This document shows, in pieces, positions 1-53,084 of a stretch of 53,084 nt of DNA. Where the stretch lies: contig CAILLK010000136.1 in the NCBI GenBank assembly GCA_903835005.1, forward strand, positions 1-53,084, in the 5' to 3' direction. The position numbers and the translations under genes were made by a program. The DNA is from an uncultured Bacteroidota bacterium. Lineage in GTDB: Bacteria; Bacteroidota; Bacteroidia; Chitinophagales; Chitinophagaceae. The notes below the pieces were generated by a model that saw only the letters and a list, made by a program, of their open reading frames with translations, searched no databases and was not told where the DNA came from. The first letter of the stretch is position 1. Every line of letters begins with the position of its first letter.

Positions 1-137
1 AGCAGTGCAACAATCAACCGAGACCGTCCTGTTGAAACAACAGCAACCATTAATCTGACAAACCGCCGTATGCCGAACGGCACGTACGGTGGTGTGAGAG
101 GACGGTGAGGGAAATAATCCCTCACCTCCTACTCGAT
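1..137 (+). mobile_element. Group II intron, 3' end (domains V and VI)
   Basis: Only the last part of the element is inside the window. Bases 63-92 fold as a domain V hairpin: CCGCCGTA pairs with TACGGTGG, there is a two-base CG bulge, and a four-base stem closes on GAAC. Bases 104-126 form a perfect nine-pair stem (GGTGAGGGA/TCCCTCACC), followed by CTCCTACTCGAT, as expected for domain VI with its branch-point A and an AT 3' end near 137. This is the typical 3' end of a bacterial group II intron. It lies 64 bp upstream of the tRNA-Lys gene. The exact 3' splice boundary is inferred. Confidence 0.7.
2..58 (+). CDS. C-terminal tail of intron-encoded reverse transcriptase/maturase (partial, tentative)
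   Basis: An open frame enters from the left edge and stops with TGA at 56-58, five bases before the domain V hairpin. Intron-encoded maturases often end just upstream of domain V, so position is the main argument. The 18 visible residues (ending KQQQPLI) carry no diagnostic motif. Another frame is also open through this stretch, so the call is weak. Confidence 0.3.
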   Translation, partial: AVQQSTETVLLKQQQPLI

Positions 138-156
138 TTAAACAGGAATTTTAACT

Positions 157-187
157 GTTATTTTTTTAAACAAATTGCTTACCTTTG
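157..187 (+). promoter_or_regulatory. tRNA-Lys promoter (Bacteroidota type)
   Basis: TACCTTTG at 180-187 matches the Bacteroidota -7 element TAnnTTTG exactly and ends 13 nt before the tRNA 5' end. The -33 element is weak (TGTTA around 156-160). A short hairpin with a T run (AACAG/CTGTT, 141-168) precedes it and may end transcription from the intron side. Confidence 0.55.
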
Positions 188-200
188 CAGTCCTAAAAAG

Positions 201-277
201 GGTCTTTTAGCTCAGTTGGTTAGAGCAGCTGACTCTTAATCAGCGGGTCCAGGGTTCGAGTCCCTGAGGGACCACCA
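201..277 (+). tRNA. tRNA-Lys (anticodon CTT)
   Basis: A full cloverleaf is visible. The acceptor stem is GGTCTTT/AGGGACC, the anticodon loop CTCTTAA has anticodon CTT, the T arm is CAGGG-TTCGAGT-CCCTG, the discriminator base is A, and CCA is encoded at 275-277. The 3' half from base 232 is the phage attachment site, so in the lysogen this half is supplied by the prophage and the gene stays functional. Partial copies of this 3' half recur at 44055, 44157 and 46903. Confidence 0.97.
232..275 (+). repeat. attL core (44-bp direct repeat)
   Basis: These bases run from the anticodon loop to the first C of the encoded CCA of tRNA-Lys. They are identical to 44055-44098. Sequence identity stops abruptly on both sides, which defines the crossover region for the integrase at 379-1641. 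Confidence 0.93.
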
Positions 278-317
278 ACCGCTAAACACTTGCCCATCAG
301 GTGTTTAGCGGTTTTTA
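278..317 (+). terminator. Rho-independent terminator just inside attL
   Basis: ACCGCTAAACAC (278-289) pairs perfectly with GTGTTTAGCGGT (301-312) and is followed by a T run. It lies in phage DNA directly after the tRNA, so the prophage brings its own tRNA terminator and shields the integrase from tRNA read-through. Confidence 0.8.
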
Positions 318-348
318 AAAGCATAAAAGCAGCTTTGTAGCAAGTTGA

Positions 349-373
349 ATGTGTAACACTTTCAATAACACTT
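349..373 (+). other. Candidate integrase arm-type sites (left)
   Basis: ATGTGTAACACTTT (349-362) recurs exactly at 43954-43967 near the other prophage end. The core AACACTT is repeated again at 367-373. Short repeats shared by both ends, inside the phage and outside the core, are what arm-binding sites of a tyrosine recombinase look like. The sequence overlaps the first possible integrase start codon. Confidence 0.45.
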
Positions 374-378
374 GCTAT

Positions 379-1641
379 ATGAAACAATTATCGAACGGAT
401 GCAGACGCTCCGAAATTACTATGATTCCAAGCAACTGGAAAACAACATCTTCCGTCCGTAAGCCTTGGATGGTTTATTATCGCTTCTACTGCCCCGGACT
501 TACCGGCCACGGCACCAAGTATCCAAAAGGTAAACTCATGGCTGTACGCGGCATGAACCAGTATAAAACGGCTGATGAACGCCGGGCCGATGTGAAGGCA
601 ACAATTGAAGCTATCAAAGAAGACCTTGAGGTCTGCGACTTTAATCCGATCACCGGGTACAGGAAAGATATTCTGGATGAAAAAACAGATTACGAAATAC
701 ATCCGAATAAACCACTGATGGCAGCGCTTGAGGCCGCTTATGAAAAACGGAAGGTAACCCCGGGCGTTAAAAAGGATCTTCGCTCTGTTCTGAAATATTC
801 AGCGATCGCTGCCAAAAACCTTCGGATTGATAAGATGCCCGTGAAAGATGTCCGGCGCCGCCACATGAAGGCCCTACTTGATCAGCTGCAAGTTGTGAAA
901 GGGGATAAATGGACCGCCAACAATTACAACTTCTACCGGTCTCACCTGATGATGCTTTTTGATGAATTATGCGAATGGGAAACAATCGAAAGCAATCCCA
1001 TTGATAAAATCAAGAAACAAAAGCATATTGTAGCCATCAGGAAGACTTTAACCGATGAAGAAAGGGAAGCTGTCAATGAAGGCCTTCACAGGGATAATTA
1101 CCGCTTCTGGCGGCTTATGCGGATATTCTTTGCCTCGGGAGCCAGGGAAACGGAAATGGTACTTTTAAAATGGGATGATGTCAATATCGAAAGACAGGAA
1201 ATAATATTTTCTATTCTCAAAGGCGAATACCGCCGTGAGATCAGGCCAATGTCGATAGATGTTATCCATTTATGGCGCGAAGTACTGGCAGAGGCGAAAT
1301 CAGGTGAATACCTTTTCACGAAGAACCTGAAGCCGGGGAATGTACCAATAACTGCAAACAATTGTTTTACTAGGCGCTGGAATCGTTGGGTAAAAAATAA
1401 GAAAAATGCATTGGGAGAAAGCAGGTATGGTGAAGCTCTGGCAGATATTTACAGCTTGAAACATTCTCACAGTACTGAAGTAGCTAAGAAGGTAGGCACC
1501 AAGCTTGCAGCTCTTCACAATAAGCACACAGAAGCAGTACTGAAAAGCAACTATGATGTAGAGGGCGCTGATCGGGAAATGCAGATTCTGAAGGGAATCA
1601 CCATTTCATTTGTTCCGGATAAAATAAAGAAGCCGGCCTGA
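379..1641 (+). CDS. int: Tyrosine recombinase / phage integrase
   Basis: This enzyme catalyses site-specific integration and excision at the tRNA-Lys att core. The N-terminal part (NWKTTSSVRKPWMVYYRFY) resembles the arm-binding domain of Bacteroidota integrases. A core-binding helical domain follows, then the catalytic domain with the first Arg in ASGARETEM, the His box written LKHSHSTEV (Lys replaces the usual Arg, normal for this phylum), and HNKHTEAVLKSNYDV carrying the nucleophilic Tyr. ATGs at 349, 379 and 421 are all in frame. The 349 ATG lies inside a repeat also found at the other prophage end, so 379 or 421 is preferred. The gene ends in a strong terminator and is transcribed away from attL. 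Confidence 0.93.
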   Translation: MKQLSNGCRRSEITMIPSNWKTTSSVRKPWMVYYRFYCPGLTGHGTKYPKGKLMAVRGMNQYKTADERRADVKATIEAIKEDLEVCDFNPITGYRKDILDEKTDYEIHPNKPLMAALEAAYEKRKVTPGVKKDLRSVLKYSAIAAKNLRIDKMPVKDVRRRHMKALLDQLQVVKGDKWTANNYNFYRSHLMMLFDELCEWETIESNPIDKIKKQKHIVAIRKTLTDEEREAVNEGLHRDNYRFWRLMRIFFASGARETEMVLLKWDDVNIERQEIIFSILKGEYRREIRPMSIDVIHLWREVLAEAKSGEYLFTKNLKPGNVPITANNCFTRRWNRWVKNKKNALGESRYGEALADIYSLKHSHSTEVAKKVGTKLAALHNKHTEAVLKSNYDVEGADREMQILKGITISFVPDKIKKPA

Positions 1642-1660
1642 TTTCAGACCGGCTTCTTTT
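1626..1660. terminator. Bidirectional terminator between integrase and late operon
   Basis: AAAGAAGCCGG and CCGGCTTCTTT form a long perfect stem around GCCTGATTTCAGA, with T runs on both strands. The hairpin overlaps the last integrase codons. It ends the integrase transcript on one strand and the convergent late operon on the other. Confidence 0.88.
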
Positions 1661-1678
1661 GAATATTGGAAGTAATTC

Positions 1679-2050
1679 TTAAATAGATGCAGCGAAGTCT
1701 TCAATCACAGCTCCACATACCCTAAGGTAATAACCAAAGTTATGAGCTGGGTTAGTACTTGCATGCTGGGCCTGTGTAATGTCTACTTTCAGTTTAGTGA
1801 AGAAAGCTGTAGCCACATCTTCAGCTTTTGCAACTGACGCAGGTACAGCCGCTGTTGCCGCAATGGCGGTATTACATAAAGCAATGCAAGCCTTATCTAT
1901 TTCCGTACCTCCAGGGAATTGAGCGGCTATAGCTTCTACCTGTTCGCTTGCAGCCAATGATTTCAGCCTGCTGACAAAGGAATTGATGTTACGAGCCAGT
2001 TCTGTTACATCTGCCCCGATGATTTGTAAATTCAAATGGAAAAGTTTCAT
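1679..2050 (-). CDS. Hypothetical protein, last gene of late operon
   Basis: This 123-aa protein has no family I recognise. It is rich in Ala (IAATAAVPASVAKAEDVATAF), predicted helical, and has neither a signal peptide nor an obvious membrane span. It is the final gene of the late block, after the membrane/lysis candidates, and sits just before the bidirectional terminator. A small virion-associated or lysis-accessory role is possible from position only. Confidence 0.6.
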   Translation of the reverse strand: MKLFHLNLQIIGADVTELARNINSFVSRLKSLAASEQVEAIAAQFPGGTEIDKACIALCNTAIAATAAVPASVAKAEDVATAFFTKLKVDITQAQHASTNPAHNFGYYLRVCGAVIEDFAASI

Positions 2051-2112
2051 TGAAGTAAATTTTGTGCCTACTCTGGTTCCCGTTTTCGGCTTCCCGGGTT
2101 AAATATTTTATA

Positions 2113-2403
2113 CTACAGATAACCGTTTTCTGGCTGAATATTGTTATTTTGGATAGCTGCAGGTTGGTTATTGTTAGTAGGCATTTCATAGCCAAAAAAC
2201 TGGCAGAACGCATATAATACCTGATTACCGATCAATAATCCGGAAGCAATTCCTACCTGTATTTGTGCGGGTATATGAAGCTGAGTATTAATAATCGCAA
2301 CAACTACTGAGGCAAAGCCTATTGTGCGGTAAATTGTTTTTATTACAATGGGGACTGCATTTTGCAGTTGGCTTTTACCGAATTTGATTTTAGGCTGATT
2401 CAT
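2113..2403 (-). CDS. Small membrane protein, candidate holin
   Basis: This 96-aa protein has two hydrophobic stretches, about residues 27-45 (TIGFASVVVAIINTQLHI) and 50-70 (VGIASGLLIGNQVLYAFCQF), and a polar Asn/Gln-rich tail. Size, two predicted spans and position at the end of the late operon fit a class II-like holin. The phage lysozyme at 13324-13791 has no signal peptide, so some holin is needed for it to reach the cell wall. No family motif was recognised, so the function is inferred. Confidence 0.5.
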   Translation of the reverse strand: MNQPKIKFGKSQLQNAVPIVIKTIYRTIGFASVVVAIINTQLHIPAQIQVGIASGLLIGNQVLYAFCQFFGYEMPTNNNQPAAIQNNNIQPENGYL

Positions 2404-2404
2404 T

Positions 2405-2689
2405 TTATTTATGTTTTAGTGATGCAAAAAGAATATTTACCTTATGATTCAGGCAATCAATCTTAACAAATATTGAAGCGTGTATAAGGCTATCAGAGGC
2501 TTCATGAACAGGAAAATTGCAAGCTGCATAGTTGATAGCCTGAGCGGTTTTGAATGCACTTTTTAACTCTTTTCCGATCCACATGATACCTGCAAATCCA
2601 AGTATCTGAATAGTCCAGGTTATCTTATGGCGCCAGCCGGTTTCCTTTACAACCTGTTTTACGACTTCGTTTTTGTCCTCAGTGCTCAT
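2405..2689 (-). CDS. Small single-span membrane protein
   Basis: The 94-aa product has a charged N-terminus (STEDKNEVVKQVVKETGW) and one probable membrane helix (about residues 23-41, KITWTIQILGFAGIMWIG). It is followed within one base by the candidate holin gene, so the two are surely co-transcribed. A lysis role such as an anti-holin, pinholin or spanin-like part is possible, but no motif shows it. Confidence 0.55.
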   Translation of the reverse strand: MSTEDKNEVVKQVVKETGWRHKITWTIQILGFAGIMWIGKELKSAFKTAQAINYAACNFPVHEASDSLIHASIFVKIDCLNHKVNILFASLKHK

Positions 2690-2697
2690 AGGTCTGA

Positions 2698-3321
2698 TTA
2701 ATAATAAGTGAAAGTAACTGTGACGGTCTGTAAGGATTGTAGGGGCTGTGTACCGATTCCCTGCACAAATGGTACCAAATCAAAGGATAAGGTACCAGAG
2801 ACTATCATTGCATTTTGAGGTGCCAAACACGATTGAATGTAAGATGTTCCATAGCTATCTATGCCCCTTGATACCCATATTCCGGCAAGCTTTCTACCAG
2901 TGCCTAAACCTGTCTTTGTGAATGTGATTGTTGCGTTATCGCCTACGCACACTGCACTATCAATCAGAAGAGTAGTACCGCCTACACCAACAATAGTATC
3001 CGGCATTGCTGATGCATTGGCTCGGTACCAGGTCTGAAAAGCTGCAAAGGTTGAAAAGGGAGTACTGCCATGATCACCATCCTTATACCAGGTACTTACA
3101 TGGCCATAGCGGAAGGGTTGGCTGGTATTATGCTGTCGGGCCAGCTCTATGAGTGTATCACCGGTTGCATCCAAATACCAGCGGTAAGTAATGTACCCGC
3201 GCTCATAATCATTGCCATCAAAAGTTACATAACCGGCTGAACCAATGTTGACAACCGTCTGAGCAGAGGCACCTGAGAAAAGAGAAAAAAGAAGGGAAGC
3301 AAAAAGAAATAGCTTTCTCAT
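2698..3321 (-). CDS. Hypothetical protein with Sec signal peptide
   Basis: This 207-aa protein starts with a classic signal peptide (MRKLFLFASLLFSLFSGASAQ, cleavage likely after residue 20). The mature part is beta-rich and looks like a small extracellular domain. A copy of the recurrent GGTAAAATATAACTTTTT element lies 46 bp upstream of the start, so the gene may have its own late promoter. A signal peptide on a gene in a phage tail block is odd: the product would be exported to the periplasm or cell surface before lysis. Confidence 0.7.
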   Translation of the reverse strand: MRKLFLFASLLFSLFSGASAQTVVNIGSAGYVTFDGNDYERGYITYRWYLDATGDTLIELARQHNTSQPFRYGHVSTWYKDGDHGSTPFSTFAAFQTWYRANASAMPDTIVGVGGTTLLIDSAVCVGDNATITFTKTGLGTGRKLAGIWVSRGIDSYGTSYIQSCLAPQNAMIVSGTLSFDLVPFVQGIGTQPLQSLQTVTVTFTYY

Positions 3322-3366
3322 TAATGATGTATTTTCATCAAAAGTATATATGATGAAAGGTGGGGA

Positions 3367-3388
3367 GAAAAAGTTATATTTTACCTGC
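3367..3388 (-). promoter_or_regulatory. Late-gene conserved element, copy a
   Basis: On the minus strand the sequence contains GGTAAAATATAACTTTTT directly after the stop codon of the fibre-like gene and 46 bp before the next start at 3321. It is identical over 22 bp to copy b at 4595-4616. The element contains TAACTTTT, close to the Bacteroidota -7 box TAnnTTTG, but no -33 box is seen. Confidence 0.6.
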
Positions 3389-4552
3389 TTAAAATGCTTG
3401 CCAATCGAAGGTTAACGTACCTGTGAATAATGGAAAATTAACGACAAAAGTTGTAGATGTAATTGTACTCACCCAATAACCGGTTAATGCAGCTCCGGTA
3501 GTAGCATCTACTGGAGTAATTAATATTCTTGATGGAGTCCAGCCAAGAGAATGAGTAACAGTTACCGATGTAACTGAACTAACTGTATGGCTAAATAAGC
3601 CTCCATCGTCTGTAGCTAATGTTCCATTATGAGGTGGAGAAACGCAATTGGCTACACCCCCAATGGAATTTGCGCTTAAATTAAAAGTATTGCTCGCACC
3701 TTGTGTAAGTGACATTTCACCTGTTCCACTTCCTAATGTACCAGCATATCCTATACCTGCATATATACTGCCAATCGATCCGCTTGCTCCAATGCCTATG
3801 GTTTGTCCATGTGAATCCATGAAACATCTAATGAAGCCATTATCTACGAAAATTGAATCTGGTCTTGCTTTGAATCCTGGATTACCGGTAGGATCAGTAA
3901 CAGTTATTCCTGATGGCGACCCCTGAAATGAATTACCTATACCATCTGTTGAATTTAGTCCATTTATTGTGACTCCAAATGCTGCTATCCCATTTGTAAT
4001 TTCCCAAATATACTGACTGAAATTAGATGCATTTGATCCACTTGTTATTAACAAAGGATACATGGTTGTATGAAGCATTAATGTAGATGCTAATCCAATG
4101 CTGTTGCCTTCATCAGGCCATAAATATCCCCTATTTCCTGTTAATGTTCCAGCACTTATAGTACTTGCATATGTCCCGGCCGAATTAAATTGCCGTAAAG
4201 AATTATAATTCAAATAAGACCTCTGACCACTATATCCAGTTGATCCAAATAAAGATATGGTAGATGCTCCTGTAATATTGATTCCTTGATCTGTACTATT
4301 GCCTGCCATTGTAACTGTCTCCAGATTCCCCGAAGAACTTGCAATTGCATTGCTTAGAATACCTAATGATGCCCAAATAGTATCCAAGGCTTTCCCTTCA
4401 GTTACATGAGTTATTGAATGGAAAGAGGTAGCAGTTGTAAATTGTGTATTAACTGCTGCTCTCATGGCTGCAATGGTAGTCGGTAGAATTGGTTGCGATG
4501 CAGCAATAAAGCAATTGAATGCCATTAACGAAGTAAATAATAATTTTTTCAT
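3389..4552 (-). CDS. Exported tail-fibre-like protein
   Basis: The start is placed at 4552 because the protein then opens with a signal peptide (MKKLLFTSLMAFNCFIAASQ). An upstream in-frame ATG at 4585 would add 11 residues unlike any signal. The product of about 387 aa is rich in Ser, Gly, Thr and Ile with repetitive beta-type sequence (GNSTDQGINITGAS), as in trimeric fibres. It ends in a domain with VTVTHSLGWTPSRILITP, similar in style to C-terminal domains of phage fibres. It follows the baseplate genes, as receptor-binding fibres usually do. The exact role is inferred. Confidence 0.65.
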   Translation of the reverse strand: MKKLLFTSLMAFNCFIAASQPILPTTIAAMRAAVNTQFTTATSFHSITHVTEGKALDTIWASLGILSNAIASSSGNLETVTMAGNSTDQGINITGASTISLFGSTGYSGQRSYLNYNSLRQFNSAGTYASTISAGTLTGNRGYLWPDEGNSIGLASTLMLHTTMYPLLITSGSNASNFSQYIWEITNGIAAFGVTINGLNSTDGIGNSFQGSPSGITVTDPTGNPGFKARPDSIFVDNGFIRCFMDSHGQTIGIGASGSIGSIYAGIGYAGTLGSGTGEMSLTQGASNTFNLSANSIGGVANCVSPPHNGTLATDDGGLFSHTVSSVTSVTVTHSLGWTPSRILITPVDATTGAALTGYWVSTITSTTFVVNFPLFTGTLTFDWQAF

Positions 4553-4594
4553 TTTTATGTTTTTGTCAAAAGTAGAGACAGCCAATAGCCATAT

Positions 4595-4616
4595 GAAAAA
4601 GTTATATTTTACCTGC
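4595..4616 (-). promoter_or_regulatory. Late-gene conserved element, copy b
   Basis: This is a second 22-bp exact copy of the element, overlapping the stop codon of the 318-aa tail gene by one base and lying 43 bp before the fibre-like start at 4552. A core of 18 bp (GGTAAAATATAACTTTTT) is shared with the other copies. Confidence 0.6.
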
Positions 4617-5572
4617 TAATCGTGAGTGTCGTCAAACGTATCATCATGAATTCTGAATACACCTGGATCAGATTTATTACTGAATATCCATTCTGAATTT
4701 GATGGGTTATCCCTTAGGGTTATTGTACCTGCCTTCATCGGGTAATCCTGAGCAACTTTAAAGCTCCAGTAGTTACCAGGTTCTTTTTTCCATTGAACCC
4801 CGTCTATCGTGAAATTATCGCAGGATATTATCCGGTTGACCTTATCCAGTACCCAGGGCGGCACACCTGCATTTCCACCTACAATAAACTTTGCAAAACG
4901 GTATGGAACAGATTGTAGCTTATTCACTACATACCGCTGGCCTTCAAATTCTACATCGTGAAATGTCGGATCAATATCAAGATAAGCCTCTACCCGGAAA
5001 GCCCATGGCTGGGGAGTGCTAATAGGCTCCCAGAAAACATCATAATCATTGGTATCGTTGGAGTACTCCAATAAAATGGTATTATTCCAGCCTTCATTCA
5101 TTACCTGAATACATTCAGCAACAAATATTGTATTTGTCAGCGGATCAGTATCACCGGCATAAATAGATTGGATGGCCACGTAATAAAAACCATCATCAAG
5201 CGGAATGTCTGAAGGTGAAAACTGATAGATGTAAGTATAGTACTGATCTCCGAAATCAGGATCAAGATTACCTGTTGCAGAATCGGTATAAACAAGACTG
5301 GTAACCAAAGTAGCTACAATATTGCTATCACCGTCAAGAATCAGAATATTAACAGATGTTGCCAGGCAGTCAAAATAGATCGTGATCATATCACTGCTAT
5401 TTACTTTCTGAAAATAATTTGCAGGCGCTTGAAAGTCAAGCCTGACTTGTTGATAGAAAAAACCCTGATCAAATGGCCATGTATTATATCCTTCTGGCAA
5501 AGAAGCATTCGCCGGTATGAATCTCAGGGTATTTAGAGGGGGAAAGCGTGCAGATTTATTGATCGTACTCAT
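4616..5572 (-). CDS. Putative baseplate / tail-tip protein
   Basis: The 318-aa protein has no signal peptide and reads as a beta-sandwich structural protein with many aromatic residues. It overlaps the upstream 851-aa tail gene by 4 bp, so the two are translationally coupled and probably assemble together. In siphoviruses the genes just after the tape measure encode distal tail, hub and tip proteins. I recognise no specific family, so the call rests on position and composition. Confidence 0.6.
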   Translation of the reverse strand: MSTINKSARFPPLNTLRFIPANASLPEGYNTWPFDQGFFYQQVRLDFQAPANYFQKVNSSDMITIYFDCLATSVNILILDGDSNIVATLVTSLVYTDSATGNLDPDFGDQYYTYIYQFSPSDIPLDDGFYYVAIQSIYAGDTDPLTNTIFVAECIQVMNEGWNNTILLEYSNDTNDYDVFWEPISTPQPWAFRVEAYLDIDPTFHDVEFEGQRYVVNKLQSVPYRFAKFIVGGNAGVPPWVLDKVNRIISCDNFTIDGVQWKKEPGNYWSFKVAQDYPMKAGTITLRDNPSNSEWIFSNKSDPGVFRIHDDTFDDTHD

Positions 5573-8124
5573 AAGTTAGCAGGTATTGTGGTATTGGGTG
5601 AACAAAGCAATTTGAAATCAAACGTATCATTAGTGCCAGGTGTAATGCCAACCTCTAATACAAACCCTTCAATATAGGATTCAAGGCCATCAATATCGGT
5701 AACAGTGCCACCGAATACACCATAAGGCTTTGTTGCCATGAGGTCGGCAAGATCAAGTGGTACCTGCATAGTAAACTCAAAAATGTGAGGCTTAAATAAT
5801 ATCTGAGCAGAAGTATAGGCTGGATCAGTTGGCAATATATTTTCCTGTTCATCTATTGATCCTGATCCGCAGTCTGCACTTAGATCACCCCAACTGCTTG
5901 TCTCGGAACTGCCTGGCCTGGGACTTGTCATAAAACTCAGTGTCTGATCAGGAACATCATAATAGACAGACTTAATCCATGGCAACAATCTTAAAAGATT
6001 TCTTTTTGGTGATAGTGGGATATTATAAGCAAGTTCAGCCACACCTACTAAAGAAGGTATACTATGTGCGGCTGAATAACCCCATTGCGGCAATCCTGAA
6101 ACATTTGTAGGCTTCAAAAGTTCTTTAGATGGTACCGGTTGAGATGGCGGAAAGAAAGGACCTGAAAAAAGAGGTGTACCATCACCATAAGGAGCGATTT
6201 CTCCGCTTGTCAATCCGGCATCATAACCATTACTTTGCAGAATAAAAACTTCATTATCATCTGTTGCATAGTTTGAGTTCGGTTGTGAATTTTGTAATCG
6301 TTCAGTCTCAATACCATAAGGATCAGCTCTGTAAGGGCTTTTCAAATCAAGGTCTGATACCTCATTTATAGTCCTTACTTGAGTGATAAATTCCAATTCA
6401 TGATTGTATTCAAAATAACCATTTGCATCAGAATAAGTATTGTTATTATACCCGACCTTTAAATTATTTGCCTTCCCGTCAACGTAAGGAGTAATTGTAA
6501 AGGTCTGCATTGGTATAAGTCCTAAATCAGCAATCAATACATCTGCCTGAAAGAAATGGGAAAGATGCTCCAATACTACTGTATCTGTACCGCCAATATT
6601 TTCAACTCCCAAGCCTGCACATAATCTGACAAAAGCATCTTTTACAAAATCGCTGATATTCATATTCAGATAAGCCGCTGATCCGCTGCCATTATATTGC
6701 ACACCCCTTAATGCATTTCCCGAGGTAAAATAAGTCTCAGTAGGATCAACATCATAGTTACCCGGACCTGTTGGACTTCGTGGTACGGATAGAAGATCAC
6801 TTTTGCCGAATAAAGGAAGATTGTCGTAACCTGCAGGGTTTGTGGGTGGACCAGGAACAGCTGACCAGCTTAATGGAAAAACTGTTCCATAGGGTATAGG
6901 GTTGGTGCACATCAGATTTTGTAACAACATCTGAAATACCTGCCATTGTGAATAAGATGCAACTACTTCAGGTGTTGGCCATACATTTACTGATAATGAC
7001 AAACCACTTGCATATTGCCCCTTTAGATAATAAGCGCCATCAGTATAGGCGAACAATGAAGTAATGAAGGAGATGCTTTCCATTGCATTTGTTCCTACTA
7101 CTTCTAATACCAAATAATCTCCGGCATTGAAAATACCTGGCCATCCGGATATTGTAGAGGTATCAATGTCTACTATACCTATTCCCGGTAAAGAGGAGCC
7201 CGCTGGAATAGCTGGTGAAGTCCATAATGTAGTAGTGCTGATTATCGCCAGTGATCCGCTGACCATTCCCCAACGTTGAGCGGCTATTGAAACTGTAGAC
7301 GTTCCACTCCCCGGGTTTGTAGTGATAGTATCAATATTGAAAAACCCTTTTAAATTTGCGACTTGTGTCGCAAAAGTGAAGTTGAAAATGAAAGATGGTG
7401 ATGGAGGAGCTGTTGTAAGATTTGGCTCTGATGAAGCGGCTGAGCCGCCACTGTAAGTATCCTGACCGTTGAAAAATGCATCATCACGATTGACATATAC
7501 CATTCCTATAGTCTTAGCAGGCGTTACAGATAATCCACTTATAACACTTACGGAACCGTCAGAATTTGCCCACAATTGATAATTGTATGTTTCGATAAAT
7601 GGCATTCCCTGCATATAAATATTGGTAGGGTTCAATGGAGGAGCCGGATTCGGCGTTCCCATCGGTTCACCTATCATAATGCTATAATTAGTACTATCAT
7701 AAGCCTGCAACAATGCCGTAATACCTCCCTGCATCAATCCAACATCTACATACCAATATGAGCTTTTATATTTATCTCCACTGAAGTCAAGATCGAAAAC
7801 ACCAAGCTGATAATATGTTTGATCACTGGTATTGAGTTTATTAATGATGAATGATCCTCTTGCTTCCGTTCCTCCCTGAGTATTATATAGCCAGCGTATT
7901 ATTCTTGCACCATCGTTAGCAAAACGCATTGAATCAGGCATCTGTTTCCTGAAAACTCCGAAATAAGTTTTATGCCTAATCCATCTGAGTTGTAATTTAT
8001 TCCAGTCTACAACAGATGAAAGAAGCGTGACAGGAGTTACACTTGTAGTTACTACACCTGCATTTACATATAGGTAATGTCCCGTAATATCTGTTATTTG
8101 AAACTGAAAAATATCCTTTGCCAT
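5569..8124 (-). CDS. Large tail-tip / baseplate hub protein
   Basis: This 851-aa protein follows the tape measure gene with a one-base overlap. It is beta-rich with long Ser/Thr/Gly/Asn stretches and no signal peptide or membrane span. Its N-terminus (MAKDIFQFQITDITGHYLYV) and size suit a distal-tail/hub fusion. In siphovirus gene order the proteins right after the tape measure form the tail tip. No enzyme motif (peptidase or glycosidase) was spotted by eye. Confidence 0.65.
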   Translation of the reverse strand: MAKDIFQFQITDITGHYLYVNAGVVTTSVTPVTLLSSVVDWNKLQLRWIRHKTYFGVFRKQMPDSMRFANDGARIIRWLYNTQGGTEARGSFIINKLNTSDQTYYQLGVFDLDFSGDKYKSSYWYVDVGLMQGGITALLQAYDSTNYSIMIGEPMGTPNPAPPLNPTNIYMQGMPFIETYNYQLWANSDGSVSVISGLSVTPAKTIGMVYVNRDDAFFNGQDTYSGGSAASSEPNLTTAPPSPSFIFNFTFATQVANLKGFFNIDTITTNPGSGTSTVSIAAQRWGMVSGSLAIISTTTLWTSPAIPAGSSLPGIGIVDIDTSTISGWPGIFNAGDYLVLEVVGTNAMESISFITSLFAYTDGAYYLKGQYASGLSLSVNVWPTPEVVASYSQWQVFQMLLQNLMCTNPIPYGTVFPLSWSAVPGPPTNPAGYDNLPLFGKSDLLSVPRSPTGPGNYDVDPTETYFTSGNALRGVQYNGSGSAAYLNMNISDFVKDAFVRLCAGLGVENIGGTDTVVLEHLSHFFQADVLIADLGLIPMQTFTITPYVDGKANNLKVGYNNNTYSDANGYFEYNHELEFITQVRTINEVSDLDLKSPYRADPYGIETERLQNSQPNSNYATDDNEVFILQSNGYDAGLTSGEIAPYGDGTPLFSGPFFPPSQPVPSKELLKPTNVSGLPQWGYSAAHSIPSLVGVAELAYNIPLSPKRNLLRLLPWIKSVYYDVPDQTLSFMTSPRPGSSETSSWGDLSADCGSGSIDEQENILPTDPAYTSAQILFKPHIFEFTMQVPLDLADLMATKPYGVFGGTVTDIDGLESYIEGFVLEVGITPGTNDTFDFKLLCSPNTTIPANL

Positions 8125-11100
8125 TATGCATTGTGTTTATTTATGTAAGTAGTTATGCTGTTACCCCTTTTTATTGATAGTTGCCATTCTCCTCCTTTCA
8201 TTATGTGATTGTGAATAGGAAGGTTTTTGATAGTATCTTTTAAATCTCCTATTTCTTCTTTCATAGTAATCTGCAGGGCGCTGAAATCATTCTGGTTAAC
8301 AATATTTAGGCTATTCAATAGTCCGGATGTCATAAAACCCATACTACCGGCAATCAGGTCAATTTCCGGTACCACACGGGGAATAACATGTGTACCAGCT
8401 GGGAAATCTTTAATAGTTGGCTCAGATATCACATATGGTGCTTTACCTGGCTCAATGATCGTTTCCGGCCTTACTTCAGCTACTAATGCTTTACCTCCTG
8501 GGTGACCTTCTGGAGGTGTACCAAATAGATATTGTGGCATTGGAGCTGCCAGTATAGCTGCAATTTGTGCAGCACCGGCACCGGCAATAAGAGCGGCCAT
8601 TTCAGGATATAAAGGAGCTGTTATAGGATCACCAAGCAATTTAAGGGCTGATACCTCTGCAATTGCAATCTGTTCAGTTACGCCCAATACAGCAGCCACA
8701 CGGTCGGCAATGGCCTGCTCACGCTTAATGCGTGTCATCTGGTCCTGTATCTGCTTTTCCTGCAATGCAGTCTGGGCGTTTAATGCCTGTGTAGCAACTG
8801 CTTTTTGCCGGTCATTCATCATGGATGTATTAATCGCATCCAATGATATCTGAGCTCTTGTTTGAATAGCTTTTAAAAGTTGTTCTTCATATCTAAGTTG
8901 ACTCTGATAATAATCATCAACCAAAGATTTTCCGATGGACATTGCCTGATTGGCAACATCCATTTCTTTACTCTTTAGGTCCTTTTGAGCATCCTCTAAC
9001 GTTTTGGTTCCGGCATGAGTCATGCCATTGCGCTGATCGATTTCTTGATTTAACCGGGCCTGAATAGCTGCGCGCTGATCAGCAGTGATCTGATCACTTT
9101 TAAGCAAATACTGATCTTCAGCAATTTTTTCATTGAGAACAATCAGTGCATACCTTTCTTTTAATTCTTTGAGCTTTTTCTCATATTTTTCGGCATTGAT
9201 AAGCTTATTTTCATAAGCAGTATCCAGCTGATCACGCTCTTTGCCATACATCGCTTCAAAGTCTGCCAGACGATCCTGCAATCCTTGATTTTCCTGCTTT
9301 ACATATTCTTCACCGGAACTTTTAATGATGGCAAGCCTTTTATTTTTACCAACCAGTGTCAGGGATGCTAGTTTATTCTGTAATTCTTCCTCTGCATTCG
9401 CAACTTTAAGATCATAGGCAAGCGATTCTTCGTAAAGTGCCTGATATTGCGTTTTAGTAAGTACGGAAATGCCATCATCGGAAGCCTTTTTCTTATCTGC
9501 GATCTCGCGCTGTTTTGCCTGTAAATCAGCTATTTCTCGACCGTTTTCAATGACAGCTAAAGCAATCTGATCCTTTGTAAATTGATCGTAAGCTTCCAAC
9601 CTTTTCGCAAGTGATGCTTTCTCATTCTCAAAAATGAGCGTTTGTGCATCTGCATCATTCCGATATCGCTGCTTTGCCTGTTCAGCTACTGCATCATTGA
9701 AATCCTTTTCACTCTGGAGCATAGCCGCTAAATCTTCGGAAGTGGTATCCTTTGCTTTCTTTTTAGGGCCTTTATCTAAATCTCCTTTGGGTTTGATTTC
9801 TACATCAGGATTGAAGAGTTTTTCTACATCATTATATTCATATCCAAGTTCTTCCAGTTTTTTAAGTGCTTCTTTTCTTTTTGTAATCTCATCCTCCATT
9901 TTTCTCCATTGATTTTGCGCATCCAATGCAATATCGGCACCCGGAAGGCCACCGGGAATTCTGCTATTAACAAAGTCTGGGTTTTCAAAATCAAGATCTT
10001 TATAACCTTTTTGGGCGTACCTTTTTTTATCTTTCTCAAATTCATCCTGAGCCATAGCAGCCCTTTCTTTTGCAGCATTGTATTTTGCCGCCTGTTCAGC
10101 AGCCGCTTGATTGGCAAGTAAAAGCCTTTGCTTAATAAGTTCCTTTGTTTTCTCCAGATTCAGCTGCAAGGCACCTGTTTCGGCATCAATTGACAAAACA
10201 GAGTTGCCGAATATATCACCAAGCTTTGCAGTGATTTCTCCGAGCCTCGTTTTATCATCTGCTGTTTGATTTACTTTCTTTGAAAGCTCTTCATACTCAT
10301 CAATCAGTTTTTGTCCGGCATTGGCCTCCTGTGATGCCTGTACAGCTGCTTTTTGGTTTGCTTCCTCCACACCTGATAACTTTACAAAGAAGTCAGCAAT
10401 AGAAAGTTCCATTTCTTTAATATCCCTTTTCACTGATTCTATCTTACCGCCAAATGAGTTTGCAAAGGCTGCTCCAGCCCCCTCAACACGCGGTTTCAAT
10501 TCCTTCATGATCATTGAAAGCCGCTCGGCTGGAGTTGCCGCAGCTCCAGCTTCGGTAGCTGCATCTTTAATGTTGATACCATACTCCTTTAAAGCCTTAG
10601 CGTTACCCTCCAGTGATTTGATGATAACCTTTGAACTTTCTTCTACAGAAATGCGCTCTTTCGCTGCAAAATCAATGATCACCGGTATCAGTTCCTTTAT
10701 TTGCTTTTCGGAAAGCTTGCCATAGGTAATAAGCTTGTCGAATACTCCCTGAACCTCATAATCATCAAGGTATTTAAATTCTTCTGTAATTTCCTTCACC
10801 TGATCATTAATCCTGGCCATGGCAGGCGCCGCATTATTGTTCTCAAGAGTATTGGTAAGCTTACGTGCGGCGCCATCAGCTTTTTCAAACTCTTCACTGA
10901 TTCCGGAAATGAATTCCATGCCGGCCTGAATACCGAAGAAGGCAATAGCAAACCTGCCAATCTCTTTTAATATTTCGCCTACTTTTTCATAAGCCATTTT
11001 TATTCGCTCACCGGACGCAGCAGCTTTTTCACCAACCTCAGTTACAGCAACATTAACTGAATTGATTGCTTCTTTCAGTTCAGATACTCGGATTGCAAGC

Positions 11101-12068
11101 TTTTCAAATTGCTCCTGATCTTCTATAGTTTTCCCTTTGATAGCCTCCATTTCGATATCTATCTGCTTGAGTTCTTCAAGTGCAGCGGCTGTCTTAAATC
11201 CTATTGGGTTTCTGCCTACGAGGTCCGTGTATCTTGCAGGTCCTTCATTGCCTGGTTGCGATCCTGATTGAAAGCCAATAGAACCTCGTTGTAAAGCAGC
11301 TTTTCGTTCGGCAAGTACTGCTAACTGTTCATTACTTGCCTTTACCGCAAGCTCAAAACCTATCATCTGTTCCTTCAGAGCATTAACTTCGGCGGCAACA
11401 GTGGGATAATTACCTACATTCCTTTGAGATTGACCGACCGCCTGATCAATTTTTAATAATGCTTTCTGTAAACCAATTGCAGTAGCCTGAGCGGCCTTCA
11501 TTTGGGCTTCTAATTCGGAAAATGCAACCTTTTGAGTTTCATCCATAGTTGCGGCACTTTCTTCCATTTTCAGATAAGCTGCTGCCAGATTTTTAGCATT
11601 TGCGGCGGCATCTTTATATTGCTGATTCAGTTGTGCATATGCTTCTTTCGCTTTCAAAAGCCTATTTTCTTCCCGGATCCTTGCTTGCTCTAACCGCTCA
11701 TGTTCTTTGGTTTCCAGAATGATCGTTTGTGTAGAAGTCTTCCGTGCGATTTCAACGTCCTTTAAGACTTTCACAAATTCGAGGCTATGACCATTATATT
11801 TGGATAAGATAGCATCTGCCTGGGACATACTATCTGCATAGACCTTTGCACCTTCGGCCATTGATTTATTAGCTTCATTGACAGTCTTGCTACCAGTAGT
11901 TACATCTGCCAGCGTCTTAGCTATATTGAGGCCATCAAAGGCACCTTTCGCAGTTGTAGTTAACTCAACCATATCATCCACGGCCAACTGGGCCGCAATA
12001 TGCAAATCCGCGAACTGCTGGAAGGCTTTCGGGGATACAAAGTCGTCAAGTGATTCATCGTATGCCAT
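8124..12068 (-). CDS. Tail tape measure protein
   Basis: At 1314 aa this is the longest gene in the window. It is dominated by Ala-, Glu-, Lys- and Gln-rich helical coiled coil, with a hydrophobic patch near residues 365-385 (IGRFAIAFFGIQAGMEF) and another near 1150-1200 (ALIAGAGAAQIAAILAAPM). The profile is that of a siphovirus tape measure, which sets tail length and enters the cell envelope during DNA injection. It lies between the tail tube/completion genes and the tail-tip genes. The start overlaps the preceding gene by 14 bp. Confidence 0.92.
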   Translation of the reverse strand: MAYDESLDDFVSPKAFQQFADLHIAAQLAVDDMVELTTTAKGAFDGLNIAKTLADVTTGSKTVNEANKSMAEGAKVYADSMSQADAILSKYNGHSLEFVKVLKDVEIARKTSTQTIILETKEHERLEQARIREENRLLKAKEAYAQLNQQYKDAAANAKNLAAAYLKMEESAATMDETQKVAFSELEAQMKAAQATAIGLQKALLKIDQAVGQSQRNVGNYPTVAAEVNALKEQMIGFELAVKASNEQLAVLAERKAALQRGSIGFQSGSQPGNEGPARYTDLVGRNPIGFKTAAALEELKQIDIEMEAIKGKTIEDQEQFEKLAIRVSELKEAINSVNVAVTEVGEKAAASGERIKMAYEKVGEILKEIGRFAIAFFGIQAGMEFISGISEEFEKADGAARKLTNTLENNNAAPAMARINDQVKEITEEFKYLDDYEVQGVFDKLITYGKLSEKQIKELIPVIIDFAAKERISVEESSKVIIKSLEGNAKALKEYGINIKDAATEAGAAATPAERLSMIMKELKPRVEGAGAAFANSFGGKIESVKRDIKEMELSIADFFVKLSGVEEANQKAAVQASQEANAGQKLIDEYEELSKKVNQTADDKTRLGEITAKLGDIFGNSVLSIDAETGALQLNLEKTKELIKQRLLLANQAAAEQAAKYNAAKERAAMAQDEFEKDKKRYAQKGYKDLDFENPDFVNSRIPGGLPGADIALDAQNQWRKMEDEITKRKEALKKLEELGYEYNDVEKLFNPDVEIKPKGDLDKGPKKKAKDTTSEDLAAMLQSEKDFNDAVAEQAKQRYRNDADAQTLIFENEKASLAKRLEAYDQFTKDQIALAVIENGREIADLQAKQREIADKKKASDDGISVLTKTQYQALYEESLAYDLKVANAEEELQNKLASLTLVGKNKRLAIIKSSGEEYVKQENQGLQDRLADFEAMYGKERDQLDTAYENKLINAEKYEKKLKELKERYALIVLNEKIAEDQYLLKSDQITADQRAAIQARLNQEIDQRNGMTHAGTKTLEDAQKDLKSKEMDVANQAMSIGKSLVDDYYQSQLRYEEQLLKAIQTRAQISLDAINTSMMNDRQKAVATQALNAQTALQEKQIQDQMTRIKREQAIADRVAAVLGVTEQIAIAEVSALKLLGDPITAPLYPEMAALIAGAGAAQIAAILAAPMPQYLFGTPPEGHPGGKALVAEVRPETIIEPGKAPYVISEPTIKDFPAGTHVIPRVVPEIDLIAGSMGFMTSGLLNSLNIVNQNDFSALQITMKEEIGDLKDTIKNLPIHNHIMKGGEWQLSIKRGNSITTYINKHNA

Positions 12069-12825
12069 TTCCTTTGTTCTTTTCTTTTAAAGCGTTATTA
12101 TATTCGGAAAGTTGATTACAGAGCAGATCAAACTTGTAGACACTCGTACTTTCAGATGGTATTTCGCGTTTGAAGTGATTTTCAAGTGCATAAAGCGACT
12201 TCATCCATAGCTCTTTTGTCTGTTTTTGCCCGGTTTTCTTTTTTAATTTCTCTTCTTTTTCATACTCTAATCGAACCTTTTCCAACTTGAATTTGTCGTT
12301 TTGCAAGGCTATTTCTACTTTTAAAAGGTCAGATTTGAGGCTTTCTGGTGAAAATGCCAGCACATAACCCCAGGTATGCTTTAATTTCATGGTAAGCCGG
12401 TCATCATAGGCCATCCGTAAAGCATTAACCAGGCTGCTTACCTGAAAAATCTTGGTATTGATGGCTTCTATTTTTGCGATTTGCTTTACATACCTCAATG
12501 CCTCTTTTGATTCAGTCAGCTCGTAATGCTGGCTAAGAAGTTTCATCCAAACAAGATGTATTTGTTCTTTTGTAGGATTACCAGAAATAATCAAAGGCGT
12601 ATAATCGGCATTCACTGCACACAGGATCCATTTATCAAACATCAACTCTTCCAAAGAGGCTATAAGCTTTACCTGTACGGGTTTTGAATTTGTTTCACAT
12701 GAAACATTTGTACGGGATATAACTACCGGCTCTTCTGGCTTCCATAGCCATTTTATCAGTCGCCATAAAAGGATGGCAACAAAAGCAATACTACCCCAGA
12801 AGATAATGTATAATGAAGCTGTCAT
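12055..12825 (-). CDS. Membrane-anchored hypothetical protein before tape measure
   Basis: The 256-aa product has an N-terminal membrane helix (residues about 5-28, LYIIFWGSIAFVAILLWRLIKWLW) and a charged, helical, partly coiled-coil remainder. Its gene overlaps both neighbours (4 bp upstream, 14 bp with the tape measure gene), so it belongs to the tail cassette. This place is often held by tail assembly chaperones, but a transmembrane anchor would be unusual for one. No family was recognised. Confidence 0.6.
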   Translation of the reverse strand: MTASLYIIFWGSIAFVAILLWRLIKWLWKPEEPVVISRTNVSCETNSKPVQVKLIASLEELMFDKWILCAVNADYTPLIISGNPTKEQIHLVWMKLLSQHYELTESKEALRYVKQIAKIEAINTKIFQVSSLVNALRMAYDDRLTMKLKHTWGYVLAFSPESLKSDLLKVEIALQNDKFKLEKVRLEYEKEEKLKKKTGQKQTKELWMKSLYALENHFKREIPSESTSVYKFDLLCNQLSEYNNALKEKNKGNGIR

Positions 12826-13304
12826 GAATTTGAAATTTTACAGCCCAACATCGGGGCTATACGGTGAACTAATGGAATTTTTATAACTGTTTTCCAGGCT
12901 AAAGACTGGCTATCTGCATTAAGTCCAAGAGTACTGTTGTTTGTTTTTTGAGCAATGGCGCCAGCGAATGACGCTGATGCATCAAATCTTACAATAGGTC
13001 CTGTTCTAAGTACTGATAATGAATTGTGATAAACGCCGATCACAATAAAATTTGAAATCCCGAATGGCGTTTCGGGAAATAATTTCTGTTTGAATGCTGC
13101 ATACCGATAATCAGCGCCCGGTTTCTTAAACCAAGGATCGCCTATGATGGGCGGCAATGGTTGACCCTTATTATCCTTGCCTTGCAACATTTGTTTCCTG
13201 TTGATATCTGCTATAGCATTGGGATTTTCAGCAATAATCTGGCCTGTCAGTTCTGTTATGTCAACTGACTGAAGTCTCTTGAGAAATGCCGCTGCTGTAC
13301 CCAT
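12822..13304 (-). CDS. Tail completion / head-tail joining protein (HK97 gp10-like or gpS-like)
   Basis: The start is set at 13304 (MGTAAAFLKRLQSVDITELTG), which avoids overlap with the lysozyme gene. An in-frame ATG at 13379 would overlap it by 56 bp. The product of about 160 aa has the pattern NRKQMLQGKDNKGQPLPP followed by a basic middle part. That pattern is common in phage tail completion proteins of the virion morphogenesis type, where a short helix precedes a region with G-x-D-x-x-G. It ends with a 4-bp overlap with the next gene. Confidence 0.55.
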   Translation of the reverse strand: MGTAAAFLKRLQSVDITELTGQIIAENPNAIADINRKQMLQGKDNKGQPLPPIIGDPWFKKPGADYRYAAFKQKLFPETPFGISNFIVIGVYHNSLSVLRTGPIVRFDASASFAGAIAQKTNNSTLGLNADSQSLAWKTVIKIPLVHRIAPMLGCKISNS

Positions 13305-13323
13305 TGTTGTAAGAATTTGAAAA

Positions 13324-13791
13324 TTAAGTGGTGAAAAAAGTAGGATGGTTGACCCCATTGTTGAAAAGATAGGCTTCACACTTCCGGCGCCTGAGCAATC
13401 CGTTCACTTCGACAAGCTGCCCATCCACATGGGCTTTATCCCACATGCAAAAATCTTCCTGTATCGTTTCCGCATCAGCTCTGGCCAGTATGTTCTTTTT
13501 CAGAGTACTCACATCAAATGCATGCTGCCCGGCATTATAACAGAAATCCACACAGGCATCAAATTGAGCCTGCGATAAATTGCCAGGCACATTGATTAAC
13601 TCCAAATGAGTCATCAGGTAATTCATAGCCTGCTCTTGGGTGCAGGTATCACCTTCCTTTACCGCCGTTCCATCGGGATAATGGGTGGTACCATATCCTA
13701 TGGTCCAGATACCTGCTATATCCTGGTAGGCTGTCAGTTTGAGCCCCTCGAAGGCCTCTACCAGGTTAAAAAAATTTTGTGTCGGTTTCAT
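13324..13791 (-). CDS. Phage lysozyme (GH24, T4-type muramidase)
   Basis: This 155-aa enzyme cleaves the glycan backbone of peptidoglycan during lysis. The catalytic triad with exact E-8aa-D-5aa-T spacing is visible: Glu15 (FEGLKL), Asp24 (YQDIAG) and Thr30 (WTIGYG). The GYG motif and a C-terminal GLLRRRKCEAYLF, typical of the family, are also present. No signal peptide or SAR helix is seen, so release depends on a holin. The gene sits among tail genes rather than beside the putative holin at 2113-2403. Confidence 0.95.
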   Translation of the reverse strand: MKPTQNFFNLVEAFEGLKLTAYQDIAGIWTIGYGTTHYPDGTAVKEGDTCTQEQAMNYLMTHLELINVPGNLSQAQFDACVDFCYNAGQHAFDVSTLKKNILARADAETIQEDFCMWDKAHVDGQLVEVNGLLRRRKCEAYLFNNGVNHPTFFTT

Positions 13792-13807
13792 ATACTTTGA
13801 CTTATCT

Positions 13808-13838
13808 TAAAAAGGGTGAGCAGATCGCCCACCCTTTA
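13808..13838 (-). terminator. Intrinsic terminator within late operon
   Basis: On the minus strand AAAGGGTG pairs with CACCCTTT across GGCGATCTGCT and is followed by TTTTTAAG. It lies between the 94-aa gene and the lysozyme gene and may reduce late transcription into the lysozyme/tail genes. Confidence 0.65.
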
Positions 13839-13859
13839 AAATGTGAATAATAAATAATG

Positions 13860-14144
13860 CTAGTCTTTACCTTCGTTGTGTTCTTTCAGAAAATCAGTAT
13901 TGAATTTGTTCGTCTCTTCCCGAACTACATTCTGTACAGGGTGTACTTCATCATGCGCATGTGGTTCCTTTGGTTTATCCAACAACTTTAAACATGATTC
14001 ATGCACCTCTGCAAGCATTTCAATTCTTTTTTCTTCCTGTACATTGAGGAAGAAACTTCCTTTGTTTTGCTCCACAAAAGCCGTTAGAGACATCCCTGCC
14101 ACTGTTTCGGCACTGAACTGGACATTTTCATACTTGTAATCCAC
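13860..14144 (-). CDS. Hypothetical protein after tail tube gene
   Basis: This 94-aa acidic protein (MDYKYENVQFSAETVAGMSLTAF, then EEKRIEMLAEVHESCLKLL and a His/Glu-rich tail) is of unknown family. It sits directly after the tail tube gene, the place of small tail assembly chaperones, and its size fits. No second ORF joined by a frameshift site was seen, so the chaperone idea is only positional. It is bracketed by two hairpin terminators. Confidence 0.6.
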   Translation of the reverse strand: MDYKYENVQFSAETVAGMSLTAFVEQNKGSFFLNVQEEKRIEMLAEVHESCLKLLDKPKEPHAHDEVHPVQNVVREETNKFNTDFLKEHNEGKD

Positions 14145-14164
14145 AACAAAAGTTTTAATTGTTA

Positions 14165-14190
14165 AAGAAAACAGCCTTAAGGGGCTGTAA
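14165..14190 (-). terminator. Intrinsic terminator after tail tube gene
   Basis: On the minus strand ACAGCC and GGCTGT pair around CCTTAA and are followed by TTTCTTT. It lies six bases after the tail tube stop codon and could lower expression of downstream genes relative to this abundant virion protein. Confidence 0.7.
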
Positions 14191-14195
14191 TTTGA

Positions 14196-15188
14196 TTATG
14201 CAACCATTACCACATTGGCAACATTAGTACCGATTGATTCGTAATAACCTCCAACTGATCCAAACACAGTTGAAACAGATGCAAGCGATACCTGGACTGT
14301 TTCGCCAGCTGACCAATGAGGATCAGCGGTATTGAATGTTACTACAACTGTATTTCCGGATATGGCCATTCCAGTTGGTGTAAGCGTGAGGTTTGTAGTT
14401 GTGTTTGTAAACACAAAATTTCCTAACACCATCAACGCCGGTAATGTAAGTGCGAGGTTGATACCTCCATCTTCTGCAGTAATAACGAAAGTGGCAACGT
14501 GTGCAACCATTGGCCCTGTAGGCACAATATTCACATCATTAATTCCCAGGTTCTGAACGAATCCGATCATATCTACACCGGTCTCAATAGTGCAGTTGTT
14601 TTCGTTGTATTCAGCTGAATTGTCTAATGTGTAAGCGATACGGTATTCTGCCTCGATGCTCTTATTCGGGTTCTTCCTGTCATGTGGATACAACCGGGAT
14701 AAGGTGTAACCTGCTATTCCGGTGAAATTTCCGTTGCTATCAAATGTACAGCAGCCACCTACATTGCCGGCCAGATCAATATCAAGACGCTTGTAAGTGC
14801 TGGTTTTACCCCGGAATGTGAGCACTGATTTAAAATAATCAAGGCCACCTTCATCAAATACAAACTCATCATTGTAAACGGCCCTGTTGGTTTCTACTTT
14901 CTTACCATAACCGAGTGTCTGCTCTGTTGGAGGTTCCATTTTATCATCATAGGTCTCATAAGGACCAATGAAGAAGCCACGGGAACCGTAACTATTATTG
15001 GTAAGAAGCGATTTTAAAGCAGTCTGCAGGTTGGTAACAATAGTTGCATCTGAATCGCCCGGATTTATTGTCATACTCCAGTTGAAAGGTACCAGGATAC
15101 TACCCCGGATAAGTTGTGGCTGCAAGGGAACGGTATTTTTGCCCGTGTTAGCTCCCTGGGCCGCGTTTGTTAATCCTTTTACACGCAT
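14196..15188 (-). CDS. Major tail tube protein (putative)
   Basis: The 330-aa product follows the head-completion genes and precedes the tape measure, where the tail tube gene lies in siphoviruses. Residues 1-220 form a beta-rich domain. The C-terminal 100 residues (VATFVITAEDGGINLALTLPALM onward, with TLTPTGMAISGNTVVVTF) look like an Ig-like decoration domain, common on tail tube proteins. It has no signal peptide. A terminator follows directly, in keeping with high expression. No enzyme motif was seen. Confidence 0.7.
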   Translation of the reverse strand: MRVKGLTNAAQGANTGKNTVPLQPQLIRGSILVPFNWSMTINPGDSDATIVTNLQTALKSLLTNNSYGSRGFFIGPYETYDDKMEPPTEQTLGYGKKVETNRAVYNDEFVFDEGGLDYFKSVLTFRGKTSTYKRLDIDLAGNVGGCCTFDSNGNFTGIAGYTLSRLYPHDRKNPNKSIEAEYRIAYTLDNSAEYNENNCTIETGVDMIGFVQNLGINDVNIVPTGPMVAHVATFVITAEDGGINLALTLPALMVLGNFVFTNTTTNLTLTPTGMAISGNTVVVTFNTADPHWSAGETVQVSLASVSTVFGSVGGYYESIGTNVANVVMVA

Positions 15189-15249
15189 TTTATTTAAAAA
15201 TTTGAATGTGAAAAATGTTGTTTATTGTTTTCATTCAGAAAAGAAAAGG

Positions 15250-15693
15250 TCATAACCCTTTCGGTCTCGGCAACTTCCATATTGCTATAGAAGCTGCACA
15301 TGTCCCAGTTGTGTTAATGGAAGCTTGCCAGTAATAACCGGGATTTGAATTATTATTGAAGTAGTAACTTCGGTACACTCCAGCTGTTGTATCCTTCAAT
15401 GGCAATGTGGCATAAGTGAAATAAGTAGCGCCGGTGTCAATTGAGCAATTGAGGTTTACCCAGCCTGCCAGGGTGCCGGAATACTTAGCAACATTGACCT
15501 GAATGGCTGTCATTTGCTTATCGCCGCTTATAATGAAACTCTTTGTCAGCGTTCCGGCAGTTGCAAGCGTATCGAATTCAGGATACTTGCTACCACTCCA
15601 GCCACTAATAGGTGCCGGAGGTATAGTTTGTGCATTTGATGTGATGGCGAAGCTTACCAGCGACAACATCAGTATTGTTATTGAATTTTTCAT
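15250..15693 (-). CDS. Small exported protein inside head-tail gene block
   Basis: This 147-aa protein has a clear signal peptide (MKNSITILMLSLVSFAITSNAQ). The mature part of about 125 aa is beta-rich, with GSKYPEFDTLATAGTLTKSFIISGDKQMT. It overlaps the upstream 188-aa gene by 4 bp, so it is co-translated with head-tail genes although its product should leave the cytoplasm. It may be a surface or periplasmic factor such as superinfection exclusion. Function unknown. Confidence 0.65.
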   Translation of the reverse strand: MKNSITILMLSLVSFAITSNAQTIPPAPISGWSGSKYPEFDTLATAGTLTKSFIISGDKQMTAIQVNVAKYSGTLAGWVNLNCSIDTGATYFTYATLPLKDTTAGVYRSYYFNNNSNPGYYWQASINTTGTCAASIAIWKLPRPKGL

Positions 15694-16256
15694 TTTTGAA
15701 ATGGTGGTTTTTGATTCGTTAATTTTAATTGTAAGTCCTTAATTTCAATAGCATCTAAAAAGTCATTGAATTGATTTGCGGTATTCCCATACAAACCGGT
15801 TTTGCCCCAATAATAACGGTCAAGCTTGATATGCTTAAGTCCCTTCTGATTTTGCGTTACGAAATAACCGCTAGCTACAATCTGCTTCATTAGCTCCTGG
15901 TATATCGGCAACAGAATAGGTAGAAAATTCTTTGTCAATCGATCTGCTGCTTTTAAATCAGGCTTGCTGCTATATGCAATAACCATTTGAAGAGTAACAT
16001 CTGCATAATAGCCACCGGGATTGCCCCAATGCTCCGGAATGTCAGTGAATAGCATCACCAAAGGATAGATATTCATCTTTGAAGTAGGGCTCTTCTGTTT
16101 TTCCTGCAATGTTGCGATAAGCTCCAAAGGATGACCGAATAGGTAATTGATAGCCACTATATCGCTGTTTGCCCCCTGCAACTGCGTAAGAATAGCAGCC
16201 TGAACAGCGGTAACGATATTGCCCATCATCTGTACTACCGGAATTGGATAAGTCAT
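15690..16256 (-). CDS. Head-tail joining / tail terminator-like protein
   Basis: This 188-aa protein lies between the connector and the tail tube gene and is coupled to both neighbours (one-base and 4-bp overlaps). Its size, mixed alpha/beta sequence and position match the tail terminator or minor head-tail joining protein of siphoviruses. I see no signature motif, so the label is positional. Confidence 0.55.
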   Translation of the reverse strand: MTYPIPVVQMMGNIVTAVQAAILTQLQGANSDIVAINYLFGHPLELIATLQEKQKSPTSKMNIYPLVMLFTDIPEHWGNPGGYYADVTLQMVIAYSSKPDLKAADRLTKNFLPILLPIYQELMKQIVASGYFVTQNQKGLKHIKLDRYYWGKTGLYGNTANQFNDFLDAIEIKDLQLKLTNQKPPFQK

Positions 16257-16816
16257 CAGAAAAAAGTTATTTTTTCAAATTTGAAAGCTTGTCTTTTACT
16301 GGAAGGATTATCTACTTCCCACTCTGGAAATAGAATATTACCATCCCCGTCAACTGCATACTTCAGAAAATCCCTCAGCAATTCAGTCTGATCAACCATT
16401 TCATTATAGGCACGCATTTGCTTAATCATAGCATCTGCATTCTGGCTGTTCTCTGAATTGCTTTTTACTTCACCAATCGTTGAGGTGAATGTTACATTGT
16501 CGCGGGTGTACCAATAGTAGATGTAGTTGGCTATCGGCGATAATAATTCCGTGTTTGTTAAGCCTGTCCACAAATTGACCCATCCTTTGTCATTAGTAAA
16601 TTCGGCCCCTTCCTGCAAAATCAAAAAACGACCCTTTGCAGGTCCTGGGTTATAACTGGCATTAAACAACTTCCATAGGGGGTAACCCAGGGCCTGCTGT
16701 AGGTACCGCTGTTCATATTTTTGTATGAAAACGGTCAATGCATCAACATTGTCGCTGTTTTGCAAACCCGGAAGGTTAATCTCCCCTATGAAATATGTTT
16801 TATCAATCAATGACAT
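16256..16816 (-). CDS. Head-tail connector (gp6-like) protein
   Basis: The 186-aa helical protein follows the major capsid gene, the usual place of the connector that binds below the portal ring. The N-terminal segment (FIQKYEQRYLQQALGYPLWKLF) and WVNLWTGLTNTELLSPIANYIYYWYTRDN resemble the DUF6712-type adaptor seen in Bacteroidota phages. It ends with a one-base overlap with the next gene. A partial match to the late-gene element lies over its last codons (16259-16275). Confidence 0.6.
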   Translation of the reverse strand: MSLIDKTYFIGEINLPGLQNSDNVDALTVFIQKYEQRYLQQALGYPLWKLFNASYNPGPAKGRFLILQEGAEFTNDKGWVNLWTGLTNTELLSPIANYIYYWYTRDNVTFTSTIGEVKSNSENSQNADAMIKQMRAYNEMVDQTELLRDFLKYAVDGDGNILFPEWEVDNPSSKRQAFKFEKITFF

Positions 16817-16826
16817 CTTTAAATGA

Positions 16827-18263
16827 TTATGCGGTCGCCAGAGTAGCCAAAGCAGCTGTAATATTGCTGCATTTCATAAATGCATTGGCATCCACGTTAC
16901 GGATCAGCAGGTTAAGCCTCATATAACCCTTCATGGTTGCAACCTCATGCTCAAAGTCATTATTATTGTTGTAAGCCATTTCCAGGCCAAAACCTTTGCG
17001 CATGTAAATTGTTCCTTTGCTGCTGTCAAACACATAGCAGGTATTAGCCGGCACATTAGGATTGCTCCTTACCTTCATTCCCTTGATCTTGATCTCTGTG
17101 CCGTCTGCATTTCTTACAACGAATGGAGGCAATAGGTATTGGTTCAGATTATCTTTAACCAGCAACTGCTTAAACTCATCAACAGTATTCAGCAGGATTG
17201 TATCAGGCATGTAAGATTTATCCTGTCCAAGTGCCACTATCTGCGATGCCATGCATACAGCCAGATCATAGAAGTTCGGAGACTGCACGGTCCCGGCGAA
17301 AGCTGTAATAGTGCCTCCTAAAGTATTGGCGGCGCTAAACTCAGATGATTTTTCGTTAACTGAATGCAGGTTAGGATATACACCATTATCCAGCAAAAGT
17401 CCATTATCAGCCTTCAGGATTACAGAACTGTTGATCAGGCGCTGCAACTCACCCAATACGAAATCATAGTCGGAAAGCATGTCAATATTCAGGTAGATGA
17501 AATCACGCACCTTCGTGATCTGAATATTGTATTCCTGCCATGTAACGTTTGTAGTGGAATTGGAAGTGGCTATACCTGCAACATTCTGGGCATTGCGGGT
17601 AATAGTGGTCTGATCCATGAACTTGATAAATTCCAAGCTGCCAAGTGGTACTGTAGTGAAGATATCAAGCATGAAGGGAGCTCGTACAGGCAATTGACCG
17701 ATACCAGGTACCCGGTAACCGAGTGTAGAGCCTGTCATGTTGCCATCATCCATTGTTTCGGCTGATTTCAATTCCATGTCAATACTCTTCTCCTGTTTCT
17801 TAAGGAACTTCTGGAATAAGCCTTTTTCATCTTTCAATGCGGCCATCACAGGGTTTTCACCTTTGCCATTCAGACCGGAATCTTCTAGCTTCTTCAATTT
17901 TATGGCAATGGCTTTGTAGCCATCAACCATATCTTTGAATTCGGCCATTTGCTCTTTAGTAAGGCCTTTTTCTTCCAGAGACAGAGCTGCATAGCCTTTC
18001 AGCTTTTCATCTAATGTTTCCAAATCAACAAGCCCCTTCATGGCTTCATCCTGAGCCTCTGCAAATGCTTTGGTTTCCGGTGTTGCTGTTTCCCATATGC
18101 CTTTTTTCTTCATGGAGGCTACCATACCGACCAATGCTATAGTCGGAGATGCTTTTCTGGCAATAGCGGTATGTTTAGCCGCAAGGCCAAGGATACCCAG
18201 TATACTCAATCCGAGAATTAAGTTTTTGGTACCCTTACGAATTTTGAATGTGAGCTTTTTCAT
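16827..18263 (-). CDS. Major capsid protein, HK97 fold
   Basis: The 478-aa protein has an N-terminal scaffold-like delta region of about 180 residues (coiled coil MKGLVDLETLDEKLKGYAAL through KKLEDSGLNGKG), then an HK97-type shell domain with the N-arm, E-loop and P-domain order expected. The prohead protease gene directly upstream would remove the delta region during maturation. Unusually, the first 50 residues contain a basic start and hydrophobic stretches (LILGLSILGILGLAAKH and TIALVGMVASM). The start is supported by the two-base spacing to the protease gene. Confidence 0.88.
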   Translation of the reverse strand: MKKLTFKIRKGTKNLILGLSILGILGLAAKHTAIARKASPTIALVGMVASMKKKGIWETATPETKAFAEAQDEAMKGLVDLETLDEKLKGYAALSLEEKGLTKEQMAEFKDMVDGYKAIAIKLKKLEDSGLNGKGENPVMAALKDEKGLFQKFLKKQEKSIDMELKSAETMDDGNMTGSTLGYRVPGIGQLPVRAPFMLDIFTTVPLGSLEFIKFMDQTTITRNAQNVAGIATSNSTTNVTWQEYNIQITKVRDFIYLNIDMLSDYDFVLGELQRLINSSVILKADNGLLLDNGVYPNLHSVNEKSSEFSAANTLGGTITAFAGTVQSPNFYDLAVCMASQIVALGQDKSYMPDTILLNTVDEFKQLLVKDNLNQYLLPPFVVRNADGTEIKIKGMKVRSNPNVPANTCYVFDSSKGTIYMRKGFGLEMAYNNNNDFEHEVATMKGYMRLNLLIRNVDANAFMKCSNITAALATLATA

Positions 18264-18264
18264 T

Positions 18265-19125
18265 TTAGTTCACGTTTTGTTTTAAAGCGTTAAATAATGT
18301 TTTGAAATCAACGGTATTAGTAATCACTATAGCATCCTTTTCAGTCCGGCCCTCTTTTATGAGAGTGTCCTTTATTGATGGCTCAATTGTGAATATTTCA
18401 TTTATAAGTTGCTTTAACTGCAACATTTCCATTTCAAAGGATTGCAGCATTTCATCAGATTGAGTGCCTGATTTTAACTGTCTTCCCAGGTTGGAAATTC
18501 TTTCGTTTATCTTTAATGATAGAGAGTCCTTATTCAGTGATTTTACACCCAAGTATGGAGTAAGTGAATTACAGCCAAAGGCAACTGTTGAGCCTTCATA
18601 TAGCTTTATTTCATCCCACAAAAACATGTAATTGGCATCTTTGGTATCTTCCGGATTTATGAGTGTTTTCACATACTTATCCCAATCTGTTGATTCCTTT
18701 TCAATACATTTTCCAGATAGATACTGAAATCCAATTGAATGGTTATCGTAAATCTCCTCCTGATAGTTAATAAGAGTATCGATGCCAGCCTGTGTAGAAC
18801 TCATTTTGGTTTCAAAATAGATGCCAGATACGCCTCCTATTTTCTTTTCTTCAAGTACCTGAAGCTTACCAGGCAATTGAGTCCAGTCATGATGCAAAAG
18901 GTGTTTAATTTTCTGAGTGGCGTTACTTGACGGCCCCCTTTCGGAAATAGATTTAGCTGAACAACCATCCAGCAGCACATCGTTTGCTGAATCGAAAAAG
19001 TTGAACGTGTTGTAAAAACCTGTTACAATCTTTTTTGTAAGATCAACATCCTGCACCTTTGCGCCCATGCTCTTGATCGCGTAGGCTATCTGCTGTTTTT
19101 GCTGCAATAAGTTGTTTTCTTTCAT
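18265..19125 (-). CDS. HK97-family prohead protease
   Basis: This 286-aa serine protease (family S78) processes the capsid precursor. The expected catalytic residues are visible: His in LLHHDW (residues 78-79), Ser130 in NHSIGFQ, and an acidic residue in LYEGSTVAFG (Glu177). The fold region covers about residues 30-195. The C-terminal 90 residues are charged and helical and may act as a scaffold or capsid-targeting tail. The gene lies directly before the capsid gene, the standard order. Confidence 0.9.
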   Translation of the reverse strand: MKENNLLQQKQQIAYAIKSMGAKVQDVDLTKKIVTGFYNTFNFFDSANDVLLDGCSAKSISERGPSSNATQKIKHLLHHDWTQLPGKLQVLEEKKIGGVSGIYFETKMSSTQAGIDTLINYQEEIYDNHSIGFQYLSGKCIEKESTDWDKYVKTLINPEDTKDANYMFLWDEIKLYEGSTVAFGCNSLTPYLGVKSLNKDSLSLKINERISNLGRQLKSGTQSDEMLQSFEMEMLQLKQLINEIFTIEPSIKDTLIKEGRTEKDAIVITNTVDFKTLFNALKQNVN

Positions 19126-19209
19126 CTTGTTTTGGTTTTACTTGCTTTACCTTTTTGTTATCCAGTTCTACCGGAAAGTTTTTATTATTGGTTATTTTCA
19201 GCATACTCT

Positions 19210-20694
19210 TTAATTTGTCGGGCTATCGCTTGGGCTTTCATTACTACCTTCACCCGGATTGGTACCACCTCCCGGCGATTTAGCCTGAGCAATGGAAAGT
19301 ATCTTTTCAACCTGGGCCAGCTCTTCCTGACTCATTTCATAGAGTAGTTTATCATAGAATCCATTTACAACAGCGTCAAGTCCACACGTTTTACGCCAGT
19401 CATTCAGGGTTATAATACCGTTGGTGAACCGGACCCGAGATGTTTCATTATTACGCCAGTCAACAGATGCTTTTTCCTTCAAATTCTCCTGCAATACATG
19501 CACATGGGCAAAACTTACATCCAGATATAATCCTACCTCATCAAGTCCAAGCCAGCTCGTAAGTGAATTGCAAAGGCTTTTCGCACGTGGTATTACCACA
19601 TTATCATACACGGTTTTGTCTGCATGATTCTGATTTTCAAAGGTTGAACCTTTTGCGCCTGGCATAAGATCACGGGGAATACCATAAATCGCAAAAATTG
19701 CAGCTGTATCAGCAGCCGTTTCTTCAAACGGTTGCATGTCTTGAATGGAAGCTCCTACCTTGATATAGTCAACAGGAACAGTGAGCATACCTACAGGGCT
19801 TTTCATTCTATCTTTACCATGGCCGGTCAAACCATAGGATTTATTGTATTCCTTCATCGCCTCTTCCTTTTCTGATTTGGTAAGCGCCTGCATCCCCGAT
19901 GCATCACTTTTTCTGCTTACAAGAAATCCGAGAGCTCCTCGCTTGGTATAAATCACGTTACGAGCCTCATAAACGGCGCAAAGGTTGGATACTGCCTTTT
20001 GAGCGGAAAGAAGAGGTGAACGGCCCCGTATATTCATATCGTAGGCATACAAGCTTTGATACTTCGTATACATCACCTTATCAGGGGTAATACTTACCAG
20101 TCCATTCATACCTTCAGGTACAATAAAGGCTTTGATCAGTTCCTGTATAGTTGTAGCAGAAAGGTATTTTATAAATGGATCTGTCTGGATATAGACAATA
20201 TCTGCCTGAAGGTTTACCAGCGTTGCAACGGTCCGGTAATTCAAATTGAAGACATCAGATACATTGCCATAGAGAAATGATTTGCCACAAACCATTTCAT
20301 AGGCACAAAGCTGATAAACTAATTCTGACCAGTTTTGTAATGGATTAGGGGTTGATAAAAGCTTATTCATGTATTTGTTATCATCAACTACCTCATCCGT
20401 TCCTTTCTTTTTTACCTGATAAACACCACCTGCCAGGCGTGAAGCAACAATGTGAACAGGAATATATATTTCAGGCAGTTCATGGTAGAGTACTGCAAGA
20501 TTGGAATCGGTGTATTGGCCCCAAACAGCTGCGAGGTCCGGCATCTGCGTATTATACAGATTCAGTCCAGGCTGCATGTCTATGTTATCCTGATTGATAA
20601 AGGCTTTTGTTGACAGATTGGCCCCGGATTTGTTCCGTGAAAGCCAATTATCAATTTTAGTTAAAACACCCATTTGGGCATAAAAATCCTTCAC
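19210..20694 (-). CDS. Portal protein (HK97 type)
   Basis: The 494-aa product forms the ring at one capsid vertex through which DNA enters and leaves. It has the typical HK97-portal traits: NPLQNWSELVYQLCAYEMVCGKSFLYG in the clip/wing region, a stem-like region with SPLLSAQKAVSNLCAVYEARN, and IFAIYGIPRDLMPG followed by helical ASVDWRNNETSRVRFTNGIITLNDWR. The C-terminus is Gly/Pro/Ser rich. It sits between large terminase and prohead protease. A copy of the late element is 15 bp upstream of its start. Confidence 0.9.
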   Translation of the reverse strand: MKDFYAQMGVLTKIDNWLSRNKSGANLSTKAFINQDNIDMQPGLNLYNTQMPDLAAVWGQYTDSNLAVLYHELPEIYIPVHIVASRLAGGVYQVKKKGTDEVVDDNKYMNKLLSTPNPLQNWSELVYQLCAYEMVCGKSFLYGNVSDVFNLNYRTVATLVNLQADIVYIQTDPFIKYLSATTIQELIKAFIVPEGMNGLVSITPDKVMYTKYQSLYAYDMNIRGRSPLLSAQKAVSNLCAVYEARNVIYTKRGALGFLVSRKSDASGMQALTKSEKEEAMKEYNKSYGLTGHGKDRMKSPVGMLTVPVDYIKVGASIQDMQPFEETAADTAAIFAIYGIPRDLMPGAKGSTFENQNHADKTVYDNVVIPRAKSLCNSLTSWLGLDEVGLYLDVSFAHVHVLQENLKEKASVDWRNNETSRVRFTNGIITLNDWRKTCGLDAVVNGFYDKLLYEMSQEELAQVEKILSIAQAKSPGGGTNPGEGSNESPSDSPTN

Positions 20695-20708
20695 ATTTAT
20701 AGGATAGT

Positions 20709-20726
20709 AAAAAAGTTATATTTTAC
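20709..20726 (-). promoter_or_regulatory. Late-gene conserved element, copy c
   Basis: On the minus strand GTAAAATATAACTTTTTT starts immediately after the large terminase stop codon and ends 15 bp before the portal start codon. If TAACTTTT acts as a -7 box, the portal message would have a leader of only about 10 nt. Confidence 0.6.
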
Positions 20727-22241
20727 TTACCACAAATGAGCGAATTGCTCTTTGAAATATTTGCCCATTCCGGCCATGCTATCGGGTGCATCATCATGCT
20801 TGTTTTTGCTTGCACCGCTCTGTATACTCATATAAGCTGTCAGATTTTCAAAAAACCTTTTATATTCTCTGGAGCATGTATTCCAGTCTTTACGGAAAAC
20901 AAAGTGATTCTTGATGAAAGCTGATTGTGCTAAGATGCGGACGTGTTTATTAGTTGTATTTTTCAGTATCCTGATATCACAATCATTCATGCTGTTCTCA
21001 ATTTTTGACCTGACGGCTTTTGCAAACAGTATCCATGCTGAATTACCCTCACATTGCGCTGCGTTAAGCTTATGACTTTTGATAAACTCCACACATGCCG
21101 GTTCATTGATATCTGTTCCTTTGCTATTATAGATCACGTCCGGAATGTAAATTTTATCTCCCACAAGATATCCAGCAGGGAATGAGAGATCATCACCACC
21201 TTCATCTGCAGGATCGATATACCCAAACCGGAAATCTGCCAGCTTCTCTACATCAACTGTCAGTGGATCATAATAATGAAGATCAGCTTCAGGGAATAAT
21301 AATCCCTCCCTTGACTTGGGATTTTGCTGCAATTGACGCTGGAAAAATATTCTTACCTCTTCATCTTCGCTTTTTTCCATCCGCTGCAAATCTTCAACCG
21401 AATAGATCGAAGGGTCTAACGATTGCAATGCACCGGCTTCATCAACATAAAGTGTTGGCAGTTCTATTACCTCCCATTCACCTGGCTCAATCTCCTGAAG
21501 GTAACCAATCAGGTCTTTGGGGTGTAACCTCTGCATCAATACCACTATCGGAGTTTTACGGCTGTTACGCCTATTTTGAACGGTAGATGTATATTTCCGG
21601 TTAACCCTTTCACGCACTATATCACTTTCTGCATCATCTGGTTTGATGCTATCATCGTAAATGATGGCGCCCCCGAAACCTTCTTTATTTTCAATTTCAG
21701 TCAGCCATTTATCTATTTCATCATCTTCCTGATCAACATCCGCTGGATCATTGTAATCAGATGCTCCAGCGCCGAACCCGGTAACCTGACCTGATGCCGA
21801 TGTAGCGTACACACCTCCGCCGGTCGTGGTGTACCATTTCTTTTTACTGTCAGTTGATTGTTTAATCTTCACGTGAGGGAACAGAGATTTATATTCCGGA
21901 GACTGCACGATATCCTTTGTACCCTCACTGTTATCAAGTGCAAGAGAGTCAGAAGCGGTAAGATGAATGAATTTTGCACCTGAATTGATTGCCAGGCCGT
22001 GAGCTATGAAATTCTTAACGGCTAATTCTGTTTTACCCAACCTGGGCCCAACAGATATTGCCAGCTTCGTAACCTCACCTTTTAACACCCGCTCCAGAGC
22101 ATTAGCAATCTTGAGGTGATGGTAAAGAACTTTGTATTTGCGGTGATATCGCTGTTTAAAAAAGTAACGTGTAAAGAAAAGCAGGGAATCGAGAGATTTA
22201 TATTTTGCTGCTTTCAATATCTTAGCTTCCTCCCTTGTCAT
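20727..22241 (-). CDS. terL: Terminase large subunit
   Basis: This 504-aa DNA-packaging motor has an N-terminal ATPase with Walker A GPRLGKTE (65-72) and a Walker B-like GAIIYDDSIKPDD (191-203). The C-terminal RNase H-like nuclease has a first acidic motif YIDPADEGGDD (341-351) and a late acidic motif KHDDAPDS (481-488). An acidic insert (NDPADVDQEDDEIDKW, about 164-179) sits before Walker B. It follows the small terminase and precedes the portal. The late element lies 32 bp upstream of the start. Confidence 0.95.
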   Translation of the reverse strand: MTREEAKILKAAKYKSLDSLLFFTRYFFKQRYHRKYKVLYHHLKIANALERVLKGEVTKLAISVGPRLGKTELAVKNFIAHGLAINSGAKFIHLTASDSLALDNSEGTKDIVQSPEYKSLFPHVKIKQSTDSKKKWYTTTGGGVYATSASGQVTGFGAGASDYNDPADVDQEDDEIDKWLTEIENKEGFGGAIIYDDSIKPDDAESDIVRERVNRKYTSTVQNRRNSRKTPIVVLMQRLHPKDLIGYLQEIEPGEWEVIELPTLYVDEAGALQSLDPSIYSVEDLQRMEKSEDEEVRIFFQRQLQQNPKSREGLLFPEADLHYYDPLTVDVEKLADFRFGYIDPADEGGDDLSFPAGYLVGDKIYIPDVIYNSKGTDINEPACVEFIKSHKLNAAQCEGNSAWILFAKAVRSKIENSMNDCDIRILKNTTNKHVRILAQSAFIKNHFVFRKDWNTCSREYKRFFENLTAYMSIQSGASKNKHDDAPDSMAGMGKYFKEQFAHLW

Positions 22242-22272
22242 GCCAACAAAGGTATTTTCAGAGCAATGGCAT

Positions 22273-22293
22273 GAAAAAAAGTTATATTTTACC
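22273..22293 (-). promoter_or_regulatory. Late-gene conserved element, copy d
   Basis: On the minus strand GGTAAAATATAACTTTTT overlaps the last base of the small terminase stop codon and lies 32 bp upstream of the large terminase start codon. Confidence 0.6.
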
Positions 22294-22724
22294 TAATACT
22301 CCTCTTCCAATGCTTTGCTATACTTCCTGATCTCATCCTGCGAAAGGTCAACACTAATGATAGTTGGTGTGACTTTATCCGGATCGAAATACACACCCTC
22401 CAGTTTGCTTATTTCTTTCTGAATAGAAAGGATCGTCCTGATACCCATCGGTGTGACTTTATACTCCTGCTTCATCGCACGGATCATGCCTCGCAGCTCC
22501 TGCACCCGCATTTTACGTTTTTCAAGGATGTTATCATCTTCAAACTTTATCCAACGTTCCCGGGCCTTTTGTAGGAGTATAAAAGCATGCCGTTCAGATT
22601 TTGCCCAATCCTTCAATAGAATCTGTTGTACAATCATAGCAGACGGGATACTTTCGATCATCCATCCTTGTATTGTAATTAGTCTCTTTTCAAATTCTAC
22701 TTTGTCAGGTCGTGCTTTAGGCAT
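22293..22724 (-). CDS. Probable terminase small subunit
   Basis: The product of about 143 aa is helical and strongly charged, with QKARERWIKFEDDNILEKRKMRVQELRGMIRAMKQE as a probable oligomerisation coiled coil. Its N-terminal half has a likely helix-turn-helix (IPSAMIVQQILLKDWAKSERHAF) for recognising packaging DNA. The start at 22724 is chosen because its ATG overlaps the upstream stop by 8 bp, suggesting coupled translation. An ATG at 22751 is also in frame. Position before the large subunit supports the call. Confidence 0.7.
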   Translation of the reverse strand: MPKARPDKVEFEKRLITIQGWMIESIPSAMIVQQILLKDWAKSERHAFILLQKARERWIKFEDDNILEKRKMRVQELRGMIRAMKQEYKVTPMGIRTILSIQKEISKLEGVYFDPDKVTPTIISVDLSQDEIRKYSKALEEEY

Positions 22725-22956
22725 TTGGATACATGGCTTTGGCAATATCAATTAAATCAGTCAGCTCCTCAATAACTGCATTTAATCTTACTGCTTGGAG
22801 TTCCCTCATTTTCTTTACTTCGTCCGGGATTGAATCAAGACCATTAGGCTGGATGGCAGAAAGAGCAGCAGTTTTATTTTTTAACCTTTTTTCAAGAAGG
22901 TCAATAATTGGTTTTACAGTCTGGTTCATAAAACTTATTTTTTCTTCTGAGGTCAT
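22717..22956 (-). CDS. Small helical hypothetical protein
   Basis: This 79-aa protein is almost all helix (KPIIDLLEKRLKNKTAAL, then DEVKKMRELQAVRLNAVIEELTDLIDIAKAM) and could form a coiled coil. It lies between the methyltransferase and small terminase genes and overlaps the latter by 8 bp. Function unknown; a packaging accessory role is a guess from position. Confidence 0.6.
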   Translation of the reverse strand: MTSEEKISFMNQTVKPIIDLLEKRLKNKTAALSAIQPNGLDSIPDEVKKMRELQAVRLNAVIEELTDLIDIAKAMYPNA

Positions 22957-22982
22957 AACCGGCTCTTTTTGAACCGGTAAAA

Positions 22983-24455
22983 TTAAATAGTTGGCTCCAA
23001 AATATCTTCAAGTTGCAAAGAGCCGTTAATGTGTTGAAAATCAATAGGTACATTATTCTTTTTGCACCAACGCACATACCTGTTAATAATGTGTTGTATG
23101 TACTTTGGTTCAATTTCAGTGGCCCGGCAAGCTCGGTTAGTTTTTTCACATGCGATCAGACAGGTACCACTACCCAGGAACCAATCAGCAACTATATCAC
23201 CGTCACGTGTTGTGTCGAGTATAGCATCTGCGATCATCTGCACTGGCTTAGGTGTTGGATGATCCTTTAACTCTTTGCGGTCTGGATTTGCAGTACTCAC
23301 GGCTGAAGGGTAGTTCCACACATTGGAGCGGATGCGATCCTTTAGCTCCAGGTTACTTAGATGTTTTACATCACCGTTTTTGAAAATGAAGCAAAGCTCA
23401 TCATTGGTTTTATAGAAACCACCCTCATCGAGCATGTCGTTATTCCAGATGGCTTTTGCAGCTTCATTGCTGAAGATAAAACAGAGCTCCTGCTTCGCCC
23501 GGTAGAAGGAACCATTCGCCATGATATCTTTGTTCCACACGCATAACTGCTTTGGCTGGCAATTACCGTACACCTTCTTAGCAGCATCCATCATGTGCCA
23601 CACGTGCCGCCAATCCATAAAGATGTAATGAATAGCTCCAGGGACCGTAACATCAACTGACAGCTGCATGATCAATGCCAGAAATGCAGAGAACTCATCA
23701 TCAGTCATTTCACCGGCTCCCATTGCAAAATCAGCATGATTGTGAGTGTGTCGGTTATCCTTCAAAAAGAAATTGGTAGGTAGATTGTACGGGGGATCGC
23801 AGATCACAATCCGTGCCACATCACCGACCATGAGCTGCTGAACGATAACAGGATCCTGAAAGCTGCCACAAATAATCCGGTGCCTGCCTAACTGGAACAA
23901 ATCACCAGCCTGCACCTTCACTTCAATTTGTGCGATGCCAAAATCAGGATCTTCATCTGTACCGGAAGTCACATCAAACAAATCAAATTTTTGTTCAAAC
24001 CTTTCTACACTGAAAGCAGGAATGGAAACCTCTTCTTTGAGATCAGTCCAATCAAGATCATTCAATGTGATAAAGTCATGTAACCCCTGCTGAGTTACTT
24101 TGGCATATGCCGAACTGAAAACCAATACCAGCTTCGATGCCTCCTTTTTATCTTTGCAGGAAATGAAAGTACCAGGCAACAACTCCGGAACGTCTACGCC
24201 ATCTTTGATCAAATCCTCCAGAAGCAAAGTGCGATGTTTACCGTCAAGACAATATCGGTCACCGTTGGAATCTTCCCACACGTAAAAGGCCTGAATGAAC
24301 TGATTTCCTACCAGCGAATTTTTAAGCTTTTGGCGATCCAAATCAGCCAATTCTTTGAAATCATCCTGCTGCAAAAATTTTAATTCACGCCACACCACGT
24401 TTTTTGTGGTAATTATCCTTGATGTAAGCGAACTGATATTATTTGATTCCGACAT
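22983..24455 (-). CDS. ParB/Srx-like domain fused to beta-class DNA methyltransferase
   Basis: This 490-aa protein would methylate adenine N6 or cytosine N4. Residues about 20-120 form a ParB-like domain (GNQFIQAFYVWEDSNGDRYC, LDGKHRTLLL). The methylase has catalytic motif IV DPPY at 220-223 and, later, the SAM-binding motif I DWFLGSGTC (424-432), an order that defines the beta class. Residues 306-335 and 336-365 are a tandem duplication of the strand after motif IV (WN-D...G-FY...ELCFIF). It opens the late block and has a late element 50 bp upstream. No restriction enzyme lies nearby, so protection of phage DNA is the likely role. Confidence 0.9.
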   Translation of the reverse strand: MSESNNISSLTSRIITTKNVVWRELKFLQQDDFKELADLDRQKLKNSLVGNQFIQAFYVWEDSNGDRYCLDGKHRTLLLEDLIKDGVDVPELLPGTFISCKDKKEASKLVLVFSSAYAKVTQQGLHDFITLNDLDWTDLKEEVSIPAFSVERFEQKFDLFDVTSGTDEDPDFGIAQIEVKVQAGDLFQLGRHRIICGSFQDPVIVQQLMVGDVARIVICDPPYNLPTNFFLKDNRHTHNHADFAMGAGEMTDDEFSAFLALIMQLSVDVTVPGAIHYIFMDWRHVWHMMDAAKKVYGNCQPKQLCVWNKDIMANGSFYRAKQELCFIFSNEAAKAIWNNDMLDEGGFYKTNDELCFIFKNGDVKHLSNLELKDRIRSNVWNYPSAVSTANPDRKELKDHPTPKPVQMIADAILDTTRDGDIVADWFLGSGTCLIACEKTNRACRATEIEPKYIQHIINRYVRWCKKNNVPIDFQHINGSLQLEDILEPTI

Positions 24456-24768
24456 ATTGCACTGAATTAAAGTGAATCAAAATTAACAGGACACAGTAAG
24501 GAAGGGAATAAGTTATATTTTACCAGTACTGAAAGAGTGATATTTCAGGGTATCAGGAACCCCAGACCCCTTTTAACTGATAGCTTATTGTAATGCAACT
24601 TAAGACCTTGTAACAGGTAGCATAGAAATAGCCGGAATAGCGGTATTTAATGGAAATAGATGAACTCTTACGTTGATTATTACGTTCTACCTTCCTGCTG
24701 GTGATCGCTCTCGCGGTATCACAAAGCTATAATGATATAAAAAACATTAAGTTTGATTATATTTTACT
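24456..24768. other. Non-coding boundary between early and late operons
   Basis: No plausible gene is seen in these 313 bases. They hold late element copies e and f, an imperfect inverted repeat GTGATCGC/GCGGTATCAC (24701-24722), a spaced direct repeat TTACGTT (24668-24674 and 24680-24686), and on the minus strand a perfect -7 box TAGCTTTG (complement of 24722-24729) without a clear -33 box. A promoter, a regulatory leader, a small RNA or a packaging site could lie here. The terminase genes are close by. Confidence 0.5.
24505..24526 (-). promoter_or_regulatory. Late-gene conserved element, copy e
   Basis: On the minus strand GGTAAAATATAACTTATT lies 50 bp before the methyltransferase start at 24455, at the head of the late block. 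It differs from the consensus by one base. Confidence 0.55.
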
Positions 24769-24769
24769 T
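24755..24769 (-). promoter_or_regulatory. Late-gene conserved element, copy f (partial)
   Basis: On the minus strand AAGTAAAATATAATC follows the stop codon of the 114-aa gene. It keeps the GTAAAATATAA core but not the T run. Just downstream on the same strand is the -7 box TAGCTTTG. Confidence 0.4.
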
Positions 24770-25113
24770 TAGAACAGTGAGGTTTGTGTTAATGGGAAAT
24801 CCTTCAGGCTTATACCTTTAAAAGGGTCCATGGAGCTGCGCAACTCCTCTACAGCAGCGGAATGCCTATACAAAACTCCCTTGTAATGTTCTATATCCTC
24901 TTCCAGCTGGATGATGGAACGTGCAAGGCATTGATATTCACAAAGCAACTCCCACTTTTCCATGTGCATCATGCGCTGGAACCATAGCCGTTCATGGTAT
25001 TTGCCTATCAGTTCCCATTTTGGCATCAGCTTTTCTAACTCCAACTTCCAATCGCGGATAGCCCAATAAATTCTTTTTTGCTTATCTCTACTGATCAAAT
25101 CTTCTACTGGCAT
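24769..25113 (-). CDS. Hypothetical protein, last early gene
   Basis: This 114-aa protein is helical, charged and rich in Trp and Glu (RDWKLELEKLMPKWELIGKYHERLWFQRMMHMEKWELL), probably forming a coiled coil. It sits 9 bp after the RuvC-like nuclease gene and is the last gene before the early/late boundary. No family was recognised. Confidence 0.6.
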   Translation of the reverse strand: MPVEDLISRDKQKRIYWAIRDWKLELEKLMPKWELIGKYHERLWFQRMMHMEKWELLCEYQCLARSIIQLEEDIEHYKGVLYRHSAAVEELRSSMDPFKGISLKDFPLTQTSLF

Positions 25114-25122
25114 AATTAAATA

Positions 25123-25626
25123 TTAATATCCATAAACTAACATTGCCGCATCTCGGGCGTGATTAGATGTTCTACCGGTCCATCCCGTCATTTTACTGAA
25201 GGTTGATGGCTCCAGCTTCGTCTTATTGTCCTTTGGTGCAACTGGCTCGAACGGTATGGCTTTATCAGTTAAGAAGTCCTCCCAAATGACTGCATCCCGT
25301 TTGATCGAGCCAGCGCCCTGAAGTACTTCCCTGCCAGTTTCCCCGAATACCTTCCTAAGCCTCGCATCTTCAAACCTGACTTTGATCTTAAAAGTCTTGC
25401 TGATAGATAATACCCGCTCCATGGCCTGATGGATAGGTAAGGTTTCAACGGTTAAAAGCTTGCGGCTGACAGTGGAGTATGTTGCAAAGCCGGTTTCTTT
25501 TCCTGTATCGATACCAATCAGCACATCATATTTGATCACTTGAGTACTGCCGGCAGTCTTCTGGTTAGCCTTCGCTTTGAAGGTGCCGTCCGGTTGTAGC
25601 TCCAGATTGTCAAGTGTCCAGGTCAT
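25123..25626 (-). CDS. RuvC-like Holliday-junction resolvase / RNase H-fold nuclease
   Basis: The 167-aa protein has the acidic residues of the RuvC superfamily in order: Asp40 in LIGIDTGKETGFA, Glu86 in VRFEDARLR and Asp159 in NHARDAAMLV. Phage enzymes of this kind resolve branched DNA before packaging. Residues 1-30 are a short extension. The start overlaps the DUF1643 stop as TGATG, so translation is probably coupled. Confidence 0.85.
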   Translation of the reverse strand: MTWTLDNLELQPDGTFKAKANQKTAGSTQVIKYDVLIGIDTGKETGFATYSTVSRKLLTVETLPIHQAMERVLSISKTFKIKVRFEDARLRKVFGETGREVLQGAGSIKRDAVIWEDFLTDKAIPFEPVAPKDNKTKLEPSTFSKMTGWTGRTSNHARDAAMLVYGY

Positions 25627-26132
25627 CAGAATTTTATTAATTGTGGGTTATTGGGGTCACGCCCGTTTCTTTCCTGCATTGCAAGCGGGTGAATAGGTGC
25701 GCCCGAACTGGATTTATCAAAACATACACCGTCAAATAATCCAGAAACAAACCTGCCTGAATTAATCGCTTTTTTGAAGTTTCCCCATGCGAAAATCACC
25801 GTGTCGCATGTTTTGGCAGTCTCGATGAGTCGTAGAAAGTTGTTCCTTTTTTCAACTTCGTCAACGTCTATCAATTCACTGGGCTTGGTTGATATATAGG
25901 AATAAAGGTTCATCATATAGAAGCCCCCGTAGCCTAATTTTGTGAGCATCCTTTTGAGAATGTTTATTGTAGGATCATTTTTTGCTGAATTAGCCGTTGA
26001 TGGATTGAGTCCGATGCACATAGCTATCGGCAACTCCTCATTCCATATCCTCCAGAGCTTGTAGCGATATTTGCCACATGGCGAAAAGTCAGCGCCGTTA
26101 TTTTCGAATAAACTGCTTGTCATAAAGCTCAT
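25626..26132 (-). CDS. DUF1643 family protein
   Basis: This 168-aa protein matches DUF1643 by the signatures FSPCGKYRYKLWRIW, MCIGLNPSTAN, NDPTINILKRM and FAWGNF. The family occurs in phages and bacteria and its biochemical role is not known to me. It is coupled by one-base overlaps to an ASCH-domain gene and to a RuvC-like nuclease gene. That context suggests nucleic-acid or nucleotide work. Confidence 0.88.
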   Translation of the reverse strand: MSFMTSSLFENNGADFSPCGKYRYKLWRIWNEELPIAMCIGLNPSTANSAKNDPTINILKRMLTKLGYGGFYMMNLYSYISTKPSELIDVDEVEKRNNFLRLIETAKTCDTVIFAWGNFKKAINSGRFVSGLFDGVCFDKSSSGAPIHPLAMQERNGRDPNNPQLIKF

Positions 26133-26635
26133 TATTTAAACAGATGATGGTATTTTTCAGGGAGAATAGATGCGGGTACCTTCATGATCTTCCCCTGCTG
26201 TCCCTTGTGCGGTATTGACTCTTCAAACCTTATCGGATTGAGCAAGGGAAATGCATAGCGGCCGGCTGAAAAGTCACCCATGTGAAACTCTTCATGCGTT
26301 GATTCCACTTCCGGCGAATGATTGTATATCCAGTACTCCGATGTATTGCAGCGGGTAATTTCTACAGCTCCAACAATGCAGCCGAACTCCAGCTTACCAA
26401 GTTGTTTGTGAAATTCATCGAAGGGCCAGCTATTGTAAATGCCCTCCAGCTTCTTATCCCACTTCTTTGCAGCATGGACCAACACCCGGCCGGTAAAGTC
26501 GGTGGGCCAGCATCGGGTTTCATTTTGCTTTAATGGCAGGATGCCTCCGCCACCGCCAAGAGATCTATAAGGATGAGCTGTGACAACAGCCGTTGCCCAC
26601 GGTTGCCAAAGGCTGATTATTGGTATCTGTTTCAT
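26132..26635 (-). CDS. ASCH-domain protein
   Basis: The 167-aa product has the ASCH (PUA-like) signatures ISLWQPWATAVV near the N-terminus, NETRCWPTDFTGRVLVHAAKKW, and a later GCIVGAVEI strand. Domains of this class bind RNA or modified nucleotides. A Gly run (LGGGGG, about residues 26-31) sits inside the usual loop. It is coupled to DUF1643 and overlaps the preceding small gene by 4 bp. The exact substrate cannot be read from sequence. Confidence 0.85.
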   Translation of the reverse strand: MKQIPIISLWQPWATAVVTAHPYRSLGGGGGILPLKQNETRCWPTDFTGRVLVHAAKKWDKKLEGIYNSWPFDEFHKQLGKLEFGCIVGAVEITRCNTSEYWIYNHSPEVESTHEEFHMGDFSAGRYAFPLLNPIRFEESIPHKGQQGKIMKVPASILPEKYHHLFK

Positions 26636-26823
26636 GATTTTATTTTTCTTAACTGTCTTGCTATAACTACATGTATGCCACTTTCAAACTCAACTAACAT
26701 ATTTCTGTTTTTCCCTCTAATACATTTCCCATCAGGTCTCCTCACTGCGTGGCAAGGCTTTCCCTTTAGATTTGAAGAGGTAAATCGATCACCCCGATAG
26801 GTATATTCAGTAGTAAAAGGCAT
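26632..26823 (-). CDS. Small basic hypothetical protein
   Basis: This 63-aa protein (MPFTTEYTYRGDRFTSSNLKG, then CHAVRRPDGKCIRGKNRN) is basic and probably a small beta-barrel. Overlaps with both neighbours (4 bp and one base) support a real gene. Function unknown. Confidence 0.6.
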   Translation of the reverse strand: MPFTTEYTYRGDRFTSSNLKGKPCHAVRRPDGKCIRGKNRNMLVEFESGIHVVIARQLRKIKS

Positions 26824-27308
26824 TATGCTGATTTTAATTTGTGAAGTCTGTTGATTTTCTGCTTTAGATAGGGTTGGGAAAGTGGTTTCTGAAAATCCGG
26901 TTGTGGAATAATAATAGGCACCTTCCTACGTTTCTGTCTGAGTTGCTTTTTGTCTATTTGCATTTTTTTAATGATATGCTCATAGATAAACTTCACATAA
27001 TCGTTTTTCTCAAAAACTTCCGGTAATTTGATCAGCGCATGCATTACAGTCGTGTGATCATAGTTGCCAAAGATGCTTCCGGTTTTCTTCAGCGATAAAC
27101 CGAATTTTGCCCAAACAATCTCCCAAATGATCCAGCGGCAATATTTCACATTCTTAACCCGGCATTTTTCATAAAGCTGCTGGCGGTGAATACCAAACAT
27201 CGGAGATAGTTCAGAAATCAATGTTTCGAGAAAGGATTCAAAATCATCATCCTGTGAATAGGATATAGCAGATGGTTTTTTGATAGCAATTTGATAAGTG
27301 TAAGTCAT
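26823..27308 (-). CDS. DnaA domain IV-like DNA-binding protein
   Basis: The 161-aa product resembles the C-terminal DNA-binding domain of the initiator DnaA, without the AAA+ ATPase. Residues about 72-94 (SLKKTGSIFGNYDHTTVMHALIKL) match the DnaA box-binding signature, with DHTTV in the recognition helix. A basic tail follows (KKQLRQKRRKVP). It lies next to the replication initiator genes, so it may bind DnaA-box-like sites in phage or host DNA. A second, smaller protein of this type is at 41639-41932. Confidence 0.82.
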   Translation of the reverse strand: MTYTYQIAIKKPSAISYSQDDDFESFLETLISELSPMFGIHRQQLYEKCRVKNVKYCRWIIWEIVWAKFGLSLKKTGSIFGNYDHTTVMHALIKLPEVFEKNDYVKFIYEHIIKKMQIDKKQLRQKRRKVPIIIPQPDFQKPLSQPYLKQKINRLHKLKSA

Positions 27309-27309
27309 A

Positions 27310-28236
27310 TCATTTACATTTTATCTCAGTGAAAATATTTTTGATGTTGAAGTACTGCATCGTCTTGAAAAACCGGAAGTATTGGTTCTTGTGGACCGTG
27401 TGAATGATCATTTTGAACTCTTCAGGGGGTACCCATCCCTCCAGCTGGTACCTGTCATAGATTCCCTTCAGGCGTAGGATGTTTTCCTTTTCCCATGCAT
27501 CTTTTTTGAACATAGATGCGTTTGCCAGCCGCATACGTTCGCTGATGGCATAGCCAATAAGCTTGTGCCAGTGTTGCCGGGAATGAAGCTGTATTGCCCC
27601 GTATCTCCGCAGTAGGCTATATACGCCGTTGGAAACAAAGATGAATTCCAAAGCACCGGCCAGGTAGCTGTTGTAATCGCGTTGGATAATCATCTGATAT
27701 TCGGCTTCCGATGGCTTAACTAAGCGTGGAGCTTCAGCCGGCGGATCGATCATTGCTTTTATCTCATCACCGGTCTTCCGGTAGATATCCTGTTTGTATT
27801 TGAGATAGGCCCGGAGTACGTCCCCCATGAATTCAGCATTGAGCTCTTTGTTGTAGTGCCGGTAGACTTCATCGAACTCTCCCTGATTATTGAGGTAGAA
27901 AGCATGTCTGATCTCATTTGTTGTGAGCGTAATGAACTGGGGAGCTGACAGCAGGAATAGCTTTAATACCCGTACCTGCAGGTGCAAGCTCTCCCCGGTA
28001 TGCATGATGGCACCGGTTAGAATTTTGATCTCCTGAAAGATGGAAATGAGCTCATCATGCAGGTTATCATCATTCAACCACTTCAGCATAGGTGAATTCA
28101 GTTCGTTGCGAATTACCTGTGTTTCCACGACGCTTAAGCGCTTCGAGTTCATCAATTGTTGCACCCCCTTTTCGTATAGCTGCAGGCGCTGTTCCTGTCT
28201 TTCCTTTGGAACTATCTGTATTGCCGTTGATCCCAT
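27310..28236 (-). CDS. Hypothetical replication-module protein
   Basis: This 308-aa helical protein has no motif I recognise: no Walker box and no nuclease triad. It lies between the initiator gene and the DnaA-domain gene, where other phages place a helicase loader or second initiator part. Its start overlaps the initiator gene by 167 bp in another frame. That start is supported by AGG eight bases upstream (CCAGGTAAAAAATGGG). Alternative in-frame ATGs at 28152 and 28089 would shorten but not remove the overlap. Confidence 0.7.
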   Translation of the reverse strand: MGSTAIQIVPKERQEQRLQLYEKGVQQLMNSKRLSVVETQVIRNELNSPMLKWLNDDNLHDELISIFQEIKILTGAIMHTGESLHLQVRVLKLFLLSAPQFITLTTNEIRHAFYLNNQGEFDEVYRHYNKELNAEFMGDVLRAYLKYKQDIYRKTGDEIKAMIDPPAEAPRLVKPSEAEYQMIIQRDYNSYLAGALEFIFVSNGVYSLLRRYGAIQLHSRQHWHKLIGYAISERMRLANASMFKKDAWEKENILRLKGIYDRYQLEGWVPPEEFKMIIHTVHKNQYFRFFKTMQYFNIKNIFTEIKCK

Positions 28237-28999
28237 TTTTTACCTGGCTTAAAATGTTAGTTAATTCGCTGTTGATATCTACCAGCCGGAGCCTGCCTTG
28301 AAGAAACACTGTCAGATGCTGCCAGTTGTCCAAGATCAGATTCCAGCTTTCAATGACCTTTTCGGGTACCTGCTCATCAGTCAGCATTTTGTTTTTCGTT
28401 TTGACCTGAGTCGTGAGGTAAGCGATAATGTTTTTCATGGCCGTACCCTGGGCGCCGTCAATCTTCGCACCGTTATCCGTTCGCTTCCGGATGAACGCAT
28501 CGTATTGCCCGATGCAGGCCGTGTAAAGCGGATTTTTTTCTTTCGAATTTTTTTTATTTTTTTTAAAAGAAGTTTTTGGAGGATCAGTAGACGGGCCTGA
28601 TTCGTTAGAATCAGGAAAGGAAGGTTTTGTTTTGTTTATATTATCTATACCATCACCTATGCTACTACCTATACCATCACCTATACCATTACCTATACTA
28701 AAACCTGTGCAAAAAATGCTTAGGTCGTTTAGTTTGTAAGTAACGTTTGAATCTCCATTTCTTGTTTCAAAATTGATAATTCCAGCCTGCTTTAACCTAT
28801 TCCTATACCGATCTAACGTTCTACGATCTCTGATCCCTAAGTCACTCATGACTTTAGAATTATTGCGTTTGAATGGATTCATCCAGCGAAGCGTGTTGGC
28901 GATTTCCAATAGATAGAAATACAGACCTACTTCTTCAACTCCTAACGAATACGCATTACATGCAATCCAGAAACCCTTTATTTGAACTAAATAATTCAT
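28070..28999 (-). CDS. Phage replication initiator (wHTH, lambda O/DnaD-like)
   Basis: Residues about 1-95 of this 309-aa protein form a winged helix-turn-helix (GVEEVGLYFYLLEIANTL, NNSKVMSDLGIRDRRTLDRYRNRLKQAGIINF). A low-complexity linker follows (IGNGIGDGIGSSIGDGI), then a Lys-rich stretch and a helical C-terminal domain (about 160-240). This two-domain layout with a long linker is that of phage initiators such as lambda O. The linker is encoded by five 12-bp repeats next to an AT-rich tract, so the gene may contain the origin. Confidence 0.78.
   Translation of the reverse strand: MNYLVQIKGFWIACNAYSLGVEEVGLYFYLLEIANTLRWMNPFKRNNSKVMSDLGIRDRRTLDRYRNRLKQAGIINFETRNGDSNVTYKLNDLSIFCTGFSIGNGIGDGIGSSIGDGIDNINKTKPSFPDSNESGPSTDPPKTSFKKNKKNSKEKNPLYTACIGQYDAFIRKRTDNGAKIDGAQGTAMKNIIAYLTTQVKTKNKMLTDEQVPEKVIESWNLILDNWQHLTVFLQGRLRLVDINSELTNILSQVKNGINGNTDSSKGKTGTAPAAIRKGGATIDELEALKRRGNTGNSQRTEFTYAEVVE
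28532..28703. other. Candidate intragenic replication origin (iterons plus AT-rich tract)
   Basis: Five consecutive 12-bp units, consensus CCTATACCATCA, run from 28644 to 28703 inside the initiator gene. An AT-rich tract with long T runs (28532-28578) lies about 65 bp away. Phage lambda keeps its origin inside gene O in the same arrangement: iterons beside an AT-rich unwinding region. Origin function here is inferred. Confidence 0.5.
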
Positions 29000-29019
29000 C
29001 TGCCTTATACCCGTTTACT

Positions 29020-29280
29020 TTAAAACAATGCCGCTTGTTTACTATATGCTTTCCCCGAAAGGATATCATCCAATTCTTTTTCCGCTGCCTTCGACTGATC
29101 AAGGATATTTGTTGCCCTCGTTTTGAAGTACAGCTTTTGCAGATCACGGACCTTCAGAATCGCTGCCTTGAGGTCATCATATTGCTTATAGGTAACCCGC
29201 AATTCATCGCTCATGCTCTGTATCTGCTTGATCACCTCATCAGGCGCATCAAACCACCGATCATCTATTTTTATGCTCAT
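29020..29280 (-). CDS. Small coiled-coil hypothetical protein
   Basis: The 86-aa product (MSIKIDDRWFDAPDEVIKQI) is helical, with a likely coiled coil at VTYKQYDDLKAAILKVRDLQKLY. The start at 29280 is used because it overlaps the helicase stop; an ATG three bases upstream is also possible. It links the helicase gene to the initiator gene in one operon. Function unknown. Confidence 0.6.
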   Translation of the reverse strand: MSIKIDDRWFDAPDEVIKQIQSMSDELRVTYKQYDDLKAAILKVRDLQKLYFKTRATNILDQSKAAEKELDDILSGKAYSKQAALF

Positions 29281-31013
29281 CATGCCTCTATAGGTTGATT
29301 TTTCTTATTAAAAATTGAGTTCATAACCCTATCAATGATCTCCTTTTGAATATTATCGGAGCTTCCAGTGATCGTATTAGCAACGGCCCGTTTCTTTTCA
29401 ATGATTTCGTAGATATCTTCATCAATGGTATCCTTGCCTAAGAAGTAAGCACATTGCACACTATCTTTTTGCCCGATACGGTGAAACCTATCCTCGCACT
29501 GATCACAGTCAGCAGAATGCCAGGGCAACTCAATAAAAGCGCAACGGCTGGCCGCTGTGAGCGTAAGACCAACGCCGGCTGCTTTGATTGAAAGGAGAAT
29601 GAGATTGCAGTCCGGATTGTTCTGGAAGTTATCAACTGCTGATTGCCGCTGATCCTGAGTATCAGCACCGGTAATAGTCAAAGCATGTGGGTAATGATTC
29701 TTCAGTGCTTGGGCAATTTCCTTCTGATGGATAAACACCCCGATCTTTTCACCTGAACCAATAACCTCATCAATGTGATCAATAACGTCATTGATCTTGC
29801 CCCGGGCGCTGATGTTCTTGCAGATGCCGATTTTTACCATGATCTCCCCACGCATGCTCCGAGCAACCTCCTCATCCGACTTTTGCCGGTACTCCTGTAG
29901 ATAGTTTGACAGATCAGAAATAGCATCATTGTATTCCTTGCGGGTAGCTATATCACTTATTATGATCTGCCTCATCTTATCAGGCAGCTCGGTTAATACC
30001 TCCTTTTTTTGCCGCTGGAAGAAACAGGTTGTTTGCAATTTGTACCCGAGCTCTGCCAGATTGGTAGCCCCGGTACCATTACCTCCGCAGTAGCGATCCA
30101 TAAAGAACTTATAGCCGCCGAAATCACCCAGCCTGCCAAGTATATGAAGCTGCGATATCAGGTCTTTAGGTTTATTCACTACAGGGGTACCTGTCAGCCC
30201 CAATATGAAATCTTTGCCCTTTGTAACACCCATACAGAACTTAGCCTGCTGGGTACTGCCATCCTTGCATTTGTGCAGCTCATCCAGTATCACGGCATCA
30301 AACAACTGAATAGTTTGATGAAACTCAATGTGATCGAGGCGCAACGGCTTCGGTTTGCCGGTTTCGGGATCTATTACTTTCTTTATTTTGGCAACGAAGT
30401 ATTTCTTAAGGCTTTCATAGTTGGTAATGAATACCCGTACACCAGCCGTGCGGTGAAATGTTGGCCATGTCGTTTTGATGCTATCACTAAGTATCAATGA
30501 TGAACCGCCGCTGTTCCATAAGCCTCCGGCCGTCTGCGTAGTTGCCGCTTTGATGCCAGCTACCTTTTCAAATTCCCGCTGCCAGTTCAGTTTCAGCGAT
30601 GACGGGCAAATGACAAGGATACACTTGCATTTTGCTCCGATCACCGTACCGATGGCTTGTAAAGTCTTCCCGAGACCAGGCTGATCTCCAATGATTACCC
30701 TCTTATGAATCAAAGTATAGGCTATGCCCTTGCTCTGGTAGGGGAAAGGGGTGTACTTCAGGGGAATGTCTATTGTCAGCTCTGGCATCGGTGGTATTTC
30801 ACCTACCTGCTCTGGAAGTGATTCGGTCGCGTTGACCTTGTTGTATTTCTTCAATAGCCACTCCAGCGAATGCTCCTGGCTGACAGGTATGCACCAGCAT
30901 TTCTTTGAGCCGTACCAGTACCGACCGGGAATGCCTTTGATATCAGCAATTACCTTCGGGTTGTAGTCGAAGATGAGCTCAAAGGCTGAATGTGTTTTAT
31001 ATACAGTTATCAT
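29280..31013 (-). CDS. SNF2-family DNA helicase/translocase
   Basis: The 577-aa protein is an SF2 ATPase of the SNF2 type. An N-terminal segment of about 60 residues (DIKGIPGRYWYGSKKCWCIP) resembles a HARP-like domain as in SMARCAL1. Walker A is DQPGLGKT (110-117), motif II is DELH (244-247), motif III is LTGTP (273-277), and motif VI near the C-terminus is QCEDRFHRIGQ. Such enzymes move along duplex DNA and can anneal or remodel forks. It overlaps the methyltransferase gene by 4 bp, which ties it to the modification cluster. Confidence 0.92.
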   Translation of the reverse strand: MITVYKTHSAFELIFDYNPKVIADIKGIPGRYWYGSKKCWCIPVSQEHSLEWLLKKYNKVNATESLPEQVGEIPPMPELTIDIPLKYTPFPYQSKGIAYTLIHKRVIIGDQPGLGKTLQAIGTVIGAKCKCILVICPSSLKLNWQREFEKVAGIKAATTQTAGGLWNSGGSSLILSDSIKTTWPTFHRTAGVRVFITNYESLKKYFVAKIKKVIDPETGKPKPLRLDHIEFHQTIQLFDAVILDELHKCKDGSTQQAKFCMGVTKGKDFILGLTGTPVVNKPKDLISQLHILGRLGDFGGYKFFMDRYCGGNGTGATNLAELGYKLQTTCFFQRQKKEVLTELPDKMRQIIISDIATRKEYNDAISDLSNYLQEYRQKSDEEVARSMRGEIMVKIGICKNISARGKINDVIDHIDEVIGSGEKIGVFIHQKEIAQALKNHYPHALTITGADTQDQRQSAVDNFQNNPDCNLILLSIKAAGVGLTLTAASRCAFIELPWHSADCDQCEDRFHRIGQKDSVQCAYFLGKDTIDEDIYEIIEKKRAVANTITGSSDNIQKEIIDRVMNSIFNKKNQPIEA

Positions 31014-32851
31014 GCTGCTTGATTTTTAATTAAGTTTTCATGCATAGCCAGCGCCCATGCCTTGACTACATCAGGTACCACGCTATTACCAATAAATTTC
31101 TTTTGATCGCTCTGCGTACCAAGTAGGTTATATTCCTTCGGAAATCCCTGTATCTGTAGCAGCTCGTCAACGCGGAGCATCCGCATTTTGATATCTGCAA
31201 TGCCGTACAGAGCCATGAACTCTTTTAACTTTACGATTATTGGGCTGTCAGTTTCATATACCTCAATCGCAGGTCCGGTTTCAGTCATTACCAGGTACAC
31301 AGGCGTTTTGTTCGCAGTTGCAAGCAAAGTAGGTCCCGGTTTATTAACGCTTCGCATTTGACCGCCATATTGCAGTGTAAGCAAATAAGGATACTTCCTG
31401 TTGGCTGTGATCGTTGGAGCTGGTTCATGGATGCTCTTCGGTACATTGGTATATTGGCCACTGTCAACAAAGCAATCCGCTTGTATCATGTTCAACTTAG
31501 GAACGCTGGTTATTGCACCTGCAGGTTCGTGGATGCTGGATGAGGTAGGACTTTTGAAATCACGGTTGATGAATACACCAGCAGTAATATCAGCCGCTGC
31601 GATCACCGGCGCCGGGCCTTCTACACTATGAGTATTATCCCCGTTGCCATGGTAGCAGGATATGAACGCCTGAACAAGAGCCTGACTATCAACCGTGGTT
31701 ATTGTACCTGCTGGCCCATCGGTTGAGATATTCTTATTCCACGGTGTACCGGAATAGTATTTTGAAATAAAATTGGTTTGTACCAAATCCTGATTGCCAC
31801 CGGTAGATGTCAGAGTTCTGGCAGGGCCGTTTACATCTACTACTTTAGAAAATGGCTCCCCTGTATTGCGCTGCGTAATGAAAGAAGCATTAACAAAGGA
31901 GTGCCGATTCTGAGTATCAATAACGGTCAATGGTTTATCCAGGTCGTTGGTTCTTGGTTTACCTCCATGATACTTGATCATGAAAGCATCTTTGCCACCG
32001 GCAATATGTTTGATACAACCGGCGTACACACGTTCCAGAGTATTATCACTCAAGTCTTTTCTTTGCCGCTGCGGTATGCTGGTATTATTGCCACGGTAGA
32101 AGATCGTATACCCCTCGTCCTTAAAATCAAGTTTTTCTTTAACTGCGTTCCATTTTTGTAAACCACCTTTACCCATCTTGTTGTGGGTAGGTGATGGGAA
32201 CACAATGTCAATGCCATGCTTTGCAAACATGCCGAACAGACGGTTCCGGGATGTGAAAGCTCCATAGTCAGCACTGTTCATTTGTCGCCACTCCTGGCAG
32301 TATCCGTGAGCGCATATTTCACCACACCAGCGGTCGAAGTCTTCCCCTTTGGTTTCTGGCACCGGCTCATGTCCGTCTACCAGCTCTCCGTGCTTATTCT
32401 TTATAACAACGTTCTTACCGTCACGAACCTTTATCCGACTTGGGCCCCAATCCATGAACTCTACAACATTTTCAATCATTACATATTCAGGATCCAGTGC
32501 GGTTATATACCGGTGCAGATGATCAGCCAAAGTCCTGCTGTCAGCATCCCGGGCCAAACCGCCTTTTGCCTTACTGAAATTGGTGCATTCTAAAGATGCC
32601 CAAAGAATCAGCCTTGCATCAGGGTATTGCAGACGGCTCTCATGCACTAACTTTATTAGTGGCGAGAGTTCCAGCGTCCGGATATCTTCCTCGAAGTGTT
32701 TTACTTCCGGATGGTTCGCCCAATGGCTTAGTATAGCAACGTGATCATGATTTACGCATGCAATCACTTTTGCCACTTCAGAAAGTGCAAATCCGGTTGT
32801 AGTACCCCCGGCTCCGCAAAAGAGATCAACTATTAAAAATGATGGATTCAT
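31010..32851 (-). CDS. DNA cytosine-5 methyltransferase with internal repeat region
   Basis: Residues 1-215 of this 613-aa enzyme carry motif I DLFCGAGG (9-16), the catalytic loop ECTNFSKAKGG with Cys89, and the ENV motif (127-129). Motifs IX/X lie at the C-terminus (LQIQGFP, KKFIGNSVVPDVV). Between them, residues about 290-515 hold seven imperfect repeats of 28-37 residues, each centred on a P-x-x-T-I/L-T turn (for example VNGPARTLT, TDGPAGTIT, IHEPAPTIT). The usual P before the catalytic Cys is Glu here, a variant known from other phage-type C5 enzymes. It is coupled to helicase genes on both sides. Confidence 0.92.
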   Translation of the reverse strand: MNPSFLIVDLFCGAGGTTTGFALSEVAKVIACVNHDHVAILSHWANHPEVKHFEEDIRTLELSPLIKLVHESRLQYPDARLILWASLECTNFSKAKGGLARDADSRTLADHLHRYITALDPEYVMIENVVEFMDWGPSRIKVRDGKNVVIKNKHGELVDGHEPVPETKGEDFDRWCGEICAHGYCQEWRQMNSADYGAFTSRNRLFGMFAKHGIDIVFPSPTHNKMGKGGLQKWNAVKEKLDFKDEGYTIFYRGNNTSIPQRQRKDLSDNTLERVYAGCIKHIAGGKDAFMIKYHGGKPRTNDLDKPLTVIDTQNRHSFVNASFITQRNTGEPFSKVVDVNGPARTLTSTGGNQDLVQTNFISKYYSGTPWNKNISTDGPAGTITTVDSQALVQAFISCYHGNGDNTHSVEGPAPVIAAADITAGVFINRDFKSPTSSSIHEPAGAITSVPKLNMIQADCFVDSGQYTNVPKSIHEPAPTITANRKYPYLLTLQYGGQMRSVNKPGPTLLATANKTPVYLVMTETGPAIEVYETDSPIIVKLKEFMALYGIADIKMRMLRVDELLQIQGFPKEYNLLGTQSDQKKFIGNSVVPDVVKAWALAMHENLIKNQAA

Positions 32852-35370
32852 TATGCTGCTGGTTCTAATAGGTCAAATAATGTAGGTACCATTTTAAAGG
32901 CTTCAGCATCACGGCAATATTTCACGCCGTCTGCGAAGCAACTGGAGTTAAGCTCGATGCCTATACCTTGCCTTCCTTTTAGAAGCGACCTGTAGTTGCC
33001 GGTCATCAGGCCTCCGAATACATCCCGTACCTTTTCACCTGGGACGCTATAATCATCTATCAGACGATCATATACATCGAACTGCATCGGGCATACATGC
33101 TTTTCCTGTTTTTTGCTTACCTGTTTGGCATTGAGTGTAGCCATACGGTTAACATCAGTCCAAACCAGCGGATTATTGCTATGGGTTGGCAGACTCATGA
33201 AGGTTGCAGACAACTTGCCTACATCCTCAAGGTCCCTGCACAACTGCAGGTGTTCATCGAAGGAATAAGGAGCATCACTGTGACACCTTTCTTTCCAGAC
33301 CTTGCCGATCTGCGAAAGGTTCAGTTGCTTCAGCTCCGCAGACGTTAATAAGCGGTTGCCACTGCTGCGCCAATATCCGTGTGCAACTAACTGCCATAAG
33401 GCCCGGATAAACACATCCTTGCTTTCGGCAACTGGAATGTCAGCAAAGGCATTTTCATTGCTGGTAGGTGGTTTTCTGAATACATATACATACTCAGGAA
33501 GACCTGCTCCCATTTTACTTTTATCCTTGCATTTCTCGCTCCAGCCCAATCGGTAAGTCTGGTTGTTTTCCATCACCACATCGGTAGTGATTGTAATTTT
33601 CGCCATGAGAACAAAGCCATGCTTTTCAAATGCCATGCGGGTAGAGCCGCTGAAGTCCTCAAGGCTGGTAAACCCATATCCGGTTTGATAGCTATACCGG
33701 ATGCGGTCCTTAACGTGTATGCAACAGATGCGCCCCGGCTTCAACGTCCTGTACATTTCAGGAATCAGGAAGTCCATCTGCTCAAAAAAGGCGCTGTTAC
33801 CGTAATTATACCCAAAGTCATGAACTGATGCTACATAGCCGTACTGATCACCGAAAGGAATGGAAGTGATATCCAGGTCAACAGAATTATCCGGTGTGTC
33901 GTGAAGCTCCAATACATTATCGTTATTGATACAGGTATAGTTCTTGCCTTTTACCTCTTTGCGCTTCACGCCCATGTTCATCATCAAAGCAGTTTTCAGA
34001 GTGCTATCATAAAGGCCGTATTTCTTAATTATGACCTCCATCTGCTCATCCAACTCAATGTGCCGCGCCCATTTTTCTTCCAGCACCTTCCGGATATCCT
34101 CTTCAGCATCGGTGTAGATGATGTGTATTTCCACGCCATACATCTGCATGAACCTGTAGATGCGGTGAACTGCCTGTATGAAGTCGTTGAACTTATAATC
34201 GATACCCAGGAATATAGCTTTATGACAAAACCGCTGGAAGTTGCAGCCGCTGCCAGCTATTTCCGGCTTAGTAGCTAAATACTGGAAGTCACCACGCCCG
34301 AACCCTATCAGGTATTTCTCCCTATCATCAGGATCCTGTGAACCATAAACAGTTTTTGCAGTTGGCACGGCCTTTTCGATGGCTCTGCGTTCATCTTCAA
34401 GGTGATGCCAGATAATGAAGTTGTCAATAGGAGATGCTTCAAGTATATCCTGCATTTTCGCAATCCGGTCCGGTATTGATTGCCGCTTTTCCGCTGATGC
34501 ATCCCGGAGGTTATTTGCGGTGTCCCTGAACAATTTAAGGTTACCATCCCTGTCTTTTATCTCACCTGCAGGAGCGACATTGACCTTATGCCAGATGATC
34601 TGCTTTGGCGGCATATCATAGCCTTCATCACTGAATCCCATCCATGATGGCAGTTTAAGTACTGTAGCCCATGTTTTGAACCACATCCAGAATTCCTTTG
34701 TCTTATTAGGATATAGCGTAAGGTTGGCAGCTTTGGTGCTATCCCGTTGAAAGAACCGGGTTAAGGCCTGTGAGCGATCCATGATACCAAGGAAGGCGGC
34801 ATAGTTCAATATCTCCGTGTATTCGTTCGGCGCAGGTGTGGCAGTGCATACAAACCTGTAAGGTATCTGCATGAACTCTTTCATTATATAGTCCACGGTC
34901 TTAGTATCTAGGCTCCGCAATATAGATGCTTCATCAAATGATACACCACCGAAGAAAGAAGCATCCATTTTGCCATTACGGATACGCTCATAATTGCAGA
35001 TAAGGATCATAACACCTTCCTCAACAGCTTTCCGGGCTTCCTCCATATCCCTTACATACCGGAGCTGTAAATCGAGCTTTGAAGCGTCCAGTTCGAACTC
35101 AAACCGTACACCCAGCGGTATACCTATAAGGAATGGCTTGCCGGTTTTCTCAATAACCTTCCGTGCAATTTCAAGCTGCACGAATGTTTTACCAAGGCCA
35201 AAGGAAGCGAACACAGCACGCCTGCCACCGTATAACGCCCACTTCACAAGCTCTTTCTGATGGGGCTTTAGCATAGGGTGTAGCGTATCCGTATCGATAA
35301 CAAAGCCCGATATTTCCGCTATTGGGAACTTCCGTTGCAGGAAGTCGAAGTATTGATCTAATTTATTCAT
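32851..35370 (-). CDS. SF2 helicase - DNA methyltransferase fusion
   Basis: The 839-aa protein has a helicase half (1-450) with Walker A SFGLGKT (56-62), motif II DEAS (146-149), motif III-like CTATPAP (175-181) and motif VI QAVHRIYR (399-406). An amino-methyltransferase half (475-825) follows. Motif IV reads SIPFGDQYGY (503-512) where TSPPY is usual, and motif I reads DVFGGLMTG (783-791) where DPFAGSGTT is usual. The order IV then I is beta-class. The altered motifs may mean changed or weak catalysis. One-base overlap with the C5 methyltransferase gene shows tight coupling. Confidence 0.88.
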   Translation of the reverse strand: MNKLDQYFDFLQRKFPIAEISGFVIDTDTLHPMLKPHQKELVKWALYGGRRAVFASFGLGKTFVQLEIARKVIEKTGKPFLIGIPLGVRFEFELDASKLDLQLRYVRDMEEARKAVEEGVMILICNYERIRNGKMDASFFGGVSFDEASILRSLDTKTVDYIMKEFMQIPYRFVCTATPAPNEYTEILNYAAFLGIMDRSQALTRFFQRDSTKAANLTLYPNKTKEFWMWFKTWATVLKLPSWMGFSDEGYDMPPKQIIWHKVNVAPAGEIKDRDGNLKLFRDTANNLRDASAEKRQSIPDRIAKMQDILEASPIDNFIIWHHLEDERRAIEKAVPTAKTVYGSQDPDDREKYLIGFGRGDFQYLATKPEIAGSGCNFQRFCHKAIFLGIDYKFNDFIQAVHRIYRFMQMYGVEIHIIYTDAEEDIRKVLEEKWARHIELDEQMEVIIKKYGLYDSTLKTALMMNMGVKRKEVKGKNYTCINNDNVLELHDTPDNSVDLDITSIPFGDQYGYVASVHDFGYNYGNSAFFEQMDFLIPEMYRTLKPGRICCIHVKDRIRYSYQTGYGFTSLEDFSGSTRMAFEKHGFVLMAKITITTDVVMENNQTYRLGWSEKCKDKSKMGAGLPEYVYVFRKPPTSNENAFADIPVAESKDVFIRALWQLVAHGYWRSSGNRLLTSAELKQLNLSQIGKVWKERCHSDAPYSFDEHLQLCRDLEDVGKLSATFMSLPTHSNNPLVWTDVNRMATLNAKQVSKKQEKHVCPMQFDVYDRLIDDYSVPGEKVRDVFGGLMTGNYRSLLKGRQGIGIELNSSCFADGVKYCRDAEAFKMVPTLFDLLEPAA

Positions 35371-35396
35371 TGCTGTTGTGTTGGGCTGTTACTCTA

Positions 35397-36086
35397 TTAT
35401 TCTTCGGTCGTCTTAGGCTTGCGGCCCCTTTTCTTTTTGAGCTTTTCAGCGTTTGCGGCCATCTCATCCGTTAATGGCATTTCTATGTCCATTTGATCCT
35501 GTTCAGATAATTCGGTATTGCCCGGCTCTTCATAGAAAAGTGATAACTGAGTATCAGGTTGATGCTTGCCATCGAAGAGATATAGGTGAACTTCACCCCT
35601 GCACTCAGAAATGATCTCGCTCAATTCACCAAGCCATGCATAGTTGTAGCTATCACCTTCCCATTTCTGGAATGGAGAAACCAGGTTGAGTATTTTGCCA
35701 TTTCCCAACGTGCGCCGGCCAATCAGGGTAACACCTTCGCTGTCACCATTGCCGCCAATGGTAAAACCGGAACAATAGGTATTGTCAATGATGTTCCAGC
35801 CAGCCTCATTAAAGAAGAATTCGCCTTCAGGATCGTATAGGTGCAATGTCCTGTCTTTATCAAAAGTTGCAGGAAGGCCAGTTTCATCAGTGTCGCTAAA
35901 TACCTGGCCGGTAAGTAACAACAGGTGGATCGTGAGCTTTTTAAACGCTCTTTTCAGATCGTCATGCACCGGAGCCGTAAAGTCCTCGCTGATCGATTTT
36001 GTACCCGCTGATATCACCTCGGAGTATTCAGCAGTCAGGAAAAGGTTATCCTTGATTTTTGCTTTGTTGATTGTGATTTGTCCCAT
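35397..36086 (-). CDS. Hypothetical protein with basic AT-hook-like tail
   Basis: This 229-aa protein has no recognised family. Its body is beta-rich (about 1-185). An acidic linker follows, and it ends in KLKKKRGRKPKTTEE, a basic AT-hook-like segment suggesting DNA binding. It lies between the recombination genes and the modification cluster, 10 bp after the NinB-like gene. A single-strand DNA or recombination accessory role is possible but unproven. Confidence 0.62.
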   Translation of the reverse strand: MGQITINKAKIKDNLFLTAEYSEVISAGTKSISEDFTAPVHDDLKRAFKKLTIHLLLLTGQVFSDTDETGLPATFDKDRTLHLYDPEGEFFFNEAGWNIIDNTYCSGFTIGGNGDSEGVTLIGRRTLGNGKILNLVSPFQKWEGDSYNYAWLGELSEIISECRGEVHLYLFDGKHQPDTQLSLFYEEPGNTELSEQDQMDIEMPLTDEMAANAEKLKKKRGRKPKTTEE

Positions 36087-36095
36087 ATGGTTGAT

Positions 36096-36533
36096 TTAAA
36101 ATTTTACTTCTAATTGTTCATTTGGTTCAGGGATATAGATGCCAAGAAAGTCACTTGCGAATTGCTGAATCTTAGCGATGTAATCCATGAAATCTTTAGT
36201 ATCGAGTCTGGCCGTGCTCATTGGTATTTCTATAAAATGATCCTGAACGGCTTCGATTTCTTTTGCATTGAACCGGTTCTTCAGAAAGTCATGAGTCTCA
36301 TCAGCATCAAAGTCATTTCCCAATTGATTGAACCTGTCTTTTATCATTTCCACGACAACGCCCCAGTAGTAGGAGTTTTGCGGTGTTGATCGCTTTTTGC
36401 CTTTCAGCTTCAGGGATAGTGTTATCTGCTGTCCTCGATGGGCATTTATCCATTGGCGTAGATCGGCCTGCCTGAATACTGACAGCTTCCCGTTTTCGTC
36501 TATTGTACCTCCTAGCTCAAGCTGCATTTGCAA
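36096..36533 (-). CDS. NinB-like recombination protein (putative)
   Basis: The 145-aa protein shows the pattern GKKRSTPQNSYYWGVVVEMI, similar to the NinB/Orf family signature (KRS-x-x-QN-x-x-x-H/W). These proteins help load recombinase onto single-strand DNA in lambda-type recombination. It overlaps the exonuclease gene by 17 bp and lies near RecT, which supports a recombination role. Similarity outside the signature was not tested. Confidence 0.6.
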   Translation of the reverse strand: MQMQLELGGTIDENGKLSVFRQADLRQWINAHRGQQITLSLKLKGKKRSTPQNSYYWGVVVEMIKDRFNQLGNDFDADETHDFLKNRFNAKEIEAVQDHFIEIPMSTARLDTKDFMDYIAKIQQFASDFLGIYIPEPNEQLEVKF

Positions 36534-37212
36534 GCGATATTGTTTTGTTCACGTTAGCAATATCCCCGAATAGATACCAGTATCTGAATGCTAATTCCTG
36601 ATAGGCAGCTTTGCCGTTTTTATAGATTTCACCGGAGCGGGGTACCGGTACCTTAAACACCTTGAAATTCTTTTTGCTGATGAAGATCAGGATGTCATTG
36701 CTCCGGCCTTCAAGATCCATGTACCATGCCCGGGACCGGTCGTAACAGAAATACCTTACAGCCTCTTCACACTGCTTTTGTGTCGTGCAGGCGGTGCTTT
36801 TGATATCCCCACCCAGGTCGAACTTTTCACAGAATAAATCCCATTTGGCTTTTGCCGCAACTGTGAATTCAAAACCTTCGTGTTCAATCCTGAATGACGG
36901 CCGGTAGCTGATCCGCTGGAATGAGCAATGCTTTACCATGTTCGCGCAAAACTCATCCCGGAAAAAGGCTTTTTTCATTTCTTCACCCATGAGAAACTGA
37001 TCATTGGTGTAATGCACATCATCAACCATTTTTTTATAGTAATTCACCCGATGTTTCTCAGTGATCATGGCATCAATGAGGTTCCCTTCCTTATACGCCT
37101 TTTCAAGGTCAATGATCCTGTTGTCCGGCATCCAATACTTTTGAAGCCAGGTGAGATCAGAGTTTGATATCGCAGGGAACTGCCTGTAATTATCTTGGTT
37201 GATGATGTGCAT
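36517..37212 (-). CDS. PD-(D/E)XK phage exonuclease (RecE/YqaJ-like)
   Basis: This 231-aa protein carries a nuclease core: GNLIDAMI (43-50), AKAKWDLF with Asp125, DIKST (Asp136, Lys138), then CEEAVRYFCYDRSRAWYMDL, a helix typical of RecE-type exonucleases. It would resect double-strand ends to give 3' overhangs for the RecT protein encoded at 39325-40284. The two are separated by a coiled-coil gene and a repeat gene. Length is shorter than RecE but normal for the nuclease domain alone. Confidence 0.75.
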   Translation of the reverse strand: MHIINQDNYRQFPAISNSDLTWLQKYWMPDNRIIDLEKAYKEGNLIDAMITEKHRVNYYKKMVDDVHYTNDQFLMGEEMKKAFFRDEFCANMVKHCSFQRISYRPSFRIEHEGFEFTVAAKAKWDLFCEKFDLGGDIKSTACTTQKQCEEAVRYFCYDRSRAWYMDLEGRSNDILIFISKKNFKVFKVPVPRSGEIYKNGKAAYQELAFRYWYLFGDIANVNKTISLANAA

Positions 37213-37215
37213 AAA

Positions 37216-37773
37216 CTATAGAGCTAATACCGTTTTGAAAATTTCCAACGCTTCATTATTGGACTTGAAGAAGTGTTGTGCATAGTTGGGAATCACGGCG
37301 GCGCCTGCGATGAATGTAGAAGAGCTACGTTCGATATTTTCTGCTGTCTTGTTAAGTACACAGGCCCAACCGCTCATGCAATGCGATGTGCCGCAATGCC
37401 AGGAGGCCATTTCCAAACTTCCGGGCCGCGCTAAAACATTCTCTGCAATTTCTTTGATCAAAGCAACCTCGTCAACCGGCACATCAATTCCCAATTGTTT
37501 CAAAAGCAATGGATGTGCAACCGGAATAGTGCCAGGGGCAAAACAGATGGCATGTGCGAGGTCTTCATTGGTAGCCTGCTGGCTGATCAGTTGGGTTAAA
37601 GCCCGGTTCTTAAGGTCAGCATCACCACACCAGCGAAGTACATACCGGAGGTCTTCATTGGTAGCCTGCTGGCTGATCAGTTGGGTACCTGCCCGGTTCT
37701 TAAGGTCAGCATCACCACAGTATTCCAGTACATACCGGAGGTCGGATTTGGTTTTATTCGATAAATCGGTCAT
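37216..37773 (-). CDS. Repeat protein with WHCGTSHC motif
   Basis: Residues 11-70 of this 185-aa protein are two near-identical 30-residue helical repeats (DLRYVL..CGDADLKNRA, then QLISQQATNE), encoded by a 90-bp tandem repeat, with a degraded third start (DLAHAI). The style is like leucine-rich-variant/HEAT solenoids. The C-terminal half has SWHCGTSHCMSGWACVL, whose Cys/His spacing suggests metal binding. The gene lies 3 bp before the exonuclease gene. Function unknown. Confidence 0.72.
   Translation of the reverse strand: MTDLSNKTKSDLRYVLEYCGDADLKNRAGTQLISQQATNEDLRYVLRWCGDADLKNRALTQLISQQATNEDLAHAICFAPGTIPVAHPLLLKQLGIDVPVDEVALIKEIAENVLARPGSLEMASWHCGTSHCMSGWACVLNKTAENIERSSSTFIAGAAVIPNYAQHFFKSNNEALEIFKTVLAL
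37561..37740. repeat. 90-bp tandem direct repeat, two units
   Basis: Units 37561-37650 and 37651-37740 are nearly identical (GTCTTCATTGGTAGCCTGCT start). They encode two 30-residue protein repeats, so length keeps the reading frame. High DNA identity implies recent duplication or ongoing copy-number change. Confidence 0.9.
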
Positions 37774-37800
37774 TATTTTTGATTTTTACTGATGAAAAAA

Positions 37801-37962
37801 TTAGATTTTATAGATCGCTACTTTTTGAAGTCCTGTATTTTCATCTATCTCAACAACTTGTTGGAGGCGCTCCAGGTACTTCACCCCGTCAAACCATGGC
37901 GGCGGCGGCAGAGGATAGAATGATGTCTTTTCTTCCTGCTGTTTTCTGTCATCCCGTTCCAT
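37801..37962 (-). CDS. Small proline-rich hypothetical protein (53 aa)
   Basis: The minus strand encodes MERDDRKQQEEKTSF, then YPLPPPPWFDGVKYLE and a hydrophobic tail ending VAIYKI. The ATG follows the upstream coiled-coil gene stop as TAGTATG, and the gap to the next gene is 27 bp. That fits the dense operon. The PPPP-WFDG-KYL segment looks structured rather than random. Function unknown. Confidence 0.6.
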   Translation of the reverse strand: MERDDRKQQEEKTSFYPLPPPPWFDGVKYLERLQQVVEIDENTGLQKVAIYKI

Positions 37963-37963
37963 A

Positions 37964-39319
37964 CTAATCTGCTTTACGATTTACAGCTTTGAACGATGGA
38001 ACATATTTCAGGAAGTTGGAAGCGATCTTCTTGCTTTCATCTTTATGTGCAAGCTTTTCACAGAATGTTTTCATAGCATCCATTTTGGTTGCGGCCATCT
38101 TGTCGTTATCCAGCGATTTGCCCTTTTCGTTGAACCACTGCTGGAATATCTGCATCCAGCCGGCTGCACCGCTGATTTCAATTTCATAACCCTGCCGTGC
38201 TTCGGGCTTGGATACTGTAGTTTCACTGCCAGCTACCTCGGTATTGAACAGAGATAAAGTTTGTTCAACCTCTTTGTTTTGCTCGACCTGGCGCTCTTGT
38301 TCCTGCCGGCGACGCTGATCTTCCAATCTGATACGTTCCTGTTCTTGCCTTTCACGCTCCAGCCGCTGGCGCTCCTGCTCATTGCGCTCTTCGTCAATTT
38401 TGCGTTGGCGCTCTTCAGATTCTTTGCGCTGCTGTTCCAGTTCCTTCCGGCGTTGCTCATTGGCCGTTTCCTGTTCCTTGCGGATACGTTCCTGTTCCTG
38501 CCTTTCACGCTCCATTTCCAGTTCACGCTCCCGGATAGCCTCCAGTTCCTGTTTTTTCGATGGCAGGCGGTCAACAAGGAAAGTCTTGAGGTCATTTAAC
38601 TGAGTGGCATAATCGAGGGAAACAGCATCATACTTACTTTCTATGAGTGGATACAATAGCTTGTTGATTTCAGCACCTGTCAGGATCCTGCTGGTGATAT
38701 TGTGTTTGAACTCCTGCAGGTGTGCATAAGGATATAGCGGTTTGTAGTTTTGCAATTGAACCGATTGAGCATCGAACGTTGCCAGCGATATCGCATTGAA
38801 CTTTGAATTGATTCTTAACTTTTCATCAGCGATAGCCTTACCGACATATTGCAGGAGTCGCTTTTCACACTCAGCCTTCAAGTTGATAGCTTCCTGATCC
38901 TTTTGCTTTTGCAGCTCCACTTGCCTTAACCGCTCCTGCTCTTCCTCATGCAGCTGCTTTGCATATGCGTTCCTGATTTGCTGAATCTGATAGGCTATAG
39001 TGTCTTTATTGGCAGCATCCAGTTTATTTTCTTCACTGGTAAATGCTTTGGAGATCAGGGTAAGAACCTGCGTGATTGCTTTACGGTCCTCATTCATTCC
39101 AGTTTTTGCACCGGAGCAATTAACCAGATAGTTTTGCATCCGGGCGTCAAGTTCAGGTGTCATTTTCCGGCCGTTGGCTTCATAATCAGCCATGATCTTG
39201 TTACCGATGGCAACTGCCTTTGTTGCCCGTGTCTGGTTGTTTCTGAGAATGGCCCCGGCTTCCTTGAAGGTATCAAGCGAATTCTCGATGATCGTTAGTT
39301 CCTGTGTTTCTGGTATCAT
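37964..39319 (-). CDS. Long coiled-coil phage protein in recombination cluster
   Basis: The 451-aa protein has a helical N-terminal domain (1-120) and a central domain. Residues about 245-350 are an unbroken Glu/Arg/Gln coiled coil (ERERQEQERIRKEQE-like), and a compact C-terminal domain follows (EISGAAGWMQIFQQWFNEKG). It ends 5 bp before RecT begins on the transcript, so it belongs with recombination genes. It may bridge or regulate the exonuclease and RecT. No enzymatic motif was seen. Confidence 0.7.
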   Translation of the reverse strand: MIPETQELTIIENSLDTFKEAGAILRNNQTRATKAVAIGNKIMADYEANGRKMTPELDARMQNYLVNCSGAKTGMNEDRKAITQVLTLISKAFTSEENKLDAANKDTIAYQIQQIRNAYAKQLHEEEQERLRQVELQKQKDQEAINLKAECEKRLLQYVGKAIADEKLRINSKFNAISLATFDAQSVQLQNYKPLYPYAHLQEFKHNITSRILTGAEINKLLYPLIESKYDAVSLDYATQLNDLKTFLVDRLPSKKQELEAIRERELEMERERQEQERIRKEQETANEQRRKELEQQRKESEERQRKIDEERNEQERQRLERERQEQERIRLEDQRRRQEQERQVEQNKEVEQTLSLFNTEVAGSETTVSKPEARQGYEIEISGAAGWMQIFQQWFNEKGKSLDNDKMAATKMDAMKTFCEKLAHKDESKKIASNFLKYVPSFKAVNRKAD

Positions 39320-39324
39320 AACAA

Positions 39325-40284
39325 TTAAAAATTTTCGTCTTCGTGAACAATGGTGTTTGTGGCAGGTGCTTCTTCTTTTTTAGCGAAGTCATTCTCGTTA
39401 ACATTGGTGTGTGCAGTGATTGGCGTCTCCTCTTGCGCCAATGTAGTTGATGTGACATCTGGATTCAGCGTAGGATCATCAACCTGGCTGATGCCATAAT
39501 CAATACCTTCAGTTTGATCTTCAACATCGGTATCTATAGTTTCAGACTCCAGCTTTGAGAATTCACCAACCCTGATCTTTGGATAATTCTTAAAAGCGTG
39601 TTTGATGGTTTTAGCCTGCACCATACCTGCGATGCCGGTAGTCCATGCCAGACTGTTTTCATCCTTACTGAACTTGCGCAACTGGCAGATATCTGCCCAC
39701 GTCATTACCTTGTAGTCAACGGTATCATCGTGGCGGGTGATCTTGAGGTAACAGGCAACGATGGTGTCAGATTTGCGGGGGATAACAGCCACATGATCCA
39801 GTATTATCTTGCCGTCCCTGCTGCCAAATTTGAACTCGTCACCTTCGTAAACGATGACCGGGTTATCAGCATATTTGATCTGGCCCTGAATAGTGCGAAG
39901 AAGAAGCTCCCCGTAACCGCTGATCTGTAGAGCTGCACGTTTTTCCCATTTCGGCGCCTGCTTGGTGCCTACGTTCACATTGTAAGGAACGATATACAGA
40001 TGCTTCATGCTGGGATCGAACGAAAGCCCGTTAACCGCCACATCCATAAACACACCGTACAGGCTCAACTTGGTGCATTCCCGAAGGTTCTTATTGTCAT
40101 TAACCAGCTTCAGGAAGTGAAACTGTTCTGCCTGGTAGAAGGCCGCTGCGCGCGCCGGATTCTTGATGCCGTGAATCACAGCATATAAGTTTTTGAAGCG
40201 GTCACCTACAGCCTCGCTGCTGATGAGCTGCGAAGGTGTCGCTGTTTGTATCAGTTGCATCAACTGATTTTTAGTGTCTGCCAT
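39325..40284 (-). CDS. recT: RecT-family single-strand annealing protein
   Basis: This 319-aa recombinase anneals complementary single strands. Family features are clear: SLYGVFMDVAVNGLSFDPSMKHLYIVPYN, then ALQISGYGELLLR, and LAWTTGIAGMVQAKTIKHAFKNYPK. The C-terminal 80 residues are acidic and variable, as usual. It would work with the exonuclease at 36517-37212 in phage recombination and replication. Confidence 0.92.
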   Translation of the reverse strand: MADTKNQLMQLIQTATPSQLISSEAVGDRFKNLYAVIHGIKNPARAAAFYQAEQFHFLKLVNDNKNLRECTKLSLYGVFMDVAVNGLSFDPSMKHLYIVPYNVNVGTKQAPKWEKRAALQISGYGELLLRTIQGQIKYADNPVIVYEGDEFKFGSRDGKIILDHVAVIPRKSDTIVACYLKITRHDDTVDYKVMTWADICQLRKFSKDENSLAWTTGIAGMVQAKTIKHAFKNYPKIRVGEFSKLESETIDTDVEDQTEGIDYGISQVDDPTLNPDVTSTTLAQEETPITAHTNVNENDFAKKEEAPATNTIVHEDENF

Positions 40285-40296
40285 TGTTAGTTTATT

Positions 40297-40482
40297 TTAA
40301 GAATTGATAAGATGACTTTGATTACCTGAAATGATTTGCTCCAGTTCCTTTTTGCGTTGCTTCCATTTGTCTTCGCAACTTTGTCTGATATCTGCAGGTG
40401 CAGCTATCATGCGGTCATATGCTGTTTTCAGCCGTGCCCGTGCCGCTTCGATCCTTTCCTCTATGCTTATCTCAGTTGACAT
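40297..40482 (-). CDS. Small charged helical protein
   Basis: The 61-aa product (MSTEISIEERIEAARARLKTAY) is helical and charged. The start at 40482 is preferred because ATG overlaps the upstream stop as TGATG; an ATG nine bases earlier is in frame too. It lies directly before RecT in the operon. Function unknown. Confidence 0.55.
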   Translation of the reverse strand: MSTEISIEERIEAARARLKTAYDRMIAAPADIRQSCEDKWKQRKKELEQIISGNQSHLINS

Positions 40483-40817
40483 CAGGCACATTTTTTAGAG
40501 TAAAAAGGAATGGTGTTTTCAACGGGAGCACCGGATATATGGCTTATAGTATCATTGAGCATCTGAGATAAGAGGGTAGCGTAGTAATCGGCAATGAACC
40601 GGTAAATGGCTACATGCTTGTCATGCGCTGCTACGTATTTGTCGAGCAGTTCTGCAAGTGCATGTGTGGTACCGGTAATCTTTCCGGTATAAATACCTTC
40701 GGTCAGGTCATTGTATTTGTTAATCCTTACCTTTTGAAACTGCAAGGCCTGGAGAATGGAAGCAGCTCGGTTGTGGTTAGCTACTTGTTGCGGAATGAAT
40801 TTTTTGTACTTTCGCAT
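40482..40817 (-). CDS. Hypothetical protein
   Basis: This 111-aa helical protein starts with a basic patch (MRKYKKFIPQQVANHNR) and has a central YVAAHDKHVAIYRFIADYYATLLSQML. Coupling by TGATG to the next gene supports expression. No family was recognised. Confidence 0.6.
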   Translation of the reverse strand: MRKYKKFIPQQVANHNRAASILQALQFQKVRINKYNDLTEGIYTGKITGTTHALAELLDKYVAAHDKHVAIYRFIADYYATLLSQMLNDTISHISGAPVENTIPFYSKKCA

Positions 40818-40844
40818 TGTTATTGCTTTTAAAGGTTAGTGATT

Positions 40845-40864
40845 GCTCCAGTTATAGCTGGAGC
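40845..40864. other. Perfect 7-bp hairpin in early operon
   Basis: GCTCCAG and CTGGAGC pair around TTATAG, two bases after the small membrane gene on the transcribed minus strand. The T run lies on the plus-strand side only, so it is not a normal terminator for this operon. It may act as an RNA-stability or processing hairpin. Confidence 0.45.
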
Positions 40865-40866
40865 TT

Positions 40867-41028
40867 TTATTTTTTGTAAAACCAGTTCAGCTTGCGCTTT
40901 TTGTAAGTGATTATTCCAAGCAGTACTGACAGAATAAGAAGGGCGACTAAAGTGGCCCAACCATATCCGTGATGTTCCTGATAGAACCTTATCAGATTTT
41001 CGATGCTGTATGCTACTGAAGTATCCAT
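40867..41028 (-). CDS. Small single-span membrane protein (53 aa)
   Basis: The minus strand encodes MDTSVAYSIENLIRFYQEHH, then a hydrophobic helix (WATLVALLILSVLLGIITY) and a basic tail KKRKLNWFYKK. That is a clear type of inner-membrane microprotein with the basic end inside. A longer overlapping frame (40829-41050) lacks any such order. The ATG is 10 bp after the preceding stop. A superinfection-exclusion or host-takeover role is possible. Confidence 0.62.
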   Translation of the reverse strand: MDTSVAYSIENLIRFYQEHHGYGWATLVALLILSVLLGIITYKKRKLNWFYKK

Positions 41029-41037
41029 AATTAAATT

Positions 41038-41184
41038 TTAATATTCCCAACCCTTGTATTTCACCAAAGGATCAGTTGATCTGCGAATGAGCCTGTTGCG
41101 CTGATTCTTCAGCCACCGGCGTTTACCTGCTTTAGGATGCTTCAATCCGTGCATGTGTTCGATCTTGGTGTTACGTAGTGCCAT
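41038..41184 (-). CDS. Small very basic protein (48 aa)
   Basis: The product (MALRNTKIEHMHGLKHPKAG, then KRRWLKNQRNRLIRRSTD) has about a third Lys/Arg/His and could bind nucleic acid. It sits between two other small early genes with gaps under 12 bp. Function unknown. Confidence 0.55.
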   Translation of the reverse strand: MALRNTKIEHMHGLKHPKAGKRRWLKNQRNRLIRRSTDPLVKYKGWEY

Positions 41185-41190
41185 TGGTTA

Positions 41191-41424
41191 TTATTTTATC
41201 CTTGTGATTGTGCATAATCCGATGTAGCAGGTCTCGCCGACGTTCAGTGATAATACCAGGTTGGCGCTGGCAATGGAGATGTGATCAACACCTTCCTGAC
41301 ATAGGTTGGTATATAGGAATTCTTCCAGTGTGAACTGTTCATCATTTATATCCAGTTCATGGGAAAGGATGCTTTCATCCTGTATGCCGGTAGCCTCAAC
41401 TACTGCTTTGCGTGTATCGTTCAT
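41191..41424 (-). CDS. Hypothetical acidic protein
   Basis: This 77-aa acidic protein (ELDINDEQFTLEEFLYTNLCQ) is of unknown family. Its start overlaps the preceding stop by 4 bp, which supports translation. It may be a small host-interaction protein, as is common in early phage operons. Confidence 0.55.
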   Translation of the reverse strand: MNDTRKAVVEATGIQDESILSHELDINDEQFTLEEFLYTNLCQEGVDHISIASANLVLSLNVGETCYIGLCTITRIK

Positions 41425-41639
41425 GCTGCTTTATTTGAAGATTTTTTATTTGCTTTGTTTTTGTACCTCAACCTTGCTGCCTGGGCTATATCAGCATGTT
41501 TTATTCCCCTTTTGGGGGCTACCGGTTGCCCATCAACCGGTAGCTGTCGCCGCAGCTTTGCAGCCTTTTCTTTGTAGATTTCGGACATACCTTCGTATTC
41601 CTCGATCATCAGTATCAATATTTTTTTATCCTCTGCCAT
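41421..41639 (-). CDS. Small helical hypothetical protein
   Basis: The 72-aa product has an acidic helical start (MAEDKKILILMIEEYEGMSE) and a basic end (ARLRYKNKANKKSSNK). One-base overlap with the DnaA-domain gene (TGATG) shows coupling. Function unknown. Confidence 0.55.
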   Translation of the reverse strand: MAEDKKILILMIEEYEGMSEIYKEKAAKLRRQLPVDGQPVAPKRGIKHADIAQAARLRYKNKANKKSSNKAA

Positions 41640-41932
41640 CAGTCCCTGAGTATTGATTTTTCAAGTAATTCAAGTTCTGTCTTAAATGCGTGGTTACCTT
41701 CCGATATCTTCTTTATGCTGCGTTTTGAAGCATTCACATTTTGCTTACCGGGATACCCTAACAACTTTGCTATTTCAGTACCGGTTAGTTTTGTGTATCT
41801 CCAAAGCAGGTAAGAAGCAACCTGTTTTACAGCAACGATGTGCATCTTTTGTCTCCGGCCATTCTTTATAGCGATTTCTTCGCGCGTTACCTTGTAATGG
41901 TTGCAAATAGTATTGAGTATAGTTTCCGTCAT
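41639..41932 (-). CDS. Small DnaA domain IV-like DNA-binding protein
   Basis: The 97-aa protein consists almost entirely of a DnaA domain IV-like helical unit: VTREEAIAIKNGRR-type start (VTREEIAIKNGRRQ), VAVKQVASYLLWRYTKLTG and EIAKLLGYPGKQNVNASKRSI. The recognition helix differs from the usual DHTTV. It may compete with host DnaA or bind phage sites early in infection, as it is one of the first early genes. Confidence 0.75.
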   Translation of the reverse strand: MTETILNTICNHYKVTREEIAIKNGRRQKMHIVAVKQVASYLLWRYTKLTGTEIAKLLGYPGKQNVNASKRSIKKISEGNHAFKTELELLEKSILRD

Positions 41933-41968
41933 TGTTTAAATCTTTACTTTTTTAGTGCAACCAGATTT

Positions 41969-42091
41969 TCAATAATTGTTCATCGACGTAACAGCGTAAA
42001 TCGGAATTCCTATCCATGCATAAAGCAGGGAGATGATCAACACTCCGTTAAGGAAGTGCTTCCAGAATTTCATCGTTAATAGCTTTTTCAT
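41969..42091 (-). CDS. Membrane microprotein (40 aa)
   Basis: The minus strand encodes MKKLLTMKFWKHFLNGVLII, then SLLYAWIGIPIYAVTSMNNY. A basic start and one hydrophobic helix (about 15-33) indicate a small membrane protein. It would be the first gene of the early operon after the Cro-like gene. The frame is short, so confidence is moderate. Confidence 0.5.
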   Translation of the reverse strand: MKKLLTMKFWKHFLNGVLIISLLYAWIGIPIYAVTSMNNY

Positions 42092-42171
42092 TGTCTGTTG
42101 TTTTCGTTAAAAAATTGGTGAAGTTGTTTCCAAGGGTATATTTCACTGTTAAAATATTTTGTATGTCATAC

Positions 42172-42181
42172 CTTATATAAG
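42172..42181. promoter_or_regulatory. Palindrome upstream of early operon (possible operator)
   Basis: CTTATATAAG is a perfect 10-bp palindrome in the 132-bp gap between the Cro-like gene and the first early gene. Nearby, TACCCTTG on the minus strand is one mismatch from a -7 box. Repressor binding is a guess. Confidence 0.35.
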
Positions 42182-42223
42182 CCGGTTGTTAATGTTTGAA
42201 TTGATGTGTTATTCTGGCATCAT

Positions 42224-42457
42224 TCATGCAGCCTTTTCTGCTGTACCAATTTTTTCACGGATGATTGCAATGTTTTCAGAGTTGCCGCGGCCTAATTCCG
42301 AAATACGCAGATACGCACCTCGTTTGATTCCGAGAGCTTCAGCAACATCTTCCTGTGTTCCGAATTGGTTTGAATATTGCCTAAGAAGCTTTCTTTCTTC
42401 GGTTGTCAGCTTTACAGTTTTGCGAATTCTGTTTTTTATTATTATATTGTCCGACAT
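42224..42457 (-). CDS. Cro-like helix-turn-helix regulator
   Basis: This 77-aa protein has a helix-turn-helix around residues 34-56 (TQEDVAEALGIKRGAYLRISELGRG) after a basic N-terminal arm. It is divergent from the S24 repressor gene, the usual lambda-type switch layout, and would be the first gene made when lysogeny ends. A consensus promoter lies directly upstream. The start follows two 11-bp repeats, each of which carries another ATG in a different frame. Confidence 0.8.
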   Translation of the reverse strand: MSDNIIIKNRIRKTVKLTTEERKLLRQYSNQFGTQEDVAEALGIKRGAYLRISELGRGNSENIAIIREKIGTAEKAA

Positions 42458-42481
42458 TTGATTGACATTTGATTGACATCA

Positions 42482-42514
42482 CAAAGATAATATCGTTTTT
42501 CGTTGTTTTCCAAA
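42482..42514 (-). promoter_or_regulatory. Early (lytic) promoter with overlapping operator
   Basis: On the minus strand TTTG (complement of 42511-42514) is followed after 21 bp by TATCTTTG (complement of 42482-42489), an exact Bacteroidota promoter. ATCGTTTTTCGTT lies between the boxes and AAACGATTAACGTT lies upstream, an inverted pair of ATCGTT-type half-sites. The repressor probably binds there and blocks the polymerase. Confidence 0.75.
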
Positions 42515-42568
42515 TATTTTAAACGATTAACGTTAATATTTATTAATAGTAATTGAAATTATTTGAAA

Positions 42569-43306
42569 ATGAATCAGTTGGAAAGGCTTAATGCAGCTAT
42601 AAAAAAGCTGAAAAACGATGATCTTATTAAAGATCAGGCACAAATTGCCGCTGATTTGGGGTACAATCGAACGCAATCGATTTCCGATATTGTAACTGGC
42701 AGAGCTTCGTTAACATCGAAATTCGTTATAGCGTTTTGCGGAAAGTATAACATAAGTGAAGACTGGCTTAATACTGGAAAAGGGGAGATGTTTATTGCAA
42801 ATAGTGATATCGATATAAAAGATGGAAAGAAAAAAGAAGTTATTGCATTAGGAAAGGATCGGTTAAGATTAAAGCCAGAAGAGTATGCTGAAGCTTTCGG
42901 CGACTGGAAAGGTTTACCGATGTTCAATACTCCGGTTACGGCATCGTTCGTGGAAACATATCGAGATGAAAAGCTTTTTACACCTCAATACTATCTCCAT
43001 GATCCCAGGTTTCGCGACTGTGATTTCGGTGCCATTATTACGGGTGATAGCATGCACTCGGAAATCAGACACGGTGATTTTATTGCCTGTAAGGAGATTG
43101 TAGATCGGCGCTTTATTGTGTTTGGAGATATATACTATGTGGTTGCAACGAATGGCCTTGAAACTTGTAAATATGTGAATGCCGATCCTGAAAGTAAAAA
43201 CAATTTGCTTTTAGTACCACGGAATGAGAAATTAAGTCCTTCACCAATACCAAAGGATATGATACTTAGAATGTATAAAGTGAGGGGAATAATCAGAGGT
43301 TACTAA
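42569..43306 (+). CDS. S24-family (LexA/CI-like) phage repressor
   Basis: The 245-aa lysogeny repressor has an N-terminal helix-turn-helix (about 20-50, QAQIAADLGYNRTQSISDIVTG) and a C-terminal S24 peptidase-type domain. The Ser-Lys dyad is visible as Ser161 in ITGDSMHSEI and Lys201 in LETCKYV. The start is set at ATG 42569; a TTG six bases earlier is also in frame. No Ala-Gly or Cys-Gly cleavage dipeptide is seen in the linker (residues 70-130), so RecA-stimulated self-cleavage may not occur or may use another bond. It is divergent from the Cro-like gene. Confidence 0.92.
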   Translation: MNQLERLNAAIKKLKNDDLIKDQAQIAADLGYNRTQSISDIVTGRASLTSKFVIAFCGKYNISEDWLNTGKGEMFIANSDIDIKDGKKKEVIALGKDRLRLKPEEYAEAFGDWKGLPMFNTPVTASFVETYRDEKLFTPQYYLHDPRFRDCDFGAIITGDSMHSEIRHGDFIACKEIVDRRFIVFGDIYYVVATNGLETCKYVNADPESKNNLLLVPRNEKLSPSPIPKDMILRMYKVRGIIRGY

Positions 43307-43325
43307 CTTTACAATAAAAAATATC

Positions 43326-43538
43326 ATGGAAACAAAGAAGTGTCCGTTTTGTGCTGAAGAAATAGCTCTGGAAGCAATAAAATGTAAACATTGTGGTGAA
43401 TTTTTGGATGGTTCGAAAATGCCGGTCGAGCAAAAACCACAAGAGATAATCGTAAAAAAAGAAACCGGGGGAGGAGGTAAGATTCTGATCGTTCTCGGAA
43501 TAATTGCTTTACTAATTTTTATTTTGAGGGCTTGCTAA
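43326..43538 (+). CDS. Zinc-ribbon membrane protein (probable conversion gene)
   Basis: This 70-aa protein has one zinc ribbon, CPFCAEEI...KCKHCGEFL (Cys pairs at about residues 6/9 and 20/23). A Gly-rich linker follows, and a C-terminal membrane helix (KILIVLGIIALLIFILRAC). It lies just after the repressor on the same strand, so it is likely expressed in the lysogen. TAACTTTA at 43305-43312 is close to a -7 box. It could sense or scaffold at the membrane; function unknown. Confidence 0.75.
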   Translation: METKKCPFCAEEIALEAIKCKHCGEFLDGSKMPVEQKPQEIIVKKETGGGGKILIVLGIIALLIFILRAC

Positions 43539-43548
43539 TATATAAAAT

Positions 43549-43902
43549 ATGAAAAAAATAATATTTTTTATTGCGATATCGTCCGTTTTGCTTTGCTGTA
43601 AAAAAAGCTCTAACGATGATGAAAGTAAGCATAATTGGAGCGTAAGATGCGCCGATAGTTTTGCTTGCAGTCAATACCCGTGTGTAAATTCTGTTGCTGC
43701 CGGTGCGAATAATCCCAATTTCCCAACGAACGAACCAACTCTTTCATTCTACAATAACGTAACTAAAACGTATGTCCTCTCATTATATAATAATGGAAAT
43801 AAGGAAATAGCCGATATTGGAAATTTTATATGCCCATGTGCGAATGGAGCCTCTTCAGATATCACCCGTTATACAATAATTACTATAACACAACTTAACT
43901 AA
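43549..43902 (+). CDS. Putative lipoprotein (probable conversion gene)
   Basis: The 117-aa product starts MKKIIFFIAISSVLLCCKKSS, a signal peptide II with the lipidated Cys in LLCC. The mature part has several Cys (CADSFACSQYPCVN, FICPCANG) that could form disulfides. It lies 10 bp after the zinc-ribbon gene and next to attR, on the lysogeny-side strand. Surface lipoproteins in this position often change phage adsorption, but that is inference. Confidence 0.72.
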   Translation: MKKIIFFIAISSVLLCCKKSSNDDESKHNWSVRCADSFACSQYPCVNSVAAGANNPNFPTNEPTLSFYNNVTKTYVLSLYNNGNKEIADIGNFICPCANGASSDITRYTIITITQLN

Positions 43903-43953
43903 TAAACCCCTTACCAGTAAAGACTTTTAGCCTATTTTCTCCTTATTAATACT

Positions 43954-43967
43954 ATGTGTAACACTTT
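43954..43967 (+). other. Candidate integrase arm-type site (right)
   Basis: ATGTGTAACACTTT is identical to 349-362 at the other end of the prophage, 87 bp inside the attR core. A shared sequence at both ends fits an arm-binding site. Confidence 0.45.
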
Positions 43968-44054
43968 TTTTGAGATGATTACTATTAATGAAAACTGATT
44001 TTTTGAAACCCGCTGCAGGCTTGCATTTCAGCATTTTAATACTGGTAACTCCGC

Positions 44055-44098
44055 ACTCTTAATCAGCGGGTCCAGGGTTCGAGTCCCTGAGGGACCAC
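44055..44098 (+). repeat. attR core (44-bp direct repeat)
   Basis: Identical to 232-275. It is a truncated tRNA-Lys 3' half without the 5' half, so it is not a working tRNA gene. It marks the right end of the prophage. Confidence 0.93.
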
Positions 44099-44104
44099 TT
44101 TTAC

Positions 44105-44133
44105 AGGGATTGCATATTGCAGTCCCTTTTTTT
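44105..44133 (+). terminator. Terminator beyond attR
   Basis: AGGGATTGCA pairs with TGCAGTCCCT (ten pairs including one G-T) around TAT and is followed by seven T. It would have followed the tRNA-Lys gene before this prophage arrived. Confidence 0.8.
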
Positions 44134-44156
44134 ATGCCCGAAAAAGGAAAGTGAGC

Positions 44157-44187
44157 AGTCTTAATCAGCGGGTCCGGGATTCGGGTT
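44157..44187 (+). repeat. Degenerate extra copy of the tRNA-Lys att region
   Basis: TCTTAATCAGCGGGTCC (44159-44175) matches the tRNA exactly over 17 bases, then GGGATTCGGGT is a decayed T-arm. It lies 58 bp beyond attR and looks like the scar of an older integration. Confidence 0.7.
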
Positions 44188-44218
44188 TGTTATAATAATT
44201 CGGAATATCAATTTGAGG

Positions 44219-44635
44219 TTATTCTTCGTTTATAAGTATTAATTTGAATTCGTCAATCGTCAGTAAATTAACCTTGGGAAAAGTAACGGATCTCAGGATA
44301 TTAAAATGGGAATCGTGAGTTATCAAATAATAAGCTCCTGCAGCTACGTAGCAATCCACAAATTTGTTATCATCCGGATCATCATTTATCAGGCTCCAGC
44401 GAAAATAGATGCGGGCAAAGTATACGTTGGGAAGCTCATTGAGCGCTATCAGAAAATTACCTGCAACAGTATCAGAATATTTTGATTTTAATATCTCTTC
44501 ATATTCCAGTAATATTTCAGCGGTAACAAACAATTGGAATTGTTCGTTAAGCAATGCCTGAATCAGCCAATGATGAATGGATTTTGATGAGAGTGCGGAT
44601 ACAAGAACATTTGTGTCTATGATTACCTTTAACAT
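44219..44635 (-). CDS. PIN-domain toxin (putative VapC-like RNase)
   Basis: This 138-aa protein has the PIN acidic residues: Asp7 in VIIDTNVLVSAL, Glu44 in ILLEYEEIL, Asp88/89 in DDPDDNKFVDC and Asp108 in ITHDSHF. Such enzymes cleave RNA, with a small upstream protein as antitoxin. The gene lies 7 bp after the putative antitoxin gene, outside the prophage but between two tRNA scars, so it belongs to an older element. Confidence 0.88.
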   Translation of the reverse strand: MLKVIIDTNVLVSALSSKSIHHWLIQALLNEQFQLFVTAEILLEYEEILKSKYSDTVAGNFLIALNELPNVYFARIYFRWSLINDDPDDNKFVDCYVAAGAYYLITHDSHFNILRSVTFPKVNLLTIDEFKLILINEE

Positions 44636-44642
44636 GGCTCAA

Positions 44643-44846
44643 TTAGTCCTCTTTTAGCCATTCGTCCATGGTTTGCTGGTTGTAATTCTTATCTTCCCAT
44701 ATCCGATCGGCCTCATCAATAGCCTTAGTTGCAAAATATTTTGCCAGATATCTTTTGATACTCAACAAATCTGCCTCGGCGATATTGGCAGCGTACAACT
44801 TCAACAATTCCTGTTGAATATTGCTAATTGTAGAGGTTGCCTGCAT
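44643..44846 (-). CDS. Putative antitoxin of PIN toxin
   Basis: The 67-aa product is helical and acidic at its end (RIWEDKNYNQQTMDEWLKED), and is placed directly before the PIN gene as an antitoxin should be. The N-terminal part (ISNIQQELLKLYAANIAEADLLSIKRYLAKYF) resembles small antitoxins of PIN pairs in Bacteroidota. No clear DNA-binding motif was seen. Confidence 0.72.
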   Translation of the reverse strand: MQATSTISNIQQELLKLYAANIAEADLLSIKRYLAKYFATKAIDEADRIWEDKNYNQQTMDEWLKED

Positions 44847-45023
44847 CTTTCAATATATTAGATTACAAATTTAAGGATTTTCCGGAATTAAATAGCAGCT
44901 TTTGTAAATTCTCAAAAAGGTCACTATTTCAATTAGGTGGAGGACCTGATGCCTGAACAGGCTCATTTTAGCGTTCAGCCTCTGCCATATTACGCCAGCA
45001 TTACTATCCGGGTTTTAATAAAC

Positions 45024-45254
45024 ATGAATTTGATTATACAGTCCGCCGCCGATGCAGATACTTTTGCTGCTAAATTAAAGAACATAGTGGCGAGTATATT
45101 TAATCAGTTAAGACCTGTAAAGAGCAAGTATTACTTTACGCTTTTTGACGCAATATATTTTACTGATAGTAAAGATATAGTTGATTTGACGGAACAGATA
45201 CGACAGAGGTTTGCTGAATATGGATTAGTGCCGAAACTATCTATTAACTGCTGA
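45024..45254 (+). CDS. Hypothetical protein in accessory region
   Basis: The product (MNLIIQSAADADTFAAKLKN, then FTLFDAIYFTDSKDIVDLTEQIRQRF) is about 76 aa and looks like a small alpha/beta protein. Longer in-frame starts exist (GTG 44937, ATG 44949), but the added residues look less protein-like. It lies between the toxin-antitoxin pair and the WG-repeat gene. Function unknown. Confidence 0.5.
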   Translation: MNLIIQSAADADTFAAKLKNIVASIFNQLRPVKSKYYFTLFDAIYFTDSKDIVDLTEQIRQRFAEYGLVPKLSINC

Positions 45255-45259
45255 TAACA

Positions 45260-46138
45260 TTACTTTTTATCAATTTGGGTTAAATTCCTTTTATCTCCAT
45301 GTTCGTCTAAAAAAAATATTGACTTGCTATCACTTGTAATCAAAAAAGTTAAATCGTCACCATAGGCATAATCTAATTCCCTGAAAGTGACCATGTAAAA
45401 ACACTTTTCATTTCTGGGCCATACAACAATATCCCCAGAACTCATGCTTTGATTTTTTTTAACAAATTCCATATAAACTTGTGATTTTTCAAGAGCCTGT
45501 ATTAGCGATTTTTCTTTTTGCGTATATGAGTGTATTAATTTCAATGCAACCAATAGGCTATCATTTAGCATTATATCAAGTTTGGAATTATAAACTATCG
45601 TTCCTCTGCGGTCAATTATTGCATATTTTGAACCAGCATATCCACAACAATGCTCCTCATCATCACTTAAATGCATATATATGCAATCAAGACATACTAC
45701 TGCATATCCTCTGTAAAAAGGATCTACAAAATTATATTTTGCCGGTATTACTTTTTTCCCGCTGGGGGCAACAAACCCCATTTTCCCATTCTCTACAAAT
45801 CGCCTCAATCCTTCCTTGTAATAATCTGGTCCATTATCAAACCAAAAAGGACAATATAAAAACTTCCCGTTTCGGTCATAGACTTTCATGCGATAATCAT
45901 AATTCATTAAGTCGTTTGCGTACCGATTAGTGTCGCATAAAAAAATTTCTCTATCTTCAACTTTATCACCTCCTTTATAATAAAAGGAATAGAAGGCAGG
46001 CGGTAGAATTATGCTACCACCGGAGGTTTTTACGCCAACTGTCATCGTGTCTTTGCCTGTGAAATAATATAATGTTTCCTTTTGTCCCAACGAGACAAAA
46101 GGAATAAAAAGGCACCAATAGATAAAGTATCGCTGCAT
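45260..46138 (-). CDS. WG-repeat-like exported protein
   Basis: This 292-aa protein starts with a signal peptide (MQRYFIYWCLFIPFVSLGQ). The middle has a WG-type repeat (NGKMGFVAPSGKKVIPAKY, then FVDPFYRGYAVV) and a second looser one (SKYAIIDRRGTIVYNSK). WG-repeat proteins are common in this phylum, usually exported, with unclear roles. It converges with the small gene at 45024-45254 and is part of the accessory layer between tRNA scars. Confidence 0.75.
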   Translation of the reverse strand: MQRYFIYWCLFIPFVSLGQKETLYYFTGKDTMTVGVKTSGGSIILPPAFYSFYYKGGDKVEDREIFLCDTNRYANDLMNYDYRMKVYDRNGKFLYCPFWFDNGPDYYKEGLRRFVENGKMGFVAPSGKKVIPAKYNFVDPFYRGYAVVCLDCIYMHLSDDEEHCCGYAGSKYAIIDRRGTIVYNSKLDIMLNDSLLVALKLIHSYTQKEKSLIQALEKSQVYMEFVKKNQSMSSGDIVVWPRNEKCFYMVTFRELDYAYGDDLTFLITSDSKSIFFLDEHGDKRNLTQIDKK

Positions 46139-46231
46139 GAATTATTAAACCATTAAAGGTAAATTATTGATGGCACAAAATTGTAATCGTGGGATTCCAT
46201 TATGTGGCGGAACCTCCGTAGGTTAGCCTCC

Positions 46232-46808
46232 ATGGAACAATTCATAGCATATTACAGGGTCAGCACTGCTCGTCAAGGTGCGTCAGGTCTCGGTTTAGAA
46301 GCACAAAGGAGCGCAGTATTATCATTTTTGAATAACAGGCCCTTGATTGCCGCATACACAGACATTGAAACAGGTAAAAACGATAATAGACCACAGATGA
46401 TTAAAGCAATAGCGCAGGCATAGCAAACTAACTATACTCTGCTAATTGCGAAGTTAGACATGCTATCACGCAACTTGACTTTTGTATCAACACTCATAAA
46501 TGCGAAAGTAAAGTTCATTTGTTGCGATATGCCGGACGCCAGCGAACTGACTATTTATATATTCAGTGCGCTGGTGCGCTTGGAGCTCAAAGAATAAGTG
46601 ACCGCACACGCTCTGCATTACAAGCACTGAAAGCAAGATGTTTGATCTCGGCACACCTGAATACTTTACAGCAGAAGCAAGGCAACAAGGTCCGGCAAAA
46701 CTGAAACAGATTGCCGCAGGTAATGCGAACAATCAAAAAGCAAAAAAGGTAATCAACCTGTTGAGCAAAAACGGAAAATCATTACGGGAGATAGCCATCA
46801 GAATATGA
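46232..46808 (+). pseudogene. Serine recombinase (resolvase/invertase), inactivated
   Basis: The start encodes MEQFIAYYRVSTARQGASGL with the catalytic Ser in YRVSTARQ. An in-frame TAG follows IKAIAQA (about 46421-46423). The remains of the protein can be read through several frame changes: LLIAKLD, STLINAKVKFICCDMPDA, AQRISDRTRSALQA, and at the end GPAKLKQIAAGNANN and LREIAI. At least one stop and two frameshifts show decay. It was probably the recombinase of the older inserted element. Confidence 0.85.
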
Positions 46809-46902
46809 AAATACCCGATTATCAGATATTAATTTATTGACATGAGATAAGGCCGTATTTAGTCCCCTTTGATTTCGTAATTTTCTATTTTATTTATTCA
46901 AA

Positions 46903-46917
46903 CCCTGAGGGACCACC
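46903..46917 (+). repeat. Short tRNA-Lys 3' end remnant
   Basis: CCCTGAGGGACCACC is identical to tRNA bases 262-276. It lies 95 bp after the dead recombinase and just before a terminator. It probably marks the right end of the oldest insertion and the original end of the tRNA gene. Confidence 0.7.
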
Positions 46918-46925
46918 TTATAAGA

Positions 46926-46972
46926 GCGAAGTGCGGAGAGCGTTAAAGAGCGTTTACCACTTCGCTTTTTTT
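46926..46972 (+). terminator. Intrinsic terminator, probably the original tRNA-Lys terminator
   Basis: GCGAAGTG (46926-46933) pairs with CACTTCGC (46958-46965), followed by seven T. It comes 9 bp after the tRNA remnant at 46903-46917, as a tRNA terminator would. Confidence 0.7.
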
Positions 46973-47017
46973 ATGGTAGTAAATTTTGTGATTTTGAAGT
47001 TTGGAATACTTCCGGAT

Positions 47018-47058
47018 AAAAAAAGAGGCCCAATGCTATTTCGCAGAGAGCCTCTTTT
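47018..47058 (-). terminator. Terminator of alcohol dehydrogenase gene
   Basis: On the minus strand AAAAGAGGC pairs with GCCTCTTTT and is followed by a T run. It lies 17 bp after the dehydrogenase stop codon. Confidence 0.85.
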
Positions 47059-47074
47059 GAAGTTGAGTTATTGA

Positions 47075-48118
47075 TTATAGCGTTGCCAGGTCTATTACGA
47101 AGCGGTACTTCACATCGCCTTTTAACATGCGTTCATATGCTTCGTTGATGTAGGACATTTTAATCACTTCCACAACAGATACTATATTGTGTTCTGCGCA
47201 ATAATCCAGCATTTCCTGTGTTTCGGGAAGACCGCCAATGGCCGAACCAGCCAGGCTTCTGCGGTTGCCCAGCAGACTGAATGCCATTATTTGCGAAGGG
47301 GTTGGTGGTGCGCCTACACATATCATTACGCCATCGGTATCGAGCATGCCGAGGTAAGTATTGTAATCGTGCCGGGCAGATACGGTATCAATTATAAAGT
47401 TGAATTTGCCCGATAGTAATTTCATTTGTTCGGGGTCTTTAGTGAGTGCGAAATGGTGTGCGCCCAGTTGTTTTGCATCCTGTTCCTTCCCGGGCGAGGT
47501 GCTCAATACAGTAACTTCAGCGCCGAATGATACGGCAAACTTTACGGCCATATGCCCCAATCCGCCAAGGCCTACCACAGCCACCTTATGCCCTTTACCC
47601 ACCTTCCAGTGGCGCAAAGGCGAATAGGTAGTGATACCAGCGCAAAGCAATGGCGCTACTGCCTCTAATGGCAGCTTGTCGGATACCTTGAGTACAAAGT
47701 CCTTATCTACCACTATCTGGTTGGAATAGCCACCATAGGTAACTCCACCCGATTTCTTATCTGTTGCATTATAGGTGCCGGTAGAGCCATTACGGCAAAA
47801 CTGCTCGAGGCCTTTTTTGCAATTATCGCACTCGCGGCACGAATCTACAAGGCAGCCTACGCCGGCAAGGTCGCCAGCTTTAAACTTAGCTACCTCGCTG
47901 CCAACTTCCTTAACCCGGCCTACAATCTCATGGCCTGGTACTATGGGATAGGTGGTGTGGCTCCATTCGTTGCGCACCTGGTGCAAATCGGAATGGCAGA
48001 CACCGCAATACAATATTTCAAACTGTACATCGCGCGGGCCTACTTCTCTTCTTTCAAAATCAAACGGGCCGAGTGTGTCGGTGGCGCTGTGGGCTGCATA
48101 GCCTTTCGTTGTTGTCAT
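47075..48118 (-). CDS. Zinc-dependent alcohol dehydrogenase (YahK/CAD-like, NADP type)
   Basis: The 347-aa enzyme interconverts alcohols and aldehydes. Catalytic zinc ligands are in CGVCHSD (Cys41) and GHEIVG (His63, Glu64). Four structural-zinc Cys lie in CRECDNCKKGLEQFC (94, 97, 100, 108). The nucleotide fold shows VGLGGLGHM (182-190), and the STSPGK segment after the second strand suggests NADP(H). Length is normal for the cinnamyl-alcohol-dehydrogenase-like family. It is a single-gene unit with its own terminator, in the host backbone. Confidence 0.95.
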   Translation of the reverse strand: MTTTKGYAAHSATDTLGPFDFERREVGPRDVQFEILYCGVCHSDLHQVRNEWSHTTYPIVPGHEIVGRVKEVGSEVAKFKAGDLAGVGCLVDSCRECDNCKKGLEQFCRNGSTGTYNATDKKSGGVTYGGYSNQIVVDKDFVLKVSDKLPLEAVAPLLCAGITTYSPLRHWKVGKGHKVAVVGLGGLGHMAVKFAVSFGAEVTVLSTSPGKEQDAKQLGAHHFALTKDPEQMKLLSGKFNFIIDTVSARHDYNTYLGMLDTDGVMICVGAPPTPSQIMAFSLLGNRRSLAGSAIGGLPETQEMLDYCAEHNIVSVVEVIKMSYINEAYERMLKGDVKYRFVIDLATL

Positions 48119-48211
48119 AATCCTTTGTTTTTTATTAGTAAGTTTATTCTAAAGATTCTTGTTCTTAAATATATCAGGCAGTAGCCCTGGGAGCACTGAG
48201 GGTGTATTTTA

Positions 48212-49243
48212 CTAGCTAACATCCGGCATCTCCACCTTTATTTGTTTCATCACCTCCGAAAATATTTTGTAAGATCTGATTCTTGATTCCTGATTATAGA
48301 TATAAGAAGTGGCCATGATCTCATTGATGCCGGTTTGGTGCAGAAAGGATTTTAATTGTCTTTCGAGGCTGGTGGGGCTACCAACAAATGCGTAAGTAAG
48401 CATTTGCTCCATTGCAGCCTCCACCTCTGGCGACCACCTATTATCAGCAGGCGCTACGGGAGGTTGCAACTGCTGCCGCCTGCCGGTAATAATACCACTG
48501 AATAACTGCTTAACGGATGTAAAAAGAAATTGCGCTTCCTCATCAGTATCTGCAGCTACCACATTAACACAGGCAAGCACATATGGCTGCTGCAGGTGTG
48601 CCGATGGTACAAACCGCTGACGGTAAAGTCTTATGGCAGTAAGAAACTGTGCCGGGGCAAAATGGCTGGCAAACGCATAGGGCAACCCCATAGATGCCCC
48701 TACAATGGCGCTGTCTGTACTTGATCCCAGTATCCACATAGGTATGTCGAGACCTTCGCCCGGTATGGCACGTACTTTGGCTGTGCTGTTGTCGGCTGAA
48801 AAAAGGTATTGCAGCATTTCCAGATCGGCAATAAAATTGTGTTCAGCTTCGAAGTTGTGGCCTCTTATGGCCTTTGCTGTAAGCTGGTCGGTGCCGGGGG
48901 CGCGGCCAAGTCCGAGATCTATCCGTCCGGGGTATAATGAGGCCAGTGTGCCGAACTGCTCCGCAATAAGCAATGGAGCATGATTGGGCAACATAATGCC
49001 CCCTGACCCAACCCTGATAGTGGAAGTGCCTCCGGCTATATGCCCTATAAGAATAGATGTGGCAGAACTTGCAACACCAGGCATGTTGTGGTGCTCTGCA
49101 AACCAGTAACGGGTGTAACCAAACTGTTCGGCATTGCGGGCCAGGTTCATACTGTTGCGGAACGCATCAGCAGCGGTTTGTCCTTGCGCGATGGTAGCCA
49201 GGTCCAGGGCTGAGTATGGAATTGTTGTGTTGTATGTTTTCAT
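48212..49243 (-). CDS. LLM-class flavin-dependent oxidoreductase
   Basis: This 343-aa protein belongs to the bacterial luciferase-like superfamily. It shows [25 protein letters not shown], then [25 protein letters not shown] and [20 protein letters not shown], all hallmark segments of the TIM-barrel flavin fold (YhbW-type). Substrate unknown. It stands alone, 93 bp upstream of the dehydrogenase gene on the transcript. Confidence 0.95.
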
Positions 49244-49598
49244 CTACTAGTGTATCTTTATTTGCGACCTCCCCATTCCAAAGCCAGGGTGCAAATTTCG
49301 GATTAAAATGCGGAAGACCTGATGTTTTGCATCAGCTACTATTTATCTAAGCTGCGATACCCAAATAGATTAAAATGATGCAATCTTGCATCCGGCCTTG
49401 ATTTGTGTTTTTTATCCGTCTTTTTCAGTTCAGTGAGCTTACTAATCAGGTGCCTCACAAGAAAGCGATCCTATAATCTTAAGCGAGATCTGTATCTTGA
49501 AACTTATTCCTGATTATTTTAAAAAAAAGGATATTCTCCCGATTGTATTCTTAAATTAGCAGTCAAACCATTTTAGTATCAATAACCTTCTTGATGAT
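49244..49598. other. Intergenic region between LLM oxidoreductase and sigma factor genes
   Basis: These 355 bases separate divergent genes and must hold both promoters. I see no gene. A short inverted repeat GATGTTTTGCATC (49320-49332) and TATCTTGA near 49492 (close to a -7 box) are the only features noticed. Neither is convincing. Confidence 0.4.
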
Positions 49599-50153
49599 TT
49601 GCGGTCGGGAGACCAGCAGGCTTTTAAGCAACTGGTAGATACCTACCAGCAAAAGGTGTTAAATACAGCCATAAGCATGGTTCAGGATCATGGTATGGCG
49701 GAGGATATCACCCAGGAGGTTTTTATAACAGTATACAAATCACTGCTTTCATTTAATGCCCGTTCGAGCATGAGCACCTGGATTTACCGGATTACTGTAA
49801 ACAAGTGTCTCGACCATTTGAGGGCGGGTAACCGGAAAAAAAGATTCGGGATAATCAGTTCTCTTTTCCATAAAGACACCGGTGAAGAAATTCACAGTAA
49901 ACCCCATTTCGACCATCCCGGTATATTGCTGGAGCAAAAGGAAAAGGCCCGCTACCTGTTTGAAGCCATTGAATCTCTGCCAGAAACCCAGAAAACCGTT
50001 TTTGTTTTGGCGCATGTAGAAGAATTACCTCAAAAAGACATTGCTGAAATAATGAATTTATCGGTGAAGGCAGTCGAATCTTTACTGCAGAGGGCAAAAA
50101 ATAATTTAAGAAAAAAATTAGGAACCATTTATTCGAAGGAAAACAGGAGTTAA
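49599..50153 (+). CDS. ECF-type RNA polymerase sigma factor
   Basis: This protein of about 184 aa has sigma region 2 (LVDTYQQKVLNTAISMVQDHGMAEDITQEVFITVYKSL, and STWIYRITVNKCLDHLR) and region 4 (LPETQKTVFVLAHVEELPQKDIAEIMNLSVKAVESLLQRAKNNL). Family N-termini usually start a few residues before DLRSGDQQAF. However, the frame is open only from 49560 and holds no ATG or GTG before 49599, so a TTG (49599) or another rare start is needed. It heads an operon with a membrane protein and a CpxP-like protein. Confidence 0.93.
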   Translation: MRSGDQQAFKQLVDTYQQKVLNTAISMVQDHGMAEDITQEVFITVYKSLLSFNARSSMSTWIYRITVNKCLDHLRAGNRKKRFGIISSLFHKDTGEEIHSKPHFDHPGILLEQKEKARYLFEAIESLPETQKTVFVLAHVEELPQKDIAEIMNLSVKAVESLLQRAKNNLRKKLGTIYSKENRS

Positions 50154-50171
50154 AACGTCTAAATCAATGTT

Positions 50172-50474
50172 ATGGAAAATAACAGCAATAAAGAATTATG
50201 GATTAATGAAGTACTCACCAGTACTAAGGGTATGGCAAGGCCCCAGCCTGGGGCGGAACTATACACCAGCATTATGCAAAAGCTGGATGATAATAAAGAA
50301 GGTATAAAAGTCAGGGTCCCGCTAAGGCAATGGGCTGCTGCTGCCGTATTGCTGCTTGCTGTTAATACAGGGTCAGTTTTATACTACACGTCCCGGAGCG
50401 GCAAAACAAATGAGAAAAGTTCGGGTAATTCGTTTACCATGGAAATTGTATCAACGCCAACTTATAATTATTAA
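50172..50474 (+). CDS. Short membrane protein, anti-sigma-like
   Basis: The 100-aa product has a soluble N-terminal part (MENNSNKELWINEVLTSTKG) and one membrane helix (about 53-70, QWAAAAVLLLAVNTGSVLYY), with a Ser-rich periplasmic tail. It follows the sigma factor gene by 18 bp. Topology and position fit a small anti-sigma factor, though no zinc-binding motif is present. Confidence 0.7.
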   Translation: MENNSNKELWINEVLTSTKGMARPQPGAELYTSIMQKLDDNKEGIKVRVPLRQWAAAAVLLLAVNTGSVLYYTSRSGKTNEKSSGNSFTMEIVSTPTYNY

Positions 50475-50477
50475 CTG

Positions 50478-51095
50478 ATGACCGATAATAAAGGATACAG
50501 GATTTGGCAATGGGCTGTTTTGCTCCTGGTATTGTGCAATATCGGGCTAATGGTTACGCTATGGCTTAAACCACAGAGGGAAGGGCCTCCACCGCGCAGC
50601 GGCGGCGGCCCGAGGGACCAGCTGATAGTCAGCCTCAAATTCACTGATGATCAGATTAAAAAATATGACATGCTCATTGATGATCATCAGCGTGCCATGC
50701 GTAAGCTGAGAGAGCAGGGAGCTGAGCTAAGGGAGCATTTGTTTTCGGGGTTAGGTAAGGGACCTGTTATGGATGGTGTAGCGGATTCAATGTCGGCGGC
50801 AATTGGTAACAATCAAAAATCAATAGAACTGGTTACTTATCATCACTTTCAGCAGGTAAGGGATTTATGTACGGATCAGCAGAAGCAGGAATTTGATAAA
50901 ATAATCAGTGGTATATTAAAGAATATGAATGGCAATTCCGGGGGGAGAAGACCGCCTCCGCCACGTGATGGACGACCAGAAGGCAGGCCAGATGGCCCGC
51001 CAAACGGCGATCCAGGCCCGCCACAGGGCGATGCAGGTTCTCCACCTCCTCCAAGGAATAATGATGGCCCACTACCATCTACAGATGGTCATTAA
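50478..51095 (+). CDS. CpxP/Spy-like periplasmic metal-sensor protein
   Basis: This 205-aa protein has an N-terminal membrane anchor (about 10-30), then a helical LTxxQ-like domain (LKFTDDQIKKYDMLIDDHQRAMRKLREQG; LCTDQQKQEFDKII), as in periplasmic heavy-metal sensors of the CpxP/ZraP type. The C-terminal 50 residues are Pro/Gly/Arg/Asp rich (GGRRPPPPRDGRPEGR) and probably disordered. It starts three bases after the preceding stop. Together with the sigma/anti-sigma pair it suggests an envelope or copper stress response. Confidence 0.83.
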   Translation: MTDNKGYRIWQWAVLLLVLCNIGLMVTLWLKPQREGPPPRSGGGPRDQLIVSLKFTDDQIKKYDMLIDDHQRAMRKLREQGAELREHLFSGLGKGPVMDGVADSMSAAIGNNQKSIELVTYHHFQQVRDLCTDQQKQEFDKIISGILKNMNGNSGGRRPPPPRDGRPEGRPDGPPNGDPGPPQGDAGSPPPPRNNDGPLPSTDGH

Positions 51096-51113
51096 ATTCA
51101 TTAATTTAGCAGG

Positions 51114-51905
51114 ATGAAGAAATCCTGCTTTATTATTTTATTGCTGGCTGGCCTGCAAATGGTTGTAGTACCTGCTGTTTTTGCCCAACAAAAATCAGGA
51201 GCTGCGGCAAAGGGTAAGATCAGGATTGTTTTTGAACCTGTTTTTAACAGGTTGCCATTGGCGCTGAGGGACAGGTATTATGTGGATGAAGCCAATGATA
51301 CTATTTATTTTGATGCCTTTAAATTTTACATATCCAATATAACTCTTGAAGGTCCCGGCTTTAAGCAGGAGGTAAGTACCGCCCATCTTTTTGATATTGA
51401 AGATAGTGCTGCATCAGAAATTATTGTTGATGGATTCCCGAACCAGCAATATAAGTCCCTTAGTTTTACCATAGGTGTGGATAGCATTGTAAATACCTCC
51501 GGGGCCAATGACGGAGATCTGGACCCGGTAAAAGGTATGTACTGGACCTGGAACAGCGGTTATATTATGGCCAAGCTGGAAGGAAGATCGAACTCATGCC
51601 CAACGCTGCATCATGCTTTTGAATACCACATCGGGGGTTATAAACCTCCTTATAATACTGCCAGGAAGGTTGCTGATTTATCAGTTCAATTCAGATGGTC
51701 ATTTGATAATACCAGTGAGGATATTGAGCGATGGAATTCAAAAGAACATGTTGCCACTATAAGGATATGGGCCGATGTGGCGGCCTGGCTGAAAGGGGTT
51801 GACCTTGGGAAAACCAACAGCGTTGTTATACCCGGTAAAGATGCTGCTATAATGGCCGACCATTATGCTAAAATGTTTACAGCCCATTCAATTCATGTGG
51901 AATAA
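51114..51905 (+). CDS. mbnP: MbnP-family copper-binding protein
   Basis: The 263-aa product has a signal peptide (MKKSCFIILLLAGLQMVVVP, cleavage near AQQ). The fold region carries the family signature GVDSIVNTSG, then LDPVKGMYWTWNSGYI and KLEGRS. In known MbnP proteins a Trp is oxidised to kynurenine by the partner MbnH and helps bind copper. Here the MbnH-type gene follows with a one-base overlap. Trp residues in YWTWNSG are candidates. Confidence 0.88.
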   Translation: MKKSCFIILLLAGLQMVVVPAVFAQQKSGAAAKGKIRIVFEPVFNRLPLALRDRYYVDEANDTIYFDAFKFYISNITLEGPGFKQEVSTAHLFDIEDSAASEIIVDGFPNQQYKSLSFTIGVDSIVNTSGANDGDLDPVKGMYWTWNSGYIMAKLEGRSNSCPTLHHAFEYHIGGYKPPYNTARKVADLSVQFRWSFDNTSEDIERWNSKEHVATIRIWADVAAWLKGVDLGKTNSVVIPGKDAAIMADHYAKMFTAHSIHVE

Positions 51906-52942
51906 TGCAGGCCAGGTTATTGAAATATTGTATTACCTGCTGCATTATTGCATTTATAGCCATCTGCGCTACAGGTTTTGACAGGAAGCAGGAAGATATC
52001 CGTTTTGTGGTTCCGAAGGGATGGCCTAAGCCTGTTTATAATTTAGCTAAGAACAAGATTACCGAAGCGGGGTTTGAATTGGGCAGGAAGCTGTTTTATG
52101 ACCCCATTTTATCCAGAGATGGGACCATCTCCTGCGCCAGTTGCCATGCACAATGGTCGGGGTTTACGCATGGTGATCATGGGCTTAGCCATGGCATTGA
52201 TGGCAGGAAGGGCAGGCGCAATTCTCTGACCTTATTTAACCTGGCGTGGAACAAATCTTTTATGTGGGATGGTGGTGTAAATCATCTGGAAGTGCAGCCC
52301 CTGGCCCCAATAGCCAACCCTGCCGAAATGGGTAACAACCTGGCACAGGTGGTGAAAAACCTTGATACAGCCAATGGATACCATCTGCGATTTTATAATG
52401 CATTCGGCGACAGTACTATTACCGGTCAGCGTGTACTCAAGGCTTTGGCGCAGTTTTTGGTTATGTTTGAATCATATAATTCAAAGTATGATAAATATGT
52501 GCGTAATGAACCCGGGGGAGAAATGACGGAGCAGGAGATCAGCGGGCTGAAGCTATTCCGGCAGAACTGCGAGAGCTGCCATAAAGAGCCGTTGTTTACC
52601 AATTACGAATTTGAGAATATAGGTCTGGCCCCTGATGCAGGACTTAAGGATTTTGGCCGGATGGCGATAACCGGTGACCCGAAAGACTCGCTGAAATTCA
52701 GAGTACCTTCACTGCGCAACATTATCATGAGTTATCCCTATATACATGATGGACGGTTTAATACGCTGATGCAGGTGATGGATCATTATACCGATGGCAT
52801 TATAGATGGCCCAACACTGGCTAAAGAACTCAAGACACCCATGATTCTTACCATACAGGACAAGCAGGATATCATTGCTTTCCTGAAAACGCTTACTGAT
52901 AAGGAGTTTCTGATGGATAGCAGGCTGAAGGAGGTGAGATAA
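51905..52942 (+). CDS. mbnH: MbnH-like di-haem cytochrome c peroxidase-family protein
   Basis: This 345-aa periplasmic protein has an N-terminal signal/anchor and two haem c sites, CASCH (77-81) and CESCH (222-226). It has the family segments LGRKLFYDP, FTHGDHGLSHG, RNSLTLFNLAWN, and FRVPSLRNI with PYIHDGRF. In the known pair MbnH uses a high-valent di-haem state to modify MbnP. The gene overlaps the MbnP stop, indicating coupled translation. Its stop is followed at once by an 8-bp tandem repeat array. Confidence 0.9.
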   Translation: MQARLLKYCITCCIIAFIAICATGFDRKQEDIRFVVPKGWPKPVYNLAKNKITEAGFELGRKLFYDPILSRDGTISCASCHAQWSGFTHGDHGLSHGIDGRKGRRNSLTLFNLAWNKSFMWDGGVNHLEVQPLAPIANPAEMGNNLAQVVKNLDTANGYHLRFYNAFGDSTITGQRVLKALAQFLVMFESYNSKYDKYVRNEPGGEMTEQEISGLKLFRQNCESCHKEPLFTNYEFENIGLAPDAGLKDFGRMAITGDPKDSLKFRVPSLRNIIMSYPYIHDGRFNTLMQVMDHYTDGIIDGPTLAKELKTPMILTIQDKQDIIAFLKTLTDKEFLMDSRLKEVR

Positions 52943-53084
52943 TGTGACAATGTGATAATGTGATAATGTGATAATGTGATAATGTGATAATGTGATAATG
53001 TGATAATGTGATAATGTGATAATGTGATAATGTGATAATGTGATAATGTGATAATGTGATAATGTGATAATGTGATAATGTGAT
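52941..53084. repeat. 8-bp tandem repeat array
   Basis: The unit AATGTGAT occurs 18 times to the window edge, with one T-to-C change in the first unit. It begins at the second base of the mbnH stop codon. The array may continue beyond the window. Perfect identity suggests recent slippage. Confidence 0.97.

What the first reader, a model, noticed from the sequence alone, without database searches (positions are those of the whole stretch)
3367..24769. Recurrent GGTAAAATATAACTTTTT element upstream of late phage genes
Seen: five near-perfect copies (3367, 4595, 20709, 22273, 24505) and a partial one (24755), all on the transcribed strand, all in gaps of the late block. Four of the five full copies begin at or within three bases of a stop codon and the fifth (24505) lies in the early/late boundary. 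They lie 15-50 bp before the genes for methyltransferase, large terminase, portal, fibre-like and exported proteins. No copy was noticed in the early genes or in host DNA. The core TAACTTTT is near a Bacteroidota -7 box, but no -33 box is present. Inference: a phage-specific late promoter or activator/anti-terminator site, which would be a new regulatory signal for this phage group.
Basis: partly seen in the sequence, partly recalled or inferred. Interest (0 to 1): 0.72.

Follow-up and report, generated by a model that had tools for sequence, protein, structure and literature searches.

The report
Phage late promoter with activator box
The repeated 18-base element is the upstream half of a two-part switch that probably turns on the late (virion-building) genes of a Bacteroidota phage, and it may be read by a small phage protein that looks like the DNA-binding end of the replication initiator DnaA.

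Summary
Five copies stand on the minus strand, and the "partial" copy at 24751-24768 is a genuine sixth. So TAACTTTT is not the -7 box. RGTAAARTATAAC abuts the -33 position in a fixed-spacing, two-part late promoter. The architecture recurs in phage B (found by terminase; motif recovered blind) and phage C (found by scanning for the motif): 15 sites in three phages, all 39 nt from element to box. Among 394 sampled genomes of the family the strict pattern occurs more than once in two. The same two are the only ones carrying a 97-aa protein with the fold of DnaA domain IV. In phage C that gene has the motif in its own promoter, and so does a paralogue's operon elsewhere in the host genome. Best reading: an activator-dependent sigma-A late promoter, read by a DnaA-IV-type activator (window 41639-41932). 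The promoter is near certain; the activator's identity is probable. No experiment supports either.

The parts
3368..3385 (-). late element (activator box), upstream of gene 2698-3321, ATG 17 nt after the box
   Evidence: exact 18-mer
3339..3346 (-). -7 box TACTTTTG
4596..4613 (-). late element, upstream of the gene ending at 3389 (ATG at 4552)
4567..4574 (-). -7 box TACTTTTG
20710..20727 (-). late element, upstream of portal gene
   Evidence: portal PHROG
20681..20688 (-). degenerate -7 box GATTTTTA; portal ATG begins 7 nt after it, as in phages B and C, which also have G as first base of the box
22276..22293 (-). late element, upstream of large terminase
   Evidence: terminase PHROG
22247..22254 (-). 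-7 box TACCTTTG; terL ATG 5 nt later
24507..24524 (-). late element, upstream of DNA methyltransferase, first late gene
24478..24485 (-). -7 box TAATTTTG; ATG 22 nt later (22 also in phage B)
   Evidence: phage B has a weak counterpart 285 nt upstream of its methyltransferase site
24722..24729 (-). -7 box TAGCTTTG
41639..41932 (-). 97-aa protein with DnaA domain IV fold: candidate late activator, encoded in the early operon
   Evidence: (Bac_DnaA_C)
42482..42514 (-). ordinary early promoter for contrast: TTTG (-33), 21 nt, TATCTTTG (-7)

Best explanation
The element is the upstream half of a two-part, sigma-A-type late promoter. RGTAAARTATAAC lies at about -51 to -39, directly upstream of a -33 position that holds no TTTG, and TANNTTTG lies at -12 to -5. 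The distance between the two is fixed at 39 nt from first base to first base. A phage-made activator binds the upstream box and recruits the host RNA polymerase to a core promoter it would otherwise use poorly. The best candidate activator is the 97-aa protein at 41639-41932, a stand-alone DnaA domain IV made from the early operon. When the repressor is lost the early operon is read, the protein accumulates, and the late promoters fire together. Shown here: the motif, the spacing, conservation in three phages, co-occurrence with the protein, the predicted fold, and a motif in the promoter of the protein's gene in phage C and of a paralogue's operon in C66. Inferred: binding, activation, temporal order and start sites.
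Against: No expression or binding data. Phage C was found by scanning for the motif with its box, so two of its four sites (L065 and L075 hits) were found by construction; its other sites, their gene positions and its 97-aa gene were not. For B and C the 15-site list used the box as one criterion; counting by motif score alone (matrix built from those 15 sites), 15 of 17 sites scoring >=15 in the three phages have the 39-nt box, and 0 of 2 in C66. In phage C the 97-aa gene is not in the early operon but lies past the late block beside the integrase. In C and C66 the motif in the regulator's promoter sits at 22 nt, not 39, and C66's perfect copy is 71 nt from its box; neither the window nor phage B has a strong motif before its own copy of the gene. 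A second DnaA_C protein (26823-27308) exists in the window and in C but not B. A small Cro-like HTH beside the repressor, with a sub-threshold sigma region 4 match, is also shared by all three phages. One strong motif in phage B (179790) has no box.
Confidence: 0.67

Rival explanations
1. Same two-part late promoter, but the activator is another phage protein: the Cro-like HTH at 42224-42457, the second DnaA_C protein at 26823-27308, or the 114-aa protein 24769-25113 at the early/late boundary (the lambda Q position).
For: The Cro-like HTH is shared by all three phages and has a weak sigma region 4 match, 19.3 bits against a cut-off of 24.1. 24769-25113 sits where late regulators often sit (recalled).
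Against: No counterpart of 24769-25113 was found in phage B or C. 26823-27308 has no counterpart in B. The Cro-like gene was not found in C66, where the motif and a DnaA-IV paralogue occur together; its place beside the repressor suits a Cro.
Confidence: 0.25
2. A phage-made or alternative sigma factor reads the whole promoter, with the 18-mer as a new -35 element.
For: Fixed spacing to the -7 box fits a sigma factor as well as an activator.
Against: The downstream box is the ordinary sigma-A box, as in the early promoter at 42482-42514. No sigma factor passed its Pfam cut-off among the window proteins scanned (10 each, 3 more; not every ORF). A 13-base conserved block is long for a sigma contact (inference).
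Confidence: 0.06
3. The element is an operator where a repressor silences late genes in the prophage.
For: Position near the core promoter; at 22 nt in C and C66 it overlaps the core promoter and may well repress there.
Against: In all 15 late sites it lies upstream of the core promoter at one spacing and stands where a -33 box would be (1 of 15 has TTTG 17-23 nt before the box), which fits activation. No motif scoring >=15 is at the window's early promoter.
Confidence: 0.05
4. Repeat of no transcriptional role (chance, packaging or recombination site).
For: Copies are short and AT-rich.
Against: 0.11 matches expected; same geometry and gene positions in phages whose terminases are only 37-59% identical.
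Confidence: 0.01

Closest known systems
sigma-A(Bfr) promoters of Bacteroidota (TTTG near -33, TAnnTTTG at -7; PMC7366714 passages and section 8, PMC9723704 passages)
   Same: the -7 box is identical in consensus
   Different: no TTTG at -33 in 14 of 15 sites; a 13-base phage-specific box stands just upstream instead
Activator-dependent phage late/middle promoters (Mu C, P2 Ogr, T4 MotA; recalled, no call)
   Same: phage-specific box at fixed distance from the host polymerase's core box, shared by several late operons
   Different: no sequence relation was looked for; host phylum and core box differ; candidate activator is of another fold (recalled)
GafY of Caulobacter and the N-terminal domain of GafA of Rhodobacter (passages of PMC9632790, PMC11150451 and PMC9638019, and section 9 of PMC11150451)
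   Same: DnaA domain IV-like DNA-binding protein that helps switch on phage-type structural genes; GafA is autoregulated
   Different: GafY's site at the main cluster lies near -120 and works with IHF and GafZ; here the box abuts -33 and recurs at 4-6 promoters per phage; no GafZ-like partner was sought
DnaA domain IV / DnaA box (1j1v, 3pvp)
   Same: same predicted fold over the full length
   Different: the DHTTV recognition stretch is replaced (KQNV in window and phage B); the motif is not TTATCCACA (box sequence recalled)

Membership tests
sigma-A promoter of Bacteroidota | TANNTTTG -7 box | tested here: met
   10 of 15 exact, 14 of 15 within 1 mismatch
sigma-A promoter of Bacteroidota | TTTG -33 box about 17-23 nt upstream of the -7 box | tested here: not met
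   1 of 15 late sites (phage B portal); the window's early promoter has it at 21 nt
phage activator-dependent late promoter | recurrent phage-specific box at fixed distance from the core box, before late operons | tested here: met
phage activator-dependent late promoter | phage-coded protein that binds the box and is needed for late transcription | not testable with these tools
   only genetic association and sites at the gene's own or a paralogue's promoter
DnaA domain IV-type activator (GafY/GafA-like) | stand-alone or N-terminal DnaA-IV fold | tested here: met
DnaA domain IV-type activator (GafY/GafA-like) | sequence homology to GafY or GafA itself | not tested
   no GafY/GafA sequence was fetched
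DnaA/DnaA box | DHTTV recognition stretch and TTATCCACA site | tested here: not met
   for the protein; column counts for the site
Q/N-type anti-termination | site downstream of, or inside, a promoter-proximal transcribed region followed by terminators | tested here: inconclusive
   elements lie upstream of the -7 box; terminator-like sites in 20000-25500: 2 found against 4.0 in shuffles

The most novel reading that the evidence does not exclude
A stand-alone DnaA domain IV has been turned from reading replication origins into the master late activator of a group of Bacteroidota phages. It reads a new, non-DnaA box (GTTATAYTTTACY on the other strand, which keeps the TTAT start of a DnaA box but not its CACA end), regulates its own gene in some members, and is the Bacteroidota counterpart of GafY/GafA in alphaproteobacterial gene transfer agents. 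DnaA-IV activators of virion genes would then be a wider, overlooked class. Many late messages would also be leaderless or nearly so: the ATG follows the box by 4-7 nt at 6 of 15 sites.
Probability: 0.5. Interest if true: 0.72.

Novelty: new variant of a known kind. Interest (0 to 1): 0.62.

Why it matters
Late transcription control is textbook knowledge for coliphages. My literature searches (open-licence PMC papers, judged from the listings) returned no described late promoter or late activator for a phage of Bacteroidota; most subscription papers are not in that library. This gives an exact promoter, an exact spacing and one named candidate protein, so the question can be tested with a reporter and a single gene. 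It would also yield a phage-controlled promoter for Bacteroidota genetics, and would link DnaA-like activators in gene transfer agents to phages of another phylum.

Tried and rejected
Rejected: the 45726 match (inside an ORF, no box). TAACTTTT as the -7 box (the TANNTTTG box 21 nt on is the conserved one). The 114-aa boundary protein as activator (not shared). Host site C163:88228 before a candidate defence operon PDC-M31A/B: it has the 39-nt geometry, but its motif score of 10.6 lies in the background range, and none of the 8 other M31A homologues I examined (of 12 other places; the 4 others, partial or lower-ranked, were not examined) has the architecture. For this I used for plus-strand loci and for minus-strand loci, because the automatic orientation test failed for most loci. 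Probably chance.

Led nowhere: the first own-genome scan had a wrong spacer of mine (N29 instead of N27) and found 0; corrected. The viral scan gave 98 stretches (80 listed), nearly all single hits and taken as chance; two lay on one contig (phage C). Two jumbo-phage contigs (L047, L106) share two motif-like sites and were not pursued. A tighter scan gave 3 stretches, each a single hit in its whole record. More distant relatives do not show such sites: 9 TerL loci, 20 of the 36 portal loci (one of the 20, L182, is phage C itself and does have them), the prophage regions in G655, G559 and G429 (whole genomes: 0, 1 loose hit elsewhere, 0), Bacteroides phage BF503P4 (50,000 of 53,679 bases; no similar box pairs) and Polaribacter phage Danklef_1 (2 weak, unrelated pairs). 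The 97-aa alignment found only phage C in viral contigs. In 395 class genomes it found, besides this genome, 17 genomes with one match each in open frames of 468-576 aa, which I take for host DnaA. In 50,697 phage records the window's 97-aa protein had 2 weak matches; both turned out to lie in full-length DnaA-like proteins, without the late architecture (one motif scoring 15.2 there has no box within 80 nt).

Selection to note: see evidence against. Leader lengths were read by eye. The rough matrix and cut-offs are mine.

Full report
WHAT IS THERE. The 18-mer GGTAAAATATAACTTTTT occurs on the minus strand at 3368-3385, 4596-4613, 20710-20727 (first base A), 22276-22293 and 24507-24524 (one mismatch). 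With 3 mismatches allowed 6 matches were found and 0.11 expected; the sixth, at 45726, is inside an ORF. Five of these six copies overlap, touch or lie within three bases of a stop codon.

THE SECOND HALF. I scanned both strands for the core GTAAAATATAA and asked where the Bacteroidota -7 box TANNTTTG falls. After the six exact cores it falls 21 nt after the 18-mer, 39 nt from its first base (TACTTTTG, TACTTTTG, GATTTTTA, TACCTTTG, TAATTTTG, TAGCTTTG). Only 13 exact boxes exist on the whole minus strand, and five of them are these. Of 40 near-cores with 1-2 mismatches, none has an exact box there. Sequences upstream of all exact boxes, compared without using the motif, give 9 similar pairs in the window; 19 of 20 block shuffles gave 0 and one gave 1.

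PLACE IN THE PROMOTER. A published map puts the sigma-A box at -12 to -5 (PMC9723704, passage). The motif then spans about -51 to -39, and its T-run occupies the place where the window's own early promoter has TTTG (TTTG-21 nt-TATCTTTG at 42482-42514). Only 1 of 15 late sites has TTTG 17-23 nt before its box. A strong upstream box with no proper -33 box is the usual mark of an activator-dependent promoter (established knowledge; inference here).

RELATED PHAGES. Phage B is a prophage in JAUIBA010000005.1, found by its terminase (59% identical). It appears to be the same record as G171, a genome of the window's own genus (identical coordinates; inference). Its blind box comparison returned GGTAAAGTATAACA at -39. 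Phage C is the 35-kb contig IMGVR_UViG_3300001838_000149 (terminase 39%); it was found by scanning viral contigs for the motif and box, so two of its sites are there by construction. Together: window 6, B 5, C 4 = 15 sites, all at 39 nt; boxes 10 exact, 4 with one mismatch, 1 with two. In these 15, B has G at motif position 7 in all 5 sites, the other two phages A in all 10; C's own-gene site, outside the 15, has G. A likely further B site (140404) has a two-mismatch box. The portal site has G as first base of the box in all three phages, and the portal ATG follows the box by exactly 7 nt in all three; the methyltransferase ATG follows by 22 nt in the window and in B. At 6 of 15 sites the ATG is 4-7 nt after the box, which predicts 5' leaders of 0-3 nt. 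Leaders under 10 nt were about 3.7% in B. thetaiotaomicron and leaderless mRNAs 5.5% in F. psychrophilum (passages).

PHAGE SPECIFICITY. The looser pattern (core-N27-box) has 5 hits in the window and 1 elsewhere in the host genome; 7 of the other 293 sampled family genomes have one each, and the reversed-pattern control gives 9 hits. The stricter pattern occurs in 3 of 394 sampled family genomes: this one (5 in the window, 1 at C163), phage B's host (3) and one more (1); the reversed control gives 4 hits in 3 genomes.

OWN-PROMOTER SITES. With a matrix of the motif (13 columns, built from the 15 sites), scores of 15 or more are: window 6 (all late), B 6 (5 late; one at the 3' end of the repressor gene without a box), C 5 (4 late), C66 2. 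The odd one in C, GGTAAAGTATAA at 9854, stands 47 nt before the ATG of the 97-aa gene with TAACTTTG at 22 nt. In contig C66 of the host genome the best site (44447, full score) lies 98 nt before a small operon that encodes a 317-aa protein with an N-terminal relative of the 97-aa protein; its nearest exact box is 71 nt away, and a weaker copy there is exactly 22 nt from that same TAATTTTG. C66 is also one of only two places outside the window with GTAAAATATAACTTT within 1 mismatch in the whole genome. At 22 nt the motif overlaps the core promoter, so autorepression is my guess; the 39-nt sites would activate.

PRECEDENT. GafY of Caulobacter is homologous to DnaA domain IV and activates a gene-transfer-agent cluster (PMC9632790, passage; PMC11150451, passages and section 9). 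The DnaA-like N-terminus of GafA is thought essential for activating RcGTA promoters, and gafA is autoregulated (PMC9638019, passages). I did not compare sequences with GafY or GafA. Mu C, P2 Ogr and T4 MotA are named from memory.

WEAK POINTS. No wet data. In C the 97-aa gene is not in the early operon. The Cro-like HTH is a live rival. The window and B have no strong motif before the 97-aa gene. Three phages are few, and one was found through the motif. The resemblance of the motif's other strand (GTTATAYTTTAC) to the TTAT start of a DnaA box is only suggestive in AT-rich DNA.

VERDICT. Two-part late promoter: about 0.95. DnaA-IV protein as its activator: about 0.65. A new variant of a known kind, well suited to a quick test.

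Noticed in passing
G000:C163:88228-88273 (L006, L225): Motif-like sequence with the 39-nt geometry before a two-gene candidate anti-phage defence operon (PDC-M31A/B); weak motif score and absent from the 8 other M31A homologues examined, so probably chance.
   Followed up: yes
G000:C66:30000-49900 (L159): Second prophage-like region: duplicated tail gene, tape measure, gp3-type small terminase, 317-aa DnaA-IV fusion protein and integrase, with a 72-bp stretch 98.6% identical to window 28667-28738.
   Followed up: partly
20681-20688 and matching places in phages B and C: The portal promoter's -7 box begins with G instead of T in all three phages, with the portal ATG exactly 7 nt after the box: perhaps a conserved weak promoter with a nearly leaderless message.
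   Followed up: partly
24525-24721: About 200 nt without an assigned gene between two tandem late promoters; phage B has a similar pair 285 nt apart. Possible leader or small RNA; no Rfam match.
   Followed up: no
L146, phage B position 179790 (-): Full-strength motif AGTAAAGTATAAC at the 3' end of the repressor gene, antisense, without a -7 box.
   Followed up: partly
26823-27308: Second DnaA_C helix-turn-helix protein one gene cluster before the late boundary; a relative sits near the same boundary in phage C, none was found in phage B; Danklef_1 has a gene annotated as DnaA HTH.
   Followed up: partly
L047 and L106 (two jumbo-phage contigs): Two motif-like sites with a TANNTTTG box at 39 nt, the same pair in both contigs; not pursued.
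   Followed up: no
2065-2099 (-): Rfam match to the DUF805b RNA (37.6 bits) near the end of the late block.
   Followed up: no
61-277 (+): Group II intron Rfam match (61-137) next to a tRNA-Lys (201-277) and the integrase; the tRNA may be the attachment site.
   Followed up: no
44219-44846 (-): PIN-domain protein (44219-44635) with a small upstream gene, possible toxin-antitoxin pair in the lysogeny region.
   Followed up: no
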